DNA from: Ilex aquifolium
Taxonomy: Eukaryota > Streptophyta > Magnoliopsida > Aquifoliales > Aquifoliaceae
Assembly: GCA_951799425.1 (NCBI GenBank)
Contig: OX637407.1
Location: 26,905,691 to 26,969,690, forward strand
DNA length: 64,000 bases
Direction: 5' to 3'
Positions 1-64,000 of this stretch are shown one piece after another. Made by a program: the position numbers and the translations under genes. The notes beneath the pieces are model-generated. The model saw only the letters and a program-made list of their open reading frames with translations, ran no database searches and was not told the origin of the DNA. How positions within the stretch are numbered: position 1 is the stretch's first letter; the number at the start of each line of letters is the position of its first letter.

Positions 1-277
1 TAAGACTGCCTCTACAAGAACAGGGACTTTCCAAATTCTTGACAGAATCCTCCTCCTGGCAAATGCGGCACTCCGCCACCCCTATAAGCGGCGTTTCCTC
101 ATCCGAACCCTCATTTCCCTCCTCCTCCGCCACCACCACTACCACCGCCGAAGAAGACTGTCCCACCATATCGGTGGGCTTTTCACTGGACGCAGAAGCC
201 ACAACCACTTGGTCCCCTTGTACTGTCACATGCGGGTTCTCCAGCCGATCAACGCACACAATCAAATGATCATTCAT
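1..277 (-). CDS. RING-CH (RINGv) zinc-finger E3 ubiquitin ligase, 5' part
   Basis: Read on the minus strand from ATG at 277-275 to the window edge, about 92 codons. The protein starts MNDHLIVCVDRL, runs through an acidic low-complexity stretch, then gives ECRICQEEDSVKNLESPCSC at about residues 70-89, followed by RGSL. The spacing C-x2-C followed by C-x-C is the start of a C4HC3 RING-CH finger. Plant MARCH-like proteins begin with a very similar M-x-D-H-L/F...VDRL segment and carry the finger about 60-80 residues in. Members act as membrane-associated E3 ubiquitin ligases; the membrane segments expected further on lie outside the window. The finger is cut after its first half, so the remaining cysteines and histidine cannot be checked. 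Family call is firm; the exact orthologue is not determined. Confidence 0.85.
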   Translation of the reverse strand, partial: MNDHLIVCVDRLENPHVTVQGDQVVVASASSEKPTDMVGQSSSAVVVVVAEEEGNEGSDEETPLIGVAECRICQEEDSVKNLESPCSCRGSL

Positions 278-560
278 TTTTCAATAACACTACTTGTGAA
301 AACTATCCCATGAAAAGAAAACCAAAAAATGAGAATAAAATTAACATCTTGGTGTATTTAGAATTTAGTAAACTCCAGAAATCCACCGAGAATTTGGGAA
401 AAAACTGAGGATCAGAGAATTGGGGTGAAATCGACAGAAGAGAGAAATGTGTAATACCTGGAAAAAGGAAATGGGCAATGGCGATTCGTCTCTCCCTCTC
501 TCCCTCCCTCCCTCCTAGTCCTTTGAACTCTGTCGTCTCTGCGTTTTCGTCTTTGCTTCG
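278..560 (-). promoter_or_regulatory. Leader region with probable 5' UTR intron of the RING-CH gene
   Basis: On the minus strand a good donor (CAG|GTATTAC) lies at 458/457. Plausible acceptors lie near 290-297, just before the start codon, so a leader intron of about 165 bp is likely. The upstream exon contains a CT-rich stretch (GA/GGGA-rich on minus) at about 488-515, common in plant leaders. No convincing TATA box was fixed. Confidence 0.45.
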
Positions 561-689
561 GTTTGGTAATTGGTGACGTTTTTGTAATTGTTGTTCAACG
601 GCTTCAAGCTGTGAATTAAATGAGTGGGGCAGAGCTGTCAATTGACGTTTCTTTGGCGCGTAACAGTTGTTATCCATCAAACGAACGTA

Positions 690-1080
690 ACGGCAATACT
701 GTGTTGTTATTGCCCAGTGTCATTATCCTATAATAAATCTATTATATAAGAAATTGAATATTATTAGAATATTTTACAAGTCTAGATCCTCATCTGTTTA
801 ATAGATCCTCGTCTGTTTAATAGAAGTGTTGTTCCTCAAAACGATGAAAGATATTATTCTTCAAAACGATACCATTTTATACCAAAATATCGTTCTATTT
901 AATATGATATCATTTTGTTAAATAACATCATCATTATTAAAAAACTAACAACAGAGGATCCGAATCCGATATTTCATAAAACTCTTAAGAGTTATCATCA
1001 CAAGTGGTCATATCTTATTTAGTATTTTATTGGATCTTGGAGTATCTAGCAGATTACATTTTGTTTGATAAAGATTATCT
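690..1080. other. Intergenic, AT-rich, no gene seen
   Basis: Low-complexity AT-rich spacer upstream of the RING-CH gene. A short imperfect tandem repeat (ATCCTCxTCTGTTTAATAGA) occurs at about 786-825. Nothing else is recognisable. Confidence 0.6.
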
Positions 1081-1084
1081 TGTA

Positions 1085-1295
1085 ACGAGCGGTTGATTTA
1101 GTGGATAAGAATTCGAATTTTCTTGTTCAATATTTAGGTTCGAGTCTTCATAACTACGACAGCTCGTTGAGGATAAACCTATTTTTCAGTGCCCACCGCA
1201 TGCGGTGGAATCTTAACTTTGGCCCGGACGTAGGTGCGGTGAGGTTCCCTACAAATAACTGTGTGGTACTTGAGGGACAATACTCCTGATATTAG
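1085..1295 (+). repeat. tRNA-derived SINE-like element
   Basis: An A-box-like block (GATTTAGTGGATAAG, about 1095-1109) is followed about 30 bases later by a B-box-like block (GGTTCGAGTC, 1138-1147), the internal pol III promoter spacing of tRNA-derived SINEs. The body then carries a GC-richer stretch unlike its AT-rich surroundings. A short open frame over it is not a gene. Target duplications were not resolved. Confidence 0.5.
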
Positions 1296-1299
1296 GTGT

Positions 1300-2760
1300 C
1301 GTTGATTCTTCCCACAAATATTACTTAATTTAGTAATTATTTTATCCATGTATAAAAATGATTATCAAATGGGGTTCACCAAACCTAATCCTAAGATATC
1401 TTGCAACACTTGATTAGCATATCCAATCCTGCTGTCGAGCTGCCTGTTAGTGAGATTCACAAAACAAACTGCAAACTGAGGGAGAAATGGGGGCAGGGGA
1501 TGGGCAGCTTGTGGCATGACATAAAACCTTAGCAATCACAAACTAATATAGTGAAGCACAATCAAAACGTTCGATGGAAGACTGTCATGAATGATGGCAA
1601 AGCCATACCTTTCATCATCCAAATCAATTCCAAGACTGTCATGAAGTAGGGCCACGATATATGCTGAAGAGAAGCAAATCCTCTTGACGGAGTAAGTGGA
1701 ATTTCCTCTTTAATTTTGAACAATCCTCCCCAAAATCGTTAATAGAATATAATTTGAATTTGTGTTTCTGTTGTTGGGTTTCGAGTATTGATGCACAAAG
1801 AGGTTGGTCGATCGATGAGTTGAGATTGGACATAATTGATGCTTGATCGAGTCCATATTACAGTCGTTGTTGTTTGAGTTTTGGATCAAGGGCACAGACA
1901 TTCGATCGTCACATCAAAAGTTGAGGATTTGTGAATGTTATAGATTCGAATTTCATCGTCCCTTTCTTAATATTAATATCTGACCAAAAAAATAAGAATA
2001 TCTCAAAATGATGGCCTACCAGAGCCCGCCATGTAGTGGGCTGGACTTCCCATTGAACTGTCAGTTAGCCCATTCAAGGCCAGAGCAGTCTGGCCAATTA
2101 TGGTCTCTCTTTAAGTAGATTTGTTGTGCCACACTTTCAAGAAGTATTTGTTTTTTATGCCAGATAGATAATGGATCCAGACCCAAGCAAAAAAGTTTGA
2201 TGGTCATGGGGCAGCAGGATGCACAGTAGCTGATAGTGGGATTCAGATTTCACCTCCAATATATATATTTTTTTAATTCTCTTTTTTGCGGATTATCCAC
2301 CATTTATGAGCGAAGGGTCCATTTGTATATACTAGAACTCACTGAAATGAATGGTAGGTGATCCGTCACCGATAAGAAGGGAATTGAATAAAAAATGTAT
2401 TGAAAGAGATCTTACTCCCGAGATGGTTAGAGCATTTATGAGACTTGTTACAGAGTCCGGTCTTCTTAAAGGGTGGATTAAATTTTCAAATAAGAATTGT
2501 CATATAGAATAACTTAACAATGGCCCAATCGGAGGTATCTTTGGAAAGTGTATGGAAAGTTTATCTATTTTTTTTTTTTATTATCTTTATTGCAGATACG
2601 ATTGAAAAAAAACAAAATTTGTTGTGGTAGTCAACAGCCCACCCTGGGTGTTTATGCATGACAGATGCATTCAAGCATTCAAGCTTTTGCTTTAAGCTTC
2701 AAAAGGGGGGGATAAGGTTCTGCTTTGTTATTTCATTATGAAAGAATTCGAATATAAAAT
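1300..2760. other. Intergenic, mostly unrecognised repeats
   Basis: No gene is supported. A SINE-like tail lies at about 1900-2000. A block around 2395-2480 (GAGATGGTTAGAGCATTTATG) resembles a degenerate dispersed repeat but was not assigned. Confidence 0.5.
1905..2000 (+). repeat. SINE-like fragment (family with CATCGTC...TGACC-A tail)
   Basis: A B-box-like GATTCGAATTTCATCGTCCC at 1944-1963 is followed by a tail ending CTGACC and an A run. The same layout recurs at about 58655-58752, so this is a dispersed family. Confidence 0.4.
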
Positions 2761-2799
2761 ATCTTGAATCAATATCATGGAGACCATGAAGATCAGGAA

Positions 2800-3295
2800 A
2801 GTGCAAAACAAAGAGAAACAATTTGTCTCATTATTATATATCTGGAACTCATACTCAAAAATCAATATATTATGATATTTTAACTTCTTTTTCTATCTGA
2901 TGTGAAATTTTCACACATACAATACTCAATAATCTTCCACTCTTGTGTAAACCACATGGGAGCTTAGCTCCCCCCGAGTCTAATCCACAACTCTTCACAA
3001 GTACTGCGCCTAACCACTCTTTTGCAAGGGTCTACTCTTCCACGAACCAAATGTTCAAGAGTTCACCCAGAATCATCGGCAATCGGCTCTGTCACTCTGA
3101 TATCATTTGTTGGGAGACTAGAGAGTCTAATGATCTAAGATTCAATATACATATCTGGAATCTATAACCACCTAAAAGTGAAAGCCTATAAGTAACGAGT
3201 GAGTCCATCAACAATATATATGTTAGACACTCTTAACTTTTTTTTTCTATCCAACATGAGATTTTTCACACATACACCTTACATAGATTACTATC
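2800..3295 (-). mobile_element. TRIM-like LTR retroelement remnant (fossil)
   Basis: Two related blocks of about 150-180 bp (about 2800-2938 and 3113-3290) share a TTAACTT...TTTCTATC...TTTCACACATACA segment and look like paired LTRs. Between them, next to the right-hand block, lies the complement of a methionine-tRNA primer-binding site (CTCTGATATCA at about 3096-3106) close to TTGTTGGGAGAC. This implies minus-strand orientation. The inner part is about 175 bp with no coding domain, so the size fits a TRIM. It is degraded, and the LTRs differ clearly from one another, so it is not recent. Confidence 0.5.
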
Positions 3296-3299
3296 GAAA

Positions 3300-3744
3300 A
3301 AAAAATTCAATCCTATACCGAAAATTAACTTGTAAGTTGCAACCCTCTCTTCGATTGATTCATTTGTAGGCATTGGTCATTAAAACAATAAAATAAAATA
3401 AAAATATAAGAGAGTTTTACATTATAGCTATTATTTTTCCAAATCATAGTCAGCGTCTGCTTACATACGTCTGTATAGGTTTTCCTTTTCTTGGTGCTGC
3501 TTTTAACCATCGCTAATGCGCTTGCGTAATCAAGCTTTTTCAACTGAAGTTGTAGCTGTGGATGTGATTCTGCTCCACAGCATGAGCACTTTGAGTTGTT
3601 CACCATCGTAAAGGTTTGCTAGTGGGCAATTATTTATCCGACATAAACAGTTTGACTACAACATATATGTTTCTGTGGGAAACATTCCTATATAGATATA
3701 TATACACATATATATTCGTATATGTGTACACAGAGAGAGAGAGA

Positions 3745-3781
<37 letters not shown>

Positions 3782-4650
3782 TGAGTGCTCCCACTTACAC
3801 ATTGGATAGCAGGGCCAGAAAGTTTTTGTTTAATGGCAGGTGGTATTGACAACATATGCGAGGTCACCTGTTTACTAATAATGTGCTTAGAAGCCATCCA
3901 TTTTTAAAACCCACCTGAGCTTCTAAAGGTGCTAGCCCACTGTCCACTCTCTGCGGTGGCTTTGACACAAAAACTAACCCATAAGAATGCCACCATCTTT
4001 AATTTGGACCAGCTTGGTATGCCACTTACACAAGTTCTATGACCTTTTTTGATTGGCTTTCCCCAAAAAATCAGAAATAGAAAAAGTTTCAACCATAGGT
4101 TTGATATCATCATAAGGGTGTCCAACTCCGGACATTCAACGGGTCGCACCTCGGGATTGTGTTAAAGTTTGATCAACTCATACGTAAGTCATTTATAGTT
4201 TTGTATAATTGGTTTCATATTGTATTGGGTCCATGTCGTGCATAAACAATGTATTAGTCATGCTTAGCGGCTTCATGTCGTGTTTACTAAGATTAAATTC
4301 AAATATGATAATTTCTCTCCATCTTTGATTCTGGTAGAACAGTCATTGTCCAAAGCAACTGCTCACCTCAAGTCCTATTCTAAAAATGAAGTTCTTCTAC
4401 GTCTTTCACATTATGCATGTTGATATATAACTATTTGTTGGATACTGAATGCCATGTTAGGCCGAGGTTATGAATATTCGTCGGCTGTCTAATTCAAGAT
4501 ACCACTAACTTCAACCAACTAAACCTAATCCGGTACAAAATTTTCAAATTTTCTCAATGCTATATCACCCACGTTGTTTTAACCGTGGTTCATGATGACT
4601 GATTCACTGCTTCAGACTGTCTAGAAGTCTTGTTTGGATGGCAACAGATT
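3300..4650. other. Intergenic, with GA microsatellite
   Basis: A (GA)n tract of about 50 bp lies at 3730-3782, preceded by a TA-rich tract at about 3695-3725. Around 4150-4290 there are GTCGTG-type motifs like those in the hAT-like elements further on. No gene is supported. Confidence 0.5.
3730..3782. repeat. (GA)n microsatellite
   Basis: Nearly pure GAGA run interrupted by single changes. Open frames over it encode only repeat-type RE/LS peptides and are not genes. Confidence 0.9.
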
Positions 4651-4660
4651 AATATTGTTG

Positions 4661-5244
4661 GGAGAGTTATATTCACACCCCATGAGGTTTGTTATTTAAT
4701 TAGACCATGATATTTAAAATATTACATACAAACCCTTGAAGTTTATATACAAGTAACACTTAGACCCTTGTCGTCAATGTCCGTTAGAATATCCGTTAGT
4801 AAATTATACCCATACCTCCTAAAGTTTGTATGCGTATAATATTTAGACCCCTCAAATTTAAAATGTTATATTAATATAATTGTATACTAATTATAATTTT
4901 TTAAAGAAAAAATTAGATTTTTATTTTTGATTTTTTTTAATAAATGACATAATATAACATAAATTTTAGTTATAAAATTTAAAATTTTTGATATTCTATA
5001 TTTAATTGGATTATTTTTAGTCTAAATATAACATTTTAAATTTAAAGGGTCTAAGTATTATACATCTATAAATTTCAGGGGGTTTGAGTATAATTTATTG
5101 ACGAAAATTCTAACGGACATTGACGACAGGGGTCTAAGTATTACATGCATATAAACTTCAGGAAATTTGTGTATAATATTTCAAATATCAAGGGATCTAA
5201 GTGCTCAAGTGACAAATCTCAGGAAATCTGGGTGTAATTCTCCC
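4661..5244. mobile_element. Long-TIR MITE, Mutator-like
   Basis: The two ends are inverted copies of each other over about 200 bp. Both start TGGGAGA.TTA and share TTAGACCC and GTCGTCAATGTCCGTTAGAA blocks, separated by a short AT-rich middle. Candidate 9-bp target duplications are ATATTGTTG (4652-4660) and ATATTTTTT (5245-5253), 7 of 9 alike. Long TIRs with a 9-bp duplication fit non-autonomous MULEs. Confidence 0.7.
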
Positions 5245-5259
5245 ATATTTTTTTATATT

Positions 5260-6510
5260 TTACCCTTTTCATATATAAAGTTGTGAGTGTAGATATATAA
5301 AAATGGACATCACTACAAGTTTACTATTATATAATAATAATCAGATTCCACTGACAATGCAATACATAGAGTGTAGTATTGGATAGGGTTGAGGATCTTT
5401 GTCGCATCTTGGTCCCCACAAAATATTCTTATAGATCATTGTGCGATATGATTATTTCACTCGAATAATTAGAAGAGAATTAAAAGATAAACTAGGCCTC
5501 TTTCGTTTTCTTATACTAAATTAACGAAATTACATAGAATAATAACTCATATTCTTACCTTAATGCTCCATTTTTTTTCACTATGCTTTTAACCACTAAC
5601 CACATTAACACCCCCCTACTCCTCTACTTGTAAAATAACGCATAACTAATACACGTCGTCTTTTACTACGTAGATATTGACACCCAATAGCACAATTTAT
5701 GTATGAGTTACATGCAAAAATTATCGCAATTAAGTAAATGAATCTATTGCAAGAACTAGTAATCCATCGTTTTTCATTTCCCTCAAAGAAAATGCTTAGT
5801 TCGAGACTTCAAGTCACAAGATCAATATCTCCTTTTACTTTTTTCTTTCTTTTTCTCCCTTTACGGATGCTTATTTCTATTTTGATAATGTGACATAAGA
5901 AATCGGAGAAAATAACAAAAGTATAGTTAATCAACGACATATATAATAATAATATCTTGAAAGGGGATTAAAAAGGCTAACCTATTCAATGAGTGCTATT
6001 AAACAACTCAGTCACTGCTATAATTTTTATAACAGACAAGACCCAAAAGAAAGAACTTTTCTCTAAATAAAGCAAGGGTACAGAAAACCTGTCTCTGTGT
6101 GTGTGTGTGTGTTGGGGCAGCATTGTTAGTTGTTTTATTATGATTATTTATTCTTTTGTTAGTGTTTTTTTTTATTTCCTATCTTTTAGGTTTGATATTA
6201 ATGAAAAACAACACATGCACTGTTTTCTCGTGGAACAGAAGAAAATGGGTTTGACTTTGACATCCTATGTCTCTAATGTTACTATTGCTATTAACATCCT
6301 TTTCACCTAGAATACTTAGTGAGGGACGCTAATTAAACACGATAACACAAGTACATAACAAGTTGAAATACTTTACAAAATTTCTACTTATAGTAGCAGG
6401 CTTTGGAACAAGATGGTAGAAAGTTTTACCCGTAGTTTAGACTTTAGAGAGGTCGATTCCAGGGCTCAAATCAATAATACCGCTCCGCAAATCAATAATA
6501 CCGCTCGACA
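5260..6510. other. Intergenic, AT-rich, nothing recognised
   Basis: Simple AT-rich sequence with a short (TG)n at about 6095-6112. No open frame or element that I can support. Confidence 0.55.
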
Positions 6511-6524
6511 GATTATTAAATATA

Positions 6525-6799
6525 GGGAAATTCTATGGTACCGGAAAAAAAAAAAAATGGTATTGGTACTATACTGTAAAATTATAATTTTAAAAAGAAA
6601 AGTTACAACTGCTCAAGAGAGGTAATGATCGATCATAGACAGTCATGATAGATCATGAAAAATGCGATATCAATCATAATATTCCATGATCGATCATGTT
6701 ATTTGAAATTGTAACTTACACCTCAAAAAAGTTATAACTTAATCTTAAAAAGTTATAATTTTTGGTACTGGTACCGCCGGCGATACCGTAGAAATTCCC
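6525..6799. mobile_element. 275-bp MITE, Mutator-like
   Basis: Ends are inverted repeats beginning GGGAAATTCTATGGTA and, from the other side, GGGAATTTCTACGGTA. Flanks TTAAATATA (6516-6524) and TTGAATGTA (6800-6808) form a 9-bp target duplication with two transitions. The middle holds several GATCGATCATG-type palindromes at about 6626-6700. Subterminal TTATAATTTT motifs resemble those near 18440-18920. Confidence 0.75.
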
Positions 6800-6809
6800 T
6801 TGAATGTAA

Positions 6810-7159
6810 GTAGGTAACTACGTATGCATGCTTTGATGGAAGAAAGGCAAACGTCTCTTCTGAAAGAAATCCCAAGAGAGAAGGAACTGCTTTCCTGAAG
6901 AAAAAAAAAACAATTTTTGTGAGTGGGTTTCCCAGTGGAAGTTGGTCTTGTAAATGTAAATGTACCTGATCACAATTTTCTCTTTCTAATAAACTTAAAT
7001 GGCAATCTACTCATCCTCACCATCTTTTTTTAAGAACCAAGTAGTTTTCTATTGACAAATAAAGGAATAACAATAGAGAAATGAAAACTTTTCATAATTC
7101 AGCCTCTCCCTATTATATATGAGCCACCATTGTGGGCAGTGCTCAACCAGAAAAAAAAA
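6810..7159 (+). promoter_or_regulatory. Upstream region of the AVT1-like gene with probable TATA box
   Basis: A TATA-like TATTATATAT lies at about 7112-7121, some 40 bp before the start codon, so the leader would be very short. No other motif was identified with confidence. Confidence 0.45.
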
Positions 7160-9329
7160 ATGGAGTCCTACAATGCAGAGACTATGGAGAGCCAAAACAA
7201 GGTCCAACCTTCACAGCAACCAGGCAAAGGCACTACCTTCCTCAGAACTTGCTTCAATGGACTCAATGCCTTATCGGGTAGCGATTAATGACTAACTTTT
7301 TCCCTAAAGTTTTTTATGTGTTCTGAAATTTCTTAGTCTATGGTTATTATAATTATGGTTTTGTAGGTCATAACATGACAATAATTTCCATATTCTGTTC
7401 CTCAGGAGTAGGAATACTATCAATTCCCTATGCACTGTCTGAAGCGGGGTGGCTGAGCTTGATCATCCTTTTTATGGTAGCAATTCTCTTGTTCTACACT
7501 GGATTAGTCCTGCGTCGATGTATGGATGCAGACCCTCTCATCAAAACCTATCCCGATATCGGTCAGCTGGCCTTTGGGAGCAAGGGAAGAGTCATGATAT
7601 CTACTTTCATGTACCTTGAGCTATACTTGGTTGCAGTGGAATTTCTCATATTAGAAGGTGATAATCTACATAAGCTCTTTCCCAATGCATATTTACATAT
7701 TGGTGGCCACACAATTAGAGGAAAGCAAGCCTTTGTTTTGCTCACTGCCCTTATGATATTGCCTACAACTTGGTTAAGGAGTTTGGGTTTGCTTGCTTAT
7801 GTATCTGCTGGTGGGGTACTGGCTTCTATTGTTCTGGTTTGTTCTGTTTTTTGGGCTGGTGCACTTGATGGTGTGGGGTTTCATGAGAGAGGAATGCTTT
7901 GGAAATGGAGTGGACTTCCAACAGCAGTAAGCTTATTCACAGTCTGTTATGGTGGCCATGCAGTTTTCCCAACCCTATGCACTTCCATGAAAGATAGAAG
8001 TCAATTCCCCAAGGTAAAGCTATGATTACCAAACTATGACAATTAGGGTGTGTTTGACTGGGCATTAAAGGGTGACCACCGGATCATCTAACACCGTATA
8101 ATTGATAAACAATAATGTTATTTTGATTTAATTTGTTGATCTAATCCACTACAATCATTGGATTGGTAGCGGGCCCTAAAGAATACTGAGACCCGCTGTC
8201 AATCCAATGACTACAGCCTACAGGTGATTAAGTCAGTAAATTAGGTCCAAATCACATTACTCATTGATAAAACGCAATGCCATGTGATGGTATTAAATGA
8301 GACCTAATTGATAATTTTTTCTTTGCATAAGATTTTTTAGATAGATGTTAATATATTATAGTTTTGCCCCACAAAAAAAAAAAAAAAATAGTTGGGACAA
8401 TGTTTAAGGTTAGGTTATTCAATTTTGATTTCAGCGTCAAGAATTCAAGCCGCGAAAACATCTTTTCACATAATGGTAAGACTCTATATATCTGACCTTC
8501 TCCAGAACTTGTAGTTGCGAGTGTCCATGAACTGGACTACCTTTTTTTATTTACCATTAATTCAATTGTTTTAATCTTACTAAGTTTCTAGTTCCACCCC
8601 GGATACAATGATAGATCAATTATTACCACCGTTATGAAATGGATTGAAATTAATTGCTCAATCACATCGCATGCTATATTCAAACAAAACATGCTCTCAA
8701 GATCATGACCTTCATTCCTCTTTAGTTCTGTTTGAAAAATTAGCATCACAGGAGCACTATAACTTTGTTTTGCTTAATACTAAATGTCTTTTTTCTCGGC
8801 ACTACAGGTTTTACTTGTCTGCTTTGTTCTGAGCAGCATCAGCTATGCATCAATGGCGGTTCTAGGCTACCTGATGTTTGGAGAAAATTTGATGTCTCAA
8901 GTGACTTTAAATCTTCCCACTAGAAACATAAGTTCAAAAATTGCTATTTACACAACATTGATCAACCCCATCACCAAGTATGCCATAATTGTTTCTCCAA
9001 TAATAACAGCTGTTGAGGACTCATATCCTTTCCGGAACAGCAGAGCCCTTAGCATCCTCATCAGATCAGTTCTGGTGATCAGCACTGCTGTTGTGGCATT
9101 AACCGTTCCATTTTTCGGCTATGTGATGGCATTTATTGGTGCATTTTTGAGTACCAGTGTCTCAATGTTGTTCCCCTGCTTATGCTACCTGAAGATCAAC
9201 AAAGCTGCTCGAAGTTTTGGCCCCGAATTGATGCTGATTATGATAATTATGGTGATGGGTTCACTTGTAGCTGTCGTGGGTACCTATAGTTCACTGAGAG
9301 AAATTGTAAAGCACATCCAACCACAATAA
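7160..9329 (+). CDS. AVT1-like vacuolar amino acid transporter (AAAP family), 3 exons
   Basis: Exons 7160-7277, 7406-8013 and 8808-9329 join with GT-AG borders (TCGG|GTAGCG...CTCAG|GAGTAG; CCAAG|GTAAAG...CTACAG|GTTTTA) to give 415 aa. The protein opens with a hydrophilic tail (MESYNAETMESQ) and then TFLRTCFNGLNALSGVGILS at about residues 26-45, with GVGILSIPYALSEAGW covering the first membrane segment. This is the hallmark of the AVT1 branch of the AAAP/Aa_trans family. About ten further hydrophobic segments follow, ending in a short basic tail. AVT1 proteins move neutral amino acids across the vacuolar membrane; the substrate here is not determined. Length matches the shorter AVT1 members (about 410-430 aa). 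The first junction splits a glycine codon. Reading through exon 2 into intron 2 would end the protein after VKL, which a careless prediction could produce. Intron 2 carries a MITE-like fold-back. Confidence 0.93.
8046..8312. mobile_element. Fold-back MITE-like element in AVT intron 2
   Basis: Inverted arms pair GATCTAATCCACTACAATCA plus TTGGATTGGTAGCGGG with GACCCGCTGTCAATCCAATG plus ACTACAGCC around a centre near 8185. The similarity, with gaps, extends outward for about 100 bp on each side. Exact ends are uncertain. Confidence 0.5.
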
Positions 9330-9743
9330 ATAAGTTACTAATAATATCAGTAACTCAACTTTATAAGAATTCTGATTATTGTAGACGTTTCTCAGCATCA
9401 GAGTCAGTTTATGAAAGGAGAAAGACATACATGTTAGGTTTTAATTTTCTGATTGAAAAGAAATAACGTAGTACACAACACATTCTGCAATGAATTTCCT
9501 GAAATAGATGACAGAAAATTTAGCAGTGTGTACGATCATTAGATATTTTTACATAATCCGTTCTACAAATAAAAAAAAAATGATGATTCAGTATATAAAT
9601 CAGTCTAAATGACACTAAATGATTGATTGGTTATCGCCAACTTTAATGATTGATTGGTTATCGCCAACGTAAATGATTACTTCAGCAGCCACAAACTTTT
9701 GGGTCTCTACTTTTTTTTCTAATCAACTTTTTCCTTCAGTCTG
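9330..9743. other. 3' flank of AVT1-like gene with small tandem repeat
   Basis: Probable 3' UTR and intergenic DNA. A 27-bp unit starting AATGATTGATTGGTTATCGC occurs twice (9618-9644 and 9645-9671), with a partial third start. Confidence 0.6.
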
Positions 9744-9850
9744 AGTGCCAAAAAGGACCACACCATATGTGTACCATATGGAACATCCTGTAACTCTCAA
9801 GCACAGGATGTTCCATATGGTACACCTATGGTGTGGTCCTTATTGGCATT
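9744..9850. repeat. Near-perfect 48-bp inverted repeat with 11-nt loop
   Basis: Arms 9744-9791 and 9803-9850 match at 45 of 48 positions, with an 11-base loop (9792-9802). The right arm and loop contain the last codons and stop of the minus-strand PPR frame. The core of each arm reads GGACCACACCATA and GGTGTACCATATGG in the two orientations. It may be a tiny fold-back element or a recent inverted duplication. The transcript of the PPR gene would form a strong hairpin here. Confidence 0.85.
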
Positions 9851-11635
9851 CCCAAGTTCCCAGCTCTGCTCCGGTCCCTTATTAATTAACTCAATAGAGC
9901 TACATCCAGCTTCCTTCATTCCAATTGGACTCCATTCAGTCTCTCTGACTGTGTTCCCTTCCTTTGCCTCAACCACACTCGTTTGATCTGACATTCTCCC
10001 TGCAATGGCATATGTACTGGAAAGAATGATCAAATCTGCCGGGTGTTCATCAATTTCCTGCAATACTCTGTTGACAACTTCCCCCAAATCAACGTTTCCA
10101 TAAACTCTGCATGCTGCAAGTAATGAACGCCATGCAGTGGCATCGCCCTCAATGGGCAAGCTCTTAATTAGTCTATGTGCTTCCTCTAGCAACCCTGCAC
10201 GACCCAAGAGATCAATCATGCAGCCATAGTGTTCGAGCTTAGGTGTCAAGCCATATCTTCGAACCATCCTCTCGAAACAGTCCATTCCCTCCGTCACCAG
10301 TCCTCTATGGCTACAAGCACTCAACACAGCCAAGAAAGTGACTTCATTAGGCCAAAACCCTTCCTCCTCCATCCTGTAAAAAAGTGTAATGGCATTTTTC
10401 GCCTGCCCATGGAACCCGTATCCCAATATCATGGCTGTCCAAGATTTCACATCTTTGGTCTCCATTCTATCAAAAATATCAATGGCCTTCCCCAGTAACC
10501 CACATTTAGAATACATATCCACTAGCGCTGTACCAAGAACTGCATCCAATACCAACTGCTGCTCCTTGACATAGTCATGGACACACTCACCTGCAGCCAA
10601 AGCTCCAGAGGCAGCACAAGCTGAAAGTAACCCAGCCAGTGTAGATGAATTGGGTTTCACTCGTCCCAGTTTCATTAATTGTAGTAAAGCTAATGACTCT
10701 TCTAGCAGGCCACTTTTAGCATACCCATCCATTAAACAGTTCCATAGAACAATATCCTTTATATGAACTTCATCAAAAACTCTACGTCCTAAATTGATGT
10801 AACCAGTTTTCCCATACATTGCAATTAAAGCAGTGACCACATTCAAATCAAGGCAAAACCCAATCTTGATGCAATGCCCATGTAGTGACTCTCCTCCCAA
10901 AAGATTATTCAAATCAGTAACAGCAGACAAAGCACTCAACATTGTGGTGACACCAACACCAAAGCCATCCCTACACAATTGCCTGAACAAAATTAGAACC
11001 ACAGCATGCTGAGATACATGAAGATAACCACCCATCAAGGTGTTCCACGACACCAAATCTCTTTCTTTAGGAAAGTCATCAAACAGCTGGTGGGCATCTC
11101 CAATTCTTCCACAAACACAAAAGAAGTGCAAAAGGGTATTCCTTACATTGATAAACAAATCAAACCCAAATCGAATAACAATTGAATGAACCCCAAAGCC
11201 GGTCCAAAAAGCCAATAGACGGGCACAAGATTTGAGGGTTGTGATAAAGCTGAACTGGTCTAGCAAAATATTTTGAGCCCTCATGTAATTGAAGACAACA
11301 AAAGCTTGTTTCGGGTCATCACTAATCGAATAGCCTCTAAGCATAGTATTGAACATAAAAAGATTTGGGTTTTGTATACTTCTGAAAATAGAGGCTGCAT
11401 AGTTTGTATCTAGTATTGAAGCTGCAAGAAGTTTGCTCAATGTGAAGGGTACGAGATCAAGACCAGTTTTGATCATTGAGCCATGGACTTGAGTGATTTC
11501 AGTGGCTTGACTGCAAGATTTTAATAAAGATACGAGCTTTTGCTCTGAGGAAAGTACAGAGTAGTGTCTTGAGAAATGGTGAGTAAGCCAAAATTTGAAA
11601 TTTTGCTTCAGGTGCGAACTAACGGTTATGGTCAT
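9797..11635 (-). CDS. PPR protein, PLS class, At1g26900-like
   Basis: Single-exon frame of 612 aa from ATG at 11635-11633; the frame is open further upstream but has no earlier ATG. The N-terminus (MTITVSSHLKQNFKFW) is basic and lacks acids early on, fitting an organelle transit peptide, probably mitochondrial as for the Arabidopsis relative. About a dozen PPR motifs follow, with typical strings such as NLFMFNTMLRGY, DLVSWNTLMGGY, DIVLWNCLMDGYAKSGLLEE and DVKSWTAMILGYGFHGQ. They end in an E-type region (EHYGCMIDLLGRAGLLEEA...WRSLLAACRVYGN). No DYW deaminase domain is present. Such proteins bind organelle RNA in editing or processing; the RNA target cannot be read from here. I recognise close similarity to At1g26900 (572 aa). 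The last ~17 residues come from a hairpin sequence and look like a recent extension. Confidence 0.93.
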   Translation of the reverse strand: MTITVSSHLKQNFKFWLTHHFSRHYSVLSSEQKLVSLLKSCSQATEITQVHGSMIKTGLDLVPFTLSKLLAASILDTNYAASIFRSIQNPNLFMFNTMLRGYSISDDPKQAFVVFNYMRAQNILLDQFSFITTLKSCARLLAFWTGFGVHSIVIRFGFDLFINVRNTLLHFFCVCGRIGDAHQLFDDFPKERDLVSWNTLMGGYLHVSQHAVVLILFRQLCRDGFGVGVTTMLSALSAVTDLNNLLGGESLHGHCIKIGFCLDLNVVTALIAMYGKTGYINLGRRVFDEVHIKDIVLWNCLMDGYAKSGLLEESLALLQLMKLGRVKPNSSTLAGLLSACAASGALAAGECVHDYVKEQQLVLDAVLGTALVDMYSKCGLLGKAIDIFDRMETKDVKSWTAMILGYGFHGQAKNAITLFYRMEEEGFWPNEVTFLAVLSACSHRGLVTEGMDCFERMVRRYGLTPKLEHYGCMIDLLGRAGLLEEAHRLIKSLPIEGDATAWRSLLAACRVYGNVDLGEVVNRVLQEIDEHPADLIILSSTYAIAGRMSDQTSVVEAKEGNTVRETEWSPIGMKEAGCSSIELINKGPEQSWELGNANKDHTIGVPYGTSCA

Positions 11636-11639
11636 GAGC

Positions 11640-12960
11640 CAGACGTCGGTTCTCGCGCGGACTTTGTAGCTCAGCAGGAAAAACCCAGAATTTAGTCCAA
11701 CTTTGGATATTGCTTCAGAGTGTTTTGATTGTACCCAATATATACCATTTCTACGCAACACATATTTCGATAAGATTGTATAACCATAGCTTGTAATGTT
11801 TCAGAAATAAATTATTGGAGTCCTCATGACCTCAAAGTGTGAGCTGTACAATAGTATGAGATAGCAAACCTAGGATAGGCTTAGCCGAGATTCTTGAGCT
11901 GAGGAAGGAAGTTAGAAAAGGATCAGGATATATTTAGCTTTTACCCTCTGATGATGCTTAATTTAGCCGACGTTCAAGGTTAAATAGATAAGTTTATAGT
12001 GCAAAGTTGGTTTAGTATGCATAGTCGTGCTTTGATTCATTGGAGTATTTATACCTTCAAATGTGATGATGATGTAGCCATTTAAGTACTCATAGCCTAT
12101 ACTTGATAGCTATTTTTTGTCAGCAAAGATTATGCTTCTATCTTTGCGGTTCGATATATGTTTTGAATTGAGGTGATAATAATGATTGTTAGTTATATTA
12201 GCATTCAGTCACATCAACATTCTGCCCGAGACACTTTTCAAGGGCAATTAATTCTCGGGATCGATCATGTACATTTTCGTTCCCTTGCGGGTCATATTCA
12301 CTCGGTCTAGAGAATACCTTTTACTCAATCTCGGTCCATAAAAATTCAGGGAATACATATTCTAGCTGCAATATGTAACGTGTCGATTTGTGACTAATGA
12401 GCCACCCACTCTCGTCATGAGCTTTGAAATCTTTCATAAAAAAGTTTTAATATACTTGACGTGCACAATTTTTGAGTAATTATGTATATCTAGAATTTAC
12501 ATTACAATTGTGTAGAGATAAATGATTTTCATAGACACGCATAGATAGCATTTGGACCAACTAATAATCCCATCAACTTAGCAGGAAGGGAAGAAACAGA
12601 AAAGAGCACTGATTTGCGTTTACTTCCTCCACCAAGGCATGAACCTATAGGTTGCATTTCACCGTTGTTGACGTAATTTAACAGTTTTTCAAAAACTGTC
12701 TCGAGTTTGAATTTCTAAAATAATGATTTCTCAATTAATTCGTATTTAACGAATCGTGTTATATTGGGGGTTGTATCGCGTATGAATCATATATAATCGA
12801 AATATAAACGAGTTGTATCGTGTATTTCTTTTGATTGAGTTTACTCATACCTGATTTGTTTATTAATTCTGTCAGATTGGATCCACCCGTTCACGAAACG
12901 AGTGACTTAAAGAAAATTCAAACCCTCTAATTTCGTGTTATATTTTGACACTTTATTAGG
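11640..12960. other. Intergenic between PPR and RPS9 genes
   Basis: AT-rich DNA with no supported gene. Around 12720-12910 there are GAATCGTGTTATATTG and TTGTATCGTGTAT motifs typical of the hAT-like families elsewhere in the window, but no clear ends. Confidence 0.5.
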
Positions 12961-12970
12961 CACACTATTT

Positions 12971-13062
12971 GGCCCAATCAATTTGGCATTATTTTACAGG
13001 GGCCCAGTGATTGGCCCAACCCCCCACACACCAGACTTAACCTCTAGGCCCATTAGGGTTTA
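12971..13062 (+). promoter_or_regulatory. RPS9 promoter: four site II motifs and a telo-box
   Basis: GGCCCA (site II, TGGGCC on the other strand) occurs at 12971-12976, 13001-13006, 13013-13018 and 13048-13053. The last is one base from TAGGGTTT (telo-box, 13055-13062). Site II plus telo-box pairs are established as the usual drivers of plant ribosomal protein and other growth-linked genes. They sit about 155-245 bp before the start codon, as expected. Confidence 0.85.
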
Positions 13063-13215
13063 TACTTGAAACGAATAAATGGTGTACTCAGACTCTGTCA
13101 CTTCACGCCCCATATAGTCTCGTTTTCTCTTATTCCATTTCCATCGCCTCCATTAGAGAGAGAGATAGAGAGCAGATCGCGGGACTGAGAACCGTATTGA
13201 CGGCGAACAATCACC

Positions 13216-15826
13216 ATGGTGCACGTCTCCTTCTATCGAAACTGTAAGTCCTCACTGTTCATTGTGTCTATATATATATAATTGTGAGAGCCTGTTTTGA
13301 TCAATTTTACTTTATCGTAGTCTCGCTGAACATTGATTTGAATTATATGAGTTGTTCCATGTTTGTATATTTCAGTGTAAATGCAACTCCTGGTATTTTA
13401 TGATCTGTTTGATTCCTAAGAAATAGTAGTTAAAGGAGTGGATACGAAAACTGGGAACTGTCTGTCCATGGTGTGACCCGAGGTTGGATAACATATGGGC
13501 TCAAGTGAGGTCTAGAGAAATTAATTAGCTTGATTTTATGGGTAATCAGAATAGCATGGAATACAAGATCGTATTATAATTTTCTCGTTTTGTTTATCAT
13601 TGATTTCCGAGCTACCAAACAATGGGACATTGACTTTATTAATTGTATAAATGTTGGATTTTGTGGATGGTTTTGCTTTTAAAATTTGAGTGGAAAAGCA
13701 TGACTGGGATTTTAGGCTGTTTACAGTCATGGTTATGCTGATGTAGACGCAGTTATATTTCCTCTGCCTAATTGGTTTTTGGAAAAATGACAAGCAAAGA
13801 GGAGAAATTGAAAATTCAAGACCCAGTCTGTAACTTCTGTGACCTGACAAAATTGATATACTCTCAGCTAATTGGCTTTATTGAGCTGAAGTTTTTGATC
13901 CATCAGCAACCAGAAAGCCATGAGATACACGATTTCAAATTAAATTATCTTTTCCCCTGTAGTCTTCTATGCAATAAAATATATGTCAACAGCAGTACTT
14001 TTTTACTCCAACACACAATTTGAGAAACACAAATGATGTTCTCAATTTTCGGTCTCAATAATTAAACATGACTGAATGTTAGATGGGAAGACTTTTAAGA
14101 AGCCTCGCCGTCCTTATGAGAAGGAGCGATTGGATGCTGAACTGAAGCTTGTGGGAGAGTATGGACTCCGGTGCAAGAGGGAGCTCTGGAGGGTTCAGTA
14201 TGCTCTGAGCCGCATTCGTAATAATGCAAGAATGCTTCTGACCCTTGATGAGAAGGACCCTCGTAGGATTTTTGAGGGTGAAGCCCTACTTAGGAGGATG
14301 AACAGGTATGGACTGCTGGATGAGAGCCAGAACAAGCTCGATTACGTGTTGGCCCTCACTGTTGAGAACTTCCTTGAGCGGCGCCTCCAAACACTCGTGT
14401 TTAAGACTGGAATGGCAAAGTCGATCCACCATGCTAGAGTGCTCATTAGGCAGAGGCATATCAGGTATGAATCATGTATAGTCCCAGTGACCCAATTCGG
14501 GAAGACTGTATAGTTTTCCAGTTCTGGCTACTTGTTAATTTTCCATGTAGCTGAACTAATGTTTATGGTCTCTATGCAAATTTTGCGTTGGTATACAGTA
14601 ACTGGTTAAATAACACTGGATTTTGTAAGAAATTAAGTATGATCAAAATTGTTTGTGTGATTGTTCATATTTGTTTTTTCGCCTTCACTTAGACTGACAT
14701 ATGTTTATATGTGCTTGTTCATATTATTGTGTCTCTACATGTGCTATATGATGTTTCTGAATCCTGCCATTATGTTGTCAATTGATGTAATATGAATACT
14801 CGTTTATGGTCTTAACCTTAAAACATTTCTTAAAATATGCAGTGTTATATGATATTTATGATTCGGAATTTCTGAATCCTGGTATTCTGTGGGCAATTGT
14901 TGTAGTAGGAATACTCTATATTATGGTCACTACTTTAAAATAGCATGTGATGACATTTTTGTCTTTCTAGAGGACTACGCTTCTTATATTGGACTGTTCT
15001 CTTATTTCGTTGTATTAATCACATGGGTTGATGTTTTCGTAGTGATTGCTTTGGTGGTTGTACTTCAAATTTAAAGTGATGTATAAAGAATAACTCATTA
15101 ATTTCCACTCCTTATTTTTGTTTTCCTGTTTACTGCTATGGACACAACATAGTTTTTTTGTTCATTCTATCGTACACAAATATTCATTTTTTTCCACTTA
15201 GCACGACATAAGATTTTTAAGGTCCATCCCCTTCACCGAGTGAAACACCTTTGTAGCCAGCCGCCCATGCATAGTGTGTGTCTTTTCCTTAAGTGCATGC
15301 ATGGTTGAGAGGTTATAAAATCTACAGAAGATTGCCACATTCCAGCAACCCATGTTGCATATATTCCAGAACATTTTAGTGTGCATCTTGCGCAAATATA
15401 CATACACCGACCCCCTATTTTTCTCCCCCCCAAAAAAACAAAAAGAATGAAAAATGAAAAAACACACATGTTTGTTGGATTGCAACATATAATTTGAACT
15501 AGTGGCTAACAAAGATGCGTCCTCTCAAGTTGGATCGACTTTAATACTCTTATTTTTGGTACCTCGATGTTAGTATATCAGTGTTGAATCTCTTGATCAT
15601 TAATCATGTTCATCTTAAAAATATATGTTTTGTGCACTGCAGGGTTGGGAGGCAGGTAGTCAATGTTGCCTCATTTATGGTGAGAGTGGACTCACAGAAG
15701 CATATTGATTTCTCGCTTACAAGTCCTTTTGGTGGCGGTCGTCCTGGTAGAGTGAAGCGAAAGAACACAAAGGCAGCTGCTAAGAAGGCTGCTGGTGGAG
15801 ATGGAGATGAAGAGGATGAAGAATGA
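13216..15826 (+). CDS. RPS9: 40S ribosomal protein S9 (uS4), 3 exons
   Basis: Exons 13216-13243, 14083-14464 and 15643-15826 give 197 aa, the usual plant length. The start [10 protein letters not shown] is split from [20 protein letters not shown] by intron 1 inside a tyrosine codon. Intron 2 splits an arginine codon ([15 protein letters not shown]). The S4 RNA-binding domain is clear ([20 protein letters not shown]...[13 protein letters not shown]), and the C-terminus is the eukaryotic basic then acidic tail ([18 protein letters not shown]). The protein is a core component of the small ribosomal subunit near the mRNA entry and decoding region. All splice sites are canonical and no damage is seen. 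A GA-rich leader (13155-13171) and the site II/telo-box promoter fit high expression in growing tissue. Confidence 0.98.
14741..14940 (+). repeat. Diverged tandem duplication in RPS9 intron 2
   Basis: Segments 14741-14822 and 14842-14940 share GTG.TATATGAT, TTTCTGAATCCTG, TGT.GGCAATTG/TTGTCAATTG, GAATACTC and ATGGTC in the same order. This points to an old duplication of about 100 bp within the intron. No snoRNA boxes could be fitted. Confidence 0.6.
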
Positions 15827-15829
15827 GTC

Positions 15830-16400
15830 CTTGTGTTCTGTGTAGTTCTTGAAGGTAATTTTAGGAACGATGGCCCAGAGTTTGTCTTCACCTCCGGAGT
15901 ACTTTTTTTTTTCCATTAAATTGTTGTTGGTCTCTTTGACAACCTTCATTTGTAGGAAGTTTTGGATGCCTTCATGCTTATGCTTTTTTGACTATCATTA
16001 AGAAAGATGATCTTATTTGATTTGGTAACCTGTTGTTGTACAAGATTTGGTATTCTCGGGTTTCTATAGATGATGGGGCAATCTTTGGCAAATTTGTGAT
16101 TTGGTAGCTTTTTTTGTGATTGCTTTGGTGATAATGGAAACCCGAACTTGTGGATGCCTAGTAAACCAGGTAAATTAGGATTCTCCTGCTGGCTCAAGGT
16201 CTTAGTTTCAGATTTTTTGGTCTGCTTGTTAGGTGTGGATTGTTGTTAGTGCTGCCTCTGCAATTTGTTGGATTAGCATCTTGGCAAGAATCCATCGAAT
16301 GAAATGAGCTTTTCGTGATATAAAAACTCTCCTGTCTATTTCCCTCCGTGGGTTAGGGGGGCTTTCGGTCTTTGGTTAAGTTGTTAGTAGTACTTATAGT
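15830..16400. other. RPS9 3' UTR and flank
   Basis: Transcribed 3' region is likely to extend past about 15900. Beyond it the sequence is ordinary AT-rich DNA with no gene. Confidence 0.5.
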
Positions 16401-17390
16401 CGATGTCTCTAATTTGGATAAGTGGAACGAAGGGAGAAAAACCTGCTTTGGAGGGAATAGAGGTGAAACGGCGCTTTTGAGCGAAGCTACTAAATGCCCT
16501 TCATCTTTGTCACCTTGGAAGAAGACTTTCTAACATGATAACCCCAGCTTCATGGTTGTAGCTGGTAGACTCATATACCCCGAACGAAGTTCTAAATCTT
16601 TCCGGAAGGGAAGGGAAAAGGCATAGCAGGCATGCGGCTAAACTCTCCACGAGAATTGGGTACACCTATATTGTCAGAAAATGAAGAAATTCCCCAACTG
16701 GGGCGCATCAACGTTCTTGGTGAAAAACCACGTTCAATTGAACTCTAATGGATTGATTTTCGTTGGGATTCAATAATAACTCAATCTACCCATGGAGAAT
16801 TGATGGCCTCAATGCGAGGAAGTCGAAGTCGTTTTGGCAGATATGTTATAGCAGCTGCTAACACCTATATTTAAGTTGGACGTCATCCTGTAGCAGCAGC
16901 CAATCTACTACTGTTAGGCTTCACTGGAAATCTCCTAGCATGGTGGGAAAGATTACCAGATGCGGTCAAGTCCTCCATACAATACTTTTGGACAGTCGAT
17001 ACCTAATCCAGTAAAAAGAGGGTGATTGGAGTAGAGAATCTGAATTAAACCCGTATTATCGTTGGTTTGATCATTTCTACCATGGTGCTCACACTCAATC
17101 CATCCCTACTTATTGTACTAATCAGGTCATTTGGGAAGCGTGAGGTGGGTCGGAGCAACAAAGACCAGATTAGTGTAGGTATTGCCCTTTTGGTTTTTTA
17201 TTCAAATGCCAATGTCCTTTCTTCTTGTTCCTCTTCCCTATTCCTTTTATCTCTTTCCTTTACCCCCTCTTTCTATTTGGTACCTATGTGGATTAGCATT
17301 TAGCAGGTGGATTACCCATCCATGGCCTGGTAGAATAACGGGTCAGAATTCTTACACGGCTATCAATGGAACCCTTCACTGACTAAATCA
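16400..17390. other. Foreign-looking block: possible organelle insert with gag-like fossil
   Basis: The stretch is more GC-balanced and purine/pyrimidine-blocky than its surroundings, with strings such as CCCGAACGAAG and GGAAGGGAAGGGAAAAGG that remind me of plant mitochondrial intergenic DNA. One plus-strand frame at about 16890-16990 reads LLLLGFTGNLLAWWERLP, like the W-W segment of retroelement or pararetrovirus gag/coat proteins. If so, it is an old, broken fragment of such an element. I could not match a specific organelle gene. Confidence 0.35.
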
Positions 17391-17399
17391 ATGCATAAT

Positions 17400-18430
17400 T
17401 AGAACTTTAGTAATATGCACTGCCAGTCACCCAGAAAATTCCTAGAAGTTGGCTAAATTTTCTAAGTATTTGTTTGGGAAACTCATCGGACAAATATCTT
17501 TTTTTTTTCCCCTCATTATGTTAAAAAGAGAAATTACACAAAAGTTAAAGGGTCAAAATGTAATTTACTAAGCAATTAGTCTCTTTCCTTGGTCCTTGGG
17601 TAGCAATTTAGAGGGTCAGATGGCATAATGTCCATTTAGAGAAGATCGAATTAAACAATTCCCTCCCATAAACTAACCCTAAATGTATACAAAGGTGATT
17701 TGATTTGCTAAGTTTTGTTGGACAACCTTCCTTTGACCCGTTTTTATTTATGAGGGCAACGATGTGCACGTAGTTTCTGGAATACATTTTAATATTATAT
17801 ATGTCCGTAAATCCGGTTCAAGATGTTTATTGTCTGGCGCACTTGTATTGATTCTTTCTAAGTTTTATTATACTAAACAAATGATCCACTCGATGAACCA
17901 AACCTAAATTAAAAAAAAAAACACACACTAAGATGTAAATAAAAGGAAAGGAATATAGAAAGATGAAAAGAAAGCACACTTAGTGCCGGCATATATGGAC
18001 TACTACATGATTTAGTCACTCTAATGCTCTTATTATATTTTGCACCGTGTTTTCGTCACTACAGGTTTTAGAAAGAATTAGATATTCATAGTCTTATTTC
18101 ACATGCGAAGAGTTGTAAGTCAAACTCTTGACATCCAAATTATAATAAAATTATTTTACTGCTATGTCAAGGCTCATTTTTTCAAAAACAATGATATTAT
18201 GATAGTAACTATGTTTAATTATTTCCCCTTTTTATTAATGGTGAGTTTGGGGGGCACCAATGGCCTTATTCTATGTTAATTTGGTTGAGATATTTTCTCA
18301 TAAAATGCGTTCTCTTCTCTCCATGACCTGACTACAGTCTAATAAGACTCTCATTAATGGAGGTCTATGAAGTATCAAATATACACAAACATTAAGTTCA
18401 TATGTCAATGTTGGTAGCGAGGGATGAGGT
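17400..18430. other. Intergenic, AT-rich, nothing recognised
   Basis: No open frame, RNA gene or delimited element that I can support. Confidence 0.5.
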
Positions 18431-18431
18431 A

Positions 18432-18930
18432 TTAGGGTCAATCCTAAACACCCTAAAAAATTATAATTGGACACCTAAAATTTATAACTTTATCCTAATA
18501 AGTTGTAATGTGATTCCAAAAAAATATAAATTTTTTTTTGTTGTAACTAAACCTCTAAAAATTACATCTTCACCCCTAAAAATTATAAATTTATCGTAGT
18601 CACAGCCACACAGGGGCAGAGCCAGACTTTTTTAGTTGTGGGGGCAATTTAATTAGTCGTTAATTTTGTGTCATGTTTATGAATAATATTTAGAGTTGGA
18701 GTTCAACTTTGATATCAAAGGGACTACGATGGTGGAGTTTATAAGCCTTGTTGGTTGTTATATAAATTTTTGAGTTTTTTTACAAAAAAGAGAAAAAGAA
18801 AAAAAATAAATTCTACAAAATTATAATTTTTTTGAGTCATGTTATAATTTTTAAGATTAAAGTTACAATTTTTTAGGATCAAATTATAATTTTTGAGATA
18901 CTTGAAATCAATCCTAAATATTAAAATCAA
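18432..18930. repeat. Inverted AT-rich arrays (TTATAATT family)
   Basis: At 18432-18595 a series of CCTAAAAAATTATAA-type units runs in one direction; at about 18805-18925 the same type runs inverted (TTATAATTTTTTAGGATCAA). The units resemble the subterminal parts of the MITE at 6525-6799. Another element starts between the arms at 18611, so this may be a nested insertion. Confidence 0.5.
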
Positions 18931-19605
18931 TTATTTTAATTCAAGATCAACAGTGAAATTCCAAAAAATAGCTTCTCAGATTTATCTAAATAAAATATAT
19001 TTTGTAGTTCTAGGAAAAAAGAAATTGAATGTGATCCAAATTGACTCCTGTTGGCGTATTCCCTAATCTGACCGTCTATTCAAATTTGTTTATAATTAAT
19101 TAAATTTTTGTTTCATTTAAAACTATTAAATCTAAAAAGTCAAGCATATGAACGACCAAGATCACTTTATATTTTTTTGGTAAGTAGGATCACTCCATAA
19201 TTTTCTATGAGCAATGCTATAGGGAGCTTATTTTAGGATCTTATTTAGAGACGTAATGATGTGACTTTAATGCAATCATTTGATTAGTTGTGAGTTCCAA
19301 TGTTAGGTAGAGTCCACAACCAATCCAATTATTGTACATCATTAAATAAAGATCTAAATAACATTTCCTATTTTTTATTGTTTTTATAGAAAATCTCAAT
19401 GTTAGCAGCGGACATATGGGCCCACAGCTAAAAGTCTGTCAAAGACAAATAATGCCACACTTGTTTGTAAAATACAAACTTACCCATGAACTTCGATAAT
19501 ATTTCATTAGAGACAATGTGTTAAATTCTAAATATATCCTACATGTTTTAAAAATTGCAGTGGGGGCAGCTGTCCCCTCTGCCCCCTCTATAGATTCGCC
19601 CCCTG
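18611..19605. mobile_element. Non-autonomous element with CAGGGGC...GCCCCCTG ends
   Basis: The left end reads CAGGGGCAGAGCCAGAC; the right end, in complement, reads CAGGGGGCGAATCTATAG. Both ends carry GGGGGCA-type tracts just inside. The flanks resemble each other (CGTAGTCACAGCCACA before, CATAGTCAAACCCA after), giving a possible long, imperfect target duplication. Inside lie an AT array and a small fold-back MITE (19207-19372). Its class is uncertain. Confidence 0.45.
19207..19372. mobile_element. Fold-back MITE, AATGCTAT family, copy 1
   Basis: Left AGCAATGCTATAGGGAGC and right (complement) AGGAAATGTTATTTAG are inverted and continue with shared TCTTATTTA/TCTTTATTTA. Inner blocks around ATCATTTGATTAG and AATCCAATTATTG also pair. 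The end motif recurs at about 20011 and 30146. Confidence 0.5.
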
Positions 19606-20006
19606 CATAGTCAAACCCATCATCTTTATATCTTCTGCGGGAATTATTGGTTATCAATATAGCATCAAGCTGTAGAGGCTCCATTACCGTATACGGCACG
19701 GCCCTATCGTTTTCAAGCTCTAGTCTAGTCTTTTAAGCAAGGAAGTCGACTGAAACTTGCGTTTTACTTCTAATCTTGTCCATTTCAATCAAAAGAATGA
19801 GTAACATAAGGTAAGGTGATAAGGGTGGGGACATAAGGGTTCATCGGAGTGGTCACTCTATCAAGATCTGTACCTATTAATGCTGAATTTAACTCATCTC
19901 CTTCTCTTGTAATAGTAATTAAAAAAAAGTCGATAAGGACTTTTGAATTTCTGAGTAACTTCGTACGAAGGCTTTTCAAATTGGATCTCGAATAATAATA
20001 AATATA
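19606..20006. other. Intergenic, nothing recognised
   Basis: No gene or element that I can support in these 400 bp. Confidence 0.5.
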
Positions 20007-20010
20007 GAGT

Positions 20011-20165
20011 AATGCTATGTAATATAAATTTATAATTCAAATATGCATTTCAAATGAAGGAGACTATTAGATCAGTGAGTCCCATTTAAAATAGTTGATG
20101 AAACCTATTCATCCAATAGTCCCCCTTCATTTGAGATACAAATTTGAGTTGTAAATTTGGTTGTG
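20011..20165. mobile_element. Fold-back MITE, AATGCTAT family, copy 2
   Basis: About 55 bp of each end pair as inverted repeats: ATTCAAATATGCATTTCAAA with GAAGGAGACTATTAGAT on the left, and the inverted equivalent on the right (CCAATAGTCCCCCTTCATTT). The left end carries GAGTAATGCTATG. Confidence 0.6.
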
Positions 20166-20169
20166 TTGG

Positions 20170-21830
20170 GCGGTTTTAAACACTATTTTTTGTTTTTAAA
20201 GTACTTATGAGAAGTATAAGTTTTAGAAGTACTTTTAAAAAGCCAAAACACACCCTTATGACATATTTTCCTTATTAAATTTGGGGTGTTAATATTAACC
20301 GTCAGATTAATTTTAAAATAAAATTTAAAGAGATCTCAACCGCGAAAAATAAAAGTCATTTTGTTTATCTTTTGAGATTTGAATTATATTATACTTTATT
20401 ATATAAATTACATTATGTTCTTAAAAAAATGGTTCAAGCCCCCTTCCCCCTCTCCCTCTAAAAAAAAAAAAGTTGTAAAAAAAAATAATGTTGATATGGT
20501 GTAACGGTTACATCTAATATTTCCTCTCGTGTATGAACATGAATTTGAGATCTTGTTGGATGATTGGAAGAATAGACCAATGAACCACAATCTTCTTCTT
20601 TGTTTCATGTTGTGTCTGTTTTCGAGTGGCCTTTGTGGTGTGTCTTTCATGTTTAGAATTACTTATCTGGATGAGAAATGCCACTTGGCACCTCAAGAGA
20701 CACCAATAAAAAGAAGCCATCTGCAAATATGTAGCCTAGAATTATTGAAAAGTTGAAGAAATATCCTTCCAAACACTTCGATACTAATGCCAAAATTATG
20801 AGTAAATATTGGGTGTAACTGTTATAACATGTTAGTAATAGTGTAATTATTCAAAAAAATAATAATTTTATAGCCATTAAAATTACCAAAGAATCCCCGA
20901 GGTAGTAAAATTCTAGGATTTTTTAAAAATAAAAATGTTTTTGCTTCAATAATATTCCAATCGGATTCTTTTAACCCACCCAATAGGTGAGTTTAATTTA
21001 GAAGGTGAAAGTGGGAATATATATGCTATTCACGCGGGTCTGATCTATTTCAAGGGGCAAAATAGGATTTTCACTATTTATTAAAGAAAATAAAAACTTT
21101 ACGGATGATACATAACATGGTTGAACATGGCAGACAGCTCATTGCTGCGTCAGGTTTCCACTCATCGAAGGGACTACGTGACGTGACCCACCTTGTTGGG
21201 CCCCACTGGAATCAATATCTTTCCTTCCCTGTTCACATGGGTCCCACCTCTGCTTTTGTCTCGGACGACCCACCATATTGCTGACAAAAAGGAAGGATAT
21301 GTCTATTTACCCAAATTCAATTTTTTTTGAACCATATCAAATTAAATAAATAAAAAATTATTTCTCGCGAATATATCTTACTTAGAGTTATTTATATTAA
21401 TTGATTATAAAATAATTAAATTTTAAATTTTACGACTGTAATTTTTTGGGGTTAAGTCATGAAAAAAATATCTCTCATGTTTATTTTAGTTCTGGTGTGG
21501 ATGATCTGCCTTTGACTAGAGTAGAGAGAATTAATCAAAATGTGCGTACGTTGACCTGAATACTCCTGACTATTAAAAAAATATATTCGATAAATTATAT
21601 TTTGGTATCCACACCTAAGTAGAAACAAATATGACCGACATCGTAAGATGTTTTATTGGATTTGTGTTATATTTACGTTGTGTTATATTGTAATATATTA
21701 AAATTAATTTAATTTAAACCTAATTTATTTATCATTGTTCATAGTTTGGTTTGTATTTCATTGAGTTTATGTCACGTGTAATTAATTTCGTACAAATTCA
21801 TTTAGTAAACATTTGAAACAAAATTTGCTC
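20170..21830. other. Intergenic with SINE-like debris
   Basis: AT-rich DNA; a degenerate SINE tail lies at about 21449-21590. A GC-richer stretch at about 21115-21290 carries no frame of note. Confidence 0.5.
21449..21590 (+). repeat. SINE family S-GATC, degenerate copy
   Basis: Shares with copies at 27684, 28890 and 59185 the order: TTAAGTCATGA, a TTCTGGTGTGGATGA block, GAGAGAATTAATCAAAATG, GTTGACCTGAATACTCCTGA, then an A run. Confidence 0.5.
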
Positions 21831-21835
21831 ATTTA

Positions 21836-22200
21836 GAGCATCTCCAAGGGGAGGCATATGGGGTGGCATACCCCCATATGCCACCCCAAATTCAAAAAAA
21901 TTCACTCCAAAGGGGGTGGCATATGAGGTTGGAAAATGGCATCAAGGCCTTTAGGGTAGCATATTTGGCAACTCTGGAGAGAGAAAATGGGAGGTTGCAA
22001 ATAGATTGGTAAATATAGATCCGTTAGATGAATATAGATCCAACGATTCATATAGATTGATGAATAAAAATATGAAAATGGCACCCCATTTTGGCACCTG
22101 CCATTGGAGCAGATTTATAATTTAGAGGTGTCAAAACACTGTTCAAGATTGCAAAATGGTATTTGGCACCCCAAAAATAGCACTCCCCTTGGAAATGCTC
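21836..22200. mobile_element. 365-bp Harbinger/Tourist-like MITE with TTA target duplication
   Basis: Ends GAGCATCTCCAAGGGGAG and, inverted, GAGCATTTCCAAGGGGAG are flanked on both sides by TTA (21833-21835 and 22201-22203). The TTA duplication and GAGCATCTCC ends are typical of PIF/Harbinger MITEs. Near the left end a smaller palindrome (GGGGTGGCATACCCCCATAT followed by GCCACCCC) is nested. Confidence 0.85.
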
Positions 22201-22203
22201 TTA

Positions 22204-23050
22204 TTATTTAATTTCAAAAACCCTAATTTTAAATCCGTTGATTTTTTATCGATCCTACTAGAGAAACTTCTAAAATAAGTTGGAAGAAATAAGAGTAAAA
22301 AAAGAAGCGAGACTCGGACGCTATTGGTTTAACCAATTTTTTTGGGATTAATTGATATTTGTAGTTTGTATTCATATTTACTCGTAGGAATAGATAAAAA
22401 ATAACTCTTATATTAGAGAAGTTTCTTGTTAAAATATAAAAAAAAATTTAAGATGGCCCTTGGGGTACGATAAGGAGTTCAACGTATGCATATATTGTGC
22501 ACGTCAACGAGCACGGTAGCAAGTTATGACTTATGAGCGTAGAATCGACTAAAAACATTTTTATTTTAATTTTAGGCATCTTGAATTTGAATTTAAATTT
22601 TGACAAAATTTTAAAGTCAAATCATAAAAAATTTATCTCACATAAAATATTTTCATCTCGACTTTTATCTCGACTTATATAAGCCTTCAAGCGAAAAAAA
22701 ATTAATCAAAATACGAATAAACTGAATCAAACATTTCTAACTTTTGAACCAAAAAAAAAAAAAAAAAAAACCTGCAAATGGATTAAATCAAATAGTTATG
22801 GTACTATTTTTTCATATTTACCCAAAAACTGAAAATAAAATAAAGAGCATGAGATATAAGTATGGTGGATCACTTTTCACTTCTACATTTAATTATTCTA
22901 AAAAGTGGGGGCTAATTTAACATTGTACAAAAGAAGAGGGGACCAAAATGAAATCCCAAAACGCCTCCATTTCTTCCTTTTTCCTCACTCTTTTTAATCT
23001 CTACACCCCTAACATTTCTTTTTTTTTTTTTTCCATTCTAACCTCAAAAC
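22204..23050. other. Intergenic and 3' flank of the acidic-protein gene
   Basis: AT-rich DNA with A/T runs (22751-22770, 23019-23033). The last 100 bp probably include the minus-strand 3' UTR. Confidence 0.5.
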
Positions 23051-23051
23051 T

Positions 23052-23534
23052 CTACATGAAAAGTTCAGACTGCAACAACGCATAGTAGTTGGCAGCCTCA
23101 TCTTCAAACTCCCAAAACCCATCACACAAGGCGAAGGCGAGGTCTCCACCGTTGATGTCATCACCAGCACCGTCGACTTTGTGGGGTATCCCAAGCTCAT
23201 CATCCGAGGCTTCAAGAAGGTGTCTAATGACCCTCTCTTTGTCATCTTCTTCACCATGTGAGCTAGGGCTACACTCAGAGGTGGCTGAGACGGTGGTTTG
23301 GTGGTCTGGGTCCGCCTCTGCGGTGACGGAGAGTGAAGGGTCGAAGTTGTTGGAGTCACAAGAGAGCTCTTGCTGGAGACTTGTGAAGATAGCTGAGAGG
23401 TCCTGGTTGGGTTCATCTTCTTCATCTTCAAGAATGGAGAGTATGTGGGTGTATGATTTTTGGCGCTTTGAGTCCTCACAGTCTTCAAGGTCAAGGGTTT
23501 CTTCCCTATGGCGTTTTGATGGTGTTTCGGCCAT
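23052..23534 (-). CDS. Small acidic conserved plant protein, function unknown
   Basis: Single-exon frame, 160 aa, from ATG at 23534-23532. A bipartite nuclear-localisation-like cluster spans residues 7-26 (KRHRE...SKRQK). It is followed by a predicted helical segment SYTHILSILEDEEDEPNQDL, a serine/acidic middle, a conserved-looking LLEASDDELGIP and a C-terminus FALCDGFWEFEDEAANYYAL that closes in LLQSELFM. There is no known enzyme motif. I have the impression of a plant-only family whose C-terminal E-D-E-A-A-N-Y-Y-x-L-L-Q-S-E-L-F-M end is well kept, but cannot name it. The position between the PPR and F-box/kelch genes makes At1g26920 a candidate counterpart, since it lies between the corresponding Arabidopsis genes. 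Codon use and composition are clearly coding; antisense frames over it are shadows. Confidence 0.85.
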   Translation of the reverse strand: MAETPSKRHREETLDLEDCEDSKRQKSYTHILSILEDEEDEPNQDLSAIFTSLQQELSCDSNNFDPSLSVTAEADPDHQTTVSATSECSPSSHGEEDDKERVIRHLLEASDDELGIPHKVDGAGDDINGGDLAFALCDGFWEFEDEAANYYALLQSELFM

Positions 23535-23539
23535 TTTAG

Positions 23540-23630
23540 AGAGAGAGAGAGAGAGGTGACTAGGTGAGAGAGAGAAGTAAAGAGGATGGGATGAAGAGAG
23601 AGAGAAGGGGATGGAAATGGTTATATAGAG
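23540..23630 (-). promoter_or_regulatory. TATA box and GA-rich leader of the acidic-protein gene
   Basis: On the minus strand CTATATAACC lies at about 23619-23628, some 90 bp upstream of the start codon. This places transcription start near 23590 with a CT-rich leader (GA-rich on plus, 23537-23556). Confidence 0.6.
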
Positions 23631-23717
23631 AATTGTAGGAGAGTGGAGTTCCGGTCAAAATGAGGAAGAGAGAAAGTGAGATTATTTAATGCATTTTTTA
23701 ATGCAAGGACTGTGGGG

Positions 23718-23748
23718 AGAGAGAGAGGGAGAGAGAGAGAGAGAGAGG
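23718..23748. repeat. (GA)n microsatellite
   Basis: GAGA run of about 30 bp upstream of the acidic-protein gene. Confidence 0.85.
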
Positions 23749-23863
23749 ACCAATGAAAGATGCTTTGAAAAAGCAGAGCATTAAAAAATTAAAAGACTTG
23801 GTACTGTTAGATTGTGTCTCATGAGTTTGTCTACTTCTTCCCACTACCATGTGATTATTTTTT

Positions 23864-24452
23864 GGGTTAATTGTTTTTTATGCATGTACTTTTGGTTAGA
23901 AATACCTAATATATTAACGTTTAAAATTATGCACATTACATCTTTATAATTATATATTAAAGTGTAGTAATTGATATCGTTAACGAAATTAAAAAATTTA
24001 TCATAATACTTACGTTTTAAAATCAAAATTTTCATCTGATTTATGCTTGATCATAAAATTAATAGAACATGATAACAAACCAACATATTTCAATCCAACA
24101 TGTCAATCTCTTTTTCTCTCAACTAAGGTTTTGATCTCGGACCGAAAATCACTTATATTTTTCTTACATATTTTTTGATCTTGGATTGATGTTTTACCTA
24201 TTTGGATATTATAACATATATTATAAAAGGTCTTTAGACATTTATGCAATATTTTTTTAGAGAAAAACAATAGAAACAAAGCCCACAACATGTGTTTGAC
24301 CGTGTGAAACACATTCTCTGTTAATTTAGATGATAAAAGTAATCATTTCACTTTGGTACATAACTACAAGTGGGTAATGTGCATAATTTTAAAACGTTAA
24401 CTAATTAAAATGCTTCAAACCGAAATCACAGGAAGTAAAAAATAATTAACCC
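23864..24452. mobile_element. Long-TIR MITE, Mutator-like
   Basis: Ends GGGTTAATTGTTTTTTA and, inverted, GGGTTAATTATTTTTTA continue as inverted repeats for about 100 bp, sharing ACGTTTAAAATTATGCACAT or near-identical text. Flanks TTATTTTTT (23855-23863) and TAATTTTTT (24453-24461) match 8 of 9. Confidence 0.75.
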
Positions 24453-24461
24453 TAATTTTTT

Positions 24462-24848
24462 TAGAGGTAATAACACGAAAGTAACACGATTAACAAGTTT
24501 AAGTAGTATTATAAGAATAGAATATTAATTTTTTATTATATTTTATCAAGTAGTGACCAAATTTTTATACAAAAAAAGATATTTTTATTATTATATTTAT
24601 TAAGTTAATTTTTAATTTATAGAAAATTTATGAGCATATGTTCGATTAAGTGATAATAAAATTTATGTTCGATTAAACATTAAATTTTTTATTTATGGAT
24701 TATATGAATCAACACAAATATTTACAAAAATAAATAGATCGACACGACACAACACAACATAATTAGTTAAACAGATTAGGTTAAAGTTAATTAGTGCTCG
24801 ACACACATCTAAAATAACACAACACGACACGATACAATTGACACCCTA
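24462..24848. mobile_element. hAT-like non-autonomous element (ACACGA family), copy 1
   Basis: The right end ACAATTGACACCCTA, in complement TAGGGTGTCAATTGT, faces a left end TAGAGGTAATAACACGA. The inside matches the 54257-54787 element, including TTATTATTATATTTATTAAG, a CGACACGACACAACAC block and TTAGTGCTCGACAC. It directly abuts the preceding MITE. Confidence 0.55.
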
Positions 24849-24849
24849 T

Positions 24850-27680
24850 TATTTTCTGGCAAATCTGAGGGGTCACTGATAAAAATCAACCGCTGTTTTT
24901 GGTAAGGCAAACGTACACCTGATTGTAAGCATGTCATAGCTTCAAGATAATGACAAAGCCAAGGAAAAAGAGAGCATTTAAAGCTGCTGGTTGTACAAGT
25001 GGAGGATCTCTAGTATACGATTTTCCAGAAAAAAAAAGAAGTTATATATATATTATTTTTTTTTTTAATGGTAAAAAATTAATATGTTTTGAGGATATTA
25101 AATTTCTTTTTTTTTTTTCCAAGATAATGTGTTGCCCTACTAACGGCTACTAGTTTTCATTGTGGCATCAAGATTCCCCAACGGCATTGATGACTGATAA
25201 GATTAGGGTTCGGTTCAAATGGACGGACCAGATGATTTTGATTTGGGTGTGGGTCCAACTCCAACTCCAACTCCAAAAACAAATACAAATAATTTATGAT
25301 CAAAATGGATACAGTCGAACGATTAGAATTTCATCATTTTATCGTTCAAACTATATATTTTGTTATGTACACAAATCACATTTAGATCAATTACTCTGTA
25401 ATGGTTGAAGATTTACTTATTCGATCAAGTGAAATTTATTTGTATTTATATTGAATTATTAAGAATTAAAAACAAAAAATAAAAAAAAATGGATCAAAAT
25501 CCGAGTTATACACATCTAGAATCTTGGGAGATTCATCTGGGGAAGACAGAGAAATAAAAAATATAATAAAAAAATATATAATATGTGACTGAGAAGTGAC
25601 AAGACGAAAGAGGATAAAACGGACATTTAACACTTTTGGCAGCTACCATAAAATACCGATATATCACAGATTTGTATCTACAGGCCACGACAAGTAACCA
25701 ATTGTCACCCCAGGACTGCCGCCACCGACTCTGATTTAATTGATGTATGAGTTGAGAGTTTAATTTATTTATTTAGATTTTATCCTCTGTTTTATTTAAA
25801 CTTTGAGCGACATAAATACGTCTTTACTCACTAAAAACAAAACAAGGATTTTTGTTGTTACCCAAAAAGAAAAAAAAAATCTATTGTCAAATTTTTAATA
25901 TCTTTTCTTCCGGTGCGGTTCGTCGAGTTCGTATTTTTGAATGAGTCTAAAAAATTGTTCAATTTCGACTCGTTTAAAAAATGAATTGAGTCCCTGAACA
26001 GTTTGACTCGATTATCAGCCTTAATGTTAGGAGGAGGTTTATGACATTTTTGAGCAAATTATGGGTTTTCTTGTAATTTACCGAAATTTCTTGCACCGCC
26101 AAATGTTGCTTTGTTTGAGAATTGATCAGATGATCTTTTTGGCCCTAGATGTTCTTCTCAAATGACAAATTGCAGCGACATCCCCTATAGAAAGACATAA
26201 TTAAAAGGACACCGTTTACATGTTTTGAAATCACACAGATATCATGTTTTTTTTTTTTTGGAATAAAAAAAAACATATTAGAAAGACGTAATTTCAAAAT
26301 AATGAAAGTTATTTTCATAATTATACCTTTCTATTACGGATTTAGTTGTAGTTTATGTAAGGAAATAAAAAAAAAATTTGATGAAAGTGATATATGTATT
26401 GTTTTTCTATTTTGGAAGCTTATAGATCTTGTGTTTTTGCTACCGACAATTGATTTTTTCTATAATTTATTCATTTTGTTCTTGCTAGTGACCTATATGA
26501 TTCATGTCCGACTTAAGTAATAACTTGTCATTTTCAATTGTATTCTATGATGTTACGAAAGCACTCTATTTTCTAAGTAAACTTAATTGACCCGTTACCA
26601 GGAAATTTCTATAATTCTTTCTTTCTTTCTTTAATTTTTTTTTTTAATTCAATGGTAAAGGGCGTTTGGATCAACTTATACGCATTATAACTAATTCTCT
26701 CTTCGATCCGGTCAAAGACAAATCATTCATTCTGGGACTAGGGTATTCATAAGATATAAATCTTTTATAATCTGATTTCAAAAAATTATCAAAATTTAAA
26801 TTTAAAACATCTGAATTTATAACACGTTTTTTCTTTCTTTTTATTTTTTGTGTTGGTTGGGGGTGGGCGAGGAGGTGGTTATGAGTCAGAGTCTTGGACT
26901 AAAGGCTACGCAAAAGGTCCAAGTTGGGGTTGTTTTGTTTTTCTTCTTGACCTGATACTTGAGTCTTTTTTTACTCCTTGATTGATACTTTTTGCTTTCC
27001 CGGTAAGTTTCTTTATTTATACTTTCTCCCTTCTACTTTTTCAAGCCCTGTGTTTGCATGATATTTACTTCGTGAGAAATGTTACAGTACCAAAATATAT
27101 TTTTTTTTCAGTGTTATACTTTAATTTTGGTCCAATAAAAAGTTAACACGTCAAAAATTCGTTTATCTATTTTTTCCAATCAAAGATTTTATATCATTCA
27201 AAATCAAATTAATGGCTGATGTGTGAAGGCCCAAACATAAAGTTTATTGGGTTTAATGCAGAACAAATTCGTTGAATGTTTCGATACTTATAATAGTTGC
27301 AATTTAATAAAAAATACGATCTTGATATGACAATGGCTGAACGAAATTCCTAAAACCGACCGTAAATAGTTGGTACAAGACTTAGTGAAGTTGAGTCGTA
27401 GAATCGATGCCTTAATCAATTGAATGGGTCCTCCAAGAAATTGGTGACAAGTAATTGTCAAAGAACTAAATTCGGAATGAGTGAGTCAGTCAAGTAAATA
27501 GAGACATATAGATTATAGACTAAGGCCAAATGACGCAATGGGAAAGAAATAAAAACCATTCATTTGATTTTATAAAGAAAGACTTCGTTGCACACGAATT
27601 TTCTAATTCAAATGGATTTTTTTGACTGTATTCAAGTAGTTGTCTGGAAGTTCCACCCAAGAATACAAAACCCACAATTC
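24850..27680. other. Gene-poor AT-rich stretch
   Basis: No gene is supported. A dispersed repeat of about 60 bp lies at 25593-25655 (also at 32265-32325), and a hAT-like end (GACTCGATTATCAGCCTTA) at about 26005-26025. Several A/T homopolymers occur; short frames over them are not credible. Confidence 0.5.
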
Positions 27681-27683
27681 AAG

Positions 27684-27934
27684 GTGGCTCAAATAATCAG
27701 AGAGACGTGCTCTAATCTTAGATTTTTTGAGTTTGAATCTTGATAATTTTTTAGGGACAAGTTATAATACCCTAGTTTCGATGCAGATGACCTGTTTTTA
27801 GTTGAACCGGAGAGGAAATTAGTCAAAGTGTGCGAATGACCTGTTTTTGATCAGACTGAAAAGGAAATTAGACGAGGTGCACGTAAATTGGTTCAGACAC
27901 TCCTGACTGTTGAACTATAAAAAAAAAAAAAAAT
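27684..27934 (+). repeat. SINE family S-GATC, fuller copy
   Basis: Head GGTGGCTCAAATAATCAG (A-box-like), then GAGTTTGAATCTTGA (B-box-like, about 27729-27743). The body carries GAAATTAGTC and GAAATTAGACGAGGTGCACG, ending CTCCTGACTGTTGAACTA plus a run of A (27919-27933). Part of the body is duplicated within the copy (GACCTGTTTTT at about 27790 and 27839). Confidence 0.6.
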
Positions 27935-27939
27935 ACAAA

Positions 27940-28690
27940 ATCCTCCGATACTGGAATTGGGGCTGCTCTATATTTTTATTTTGTATAATTTTTGAAGTAT
28001 TTTTTTATTTTTTTTAATGCAACTAGAGATTAGTTCATGCCCACCAATGTGAACTTCTTCCAAGAACGACCAAATACTTGATACATATTACATTTCTTCC
28101 ACAATCAAAGATCGACTGTAATATTTTATTTTATTTATGTGTTATTTTCAAGGAACATCTTCTTAATTTGTTGCTTTCGTCAACTGTTATGCAAATTAAC
28201 CTCTTTCCCTCTCTCTATCTCTCCCCCTCTCTCTCTCTCATGCCAATCCCTCTCCAATATACTATTTGAGAACACATTGTTGACAACAAGATGCATATCT
28301 TGGGAATTCCCCACCCCCAACCTCACCCTATCTCCCGGGGATTTGGGGGTGAGGTGAATTTTAATAGCCGATACATTTCACGGAAACTAATGCATAACGA
28401 AATACCTTCAACCCTACGATCACACCCAAGGATGGAACCAATTACTATTATGGTTTAAAATTCACTAGGAGGCCACTCCGTTAAGGTTGAGAGAAGCTAT
28501 TGTTTAAACATATTTCGGGTTGGCAAGGTTTTAAAAAACTAGGAAGGCCAGGACCACCTAGGCGGCAACATACATAGCTGAGTCGATGATTACACCAAGT
28601 ACTGTTTATGATATTTGATTCATTTTCAGTACATCTAACAAACATTCACCATGAATTTCAAGCCTCTCATTATGAACCCATGATGTTAAA
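27940..28690. other. Intergenic; CT-rich tract and unassigned repeat debris
   Basis: A CT-rich run lies at about 28200-28240. A fragment TTTTAAAAAACTAGGAAGGC with ACCTAGGCGGC at 28530-28565 looks like the end of a common plant repeat. No gene. Confidence 0.45.
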
Positions 28691-28879
28691 AACCCCTGTT
28701 GGAACCAGGCTGTCTGAAATTTATTGATCTTACCCACCTTTGGAGCTTTCATTTATCAAAAGTATCAGGACAATTATTTTGTGGGACACCAATGCTTATA
28801 GTATCCAAAGTAAGGATTGCACAACATTACAACAACCATGTGCCAGAGGACATACCATATAACCCCCAACGGATAATAG

Positions 28880-29075
28880 ATATAAACTATAAACTTAGAT
28901 GGAGTTCAAATCTTGACAACCTTTTAGGACCAGGTCATGATGGATTTATCTTTCATGAATATCTTAATCTTGATGTGAATAATCTATCTTTGACCGGATC
29001 GAGGAAGAGATTAGTCGAGATACAGGTAAACTGGTTCAGACATCCTTAATTATTGAACTTAAAAAAAAAGGACCA
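28880..29075 (+). repeat. SINE family S-GATC, copy
   Basis: GAGTTCAAATCTTGACAACC (B-box-like, about 28901) is followed by GGACCAGGTCATGATGGATT and GAGATTAGTCGAGATACAG, then a TTGAACTT-A9 tail. The open frame 28699-29049 runs through this repeat and is therefore not treated as a gene. Confidence 0.6.
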
Positions 29076-29079
29076 AACA

Positions 29080-30140
29080 TACACATTTAGCATAGGATAA
29101 GACTACTGCACACCGAAGTAATATCGTACCGAAATTTCTTTTTAGTTGTACATCTTGTCTTGGTTTATTTATAACCATCGATTATAAAAATAATAAAGTA
29201 AAGTAAATACTAAAATATAAAACATTTTACATTTGTCTTGTCTTCATTGATGAAAAATAACATTATTTTTCGGTTTTCAAATTGGACCCGGCGGTGGCAT
29301 CTCAAAGTTCTGTCATACACGTGGTAAGTGGACCTAATTTTATTAAATTCTCCAATGTACAACACGCAGTTTATTAGTGGGTATAAATGTGACATGAGCT
29401 CGAAAATAACACGAACGATTAACATAATTTATTAAAATAACACGATCTGATTTTATTCTCAACAGTACTCTGCCTCAATGTTTGAACTGGCAAACAACAT
29501 GATTAGGCCTACACATGGAAGTTAATTGAAGTGATGCCAAAAGCATGAAAAATTCTGTTACAAGTTTCAATTATGTTTGTTTCTCAACCGATAGACAAAG
29601 GGACAATAGTAAGCTGTCTGCTGCGTGGCCTTGAGGATTCAATTATGTTAGTTGCGTCAGTTGATGATCAGGGCTACCCTTTTGGCATATATACTCACTA
29701 GTCATAACCCGTATCTGAATGCACGATAAAATATAAATTATATAGATTATATAGTCATTTAAATGTCTGCTAGGAAGTTGATCTGAACATCTCTGATCGT
29801 TTGGTTAAAAAAAATCTATTTAAATGGGGGTGTTAATCAAGACAAGCTACTTGAGCTCGACTCAGAAAAAACTCGGCTCGAGCTTGACTTAAATGTATTG
29901 TGAATGCGATTTAACCTAATTCAAGTAAAATTTTTATTGTGAATGTTAACTGTTATGGTAGAACTATTAGTGATGCAACCATTTTTGGATTCTCACCTAA
30001 CTTACATGTGGTTTTACACCTGGTTTCATTTTCTTGGGATAAATTATTTCCATTCAACTCAATGAAAACAAACTGTCTAGATTGATGCTTTACAAATATC
30101 AAAAAGTCACAAGGGCGGCTTTTAATTTTTTTATTTTATT
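29080..30140. other. Intergenic, hAT-like debris
   Basis: Short ACACGA-type motifs at 29405-29450 and CTCGACTCAG/CTCGGCTCGAGC at 29850-29885 look like ends of degraded hAT-like elements. No gene. Confidence 0.45.
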
Positions 30141-30145
30141 TAAAT

Positions 30146-30313
30146 AATGCTATTGTAACTTAATTTGAGACTTTTAATAAAATGACTTAATATATCACAC
30201 TCATTAAATTATTAGTGGGTCTCAGAATTAAATGAAACGTATTCACAATCCAATGATTATAATGCATTCGAACCCCTGATTAGGTCTCAAATTAGATACA
30301 AGCAGTATTATTG
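30146..30313. mobile_element. Fold-back MITE, AATGCTAT family, copy 3
   Basis: Left AATAATGCTATTGTAACTTA and ATTTGAGACTTTTAAT pair with the right end (in complement AATAATACTGCTTGTATCTA then ATTTGAGACCTAATC). Confidence 0.65.
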
Positions 30314-30388
30314 TAATCTTGAAGTCCAATATTGATCATTAAAGTGATATTGACCAATTGAGATCCAAATCAAAATCAGTGCTACAAC

Positions 30389-30543
30389 GAGGGTTGATAA
30401 CGAGTTGAGCTTTACAAGCTCGAGTTGAACCTTACAAGTTTGAATTGAGTTTGTCAAGTTTGGCTTATTTAATAAATGAGCTGAGTCCGAACTAAGCCCA
30501 AAACAAATCAAACCCGAGTAACTTGACTTGATTATCAACCCTA
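30389..30543. mobile_element. 155-bp hAT-like MITE
   Basis: Ends GAGGGTTGATAACGAGTTGA and, inverted, TAGGGTTGATAATCAAGTC. Flanks GCTACAAC (30381-30388) and GCTATACC (30544-30551) form an imperfect 8-bp duplication. Beyond them the same 17-mer CCAAATCAAAATCAGTG stands on both sides (30365-30381, 30550-30566). Confidence 0.65.
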
Positions 30544-30569
30544 GCTATACCAAATCAAAATCAGTGGCA

Positions 30570-33500
30570 TATAAATATCCCACATGTCGTGTCCCAATAG
30601 AGAAGAACATGTTTGACATGTTATTTTATTCCTCCTCTTCAAAGATTTGATTCCTGTAATTTCTTTAGTGCATAATATAAAGTTTGATTCAAAGTCAGTT
30701 TGCATAATGGGTGCTTAATGGTATTTAGTATCCACTAATTGTATATGATAAGGTCTTAATAGTATTAAAAAAAGTGGAAAGAAAAGTAAATTTTGTTTTG
30801 TATACGTGTAATTAACATTAATATATTCATGGGTGCTTAGATTAGTTCTACAAGATTATGTGGTTTCCAATGTTGGGGGCTCAAATTTAAAGGGAAAAAA
30901 AGGCTCTCCAAAGATCAACCAGATGTAATTTTTGCGACAAGATAACACTATAAACAAAGAACATGATAAAAATATATATATATATATATAGTTTGGAAAG
31001 TATTACTATTTATTTAATTTATTTTACTTTTAATGTAGAACGACGAATCGAATCTACTTTTGAAAAGGAAACAGAATAGAAGTTGCTAAGTAGTATACGA
31101 GAATCTAATTTTTTTGTTTGACCTAATAAAAATTATGTCATGCTTCTATTGTAGAAGCCTTATAACAATTCTCGCGCCATAATAACATTATCGATTTATA
31201 AGATTTTGATCACCCAAGTTAAAATGGTTGAATAGTATTATCATCTGTTAGAATAGGTGGCTCATATTCAATATATGAAGAGATACAACAGGTTCACATT
31301 TAATGGGCTAGTTGTCGGAGGTTGTAATTTTTATACATATATATATATATATATATATAAAGTTTTAACCTTGTTTTTAGTGTTGAATAAAAACAATGTA
31401 GCTACTCTCTCGTGAACGTATGCAAATTGTCGAATCGCATAAAATTCTTATGTTCATCTTCTAATTTTTCTATTTTTTATTATTATTCATCGTACACAAA
31501 TCACAACTCTATCTATATATACCTTTCTAGGCTGTAATTGATGGTGGTTTGATGGCTTTGAGAAAGACAATCAAAAAGAGAGAAATGTAATCTACTTTCT
31601 TTTATGGGTGGCATATTAGTGAAAGGGGGACATGAAAGCCATGATTAAGGCATCAAAGGGAATTTTAATCCACCACCCACCATTAAAGTGGGAGCTGTCA
31701 TTTCACTTTGAGTGGTCATGGACATGACCATATGCTATCTACCCTAAACAGTGACTACAATGAAATCTTAAGGTCAAGTGTGATATAAAAATTGTTTTGA
31801 TTAACTAAAGATTCAAAGTAATTGGTAGATGAAGAATCTTGGAGGATATCAATTGCCTTATAAAATGGCACTTGGGGCTAAAGAGTACTTTTTTGTGTGG
31901 TTTAGTGGGCAGTAGGGACAAAGAAGAGTAGATATTTTTTTTTGGGGGTGGGGGGTGGAGGGGGTAGCACCTCTTAAATAAGTTCTTATCATTTAGTTGG
32001 TTCTTTTTTCTGTAGATATAGGGTGCTGGAAATTAGCTTGAGTGATGCTTTGTGGGTCCTGTTAAATGAGTTCTTGCCACTACACTAGTTGATATTCTTT
32101 TTGCATCAATCATGTGTTTTGCAAATAAGAAAGATTGTTAATGTCTAATATTTGATGTTATTTGCGAACTTTATATAGTGTTTGCGTTGTCTGGTAGTGA
32201 TAATACCATTATCGATTTAAAAGTTCTGATCATCCAAGTTAACATGGTTGAATAGTGACCGGAAAGTGACAAGACTAAGAAGGATAAAATGGACATTCAA
32301 TACTTTTGGCAGGTAACATAAACAATGATAGGAGTAACCCGTGCCGGAAGATATTTATCAGTCCAGATCATGAGTGAAATATCATGACTTTGTTATAAAA
32401 AAACAATCACAGATTTTATAGATCTTCATATATCTGTACATGTAATGGATCTTGGAGTACGGAGTTGGGTAAAGCATCCCATAAATTTAAACTAAAAGCA
32501 TAAAATTCATATATTGGAAACTATACAAACCTATGTCATTAAAAGAAATAATAGTGCCTAAGATCACCATGTTATGTTGAATAAAGTCACCAATATTTAA
32601 TGAAAATATTTTTTATTTTTAAAAAAAATTGGACAAAATTTTCCCTAAAAATAGGACCCCATGAAAATGTCAAGGTGCATAGACAACTTATAAAACACTA
32701 ATTACACAATCCACCATTTATAAAATGCTAATTAAACAAATAAACCATAAACTCTGCATGACAAACTGAAAATAAATAAGCATAACTTTCAAGCAGGTGA
32801 ATACATTAGAAAGAATGCATAAAGGTTTTGAACTGTGAGTCTGATAGAGAGCGGTAATCTCAAATGCATTTGATAAAAACCATTCCCAATTTAAAAGTTG
32901 TAATATAAGTTCAAGCAAAAAAAGTTCAATTGATATAAACCATTCCCAATTTCAAACAAATAAGTAGGAATTTTAGTTTAAGCAAAAAATATTCTACATA
33001 ATTCTACCTCTATAAACCTTTTTATCACTTCAAAAAACTTCAATTTAACTTTATAAATCAGAGCAGAACCATAGTTACCAGAATTCACTAAATCCCTAAC
33101 GACCTACGATCTGGGTATATCTATACCAAACACAGTAGTTTGCGATCTAAATCACCAAAATCTACGATCCTAAATTGTACATCTAAAATAATATATAATT
33201 ATAAATCTATATAAACTTAGATAAATGGTAACTGAGTTGGTGTTTATTGATGTTCTAGATATATAATATTGTATAGTGGTAAAAACAATCTAGATAAGAG
33301 TTTCAAAACGAATTACAATCCAAAATACCGTACCAGCTAAGTCTACCCTCATCGTACCGCATACCTAAAAAATTGTCTTACCGCATACCAATACCAATTT
33401 CACGTACCAAAACGACTCACGATCTAGATAATATTGAGCAAAACCACACCAGAAACACAAATCCAACAGTTCGGCGCCATTAGACACCACTTCTCACACC

Positions 33501-35515
33501 AAATTCCCCTTAATAACTGACCCAAAAATTTCTCGTAGAACCATTCAACTAGTTTAGATTACTCAAATCAAACTAAAATTCACAGAAGTTCAAATTAAAC
33601 TAAATTAAAATTCACAAATTCGAACTTAAATTAAAAAGAATAAAGAATAAAACGAATAGTTAAAATAGCTAAAAAGATCATTAAACAACCCCAATCACTC
33701 AAAATGCAAATAGTTAGAATAGCATAGGATTAGCTCTTCTTCTTAGTTCATCTCTCTTGCATGGCTTGCTTCTTCGCTTCATCGCATGAATTCGCTTTTT
33801 CCTTGCTTCTTTGATATTTGCCTTGCCTTGATTGTTCCAGACGATCCAAGATTGCCTTGCCTACGTGCGCTTTTCAAAACACTGCTTCAAATAACATAAA
33901 CTTAAAAGCGAACTTAGCAAATAGAATTAATCAAAAATTGAAGTCAAATCAAACCATTCCATGTTACTCTACTAGTGAATTACAACTTTTGTTGTCTCGC
34001 TGTCATATTAATAAAAAAACCTTCATCAAGATAAACACATTTGTCTCAGTCGAAATTCCTGAATGTACCAAGTACAATATGTGTGACAAATTCAGCACCC
34101 CTGCCCCAGCCCCAAAAACAACAAAGAAAAAAACCAATTGTGGAAAAATTTTAAGAGAAATGCACTAGTTGAATCAACAAAAACACATTAGCTTTGCCTA
34201 GTTAAAAATTGTGTTGGCCAAGCATAATTTTTGAGCATGTACCAAAATGGGGGCATGCCCTAAAAGGTGAACTATGAATCAACTTCTTATGCAACTGGTC
34301 TTTTCATGATGATTGGCTAGATAAGCAAATCAAGCTCCATCTAATTTAGAGTTTTCTAATTTTACAAATGACCCTCAACATGGCTCAATACCCACAGCAA
34401 CATTTGGACTACAAGGTCAAAACTAAGCTAAGAGCTCAAATCAATCCTAATTGGTGTCTAAAGAGGAGATTTCATGGAGACAAAAAGGTCAGATAAAGTG
34501 GGTTACAGAGGGGTATAATAATTAAAAGTAGTTCTATTAGATAGCAAATGAGAGAAGGAAGAAAGTATTTGAAGCATGTGTATGGAATTTTGAAAAATTC
34601 AAATATCTCAAAGATAGATAGAGAGATAGGAATTTATCGAACGAATCGCACTCTTTCGCATACGTCAAGAGTCTATTGATGAGAAGGGGCTGAGAAAGCT
34701 TGGACTGAATTCCTACAGTAATAAATATGAGCACAATATATATAAGCACGAATAACCAACAATATTTATTACACATAAAAAAGAAACAAGAACACTCAAA
34801 TTTAAAAACACATCAAAAATAAAGCATACCTTGCTTCCAAGCTCCAAATTTTTTCCTTTAACCTGTTACAAAAATGTTTTATCAGACCAACATGTTTCAT
34901 ACGAAGTTTTATACCTATCAAATCAAGAACCATAGAACAGAACATTTGCAGGTTGACTTTTTGTCTGCTTAATAGATAGTCAACACTCATTATTTTGGCC
35001 TCCAAAACAACCGAATGATTACAATGTTGGAAAGGTTTCAAATAAAATCTTACCGAAAGACCAAATGGTTATTTTAATTTTATTTTTTGATAAAAGAAGA
35101 ATTTGATTATAGAAAGAGATCAAGAGCATAATACATTGTTGAGTACAATATATCCTCAGGAAATGAGTAAAATAACCTAATGGTTACCCATTCCCCTGCC
35201 CCGATAATACCATTTTTTTTCAGCCCATGTTGTATTTATTTGCGAGTGATATTGTACTAGCTGATGAAAGTAAAGAATGAATTAACATAAACAAAAAACT
35301 TGGCTAGGAACTCTTCAATCAAAAGGATTTAGGATAAGTAGGACTAGAATTGAGTATATGAAATGTAACTTTAGTACAAAATAATCGAAATCAAGTAGTA
35401 GTAAAAATTGAAGATGAAGAGAGTGTGAGATTAATGCTGGATTGACTAAATGGAGGAATGCATCTAGTGTATTATGTGATAGACATATACCCCTCAAACT
35501 GAAAAAAAAAATTCT
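30570..35515. other. Gene-poor stretch, no supported gene
   Basis: (AT)n microsatellites at 30971-30992 and 31336-31361. The block CATTATCGATTTA plus CCAAGTTAA.ATGGTTGAATA occurs at about 31178-31240 and again at about 32205-32260. An ATGGTTACC-like end with CGTACC motifs at 33070-33430 suggests a degraded transposon. A 116-codon frame at 33818-34168 has no recognisable domain. Confidence 0.45.
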
Positions 35516-35520
35516 ATAAA

Positions 35521-35574
35521 ACGGCCATAAGACCCACTACACTTTACGGTTTTGAATGTTGGACAACTAAAAAA
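35521..35574 (+). mobile_element. LINE fragment (reverse-transcriptase C-terminal segment)
   Basis: Translation TAIRPTTLYGFECWTTKK resembles the R-P-x-L-Y-G-x-E-C-W segment near the C-terminus of plant LINE ORF2 proteins. Only this short piece is recognisable in frame, and the surrounding sequence is degenerate. Confidence 0.65.
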
Positions 35575-35579
35575 TAACA

Positions 35580-37430
35580 TAGAAGAGAGTGCAATAAAAT
35601 TTTAGAGTCAAGAAAGGGTGTCACTGAAGTTAGGTCTATCTATAGGGGATGTGGATGAAATTTTTCCAAATTTCAATATGTTGCTTGAATTTTATTATTG
35701 GAAATTAGGAAATAATCCCTCTCCTCCATTTTCTTATTGTTTAGGTGGAAGAATCATGAAAGATTAGATAAAACTAATAGAAAATGGTTTACCAACGAAG
35801 AATTGTGTTACCATGACTATCATGAGAAATATCCATCTTTATCCTCATCACCATTGATAAACGTTTATAGAATCTGACATTCCCGGTGGAATTCTTTCCT
35901 ATCCCAATAGATTTTACACCAGCATCTCTATATATATCCATCCAACATATCAATTTCTAGTGCAACTTCTGCTTTGTTTGCTTTTCATCTACCATAACCA
36001 TCGTCCTAGAATTCAATTTGTTTGGGAGGAAATTAAACATTTCAGATTTACATTAACAAGTGCATTCTTTTTTTAACACAGATCAAAACTGTGTCACATA
36101 ACAATACACTGGATAGAAGACAATCTTCCAAAAAGTGTAGTTCTCAAATATGAACCAGTCCATCTTGGACATTTAACATGGCATCCGCTAATCAATTTGA
36201 TATTTATAAAAAAAAAAATTAAAGGCATGAATTCATACACCCATAAATATGCTTAGAAAAGTATGCAATCCAATAAATAATGAGAAAGTGTTTACCACAT
36301 TTTCATCATTTGGAGAAGCCCAATTGATTAATGTCTCAAGGTCTCTTGAAACTAATTACAAAAACTACATAAAGGTACTTGCCATTAATTTTCTTTTCTA
36401 GTTTTTCAATACTCTTGCACTTTTTTTTTTCCCTCAAAATAATACATAAGTTTTTCGATGAATATTTTTCCTGAGGTAAGTTGTTGATATTTTAGTTTAG
36501 CTTTCGATTTCTCAATAACACATATTGAATTTATAGATATTACAGAAATTTTCTAAAAATATTATAAATTCAAAATTTCCATCATCTTTGTTTTATGCTA
36601 CCAACTATGTTTAAACTTGCTCAAGACTTGAGATAAACAAGATTTTTTTCTCAAAAAGAAGTATTCAGTAGCTGCTATTAGCAAATTAACTTTGTATATA
36701 CCATACCATGATCTCAATTTAAAAAACTTTTCAAATACGAGAGACAAAAGGACTTACCTAGCAGGTCATGATCAAAATTTGTCTGATAAGATTTTATTGC
36801 ATGCAATTAATTCAGAAATATTATTGGTATATCTTTCAGAGTGAAAAACTCAGCCCAAAAGTTTTTTGGATTAAATTATTATATATTTCAGATATATAGC
36901 CTATGTAGTTCTTTTATGTAGAAGAAATATGGAAGATAAACAACCAAAACATGTAAAAAATTATTATGTAGTATCATATCACTTTCATAAATTATTCAAG
37001 CATGCTTCTTTATAACTTTAATGGAAATGACGATGACGTTTGATTCTATAGAATGAAACAATGTTAGAAATGCTGATGATACAAATTTAGAGCTTTGGAC
37101 ATGAAACTTTTTAAAATTGCAAGCCTAGTTTCTCATTCAAAGAGCAAGATACTATGAGGCTCTCTCCTGGAAAGCAAGCAGCAAGTTTGAACAATGTTTA
37201 GAACTCGATAGTCAATCCCGAGCCAAGCTTGAGTAATCCTTAAATAGCACGAGCCGAATTTAAACATAACCAAGTTCGAAAAGTTTAGTTCGATTAGCAT
37301 CCCTACTTGAGACGTGTGACGATATGTCCCAAAGGACTTCACCAATAAAAATATGTTATATCAGAAGTCAATGATATATTAAACAAAAACTCAAAGGAAC
37401 ATCAAATATCAACAATTGAATAAATCATGC
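35580..37430. other. Gene-poor stretch
   Basis: AT-rich. At 37185-37310 CTCGA/GAGCC motifs ending TTCGATTAGCATCCCT look like a hAT-like element end. No gene. Confidence 0.45.
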
Positions 37431-37439
37431 GAAATATGC

Positions 37440-37690
37440 GGCCCTTTGTCGTTGATTCTCTCCATATTGCCTTTGCTGGTCTTCGGGTTTCCCTCCACCT
37501 CCTTCACCGACTTATGAACCCACTGGTGCTATCGATCCTAATTGCTATTCAGATACAAGTGCTACTCATCACATGACAAGAGATTCTCGCAAACTACAGA
37601 ACCGTTCTCCCTATGTTGGCTCTGATTCTGTCCTTCTTGGCAATGGTGATAATCTTTCTATAACCCACACGGGTAACATCCCCTTTTACT
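37440..37690 (+). mobile_element. Ty1/copia polyprotein fragment (fossil)
   Basis: The plus strand encodes DTSATHHMTRDSRKLQN and then PYVGSDSVLLGNGDNLSITH. This matches the protease-region signature D-S-G-A-T-H-H of copia elements with the following V-G-N-G-x-x-L-x-I-x-H-x-G. No LTRs or later pol domains are seen nearby, so this is a broken fragment of an old insertion. Confidence 0.8.
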
Positions 37691-38005
37691 TGGATTTAAG
37701 TATGCCAGCCAGACTTATACTCCATTAAGTCCTATTTTTTATCAAATAATTGTTATTAAGTACACGCTTTAAATTTATTTTTTTGTATTACCTAATTCTC
37801 TCTACCATAAAATACTACCTACGTGATTGCTAGTTTCTATGTTTTCAAATATTTATATATTAGATTTGAGACTTTCAATATTTCTTAGTCATCTTCTATT
37901 AATACTGCATACCTAATTGACAATTTTTATATTTTCAAATATCTAACTATTAAATTTAAGACTTTCAATATTTCTTGGATGTTATGTACTGTTTGAGTTT
38001 TAAAA

Positions 38006-38277
38006 ATTCAAATGAAATTAATATTTCATTGTCATCTCTCATTCTCTCTTCCCCTATTTTCTCTCTCAAACTCGTTCTCTCTCCCTGCGTATTCAAGGCA
38101 CCGTTACTCTCTTTCTCTATTGAAGAAGTATGGAAAAGTCAATTCAAACGAAATTAATATTCCATTATCATCTCTCATTCTCTCTCCCCCTATTTTCTCT
38201 CTCAAACTCATTCCCTCTCCTCTGCGTATTCAAGGCACTGTTACTCTCTCTCTGTATATATATATATATCTCTCTCT
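38006..38277 (+). repeat. 136-bp tandem duplication, CT-rich
   Basis: The unit starting ATTCAAAtGAAATTAATATT recurs 136 bp later at 38142 with few changes, including CTATTTTCTCTCTCAAACTC and GCGTATTCAAGGCACTG. It runs into (TA)n and (CT)n tracts at 38256-38285. Frames over it are low-complexity. Confidence 0.85.
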
Positions 38278-38359
38278 CTCTCTCTTCCCCCTATTTTCTC
38301 CCTATTGAAGAAGTAGAGAAAGGTGGCATTGGGTGTAAACTTCTCAGTCTCAGTAACGC

Positions 38360-38560
38360 CTAATCAATAGACTATGGTTCCGATGGAGAGGAAGAAGAAT
38401 CAATGGCTAAGCTCACTGCTTCGAGCGGTGGAGCCCTCGCTTAGGCGATGTTAACGAATAAGGCTATGTTTTCAGTGAGGGTTCCGATTATGCTCACGCT
38501 TACACCTCCGATTGCAAGGTTCTTGGGAAGACGCCGCATTACCAAGAACAATATATGACT
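38360..38560 (+). other. Unassigned gene-like fragment
   Basis: GC-richer than its surroundings, with short open segments such as DYGSDGEEEESMAKLTASSG and, in another frame, GSDYAHAYTSDCKVLGK. Could be captured or decayed coding sequence. No family recognised. Confidence 0.3.
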
Positions 38561-38639
38561 TTTTATTCCATTATCATCTCAAGTTCTCTCTTTTTTGCCA
38601 CATTTTATTGCTTTTCAAGATTCGGGGTTGTTTATAATT

Positions 38640-38942
38640 TTTTTTTTCATTTGTCACTATTTTTTTCATTGTTTTTTCTATTATGTCACTGTTTTTTCCA
38701 TTGTGTCACTATTTTTTTCCTTGTGTCACTGTTTTTTTTCATTGTCACTGTTTTTTCCCGTGTAACTATTTTTTTCTATTGTGCACTATTTTTTCCATTG
38801 TGTCACTATTTTTTTTCATTGTCACTGTTTTTTCCCGTGTAACTATTTTTTTCATTTGTGTCACTATTTTTTACACTGTGTCAATGTTTTTTTTTTTCAT
38901 TTGTGTCACTGTTTTTTCTATTGTGTCACTGTTTCTCATTTA
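38640..38942 (+). repeat. Minisatellite with TGTCACT units
   Basis: About 15 units of 16-22 bp, consensus CATTGTGTCACTGTTTTTT with variable T-run length. A larger 64-bp period is also visible (CATTGTCACTGTTTTTTCCC plus GTGTAACTATTTTTTTC occurs twice, about 38738 and 38817). Frames encode repetitive S/L-F-F-H-C peptides and are not genes. Confidence 0.85.
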
Positions 38943-38944
38943 GT

Positions 38945-41900
38945 TGGTCTACCAATATACTAAATTTTTCAAAACTCCAATTAGTATTTTTTCAAATCTA
39001 TCCCCCGCCCTCCTTCTTTAATGCACTCAGAGGGAACTGTCAACCAAACAATAAAAGCTACAAACCACAGACATCAGTCCATCATGTTGCACAAGCCAAC
39101 GCCGATTTTATACTTTTTAAAATTACGAGTTAATATACACGTTCATTACACATGAACCATTATGTATTATCATTATATTTGACATATATCATTTTCTGAT
39201 ATAGATTTGTAGATTATTTGTTTAAGATTGGATATCTCGAGAATTTTGTCACTTTTTAAATAACCCTGAATAAGATTTGAAAAGATTAAGTGAATCAAAA
39301 GGAAAGAAGTAAATGACTCATAAATTACAAGTAAAAAAAAAGTACATATGCAATTTTTTCCCCGGGAAAGTAAGATGTAATTTAGTAATTTAAGATCAAA
39401 GGTAATGTCAAAATGTGTAAAAAGATATGATTAAGTTTAAAATATTTATCAAAATGTGTAAAAAGATATGATTAAGTTTAAAATATTTATCAACAATAAA
39501 TCGTAAGTCAAAAATGTTCTTAATCCACACGACATACAAAAATTTGAGATCCTAACCTTGAACCTCGATCCACTGCTCGTAAGAATAAGACAAATGTCAC
39601 AATCATCAATCCCCAAAGATCTTAAAGCTCCACAGTCAGCAACTCCATAGAGGACAAGGCAGTTGCTAACAAATTTTCACCATTGTCTGATTGATCTTTT
39701 CCATAGCATAGGCTTTCTGAATCTTCTACTTTCCTTCTGTTTTTTTTTTTCGTACTTTTTTATTGTTTTTTAGGTTTCGACTTCTGAATCTTTTCTATTT
39801 ATACAGGATTTCAGTCATTGCACTTTCTCAAGCTTCACTATTACAAGATAAGCAATAGAGTAATACCTTAAGAGACCATTTGCTACTTGGGGAAACAAAA
39901 TGATATACTTAGGAGGAAACAAAACGAAGCAATTGAAGGAAAATGTCTACTTACACTGTCTTTTTCCCCTTTTAACTGAAGAAAAGAAGGATTTCAATAT
40001 TTCCCTTCCCCCCAATTCTTCCCAGGAACAAACGAAGATAAAAAGTATTACTTCTTAAGAAAGAACTTTCAGCAAACTTCCTTTCACACATATTCAAAAG
40101 AATGACCAACACTACACAAAATTCATACCACATCAAAAAAATAAAAGTCAGTCACAAGAAAACAAGTGTCCTGAATTTTGTTCATCTGTGCAAGGATACT
40201 TTTACAAAGAAAAGGAGGGAACACAAATTCAAAAAGCCATAGGTGTTCGAGTCACACTTCAGAAGGCAAGCATACTATTCCTTGAAGCTTCTTCAGCCTA
40301 ACTAAAAAGGCTCCAAGTTTCATATACCTTCACAAACAATGTCAATAGACTTGAAAATCATCAAACATTCAGGCTGCATTATAATATGCTGTAGAATATG
40401 AGCATTCCCGGCAATAGACATAATTGACCATATGGCTAATTTTAGTGAAACAAAACACAAATCTTCATCCCATAGAAAATCATAAGCAGTGAAAATCCGC
40501 AGCGTATTTAAATAATGGAATCTACTCTATTAAAGATATAATAATTTTCCTCATAAGAAAGAGATATCAACTCAAATGAATAATTCAGCCATCACCCAGA
40601 CACGTCATAGAATGGCAAGAAATTTGTCAAATTAGACCATTCAGATGAGTCAATAAACCACGAGTGACCCATGTTTACTCATGGACCCTTCTATTAGACT
40701 CATTGTTAGTCTTACTTCTATGCACAACCAGACACGGACTTCCATAATAAAAGGGAAAGGTAAGATGATTGAGGGTGAGGTTTGAAAAGAATTAACTGTA
40801 ATTCCTCCAGAATTTTTACAATTCAAGAAAATAATGTTTGTATTTGTCTGTGGCTACTATCTCTGATACTCCAGAACAAACAATATTTAAGTATGCCCTT
40901 CTACTTGCATGTATACATGTGTGTATAGAATTCAAACATATCGACCTCAAAACTAAAGAGAATCTTGTAGAGCATTAAGAACACATATACAGAAGCCACA
41001 GAACTTCCTTATGATGATGAGCCTATCACATGAAGTAAGAAAAGGTTTCTAAGTTTCCGATTTACCATTCTGCTCCAAACATGAGAAACAACGCAAACCA
41101 CGTAGATGAAACATCACCCGTTGCCACTGCATCATTCCCATCTTCCATTCCATATCTAGCTGATTTTGTCAACCAGTTGATCCAGCAATAGTTCCTTTCA
41201 CGTTAGGTTTGCCAAAAGCCTTCCCTTCACTTTGTCTATTAACCCAAAGTTGAGGCTCGTGGCACCCTCAGGTCTTCAAAGCCTGTTTCTCTTGCTACAA
41301 CTACCCTCTTTCCAGTTACTTGGGCCATAATATGTCCAAACCACAGGTATATTTTCCCCCTCTACGTTTTTTCACTAATTTTACAACTAAAGTCTTGGTT
41401 TGTCGTTAGTTTTGCAAAACCCCTTTTTCACACCACCTTAACACCCACACACCCATGAAAAAGACAAAAAAAAAAAAGGAAGCTAGATCACAACTGAAAA
41501 TTTTCTCTATATATGTGCCATTCATAGAACATTCCAGAAGTACATCTAATGAAGTCAACAAAGAAGGGATCATCTATTTATAATATATCAACTCAATTAT
41601 AACATCTGCCATCATGATTACCAGGTTGTATATTGTAGCAGTATTAATGATTAAACATACTCCCTCATAAATGTGAAAACATGAAAATCATATATAAAAC
41701 ATGACTCAGAGAAGAACCTCTAATAACAAGCTGAGCTTTTGAAATATGGCAACCTGTTTCATAGTAACAGACAGAACATCACACACAACTAGCAAGTGCA
41801 ACTAGAATCGAAGCAAAGGTTTGACATTAAAAAAAACGAAAAGAAAAGAGAAATGCAGTGACCAACATTTAGCCCATCATTTGCAGCAAGAAATGTATTC

Positions 41901-42390
41901 AGTACATAAGCCATGTCCCAAGAACAAACTGGCAGGCCTTATTTTCTCTCTCCAAGACAATTCCAAGAAAATTAAGAATCATAAAACCCAGAAACTAATC
42001 CTATGATTCTTGAAAAAGCTTCAGCCAACACTTAATGACAACCTATCATTGTATTGCTCCTTGTTATTAAAACCTGTTCTTGATGACACTCACATTTCAG
42101 AATTTCTCATGTCACTGAAAATGAGGGAAGACAAATTCAATGGAAGAAAACACACACAAAGGTTTGAAAAAGTATACTTAAGACCTTCAAGATAACATTC
42201 TGTTGAATCTTGAGTAAACCCTAATATTCCTATCATCCCCCCCCCCTCCCACTCAAAAAAGAAAATAAGAAGAGGAAAAAGTTGGGACAATTTACCCAAT
42301 TAGCAAATCATGTGTCTCCGGAGAAAGAAATGTCATAGATCCAGTTCAGCACAGGGCACCATTACAGTGCACATAGGGCACCAAAATACA
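38945..42390. other. Gene-poor stretch downstream of the F-box/kelch gene
   Basis: Contains an exact 41-bp tandem duplication at 39408-39489. Otherwise AT-rich with no recognisable coding segment. The final part may include the F-box gene's 3' UTR. Confidence 0.45.
39408..39489 (+). repeat. Exact 41-bp tandem duplication
   Basis: Unit TCAAAATGTGTAAAAAGATA... occurs at 39408-39448 and 39449-39489 without a difference, so it is recent. Confidence 0.9.
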
Positions 42391-42395
42391 AGTCT

Positions 42396-43487
42396 TCAGC
42401 ATCCCATTACAGCACAATTATAGACAAAGCTACCAGATTTCTTCGAGCCAAGCAAGTTCCACTGTGGTGGACCTGAACTCGGGATCCATGAATTAACTTC
42501 GATAAACCCTTCACCCATAGTTCTAGGTCCTCCAATAACAATAAGCCGGTCTCCACATGCCCTAAATGCCAAACCCCAACCATTCATAGAAGCAGCACGT
42601 TCAGGCAACCTCCCCACAGTGATCCATCTCCTGTTACCCTTGTCATACTTCCTCACCTCCATGTCAGCATAACCAGCTGCATATAACTCATTATTTACAA
42701 CTGTGACCAGAGGGGGTGCCCCTGATGTAGCAGGCATCCCAACTTCTCTGGCTGCACCCACAGGGGACATGTTAGGGATTTCACTCCAAGTTCTTGTATC
42801 CAAATTATATTCCTCCCCACATGTGAGAGTCTTTGACTCTCTTCCTCCAATCCCTCCAATGACATAAAATTTTTTATCCATGAACACAGCAGAACACATC
42901 TTCCGTGGTTTAATCATTCTTGGGAGTGTCTCCCAAGTTCCACTCTCCGAATTATAGAGCTCTGCTGAGCTGAGGATGTTGCCCTGCGAATCACAACCAC
43001 CAGCTAAAATTGCAATCTCCCCAAGACTGGCAGACCCAAACAAACATCTTGGTGCATTCATACTCATCCCAGATGACCACGTGTTTGTCAGTAAACTGTA
43101 ACTGTAGATGACTTGAGACATCATTTCTTTACCAAATACAAGAAGCTCGGTGCCAACTGCCAAAGACTCCTTATCTGAAAATAAAAAGAATTCATTGGAT
43201 GGCATTGTTGGTAAATGCATCCAACGGCCACTATAGGGATCAAAAGCCTCCCATTCAAGCAGGTGGCAAGAAAAATAAACCCAATGCTCAACTACCCTAC
43301 ATTGTCGTCTTAGTCTATAGAGCTCACCACTCCGAATGAGTGATCGGAAACTCTGATTCAAAGATGCAATAAAACCATAATCAGATCTTGAGCATCGAAG
43401 GAGGCAGCAAATTGAGATGTCCCGACCAATGGCATGGATAAGGGAACTTGAATCCGAATTATCACCAGCATGACGCTGGTTAGCCAT
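42396..43487 (-). CDS. F-box/kelch-repeat protein (At1g26930/At1g74510-like)
   Basis: Frame of 363 aa from ATG at 43487-43485. A degenerate F-box lies at about residues 16-62 (LIHAIGRDISICCLLRCSRS...GELYRLRR). Kelch-type repeats follow from about 85 to 345, with GEIAILAGGCDSQGNILSSA, FYVIGGIGGRESKTLTCGEE and RLIVIGGPRTMGEGFIEVNS. The end NCAVMGC is shared with the Arabidopsis relatives. Such proteins join SCF ubiquitin ligases through ASK/SKP1 and use the kelch propeller to bind targets. The Arabidopsis proteins are about 420-450 aa, so the N-terminal tail is shorter here. The frame stays open about 20 codons upstream of this ATG (to near 43545), where an acceptor could lie, so a spliced longer N-terminus is possible. 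I found no coding exon for it upstream. Confidence 0.92.
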   Translation of the reverse strand: MANQRHAGDNSDSSSLIHAIGRDISICCLLRCSRSDYGFIASLNQSFRSLIRSGELYRLRRQCRVVEHWVYFSCHLLEWEAFDPYSGRWMHLPTMPSNEFFLFSDKESLAVGTELLVFGKEMMSQVIYSYSLLTNTWSSGMSMNAPRCLFGSASLGEIAILAGGCDSQGNILSSAELYNSESGTWETLPRMIKPRKMCSAVFMDKKFYVIGGIGGRESKTLTCGEEYNLDTRTWSEIPNMSPVGAAREVGMPATSGAPPLVTVVNNELYAAGYADMEVRKYDKGNRRWITVGRLPERAASMNGWGLAFRACGDRLIVIGGPRTMGEGFIEVNSWIPSSGPPQWNLLGSKKSGSFVYNCAVMGC

Positions 43488-44690
43488 GTAAATTTCACGA
43501 AATGTTAAAGCCAATTCTATTCTTTCACGAGGATCTAATTGCTTAGATTAAAACCAACTTCTACACCCCCCATCAGTTTCTAATGGCCTATTGAACTCTG
43601 ATCCTCAATTTTTCTTGCCAGTAATTCACGCAAGCCCAATTGCTTTCACGCCCAAAGGTTCTCGGCCTTCAGTTAGCCCGTTGAAACCAAGCTAGACCGG
43701 TCTTCCAGCATTTCTTCAGAATTCAACCCCCCAAAAAGCACCACTTTTATGACCTTAAACTGGTCCAAATCCTTCTTTCTTCCTCACTGAACCAAAATCC
43801 ACCGCAAAAAAATCGGTGAGTGAGGCCTAAAAAACCCAAGAACTTCGTCAAAATACAGAAACGGCCTATCCAAATACAGAAAAAACCCATGCATTTTCAG
43901 TTAACAAAAAAGGAAGAATATCTAGATCCTTCTCTTGGTCATCAATTTTTCAGTAAAAGAAGAAAATCCAGAAACGCCTATGTATTCTCAATAAACAAAG
44001 GAAACCTCAGCAACCCAAATAGAGAGAATTTTGAGAAAACCCTAACTCTACGAGTCTTATCTAAAAGCTCACTCATCTGTCAATGACAAAAACCGATCCC
44101 GATCAAATGGGTATCGATAAAAAAAAAACCAGTCTTTCAATAAACTTCAGCTGAAAAACCCCTAAAAACCTCCAAAACAATCAAATTCATCGGTAAAGAG
44201 AACAACCCAGAACATAGAACACTTAGGAATACTAAATAAAACAAAGCTTTTAATCAACCGGGCATTAAAAAGAACCACCAAACAGCAAATTAAGCCGTCC
44301 CAGATCTCAAAAACTCAGATCAGACACGAACCCAGTCGTCCAAATTTTCAATTTCAGGCAGTCAATCAAAATCAAAAACTTAACCAATCATTCCAATAAC
44401 AATAATACAATTAGATCTGCTTACGACTTCATACTTATTTTACATCGGATAAATAACGCTTTCTCTATTTAGATAAGAAGCATAGTATTAAACCAAAATA
44501 AGAAAAAGAGAAAAGAGTAATAACACAAGGGAGGGAACTTACGGGTAATTGAATAAGAAGAAAGAGAGCAGGGGGAGCTGATTGGAATTATGTTTATGCA
44601 ATAATCTCTTTCTCTCTCTATATGTATATGTTTCGAGAGTGTTATTCTCTCTCTACATATATAACAGTTTCAGTTCTTCGTGTTCTGACT
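43488..44690 (-). promoter_or_regulatory. Leader intron and promoter of the F-box/kelch gene
   Basis: On minus, a strong donor CCC|GTAAGT lies at 44543/44542. An acceptor such as AATTAG or TCTAAG near 43536-43545 would close a leader intron of about 1 kb. A TATA-like TTATATATG lies at about 44656-44664 in minus orientation, and the leader exon is CT/GA-rich. Confidence 0.55.
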
Positions 44691-44699
44691 CTGAACCGT

Positions 44700-45554
44700 C
44701 CTTTGGATTCTGTCTGCAAAGCACAGCACAGAAGGCTTTGGTTTATGAAATTGGTGACTTAAAAAATATTCAAAATCTTATAATTTTGTGTCGAATTAAC
44801 GCATCGTTTCATATTTTGATACACTTACACATATTTATGTGTATATATTAATTTCTTGTGCATATAGGGGTGGTGGTGGGTGGGTTATAGGTGTCCCAAG
44901 AGCTAGTAATTGAACCGACTTTATCAAATTTTATTATGTTCCATTTGGATTTGGTTGTGTTGGATTTGGTTGTGATTGTCTGAGCTAGAGTTCGAATTTA
45001 GGTTGACATGTGAGTTTAGATTCTTTCAAAAAATAAATTTAGTAAAAATTTGTGATAACTTCTGAAAATTGAGTTTATTTTTATATTGAATTTTTTAAAA
45101 AAAAAATTGAATTCTAAAACTTAAATTTCTCATAAGTCTAATTAGAGAAAATTGTTTCAAAAAACTTTATTCCTTTATATATTAATTTATAACTTATTTC
45201 TCAATCTATCTACTTTTTATAAATAAAAAAAAGTGATTTGAATGCACGCTCTTTCTGTTCAAAGAATAAAAGCTCACACTTTTCACTTTAGAAGCACATG
45301 GTGAAAACATTCTCCAAGGTTTTCTACTTAAAACGTGTTTTTGCAAACTTGCTTTTTATTACATTAAAAGCGTGAGTTTTAATCACACTCTTATGGAATA
45401 TGTGGTACAATGCTACGGTTAAAAACGTAAAAATAATGTGCTCTGGTTGGATTGTTCAAGTCAATGAAGATGAAAAACCAAGCGAAAATTGTCAAAAGAA
45501 AGAGACGTATTCCTATTTTCTTGTCCGCTTCCCTCCATCTTTTGTTTTTTTTGG
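44700..45554. other. Intergenic, AT-rich, nothing recognised
   Basis: Upstream of the F-box gene; no gene or bounded element. Confidence 0.5.
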
Positions 45555-45563
45555 GAAATATAT

Positions 45564-46076
45564 GAGTAAATTATATTTTACGTCTCTGAACTATTATCTT
45601 TATTTTATTTTGTACATTCAATTATAAAATTTCTTAAATTATACCCAAAAGTATCAATTTTATTTCATATTACTATAATAGATAACGGTAAACTTGAAAA
45701 TCTGTCAAAGGAGGAAAACCCCAAAGAACTTCCCACCAAGTGCTTAGAACCACTTTATTTTACCTCTTTAACAACCAAGTGGTTGCTGAGAAGAAAAAGA
45801 AAATCGGACACAAAAGAAGAAAATTGAGAGATTAACAAGGGTAAAGTCATGAATGAATATTTTTCTTGATTTTTGACCTCCACATGTGTAATAGGGAGTA
45901 GTTTATTGATAGACCACTCACATACACATTTACCGTAAAAAAATTGACAGACGTTATCAATTGGACTGATATGAAATAAAATTGATACTTTAAGTTACAA
46001 TGTAAAAAAAATTTATAATTAAGAGTATAAAATGAAACAAAATTAATAATTCAAGAGAGTAAACTATAATTTAGCC
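45564..46076. mobile_element. 513-bp long-TIR MITE, Mutator-like
   Basis: Ends GAGTAAATTATATTTTAC and, inverted, GGCTAAATTATAGTTTAC continue as inverted repeats for about 150 bp, sharing AGTATCAATTTTATTTCATA. Flanks GAAATATAT (45555-45563) and AAAATATAT (46077-46085) match 8 of 9. Confidence 0.8.
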
Positions 46077-46281
46077 AAAATATATCTGACACAAATAGTC
46101 TCTCTCATTATATTTCATACCTTGAAAGTCTATCTCTCCCTCCACATACATCGAAAGTTTCCATTTGTACACCCTCTCATAGCACCTTCATCTAGATTGT
46201 CAATGAATCATGTGGGATAGTGTTGGATGTGGCTATTTCATGTCTATTTCGTGTCGCAGTTGCAACATGTGGCTTACTTTT

Positions 46282-46511
46282 TTTTTTTATGTTTAAAAAA
46301 GGGGTGGGGATAAAAGAGAGTACTCAGAGACCACCCTGATAGACCTTCATTACTGGGATCATGAGACCCTTGATCACGTATGTTACTCCTCTCGGGAACG
46401 AACATAACTAGACTAGCATAACGGTCAACTACCGATTTTAATGTGGACTCGAAAACTCGAACCTCTAACTTTAAAGTGAGAAGTTCGGCACTACCCCACT
46501 CTCGGTGGTGT
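46282..46511 (-). mobile_element. tRNA-derived SINE
   Basis: On minus, GAGAGTGGGGTAGTGCCGAA and GAGGTTCGAGTTTTC give A- and B-box-like blocks, and the 3' end has a long A run (T run at 46279-46288 on plus). Flanks GTGGCTTACTTTT (46269-46281) and GTCGCTTACCTTT (46512-46524) match 11 of 13, a normal SINE target duplication. Confidence 0.7.
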
Positions 46512-46529
46512 GTCGCTTACCTTTATATA

Positions 46530-47605
46530 ATTAAGAAAGGGAACAAGCAATTCGTGAACTTTGCCTAATCAAAGCAACCGACTTTGATCTTAAAACCCCC
46601 AATAAAAGTCATTTAAACAACCAAATTCATGACAATGACACTGCCCATTAAGACACTTTGGAAAGATATGTCATTATAGTGATTAAAGCATCACCTTCAA
46701 TTGTTAAACTTTCTTTTCACGTCTCTCTAATTCATTGGCTCTCACCTCAAAAAAAGCCATATCTCACGCCTTTTTCTTCTTGCTATCACTATTATGACTT
46801 GGATCATTGCCTATTCTATTACTTCTATGACCTATCAAGGTTTGTTTAAGAATTTAGGATAAAGGAGATGATTGAGTCGTATCCTTTAATTTTGAGTCGT
46901 ATCATTTCAACAAGTAATCATAGCGAAAAAATATATATAGATGGGAAGTTACTTTTCCACCTCTAAAAAAAAGCCAGATTAGACACATTTTTTCTTCCCT
47001 TAGGAGTTTATGCATATGGATCCTAATAATTAAATTAGCTAACAATCACAATCTAAAGCTTAAACATAATTGGTTTTTGGCTTATACCCTAACAACACTT
47101 GCCCTTTTGATTATTATTTGGTACACAAAAGTAATGAAGAGCCATGCCAATTCATGGTGGTTGGAAGCCGTACTATGCATCCATTTGTTGTAATGACCAT
47201 CTCCAATGGTGACCCATACCCCTACTTAAATTTGATTAAAAAAGAGAGTAAAAAGTATGATTTGGTATGAGTCTCTGTAATGGATAAATCCATTTTTAGG
47301 GAAGTGAAGAATGTTGCCGAGACAAGAGTAGTGGCTGGAGGAGAAGAGAATTATGATCATTGAAAAAAAGGATATGAAATTTGAGTTTCATTTGATTTGA
47401 TATAAATATGAATATCGGTCTAACATTAGAAAAAGATTTTTGCCCACAAAAAGGTCAAGGTTGGAGTTGCTTTTAACACATTTGTCATTTTACTTTATAC
47501 TACAACATAAAGCCTTTGTTAGCATCCTAAAAACCACGAAATGCGAGGGGTTTTTTTTTTTTTTTGGGTCATGGAAATACAAGGGGTTTGATGAGAGTAA
47601 TTTCT
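46530..47605. other. Intergenic, nothing recognised
   Basis: AT-rich, with a T run at 47551-47565. No gene or element. Confidence 0.5.
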
Positions 47606-47619
47606 TATAAAAAAGAAAA

Positions 47620-47991
47620 GGTTTTTGCACTTTGTACTCTGAAATATGTCTTAATTCTCATTTTGCACATTGAAAGATTATTTTTTCCACATTGCACCTT
47701 AAATGTTATAAATTGGTTTCAATGTAACCCTATGACTAACATTTGTTTCAGATTCCGTTCAAAATTAGTGCACATGTCACCCAATAATATAAATGGTGAG
47801 TTTATATTTTTGCCCAAGAGTAATACATGCCGGGTATGTGTATCAAATTATAATAGAATCTGAGATGAATGTTATTCCGAGGGCCACATTGGACCAATTT
47901 ATAACATTTAGGGTACAATGTGAAAAAAATAATCTTTTAGAGTACAAAATGGGAGTCGAGACATGTTTCGAGATGCAAAATACGAAAGCCC
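47620..47991. mobile_element. 372-bp long-TIR MITE, Mutator-like, exact target duplication
   Basis: The two halves are inverted copies over about 160 bp, sharing GATTATTTTTTCCACATTG or near-identical text and TAAATGTTATAAATTGG. The flanks are AAAAAGAAAA on both sides (47610-47619 and 47992-48001). Frames over it are not genes. Related copies lie at 60118-60400 and 60485-60779. Confidence 0.75.
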
Positions 47992-48004
47992 AAAAAGAAA
48001 AAAA

Positions 48005-50820
48005 AAATCAATAAACACAATCAATCAATCAAGAAAGATTAATTTGTTCAATCCGTATTCATCCATCCGACTATTTTTAATCATTTATCACCTAAACTCC
48101 GTATTTCTCGGACCTTTAAGCTTTGAAGTATGAGGTGCAAGATGATCATCACCTGTGATCGAGAAAGAGAGGGCTACTAAGGTGGAGGTGATCGGCACGC
48201 TCCTTGGAGACCATGTTCAATGGCAGCTCTCCCATCCATCTCAACTTGAACATTCCTCATGTGGAGGTAAGGGTTCAGGTTAGTTGGGCAGGTTAAGTAG
48301 TTAAAATGAGCTCAAATCGAATTGTAAAACACTCTCAACTCCTCGCTAACTACCCGTTATTTGTTTCCTTAATTTCTTGTTGAGCATGGACAGATACTCG
48401 ATTGCAACATTGACGATACGCACTTGTAAAAATGGCAAACTTTTCAGATATGTGAACCGAAATCTTTTGGTAAAGTGGAATTTGTGTCGTGTCAAGCAAT
48501 TAGAAAATATGACCTTATATATTTGCTTGTATAAGTCCTTATTTAAGTATAGCATGTGTGATATATGACTCAGTGTGGGAGGGAGGCCCCAAATTTTTAC
48601 TTTTTCTAGCTAATATCTCTCCTCATGTATTATTTATTTAATCCTTCCAAAGGAAAATTAGAAGCTCCATCTGATATGAAAAAAAAAAAAACCACAAAAG
48701 CTTCAAATGTAACAATCGATCGATAGAATTACAAACACATAGTGCTGGTACTGGGTCAACATATTAAGCGCATCTCTATCATCGTTCTCAAAGCTAAAAG
48801 TGTTACACTTTTGTATTGTCATTGTCAAGGGTTAGGGTAGGCGTCTTTTTGGATGCTTTAGCTCTTAATAAAATTTAGGAAAAATCATCTTAATCACGCC
48901 TATCACAGCCCTGCCTTCTAAAAGAATTTAGAGAGCCCCAGAGTGGGCTGGGTGTCATAGAACTCTAAGTCAACATTCTAGAGAACACTAGAGAAATAAA
49001 GAGAAGACTGGAGACATTTTGAGTATTGTTGTACTTATAAATATCTTAGATATTTGTATGGAATAGCCTAGATGATTATCACTTGGTAAGATCTTAGTCA
49101 TTCAATGTAAGGCGAAATGCTTATAAATAGAGGTGATCGAGGTATATCCAATAGACTCACCCTACTAGAGCCAATCTATCCTATTGGATGGTTTGTTGTT
49201 TAGGCTAAAAAGACTTTTTTTTTCCAATTAAACTCATTCCTTGACCACACTAATGTCTTAGCTGGCCCAAACCATGAATAACTATATTAACCCAAACATA
49301 CTACTTCCTCTTCTTCACTCTTTTCTTCCTTTTCATAAATACTCTTGACACCACTGTCTTCTGCCGAATAACTCCAAGCCACAATTTGGGTTCTTTAAAC
49401 CAAATGCATATACATGCAAGACAACACATATATGAACAACACATCATACACTCAACAACACATATCACTCGCACATAATGGGAAGAATGAGAATATACAG
49501 AGAACAATCCTAATGTTTTCATCAATTGAAATTAAGTACATTTCACAAAAAAGGGAAAAGAAGTTATAAGTAATGTTCAAATTCAAATTAAAAAAAAAAA
49601 AAAAACTGAAGTCATAAGTGGGATTTGTGGGAATTTGGTTAACCACCAACACAATCTCTCTTTCGTTTTCCTTAACTCCAGCATCCACCTCCTCAATTTT
49701 CTGCATTAGCTTTTTCACCCCTCACATACCTGCAACATATCCACAGTTGACTGACCAAACCTCTCCAATGGTTTAACTGATCTTTAAGATTAGCTAAACC
49801 ATTGCACAAAGTGGAGTAGTAAATGACCCTTGTCACAACAAAGAAAAGTCCACGACACTTTAAGATCATCTCTTCAATATCCTTCTATCTCCTTCACTTT
49901 TTTCTTCATTGTGTCATGTTCACCTTCCAACCCTTAGTCAAATGGGTTAGTTGATTTAACTATCTTTAACATCAGCTAAATCATTTATGATTCCAATTTT
50001 TTTTTTCTATCTCCCGATATATTAACCTTTTTTTTTAGGAGTCTCAAAACTTTCTCTTGCAATGTCTTGGGACCTTTTTTTCCCAGCTAACTACCGAAAT
50101 TTTTAAGGTAGTACATACCCATAAAACTATACGCAATAACTTATAACTAGTTTCCAGTGTTGCCCAAAATTTCGAGTAGCACACGACTTCATTCCCGACT
50201 TTTTGATTCCTCTCATCACTCATTTCTTCTTTTCTTTGGATTTGGATTACTTGGCAGTAACCCTTTTAATGATCATTTGAAAAAAACTAGACGTTGTTCT
50301 GAAAAAAAAAAAACATTAACTTGAAAACAAGGAATTATATTTGATGTTTCTTTCATTTTGTTACTTTGGTTTATGTTAAATGTGACTACATTATGAAACG
50401 GACCATTTGAAACTATTTAACAGATTTGTCAATAGAACGAAACTTACATCCGCTCTTTTATAGTATAGAAAATTGTTAACAACGTTATTATTTTTTCAAT
50501 CTTAATTAAACATGCATAAATAATATAACAATCGATGTACTATAGATCGTGCAGAATTTTATAGAATTTTACAAAATTTTGCAAAAACACTACAAATATG
50601 CAAAATTTTGTATAACTTGTAAACTTTTACAAAATATGTAGCAATCTATTAGAATAAGATTTATACCCAACTAAATATTTAATTGAATCAAAAATTATAA
50701 GGTCAAAATCGAAAAAATAAAAATAAATTTTTTTAAAAAAATTATAATATTATTTTGGTCTCATTTTGTTAACCTAATTTAGTGACATAATCTAGTACTA
50801 TTCTTTGGTCGATAACGGTT
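48005..50820. other. Gene-poor stretch with possible LTR-like segment
   Basis: At 48950-49250 a segment has a promoter-like TATAAATAGAGGTGATCG (about 49117-49134). It resembles a solo LTR or decayed promoter (fossil, low confidence). A GC-richer piece at 48130-48290 was not identified. No gene. Confidence 0.4.
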
Positions 50821-50824
50821 CCAA

Positions 50825-50919
50825 CCACACAATTTAGATTGTCATGATCCAGTACTGATGGTGCTTTTCTAAACCACACAATTTAGATTGTCATGATCCA
50901 ATATTAGTGGTGTTTTTCT
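50825..50919 (+). repeat. 49-bp tandem duplication
   Basis: CCACACAATTTAGATTGTCA starts at 50825 and again at 50874. The copies differ in a few bases. Confidence 0.85.
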
Positions 50920-50924
50920 ATGTA

Positions 50925-51595
50925 TATACTTCGAGAAGTGGCCATCAATGGGATAACACTCCAATTTTATCAACCCCTAGTGGATAAGCTTACTTTTGAT
51001 GTCCTCCTTAATTTCAATTATTTTGAGAGGGTGATTTTCGTCTTCGGTAACTCTACAAACATATTTGATAAAAACATCGTTGAAATTTTGCTTTTAGACT
51101 TCCCTTTTGATGCATTTAGGTGTATATATTTTTATTTTTAAAGTGTTTTTGGATATAAATACAATATGTAATCCAAGTGTTTGACTATGTGTATCTTTTT
51201 GTGTTTGTGATGATGCGTTTATGAGGATATTTGAGAGTATTTATAGGTAGGAGGTGTTAAAAAAGTATAGTATGTTAGGCATTCGGTTGCCCCGCTTCCA
51301 TCATTCTTGTTTCATGCCTATCAAACATAACAGTAATGCTACGTTGACCAAATTTTAAGACCAAATTAAGAGCCCAAATGTATGTCTTACATTTCCAATA
51401 CTCATGAAAATTAGTAATTTCAATCCCTCTCATGTTTGTTAGTTCAATAGGTACTATAGTGAGTCCCATAAACAACCATTTATTTTATCACATCTTGTAT
51501 AACAAATATACAATTTTATCTTTAACATCATCTATTCAATTTCTCTATTCCAGATGTATGTACAAAAAAAATTTGTAAAAAAAAAAATTAAAAAA
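50925..51595. other. Intergenic, AT-rich
   Basis: Possible MITE-like start AGTAATGCTACGTTGACC at about 51331, without a resolved partner. A 73-codon frame at 50920-51141 has no recognisable domain. Confidence 0.4.
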
Positions 51596-51600
51596 AAAAA

Positions 51601-51870
51601 CCGGTGACACCATACACTTAAACATAATATAAGGAAAAAATTCAAAATAATTTTTTTTTAAAAAAACAAAAAAAAAAACAGGTGACACTGTACTCTTAAA
51701 CATAATACAAGGAAAAAATCCAAAATTAGAAATTTTTTAAAACAAATTAATAAAATTTAAAAAAAAAAAAAAAACAACCAGTGACACTGTACACTTAAAC
51801 ATAATACAAGGAAAAAATTCAAAATCAATTTTTTTTAAAAAAAAATTAATAAAATTAAAAAACAAAAAAC
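51601..51870 (+). repeat. Three-copy tandem repeat with A-rich spacers
   Basis: Core GGTGACACTGTACACTTAAA plus CATAATACAAGGAAAAAATT occurs at about 51603, 51680 and 51780 (spacing 77 and 100 bp), separated by A/T-rich segments of variable length. Confidence 0.85.
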
Positions 51871-51899
51871 CGCTGATGACCAAAATCTCATACTAACAT

Positions 51900-52675
51900 T
51901 AAAGGCTGGAGGACAATTCAGTCATTTATCTATGTAATAGACTAATACTATTGATGGCCAAAACCCAAAAAATAATACTATCTCCTAAGTGGTATTATAT
52001 AAGCTCATAGCAAACAAACAAGGTGTTATTAGGCCTCACATACTATTTTTCCTAACCTCACCTCCTTATACCATTATTATCCTTCAAACAAACATGCCCC
52101 AAAAGGACAGTCACATGAGAATGCAAGAAACCCTACACTTTAATGCATTGTTTTTGAAAATCACAAAAAAAAAAAAAAATCTACTGAACATAAACCCTCT
52201 GTAGGTGCTCTCTTCTCAATCCGAACTCAGACGTTATACGCATACCTCTCTCTTAAGTTTGTGGAGGATTTCACGTAAAAAAGTGCAGCTTATACTAATG
52301 TAAAACTGCATGAAATTAACCATCCATATATGAGATTTCGCATGGAGAAGGAAGCATATGGCACGAAAAGAAAATCCGATTTCATATTTCATATTTCATA
52401 TTTACTCACTCTTTTTTATTCTATAATCAAGTTTATAGCAAAAAAAAAAAAAAGATATCTGATTCTATCTGAATCAGACGAGTCACCTCTAGCATTTCTA
52501 TTTCGCGATTCAAATTCAGAGCGCGAATCTATCCTAAGAATCTGAAGATGAGATTGTTTTAGTATTTGTTGACACTAGTATCAATCCAATTTCGAAAAAG
52601 TTTTCATGTCAATGCACATCATCTTACACAGTTGATGTCCTTGACTTATTTGTGCTTTCAATGTTTCACAGACCA
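51900..52675. other. Intergenic, nothing recognised
   Basis: AT-rich DNA with short unassigned open frames only. Confidence 0.45.
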
Positions 52676-52679
52676 CCAT

Positions 52680-52780
52680 AATTTTGTTGGTGCAGTGATT
52701 AAATGATAATAGATCAACATGAAATATTATTCACGGACGATATCTATTCAAATCCTATTTTCTGACCCAAAAACAAAAGG
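52680..52780 (+). repeat. SINE-like fragment
   Basis: TTGGTGCAGTGATTAAA (A-box-like, about 52686) and TATTCAAATCC (B-box-like, 52745-52755), then CTGACCCAAAAACAAAAG. Confidence 0.45.
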
Positions 52781-52802
52781 GAAAAATATGTAAGTGGGTT
52801 TT

Positions 52803-52812
<10 letters not shown>

Positions 52813-52833
<21 letters not shown>

Positions 52834-52834
52834 G
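52813..52834 (+). repeat. Homopolymer of 22 G
   Basis: A run of T (52799-52812) is followed by 22 consecutive G. Length may be affected by sequencing. Confidence 0.85.
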
Positions 52835-52839
52835 AGGAG

Positions 52840-54250
52840 AATGAAACCCAATCATTCATACCTACAATTTTCTTGAGATAGAAATAAGGACAATAAAGTA
52901 CATAAGACTTCTGTCAATGTAAACTTTCAAGAGTTTAAATGTGCTGCAACTTTATCCCGTGTTGTAACGAATGAGTGACAGATTAAACATTTACAAGATC
53001 ATTTACATGAATGCCATTATTGAAAAAAAATCATGAGAATACTCTCTTTTGTAGAGGACACATCCAAAAAATAAACAAATGAAGGTTCCTCATGGTAGCT
53101 TAGCTTCAACAGGCATTGCTGACAAGGAAGCCAACCCAAGCCAAGGTTCCTTTGTCTGGTGGTTATTAATATCAAATCCCATGCATATTCTCACATTAGC
53201 TTGCATTACACACAGTGATTGTACACACAAACATGTATTATTTTTTAAGAAAAACCCACATGTGTATTATGAAGAAAATGATAATAGATCTAGCCAGCCA
53301 GTTTTCGATATCATCCAGGTTTAGTTGCTAATATTCCATTTGTAAGAAGGACACTATTAAATGGATGAGTGACGTTATTGGAACTTAAAAATTGATCTAA
53401 TTTGCTGATTGAAGAAAGAATATTGAAGTTTCATGAAGTAAGGATCTCTTTCTTTCCACTCTTACTCAAATAGGGGGTGGGCCGGGCTCGGGTCATGCGA
53501 TGGATGCAAGTTGGACTTCGAAGAAAAAAAATCCAATCTTAGAAGAAGAAAAAATCAACGTAGCGGGTGAATAGGAAACTCCTTAGAACCTTAACGAGAA
53601 AGTGGGAGTTTTGAAGAACTCGCTCCCTAGTCACGCTCCGGTCTCAACATGCTAGGCAGAGGAAGTATCCGATTTCCAACATCCCCTAATTCTATGTCAT
53701 AATTTGGTGCAATAATGCTGCTGCGATTATAATTAAGACTCTATCAATTAACACGTTATTAGGTCAACAAATTATGTTAATTTTTCAAATCCTAATAGCA
53801 TTACTATATGATAGGGTTTCACAACATTTCTTGTTCTGAAGTTCGAGTATCATATGAAACGTGATGAGCATCTTGAGTTTAGGTCGTAATTACGAGATCA
53901 GAAACTACGTGATTGAGATGCCTTTCGGCCATAAAAAAAAAAAGTTTATTTTGGATAGCATCTGCCAATTAGTTGGCAGAGATATTATACTATAATGTGA
54001 AAGATTTTCAAATACCATGCGCTGGTAGAGCCTCAACTTGTTTCCGCATGCATGTACTTGGTGAACCATTTCTTTCTTTAAAGGATTGTTTCATTTCATA
54101 TGCTATTTGGTCAACTTTCCGTACTTATATTGCCAGTGAATTTTGTTAATCTAAAGGGTATCTAATCAACTTGATCAAGTGGCAATGAGACACATACGGA
54201 AAAAAAAAAAGTGAGTTCACACTGTGATGCTAGCTTGTGTTGATTATTAT
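52840..54250. other. Intergenic, unassigned
   Basis: A GC-richer segment lies at about 53470-53690 (GGTGGGCCGGGCTCGGGTCA) with no recognisable frame. No gene. Confidence 0.4.
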
Positions 54251-54256
54251 TAACAC

Positions 54257-54787
54257 TCGGGGTGACAATTTTTAACATGATACGTAAACACGACTCGAAA
54301 CTGATCTGAAATTAGTAGGTTTGAGTTGATTATTTTCGACACGAGCCCGTAAATGACGCGATCTGTTAACATAAATAATAAATAGGTCGGGTTAATATCA
54401 AACATAAATTGACACGATTAACACGTTTAACTAATATTATATATATAATATACCAATTTTTTGTTATTTTTTATCAAGCATTGTATAAAAAGAGGATTTT
54501 TTTTCTTCATATTTTTATTATTATATTTATTAAGTTAAGTTTTAGATTATAAAAAAGTATGAGTGTGAGTTCAATTTAGAGATAATATAGTATTAGACTT
54601 AAATCTTAGTGTTAAAATTTTAATTCACGGGCTATATGAGTTAACACGAACACGATACGAAAATAAACAGGTCGAGTCGACACGACACGATTAATTAAAT
54701 TAATTGAATTTTGATTAACTAGTACTCGACGCGAATCTATAAATGACACGATAGAACACGATCGACTCGACAGAGTTGCCACCCCTA
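54257..54787. mobile_element. 531-bp hAT-like element (ACACGA family), copy 2
   Basis: Ends TCGGGGTGACAATTT and, inverted, TAGGGGTGGCAACTC. The interior is rich in ACACGA/CGACACG motifs and matches 24462-24848 in order. Target duplications were not found. Confidence 0.65.
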
Positions 54788-54789
54788 AG

Positions 54790-56935
54790 GGGCCTAACAC
54801 TTCATTCTTTGGGTGCTGACAAGTGGACTGGTGTATATGTTTAGTAGCTTCAAAATGTGAGGAGACGCCATAGATTTGCAAGCAACAGGGACCTATACTG
54901 CATAGATGGTTAAAATTCGACTCAATAATCTCGAGCTAGTAGATTGGAACTTAGAACAACATTTTATTGTAATTGATGTCAAATGTTAGGCATGTATCCT
55001 TATTATTTTTCGGTTATAGATTTGGTCGTGTGCAAGTGACTTCTTGCTTGTTTTTCGAAAGCATTTAACATACTATAAACCAGGATGCATGGGAGCTGAA
55101 AGAAAATGATGGTAGTAATTATTGTACAATTTTAAATAGTTTTTGAAAAGTTTGAAGGGTCGGTCGCCCTCGTCGGGCCTCTCCTAGATCTATCGTTGTT
55201 TGCATGTATAATTAATCTAATTAATTCCAAAAAAAAATTCCTGCAGATTCCTTAAAGTGTTAACAATTATACTGTTAGAATTGTGGACTGCTAATGCAGC
55301 TGAATTTGTGAAAAACATGCCATATTTGACTTTGCAATTGCTAATAGAGAGCTAAAAGGTGATGATGGAGATGATTTTCTTAGTCAAAGTTAGAAGCCTA
55401 AGGTGTGGTATCATAAACAACATGGATTATTGATAGTTCTTGAGGCAAGGTGGGACATCTTCTAAGCCTAACTTCTTCCCCCTTTACATCTCACATTACC
55501 CATAAAGTCTTGTCGTGTAAGTTGAACTATACTACAGTTTTGATAATTCTATTTTGTTTACTACTGTAAGTCATTAATTTATTCAATCCCTGCTCAATCT
55601 ATTTATAGTAGAGTTCGTTTTATGTATAATTTATGCTTAATCAGTTAATCAACTTCGTGTCGACCCATTAACTGGACAAGTTTGGCGGTTTAAACTACTT
55701 AAGATTCAAACCTTGTAAAACTAAATTCATACCCGATAACTTTGCCAGTTGGCTACAGTTAAATGCAGCTGAAAATATTATGGCCACTGTTTCTCCCTTT
55801 GACATGGGATTACTTGCAGTATGCAGTAGTGAAAACCAACAAAAAGGTCCAAGTAACCAACAAGACAAGAAGAAGAGAATAATTCGCAAGCATAAATCTT
55901 TGGTTTTTTCATTTATAACTATTAATCACGTGAATAATATAATAAAATGAAATAGTAAAAGAAGAGAACGGACTAAATTTGCCACATTCTCTCATTGAAT
56001 GTGAAAAGAATATATAGATAGTAGTGAAAATTTTTGATACCATAGTTGAACCTAGGTAAGCAATCCATTAATCTGGGGGCCCAACCAGAACTTCGAAGCG
56101 TCTTCCACCTCCCAAGCGCCCGCCGGAAAAAGTGCAGCATATCCCCACCACGTGCGGCTATGTAATGCCCCGATGAGGCCATGAACACCACCATCATCAT
56201 AGCTTTGTGGTCTGATTTCTAAGGTATTAGCAATCATACTAGCAAAACAAAATCAAACCCAACATTTTTATGGAGTATTATTAATATTCCCAAGAACAGC
56301 TTACGATTCAAAAATGATGAAGTTCAATCACCACTTTGACTATAACAAAGATTGTATCCCTCTTAAATAACATATAGATTGACGTTATAATTAAGTTTGG
56401 TTTGCCGATCGACAAATCGGTAAATGTAATGTAGAGATTACAAGACACCACATGTTGTATCATGACCAAAATTATGGATGAATGTGAGCTAATCTTGATC
56501 TTTGCCATACATGGAATTTAAAAAAAAAAATGAAAACGTAACAATTTTACTTAATTCGGTTCCAAAATTTACGTTCACGGACCAAATGTAATCAAAACTG
56601 CCAAACCCTAGCTCATGTAGTCCTATGCTAGAATCTAGCATCTTCGAGGTGGGTAAAAGTATAGGAGAAATTTTCATGGTGATTTTTTTTTTTTTCGTAC
56701 ATGCATACTTTATATAGTTTATATTAGTCCTCTCTACACTCCCAATTGTTCTGTATTGACTTATTTAAATGACAAGAGATAATGAGATAACATGGGCTTG
56801 CGTGCTCAGACTGACACACAGAGGCCCCCCAAAGTTGGCTGATAAAGAAGCACATTTTTCTCAACCCACTTGAACTCTAACCCCAGTTTGGGAACACCCA
56901 GAGCATCACAGTATGGTGCATCTCTCTCTCGATTG
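54790..56935. other. Intergenic upstream of the PRE-like gene
   Basis: AT-rich apart from a GC-rich island at about 56050-56215 that I cannot assign. No gene is supported. Confidence 0.4.
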
Positions 56936-56944
56936 ATTCCCCCT

Positions 56945-56958
56945 CCCCCCCCCCCCCC

Positions 56959-56994
<36 letters not shown>

Positions 56995-57054
56995 CCTTCC
57001 AACCCTCTTTAAAATCAAGCACAGCCCACTGCCTTCTCCCATGCATATAACACC

Positions 57055-57087
<33 letters not shown>
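56945..57087 (+). promoter_or_regulatory. Poly-C and CT-repeat tract before the PRE-like gene
   Basis: A run of 25 C (56945-56969) leads into a CT repeat of about 26 bp (to 56995). A second CT repeat stands at about 57058-57087. They lie 175-320 bp before the start codon. CT-rich tracts are common in plant core promoters and leaders, and the C run could form an i-motif or G-quadruplex. Confidence 0.7.
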
Positions 57088-57089
<2 letters not shown>

Positions 57090-57263
57090 CTTGTTTGTCC
57101 ATAACTTGTCTCAAACAGTTATCTTCCTCTTTCTCTTTTAAGTGCCTCTTTACCTCTCTCCTTGCATACTCACCCTCAAGATAACTTAAAAGTGTGTTAT
57201 GATAAACTCTCTCATTTGTCTCACTAAGTTATTCCTCCTCATACACACCATTAGATTCTGACA

Positions 57264-58452
57264 ATGTCTAGCGGAGGATCGCGTTCGAGGCAGTCAGGAG
57301 TACTTTCAAGGATATCTGATGAACAGATTGCTGATCTTGTGTCCAAGTTGCACCAACTTATTCCTGAGATTCGTACCAAGAGGCGTTCGGACAAGGTAGT
57401 CTGGTATTTTCTTAATATCAACATCAAGTCTTCACATTTGTGTGCCCTTCATTTTTCCTTTGATAGATAACTTGGGTTCTTGGCGTAACGGTAAAATTGC
57501 TTCATCGTAACTTAGAGGTTATGGGTTCGAATTGTGAAAATAATTTTTCTGCTTATAGGGCTAAAACTGTGTACATCTAACCATTCTCAGACCCCGCAAT
57601 ACTGGGAGCTTTATCCACTGGGTACGCCCTTTTAGATAAGTTGGGTTCTTACCACAACCTCATTTAGTATCTGTTGTGCGCCTAGTAAATTGTAGTTTGA
57701 GGTGTGGGATTGAACTCCTACCCTTATAACTTCTGCCATCGATTCTGAATACTAATACACATTGATCACGACATTGCGAAATTATAACACTACATTGCAT
57801 AAGAAGCTATACAAGCGATGAGATATTATGACATCATACACATTATAGTTCAATGACGATGATTCCAACAACACAATCGAGTTGTTAGAAATATCTCCTA
57901 ATCACTCATGAGTCGATTGAAATTAGAGGTGAGAGAAAAATCTAGTGGTAGAGGTTCACTCTGCCCGCAAAATGATTGCGGGTTCAAACTTCATCCCTTT
58001 CCCTTTCCAAAAACAAAAAAGGAGCCAAATTAAACTCATGATTTACATGGAAAGTGTATCGATATCAAACGGAAAGTGTCATCATAGAAATGACTCGATC
58101 AGGATATATATATCAGTATGGATCGTTACTTAGAACCATACATCTTCCATGTTGATATTGTTTACATGCATATATGCACCTCTCACAATAGTAAAAATCT
58201 CGTTCAATGAGTTACGCTATAATATATTTTCTCTAATTTCATAGTTAGAGAATACTGTGACTAGAATTTTTTACTCATCAATCTTCCATTTTCGGGCAGG
58301 TTTCGGCTTCAAAAGTGTTGCAGGAGACTTGCAACTACATTAGAAGCTTACACAGAGAGGTGGATGACCTGAGTGAACGATTATCTGAGCTATTGGAGTC
58401 CACAGACAGCAACAGTGCTCAAGCAGACATAATCAGGAGCTTACTTATGTAA
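57264..58452 (+). CDS. PRE/KIDARI-type atypical HLH protein, 2 exons
   Basis: Exons 57264-57395 and 58300-58452 (AAG|GTAGTC...GGGCAG|GTTTCG) give 94 aa, the normal size of this family (about 92-94 aa). The protein starts [20 protein letters not shown], followed by [16 protein letters not shown] as helix 1. [18 protein letters not shown] forms the loop, [20 protein letters not shown] helix 2, and the end is ADIIRSLLM. There is no DNA-binding basic region of the E-box type. Such proteins work by pairing with and blocking other HLH proteins (IBH1, HFR1 types), promoting cell elongation under gibberellin, brassinosteroid and light control. The single intron at the helix-loop junction is typical. 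It holds an Au-SINE and a second SINE-like piece. Which of PRE1-PRE6 is the true orthologue cannot be settled from sequence alone; neighbours favour PRE6/PRE3. Confidence 0.95.
57482..57633 (+). mobile_element. Au-SINE in PRE-like intron
   Basis: Body TGGCGTAACGGTAAAATTGC, B-box GGTTATGGGTTCGAATTG, CAGACCCCGC, TGGGAGCTTTATCCACTGGG and GTACGCCCTTTT follow the Au-SINE layout, including the T-run 3' end. A 17-bp target duplication (AGATAAcTTGGGTTCTT at 57465-57481, AGATAAgTTGGGTTCTT at 57634-57650) differs at one base. Confidence 0.9.
57920..58022 (+). repeat. Second SINE-like piece in PRE-like intron
   Basis: TCTAGTGGTAGAGGT (A-box-like) and GCGGGTTCAAACTTC (B-box-like, about 57978-57992), then a CT-rich part and an A-rich end (58008-58020). 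Confidence 0.55.
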
Positions 58453-58654
58453 ACATATACAATTCTAGGTCCCTATATAAGATATAGGGGTTAGCTTGGG
58501 GCTCTATTGTATCGTTATATATATGCATAGCTCTTCTACTGATTTTATACTATTTATAATAAGAAAGGGCTTGCACTTACTATATGTCCTTTCAGTTTTC
58601 GAACTTCTATGTGAAATTGCCAATTTTTAATAGTTTTAACGCTTAAAGTTAGCG

Positions 58655-58752
58655 ATTGGTTTAATGTTCATAACCTCCGTTGTTAGACCTTAAAATTGTG
58701 CATTCGAAATCTCATCGTCCGCCTCCCTATAATAGTCCTGACCCAAAAAAAA
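58655..58752 (+). repeat. SINE-like fragment (same family as 1905-2000)
   Basis: GCATTCGAAATCTCATCGTC followed by GTCCTGACCC and an A run, as at 1905-2000. Confidence 0.45.
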
Positions 58753-58759
58753 GCTTTAA

Positions 58760-59180
58760 AGCTTTTTGTATCCATCCATGAAGCTATGTGATCTGCATTG
58801 CTTCAATCTAATTAACGAGTGTAAATTAAGATTATTAGTATGATCTTTTTTTCCTGATAATGGAGAATCTTTTTAACCAAGTACCCTTTTGGCTCGAGAT
58901 TATAATACAAATCACTTGCAATTTGTTAAACCAAAGCTCTCCCTCCTAAAAGTAAATTACATACCACAAGATAGTAAGATCTCTTCTTTAATTGGTCACA
59001 TGTGGTTTCCAACATTTTCAACCTCTAGTAGATGTTATGGTCATATGTCCTCACAGTTTTTGTTACATATGATAACTGTTGTAACATATCTTCTGTATGG
59101 ATGGTTGGCACCTTTGCCTAAAACGAAAGAGAAAATGCATCAACTAGTCACAAAGCTAAATCCCATTAAAGCTGTGGACC
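58760..59180. other. 3' flank of the PRE-like gene
   Basis: No second gene is seen. A 104-codon frame at 58889-59203 runs into the SINE and has no domain I recognise. Confidence 0.45.
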
Positions 59181-59184
59181 TAAA

Positions 59185-59352
59185 AGACGAGATTGAATCT
59201 TGACAATTTTTTGGAATTAAGTCACGAGGGATTTATTCCTCATATCCGAGTTCTGGCATGGATGACCGGCATTTGATCGGAACGAAGAGGAGATTAATCG
59301 AGATACACGTAAGTTGACTTGAACACCCCTGACCATTGAACTAAAAACAAGA
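59185..59352 (+). repeat. SINE family S-GATC, copy
   Basis: GAGATTGAATCTTGACAATT, GTTCTGGCATGGATGACCGG, GAGATTAATCGAGATACACG and CCCCTGACCATTGAACTAAA in the family order. This is the best preserved 3' half of the four copies. Confidence 0.65.
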
Positions 59353-59753
59353 AGAAGACGAGATTGAAGTGATGGCTCAGTGGTGTGATATGTCTAAGGT
59401 TACTGTGGATATATAACTAGTCAATCAGACCTAACTAAGATATGAATGTTTCATTTGTTGGTCCTATATGGTTGAAATAACACACATGCAATCCCGAGAG
59501 ACCGCATAGATAAACAGAAGATAAAAAAAGGGGCAGAGTATGGGATGCATATGGATCATGTACTGGTTCATATTGAATGCCTTGCTAGGCTGATTAAATT
59601 TTCACACCAAACTTTATTAGTGAATGATGTGACACATGCACCCACATCCAACAAAAAAAATTAGTCCCTAGAATATTTGATAATTATGGGTTAATGATGT
59701 CATTTGGTGAACAAGTTTTGATTCAAATATTTGATAAAAGTAGTAGTAATGTA

Positions 59754-60027
59754 TAAGGGTGTGAATCGTGTCGTGTTCGTGTGACCCACATGTCGTGTTA
59801 TTCGTGTCGTGTTATTGTTATTTGTGTCGTGTCATTATTATTCGTGTCGTGTTCATATCAAGACCCACGAAAAAAAAATCTATTTAATATATTCTGAGTA
59901 TTAAATATTAGTTTATACTATTTATTATGTGTATTTAATAATCGTGTTAATTTTATAATCGTATTAATTTTATAATCATTTATGTCGAATTTGTGTTGGA
60001 TTCGTATTAATGGGTCTGGCACCCCTA
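59754..60027. mobile_element. 274-bp hAT-like element (CGTGTCGTG family)
   Basis: Ends TAAGGGTGTGAATCG and, inverted, TAGGGGTGCCAGACCC. The left part has several CGTGTCGTGTTATT units. Target duplications are not evident. Confidence 0.55.
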
Positions 60028-60117
60028 AATTATTAGCATATTGGCGGAGTTATTGGTCTAGGACAGTACTTCGGAGGCCTAAAGTGTGATGGCCTGTTTT
60101 TTTTCTACCCAAAAAAC

Positions 60118-60400
60118 AATGATATAATAAATATAAAATATAGTTCTCATTTTAATTTTAAAGATTTTTATTTTACACTCTCAAATATTAAATTTTTTAT
60201 ATTGCATCATCAATGAGTCATTTTCGTTAGTTTCTATTACTCATTTCAGCAAACTTCAATAGAGTATTTTTTAATGGAATAAGCAACGAAAGCTAATAAA
60301 AAAGTTACATTATAATTTTTTTTAATACATTGAGGGTATAATATGAAAATTTTTATTTTTGAGGATTTAAAAATAAAAAATCTTAAATTTCCTCTAATAT
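60118..60400. mobile_element. Long-TIR MITE, twin copy A
   Basis: Halves are inverted copies centred near 60260, sharing TTCGTTAGTTTCTATTACTC and its inverted counterpart, plus TTTAAAGATTTTTATTTTAC-like ends. Same family as the next element and 47620-47991. Confidence 0.55.
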
Positions 60401-60484
60401 ATTGTCTTTTTAATTTTTTTAATAGATCCCTTATCACATATTTAAATAAAATTCATTATATATAAAATGGATCATAATATAATA

Positions 60485-60779
60485 GGCAAATTGTACTTTG
60501 CATCCGCAAAGACTTAAGAATTCTCACTTTGCATATTTAAAAATTAAAATTTTTATATTATATCCTTAATATATTAAAAACGTTATCATATTACCTTTCT
60601 GTTAATTTTCGTCACTCGTTCTATTAACTTCAAAAGAGGTGAGTTTTGACGGAATAAGTAACGAAAGGGCCATATTTGAATATTTTTAATATATTGAGAG
60701 TATAATATAAAAAAAATCATTTTTAAGAGTCCAAAGTGAGAAATCTTAAATCCTCTAGGGGTGTGAAATGAGATTCCCC
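60485..60779. mobile_element. Long-TIR MITE, twin copy B
   Basis: Left GGCAAATTGTACTTTGCATC and right (inverted GGGGAATCTCATTTCACACC) start arms of about 130 bp sharing ATTCTCACTTTG and CTTAATATATTAAAAA. The flanks ATAATAATA and ATAATCCGA match 6 of 9. Confidence 0.6.
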
Positions 60780-60879
60780 ATAATCCGAGAATTGAAGAGA
60801 AAAATGTTTCCCACAAGTCCCTTTTATATAACTACTGTTTAAATGCATTATCGTTAGTTAAGAACATAAGCAACTTCTA

Positions 60880-60969
60880 TTGCGTCCTCTAGAAGATTCC
60901 CTCGACTAACCTCTCAGCACGCATTTCTGGACGTCTTCTCTCTCTGTCTTCTCCTGATCAAAAACAGAG
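60880..60969 (+). promoter_or_regulatory. Leader exon of the BPA1-like RRM gene
   Basis: CT-rich sequence (CTTCTCTCTCTGTCTTCTCC at about 60936-60955) ends at AACAGAG|GTGCGTAAAC, a donor at 60969/60970. The leader intron would run to the acceptor TTGACTTCAG at about 62390. Confidence 0.6.
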
Positions 60970-61820
60970 GTGCGTAAACTATTCATCGTATCTTGATTCT
61001 TCGTCTTTTCCAATTACTGTGTTTATTTGCTTGTTTAGTATTTCCAGTCTCTGAAGATCGATGTTAATTTCAATTTTGAATGATGTCTGTTTGATTATGG
61101 GCATGATTTATTAATCTAACGGTTCGAATCATGGACTACTTCCTGAGAGTTAAGGTCGAGATTTGTGGTTGCGGAAAATTCAATTTATTATTGTTTTATT
61201 TGCATAATTGAGAAATTGATGGTTGGAACCCTAGATCACCGACTGAGACGCTATCAGTACTTGTGGTTGCATGAAATTTGATTTATTTTCGATTTTGATT
61301 GGCTTTCCGGGGGTATTATGTGTATTGGAATCACCAGAGCGCCCACCTTTTCAATAATTAGTGAATTCTTGGCAATTTAGTGGCCTTACGTGAATTCAAC
61401 TGTGTACGGTTGTTTTAATTCAAGCGATGATTACTCCAGCTGTTTAATTGAATGATTTTTTGCAATTTTTGTCTCTCTGAACACTAAAGATGTCTGAATT
61501 ATCATTCAGATTTCAAGGGTGCCACTATACCTCCGGTTTGTGTTTGTATAACCTGAAGAACTTCTTTAAATAAAATGCGTCAGTGAACCAGGAAGGAACC
61601 TGCCCATCAGGAACATTTGAATTGATTGTTGACCTGTTATTGGGCCATGACTGCGTAATTATACTGGGTTACCGAATTCAAATCTAGAATTAGGGATTTG
61701 TATTGAGAGGTATAAAGCAAGAGCGTTCCTGCCAGATCATGCATTAGTCTTAGCTATTTTGATGAAACTATGCCTAGAAGCAAATGTGCAATGGGTGGGG
61801 ATGCCATGATGGGTATTAGG

Positions 61821-62163
61821 AAGGGGCGGAGCCAAAAAAATTCTTAAAGGTGAACACCTTAATTTTTTTTATTGATAACAATAAAATAAAATATTGATAT
61901 TTATAACATTAAATTGTATTAGTTGTATATGAATATTTATCTACAGTAATAGTCCAAAAGTCTACAAAGCACAAACTAAAAGATCAAAAAAATAAAAATA
62001 AAGGCTAATTCCAACTCTTTAAAAATGTGAGGGCAATTACAATTTATTCAATTGACCAGATGAGTTTTTATAATTCTAGAGCATTACATGGTAAACTCAT
62101 TATCAGTGACATAGAAAGAGCATTACATAAGGGTGGGCCTAGGCCCCTTAGTAGAACCACTAG
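61821..62163. mobile_element. 343-bp element with GGGTATTAGG duplication, in leader intron
   Basis: Starts AAGGGGCGGAGCCAAAAAAA, the same kind of end as the element at 18611. It is flanked by an exact 10-bp duplication GGGTATTAGG (61811-61820 and 62164-62173). It contains GGGTGGGCCTAGGCCCCTTA near the right end. Confidence 0.65.
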
Positions 62164-62414
62164 GGGTATTAGGCCTGCCTATCTTTTTAGAGATTAAGTA
62201 GTTATGATAATGGATCCCATAATAGTTGTAAGTTGTAACGACATCCTGTTACTTTGTTCTAAGTTCAATATATTATGAGGTATAGATCAAATGGCTTTTT
62301 GCTGGATCTAAGATACATTGGCTTTATTATTATCTACACAAAGAAGTGGCATCAAGTTCTATTGGTTTATTATGCGCAATTGACTTCAGGTATTTGTCAA
62401 CCAGATTTAGAGAT

Positions 62415-62530
62415 ATGACTCAAGATGGATATGTAGCAGAAGTTACAAGCCTGTCCCCGAACGCAACAGAGAAGGACGTCTATGATTTTTTTGCTTTCTG
62501 TGGGACGATTGAACATGTTGACATTGTCAG
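62415..62530 (+). CDS. RRM protein of the BPA1-like (ACD11-partner) group, first coding exon
   Basis: ATG at 62415 gives MTQDGYVAEVTSLSPNATEK and DVYDFFAFCGTIEHVDIV, then a split arginine codon at donor GTCAG|GTTCAG (62530/62531). The start of an RRM is clear: the first strand VAEVTSLSP, helix EKDVYDFFAF and second strand IEHVDIVR. Plant BPA1-like RRM proteins have the same V-x-V-T-x-L-S-P...T-E-K-D-x-x-D-F-F-x-F-x-G-x-I-E opening. Members bind the sphingolipid-transfer protein ACD11 or act as RNA-binding proteins in defence and stress. The frame is open back to another ATG at 62346, but alignment with relatives favours 62415. The remaining exons are beyond the window, so the next intron exceeds 1.4 kb. 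Confidence 0.85.
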
Positions 62531-63002
62531 GTTCAGAACAGATAATATGATCATATTACTTAGTGTGTGCCTCTGTTGAATTTTTTATTTGACTTCATTT
62601 ATAATCCCTCTGTGATCTGGTGATCATTTTTAGTTTCTTTCATCCCCTTATTGTTATTGCATCTCTAGTTTGATCAGGCTAGAACATGTACGTAAAATGA
62701 TACGTAGTAAATCAAAAATCCAACTTTTCAGGTATCTGAAATATATTTATTGGCTCAGAATATTAAATCCACCAGCAACTACTGTTCAATAGCTTCAATG
62801 GTTATTTTATTTTAAGGACTCTTAATTTTTATATCTCCTCCCCCCTCTCTTCCTTTTGCTGGGTGATATAAATTTATTGAAAAACAGAACTTATAAAACA
62901 GGGGAAGCCAGCCTACTAGATTCGTGGAGGATAAACCCAAGGGTTTACTTTTGAGATTAGAATTTACAAGTACAACATTCACCTAAATAACATACATGCA
63001 GG

Positions 63003-63822
63003 CATAGTTATCAAAATCATACGATTCGCGATTCGATTCGTACGATTCGGTTCGATACAAGTACAAAACGATTCGTATCTTATAAGAGAATCGTTTTAGA
63101 GTTGAATCGCACCTGAATCGTACGATTCGTACGATTCAATTCGTATCTCACGAATTGCACGATTCAATCATTTTTTTTTTAAACCCAATTTTTTGGCAAA
63201 ATGACGTCGTTTTGTCCGCTAAACAGTAAAACGACGTCGTTTTGTTTGCAGAGGAACCCATGTTCTAATAAAAACTCAAACTCTTTACTCGTTCTTTCTC
63301 TGACGTCGTCTAAAACTCGTCTTGCGTTGTCTAAAACTAAAGATCACGACTAACGCTCTCGCATCATCGGTTGATTTTTACTCTCAATTCTTTCATGGGT
63401 AGTTTGTTAGGTTCTAATTTTTTGTTTCAAGATGTTGACCCGTATGTTTTCTCCCAATAAATTTTCTTACTTATTCTTTTTCCATTCATGTTTGTAACCT
63501 AATCTATGTTGAATGTCACTATTTTGATTCTTGAATAGCCATGGTTCTTTAATGAAATTTTTTTTCAAGTTGTTGAATTTGAAAATAGTTAAGCAAAAGA
63601 TAAAGATGAAACAAAAGGCTAGCGTCTTTCCATTTAGACGACGTAATTATGTCAATTGATTATTTTTAGAATGCAATAATGTTCAATATTCAATATTTTG
63701 TCTATTTTAAATATGTAGTATTATTTTTTATTTTTGTTCAAATTTTGTGTCGAATCTTACGATTCACGATTCTCAAATTTAAGATTTCGATTCACGATAC
63801 GAATCTTGATTTGACAACTATG
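63003..63822. mobile_element. 820-bp hAT-like element with exact 8-bp duplication
   Basis: Ends CATAGTTATCAAAATC and, inverted, CATAGTTGTCAAATC. Flanks CATGCAGG (62995-63002) and CATGCAGG (63823-63830) are identical. Subterminal zones are packed with CGATTCG/ACGATTC motifs (63022-63165 and 63750-63805). The middle has ACGACGTCGTTTT palindromes. No transposase frame, so it is non-autonomous. It sits in an intron of the BPA1-like gene. Confidence 0.85.
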
Positions 63823-64000
63823 CATGCAGGTGATAAAATCTGCTTTTGACATTTGATGCACTCATTACACGTTAGCACCTACACCTATTGTGTAGGTGTA
63901 CCACTATTCCTTGATCTGCTATCCTCCAACTCTGACATATTTGTTTGATCATATGATTATTTGTTATTTTCTCTATGGATCTTGTATGGTTATCTTTTCT

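Follow-up and report, generated by a model that had tools for sequence, protein, structure and literature searches.

The PRE genes have been described from several plants, and these descriptions are taken here from the available parts of the papers. In these, the locus numbers of Arabidopsis PRE1-6 agree with the literature, At5g39850 and At5g15200 are ribosomal protein S4, At5g15240 is AVT1-like, At1g26930 is an F-box protein and At1g74510 is an F-box/kelch protein. In apple, PRE genes are on chromosomes 17/09, 06/14 and 16/13, with one on the unplaced Chr00, and on both 06 and 14, PRE3- and PRE4-like genes are separated by ~60-70 kb (PMC8987198). The annotation used in a grape bHLH paper is, as stated in the part available, without PRE1-5 or KDR homologues. 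A published holly genome, that of Ilex latifolia (20 pseudochromosomes, 766 Mb), shows peaks of Ks near 0.3 and near 1.4; its authors, in the part available, assigned the older one to a eudicot-shared event (PMC9441949). The genome analyzed here (Ilex aquifolium, 800 Mb, with contigs C1 to C20 encountered, C20 having 27 Mb) resembles that holly genome, with gamma and a holly-specific duplication. Among the matches listed, no paper describes the block treated below in its title or the start of its abstract, though a description may be in print.

The window, a stretch of 64,000 nucleotides, is the copy on C17. The AVT, PPR, RPS9, F-box/kelch and PRE genes of the original prediction do lie together here: all five were identified inside 7160-58452 with Pfam profiles and splice models. 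The gene for the AVT-type amino acid transporter (7160..9329, + strand) has three exons (7160-7277, 7406-8013 and 8808-9329). Its best splice model codes for 415 aa (two near-identical alternatives have 413 and 414 aa), and the two long exons match Pfam Aa_trans (8.5e-31 and 8.8e-25). The PPR protein (9797..11635, - strand, Pfam PPR) has 612 aa, with Met at 11635. RPS9 (uS4; 13216..15826, + strand) consists of exons 13216-13243, 14083-14464 and 15643-15826 and codes for an intact protein of 197 aa. When its main exon was used as query (a 145-residue frame), the best PDB match was a 40S uS4 chain of 197 residues (7qix_Q, 1.2e-80), and further 40S uS4 chains matched at weaker E-values. As read from its sequence, this is a full-length, open gene for cytosolic uS4. 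The F-box/kelch-type protein (42396..43487, - strand) matches Kelch_1 (2.4e-31), while its F-box part was read by eye. The PRE-type HLH gene (57264..58452, + strand) has exons 57264-57395 (or 57398) and 58300-58452 and codes for 94 aa, or 95 aa with the alternative donor. PF23174 (bHLH_ILI) spans residues 18-93 of the 94 (1.4e-34), and this ILI-type HLH, with a size of ~90-95 aa, fits the family. A PDB search with the PRE protein returned nothing at E 0.01.

Three other features were absent from the original prediction. A frame for an acidic orphan protein of 160 aa (23052..23534, - strand) lies between RPS9 and kelch and matches 0 Pfam families; its position is presumably that expected for At1g26920. 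The first exon of a RINGv (MARCH-like) gene is found at the left edge (2..280, - strand, Pfam RINGv 3.3e-5), the gene extending past this edge. At ~62.4 kb, the conserved part of one exon of an RRM gene (62436..62532, + strand, Pfam RRM_1 3.5e-5) was identified. This gene runs past the right edge, and a second shared exon is just outside the window (65040-65123).

According to the original prediction, one ancestral block was duplicated, with the copies losing different genes. This idea was tested within the window's own genome. PRE genes occur on six chromosomes, which form three pairs: C17/C12, C20/C14 and C8/C1. Within pairs of PRE loci, Ks is 0.28-0.52, while between pairs it ranges from 0.84 to saturation. 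For C17-C12, Ks is 0.38 for RPS9, 0.28 for kelch, 0.38 for the acidic gene and 0.40 for PRE; for C20-C14, it is 0.42 (PRE); for C8-C1, it is 0.52 for PRE and 0.36-0.42 for AVT. Between groups, values are 0.99 (C17-C8) and 0.84 (C12-C8) for RPS9, 1.37 (C17-C20) and 1.40 (C12-C20) for kelch, and 1.46-1.92 for AVT. The PRE values between groups are 1.18-2.50 or saturated; all PRE values come from 72-85 codons only, and saturation was found for C17-C1, C12-C1, C14-C1 and every comparison of the second C14 copy. In the PRE tree, the pairs are backed modestly, with 75-88% ultrafast bootstrap and no starred branch. The pattern is that of a triplication followed by one duplication. From this three-times-two arrangement and the Ks values, the older event is most simply the core-eudicot gamma triplication. 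To our knowledge, grape has had no duplication after gamma. The apple MdPRE genes likewise fall mostly on three chromosome pairs, which we take to be homoeologous. The PRE3- and PRE4-like neighbours on apple chromosomes 06 and 14 resemble the two PRE matches on C14, which are 28 kb apart.

Eight families, all picked from the window, were searched for at the other PRE loci (RINGv, AVT, PPR, RPS9, acidic, kelch, PRE and RRM). Genes lost from the window but kept elsewhere are invisible to this choice, so that calling the window the fullest copy would be biased, and absence at a locus means unmatched by these searches. The loci contain RPS9, acidic, kelch and PRE (C12), RINGv, kelch and PRE (C20), RINGv and PRE (C14), AVT, RPS9 and PRE (C8), and AVT, RINGv, PRE and RRM (C1). 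RPS9, kelch, AVT, RINGv and RRM are each represented in two or more of the three groups. RPS9 has paralogs on C12 and C8; with PF00163, no cytosolic RPS9 was found on C20, C14 or C1, though PRE is present there. Two Ribosomal_S4 matches on C18 look plastid-rps4-like by eye and were excluded from the counts. AVT paralogs on C8 and C1 have 57-59% identity, and kelch paralogs 86% (C12) and 72% (C20). The acidic gene has a single other match (C12, 80%). For PPR, no close full-length second copy was found in the genome, the next best matches having 38-40%; two fragments are on C16 (98% and 93%). No copy of PPR or of the acidic gene was found in the C20/C14 or C8/C1 groups.

The queries for RINGv and RRM were short (92 and 40 residues). 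The six non-self RINGv matches include ones on C7, C14, C20 and C1, the last being weak (E 7.3e-5). They are 156-435 kb from PRE on C1, C20 and C14, and just three of the six places are near PRE (within 500 kb). Elsewhere in the genome, the 40-residue RRM query matches only C1:3377580, at a distance of 12 kb from the C1 PRE. The left flank of the window and RINGv have a collinear counterpart in C7:33326001-33336000. AVT and PPR gave no blastn match beside RINGv in C7:33326001-33346000 and were unmatched beyond RPS9 in C12:20614001-20634000. A flanking gene, named sucrose-transporter-like by eye from its exon, has none of its seven places within 500 kb of PRE (the nearest, on C12, is 1.2 Mb away); thus, the block is not visibly extended rightward.

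Since PPR, kelch and AVT belong to large families, members of F-box, PPR and transporter families could lie close to PRE by chance. Of 21 paralogs of the neighbors, 11 are no more than 500 kb from another PRE locus (binomial P 1.9e-19; the places are partly dependent on each other), against none of the 28 control places. The result becomes 11/24 (P 1.3e-18) with the inclusion of three short kelch fragments (on C2, C3 and C4; 46-66 residues, 55-74%) that the main count leaves out; omitting the recent sister C12 gives 8/18 (P 1.6e-14). For these counts, the tandem AVT copies of a chromosome were counted once (2 rows in place of 6), four tandem-kelch rows and one of two C2 sucrose-transporter rows were left out, and the AVT pieces C8:2663152 and C8:2663387 (~200 kb from the C8 PRE) were excluded from both the neighbor and the control sets. 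Of the controls, the set termed AVT under 52% really includes pieces up to 58%, extra exon pieces of the same loci not being listed separately, and the PPR set is the best five among the matches listed. Given these numbers and the exact mirrored order on C12, a contribution of mere chance is practically negligible for the block as a whole.

The order of genes is conserved in part. On C12, RPS9, acidic, kelch and PRE have the order and orientation of the window, mirrored. C20 has RINGv-kelch-PRE, C8 has PRE-RPS9-AVT and C1 has PRE-RRM, each in the window's order, and relative to PRE, the order and orientation of RPS9, kelch and RRM agree between copies. Relative to PRE, however, RINGv is reversed in the window against C20, C14 and C1 (3/3), and AVT is reversed against six of the seven AVT places on C8 and C1, while one C8 copy agrees. 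On C1, RINGv sits between PRE and AVT. It appears that the AVT-RINGv end is inverted in the window and that the old order is incompletely kept.

From their locus numbers, the Arabidopsis loci PRE1-PRE6 have the same neighbor families as the window. Of the ten loci named or implied in the original prediction, nine are of the stated type in the available parts of the papers; the number of At1g26900, taken to be a PPR gene, appeared in none of the papers listed. Gene content varies among the Arabidopsis loci, as would be expected from independent loss, so that the resemblance might be due only to later duplications of Brassicales age, with the window having a plain unduplicated outgroup order. 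For comparison, provisional sequences of Arabidopsis PRE1, 2, 3, 5 and 6 were used in trees and identities (PRE4 was left out). The window PRE has 83% identity to the provisional PRE6, 68-71% to the provisional PRE1, 2, 3 and 5, and 82% to C20. In the tree, the provisional PRE1, 2 and 5 group together, which indicates that later duplications also contributed. But this group joins C8/C1, and the provisional PRE3 is closest to C20/C14. The provisional PRE6 is closest to C17/C12 by identity, while it has no firm branch in IQ-TREE and is beside the C8/C1 group in FastTree. Moreover, the window's own genome is already divided into copies with RPS9+AVT, kelch, and kelch+RPS9 at Ks ~1-2, and the reversed AVT-RINGv end does not fit a plain outgroup order. 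An exclusively Brassicales-age origin is thus very unlikely. The proposal that the window keeps the order from before the Brassicales duplications holds relative to PRE for RPS9, kelch and RRM, but apparently not for the AVT-RINGv end, and the relevant event is the older triplication rather than only those of Brassicales. That several Arabidopsis places look like the window probably reflects the descent of the Arabidopsis PRE loci from different copies.

In our reading, which is very probably correct, an ancestral segment underwent triplication, later duplication and separate gene loss, and the window represents one of the copies that survived, its linkage being inherited rather than functional. 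The pairs, Ks values, gene content and partial collinearity were observed directly, and one ancestral block with differential loss, as originally proposed, is well supported by the window's own genome. At a minimum, RINGv, AVT, RPS9, F-box/kelch, PRE and RRM would have been present on the ancestral plant segment. A triplication, most simply gamma, would have given three copies, each of which a later lineage-specific duplication would have doubled. Genes would then have been lost separately, different subsets being kept, and the recent sister segment now lies in two parts, one on C12 (from RPS9 to PRE) and the other on C7 (RINGv and what follows it). Gamma-fractionated paralogous blocks have the same features (three copy groups, Ks ~1-2, complementary gene loss and partial collinearity). 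They differ in the later duplication added here, the recent sister split over C7/C12 and the apparent inversion of the AVT-RINGv end. The many-to-one resemblance to Arabidopsis is thereby reduced to a simple history, which predicts which Arabidopsis PRE genes correspond to which copies and serves as a worked example of how complementary losses follow a triplication and a subsequent duplication.

It had also been suggested that the linkage of RPS9 and PRE may mean shared chromatin or enhancers, so that selection on a functional cluster would hold these genes and their neighbors together. The linkage does persist on C17, C12 and C8, with distances of 16-56 kb. Between the acidic gene and RPS9, a noncoding stretch of 62 bases (window 21116-21177) has 79% identity at matching places of C17 and C12, which is about as expected for unselected DNA of such age. 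C17 and C12 also have noncoding DNA in common near the kelch and acidic genes and within the introns of RPS9, as recent duplicates do, in a comparison made apart from three C12 stretches (C12:20567001-20583661, 20587754-20596145 and 20609600-20610924). Against shared control, two genes separate RPS9 and PRE on C17 and C12, and RPS9 was not detected with PF00163 at three of the six PRE loci (C20, C14 and C1), so that the linkage is not found in all copies. In addition, high promoter activity of cotton PRE1 requires a local TATA box, according to the available part of that paper (PMC6079642). At four loci, one of them without RPS9, the ~0.75 kb 5' of PRE contains conserved noncoding DNA, and the element described below stays by PRE on C1. 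Because RPS9 is undetected at half of the loci and this element is kept by PRE, shared control of RPS9 and PRE is disfavored, and we consider it highly improbable. This history argues against reading function into the RPS9-PRE linkage, which would be inherited, and PRE would have its own proximal regulatory DNA.

Two conserved noncoding blocks were found upstream of PRE. Block B (56984..57045) has an A/T run and could be aligned at all six PRE loci, though direct BLAST of C17 against C8 and C1 gave no match there. By eye, the A/T run may be a TATA box, and the block is probably core promoter or leader. Block A (56755..56930) is 334-509 bases 5' of the PRE ATG. It has 91% identity to C12, 70% to C1 and 72% to C8 over 80 bases, and no match upstream of the C20 and C14 PRE genes. 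A 196-base DNA query for block A found C17 and C12 only; the C1 and C8 copies come from local BLAST, alignment and pattern. The core pattern occurs at four PRE loci, where it matches by construction, having been derived from them, and at one other place. We infer that the conserved noncoding DNA by PRE is regulatory. Tentatively, the 5' element may predate the triplication, being present in C17/C12 (PRE6-like) and C8/C1 (PRE1/2-like) and unseen in C20/C14 (PRE3-like); this would mark an ancient divergence in the way PRE genes are turned on, independent of the neighborhood, but we hold this reading to be somewhat doubtful. The small element by PRE is a point of interest, and a role as a hormone- or light-response module common to eudicots is conceivable.

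The window carries, from left to right, genes for RINGv (-), AVT (+), PPR (-), RPS9 (+), an acidic orphan protein (-), F-box/kelch (-), the growth-promoting HLH protein PRE (+) and RRM (+). AVT, PPR, RPS9, F-box/kelch and PRE, which the original prediction had named, are real genes with open frames or open splice models. No Rfam family was found in the window at gathering score, and ARAGORN reported no tRNA.

Further copies of this block were searched for in the same genome (800 Mb, 103 contigs; the window lies on contig C17, at C17:26905691-26969690). The families were picked from the window, so that genes it has lost are invisible to this test. PRE matches occur on C12, C20, C14 (two places), C8 and C1, and RPS9 matches on C12 and C8. 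Two more RPS9-type matches, both on C18, look like plastid rps4 and were rejected. For kelch, identity is 86% on C12 and 72% on C20, the next best match having 39% when three fragments of 46-66 residues are set aside. The acidic protein matches only on C12, and RRM only on C1, 12 kb from PRE, which it still adjoins. For AVT, two C8 matches and four C1 matches have 57-59% identity, and C8 also carries pieces of a further copy. The C1 quartet (C1:3596133-3803721; mutual Ks 0.03-0.05) is a young local expansion. RINGv has six non-self matches, C7, C14, C20 and C1 being among their contigs. For PPR, the genome search gave no close full-length second copy. Two fragments at C16:17294577-17295424 (98% and 93% to 9806-10797) are a recent dispersed partial copy. 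Measured between stop codons, the window kelch frame (42396-43547) is 383 residues long, while the C12 and C20 frames reach 460 and 445; the start of the window copy may be shortened.

In these seven families, 11 of 21 non-self places fall no more than 500 kb from PRE on C12, C20, C14, C8 or C1; the same holds for none of 28 control places (more distant kelch, AVT and PPR family members). The 500-kb PRE windows cover 0.6% of the genome. The resulting P of 1.9e-19 (1.3e-18 once the three dropped kelch fragments are counted; 1.6e-14 with C12 excluded, 8 of 18 places being near PRE) is a guide only, as the places partly depend on one another. The original observation stands, and the core idea of one block with differently fractionated copies is right. 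Duplication followed by differing loss is a textbook principle. This particular block history was not met in the literature searched, mostly titles and starts of abstracts, and may be in print.

Ks (NG86) falls into two classes. Within the PRE pairs C17/C12, C20/C14 and C8/C1 it is 0.28-0.52, while between these groups it is 0.84 upward (14 of 22 values at 1.18-1.92, three saturated; second C14 copy excluded). Three groups, each doubled, are what a triplication and then one duplication would give. The order had been dated to before the Brassicales genome duplications, and this needs correction. In Ilex latifolia (20 pseudochromosomes, 766 Mb) Ks peaks at about 0.3 and 1.4, and the authors attribute the older peak to an event common to eudicots, according to the accessible part of that report (PMC9441949). 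The second, diverged PRE match on C14 (C14:22767280, 28 kb from the C14 PRE) is saturated in every comparison. The two C14 matches resemble the neighbouring PRE3/PRE4 genes on apple chromosomes 06 and 14, as described in the available portion of PMC8987198.

Contrary to the original prediction, the old order is not unbroken. From RPS9 to PRE, C12 is an exact mirror of the window, and order is kept on C20 (RINGv-kelch-PRE) and C8 (PRE-RPS9-AVT), but RINGv and AVT are turned round on C17 relative to most other copies. RINGv has the same strand as PRE on C20, C14 and C1 but the opposite strand on C17. For AVT, the strand is opposite to that of PRE at two C8 and four C1 places, whereas on C17 and at the third C8 place the two genes share a strand. 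Counted outward from PRE, RINGv comes before AVT on C1 but after it on C17. These differences are most simply explained if the AVT-RINGv end became inverted in the C17 lineage, although AVT copies in tandem can also flip independently. The recent sister of the window segment is broken between C7 and C12: C7:33326001-33336000 is collinear with the C17 left flank and RINGv, and C12 holds the right part. AVT and PPR have no match in C12:20614001-20634000 or C7:33326001-33346000, nor any near the recent sister among the scored genome matches for both families.

Gene types had been named or implied for ten Arabidopsis loci. Nine are borne out by the accessible parts of published papers: the PRE1, PRE2, PRE3 and PRE6 locus numbers agree (PMC8987198), both RPS9 loci, At5g15240 and At1g74510 are of the stated type, and At1g26930 is given as F-box only; At1g26900 as PPR is unconfirmed. 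The Arabidopsis PRE sequences used for identities and trees are provisional (PRE4 omitted). The nearest is PRE6 for C17 and C12 (83% each) and PRE3 for C20 (82%) and C14 (81%). Both trees (IQ-TREE, FastTree) group C8 and C1 with PRE1/2/5, although in single identities these two copies are equally close to PRE6 (76-77%) and to PRE1 or PRE5 (74-75%). IQ-TREE places PRE6 among the C17/C12 and C20/C14 rows without resolution, and FastTree beside the C8/C1 group. Given this conflict and the provisional sequences, the pairing of each locus with a copy is a lead, one that agrees with the genes nearby: PRE1/2 have RPS9 and AVT in their neighbourhood, PRE3 has kelch, and PRE6 has both PPR and kelch. 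The locus numbers of At3g28857 (PRE5; PMC8987198, partial text) and At3g28960 (AVT1-like) are also close, a neighbourhood outside the original list.

Two conserved noncoding blocks lie 5' of PRE. Block B (56984-57045) aligns in all six PRE copies, and its A/T run may be a TATA box; in cotton, high PRE1 promoter activity requires a local TATA box (PMC6079642, partial text). Block A (56755-56930) aligns on C17, C12, C1 and C8, where its distance to the ATG is 0.32-0.73 kb; used as a plain DNA query it reached, beyond the window, only C12. Its core, a 32-base pattern written from those four loci and searched with up to two mismatches, occurs genome-wide at these loci (by construction) and, with one mismatch, at a single other place, 30.2 Mb along C14; the reversed core, as control, had no match in the genome. 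It had been suggested that RPS9-PRE linkage reflects shared chromatin or enhancers. C17 and C12 do have further noncoding DNA in common, including 62 bases between the acidic gene and RPS9 (21116-21177, 79%) and sequence flanking kelch and the acidic gene, but recent duplicates would show such likeness. Block A stays beside PRE on C1, where RPS9 was not detected, so it goes with PRE rather than with the pair, and shared control is unlikely.

The additional core copy (C14:30213582-30213613) is of the C8/C1-like version and has no PRE match there; it may be what is left of a PRE locus that was lost or has moved. In the window, a high-copy repeat at 4647-5286 with inverted halves (about 4660-4870 versus 4872-5250) has dozens of genomic matches at 70-91%, on at least 15 contigs among the matches listed, and looks like a MITE-type element. 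An open frame at 37456-37725 resembles a copia-type fragment, judged by eye from its motif.
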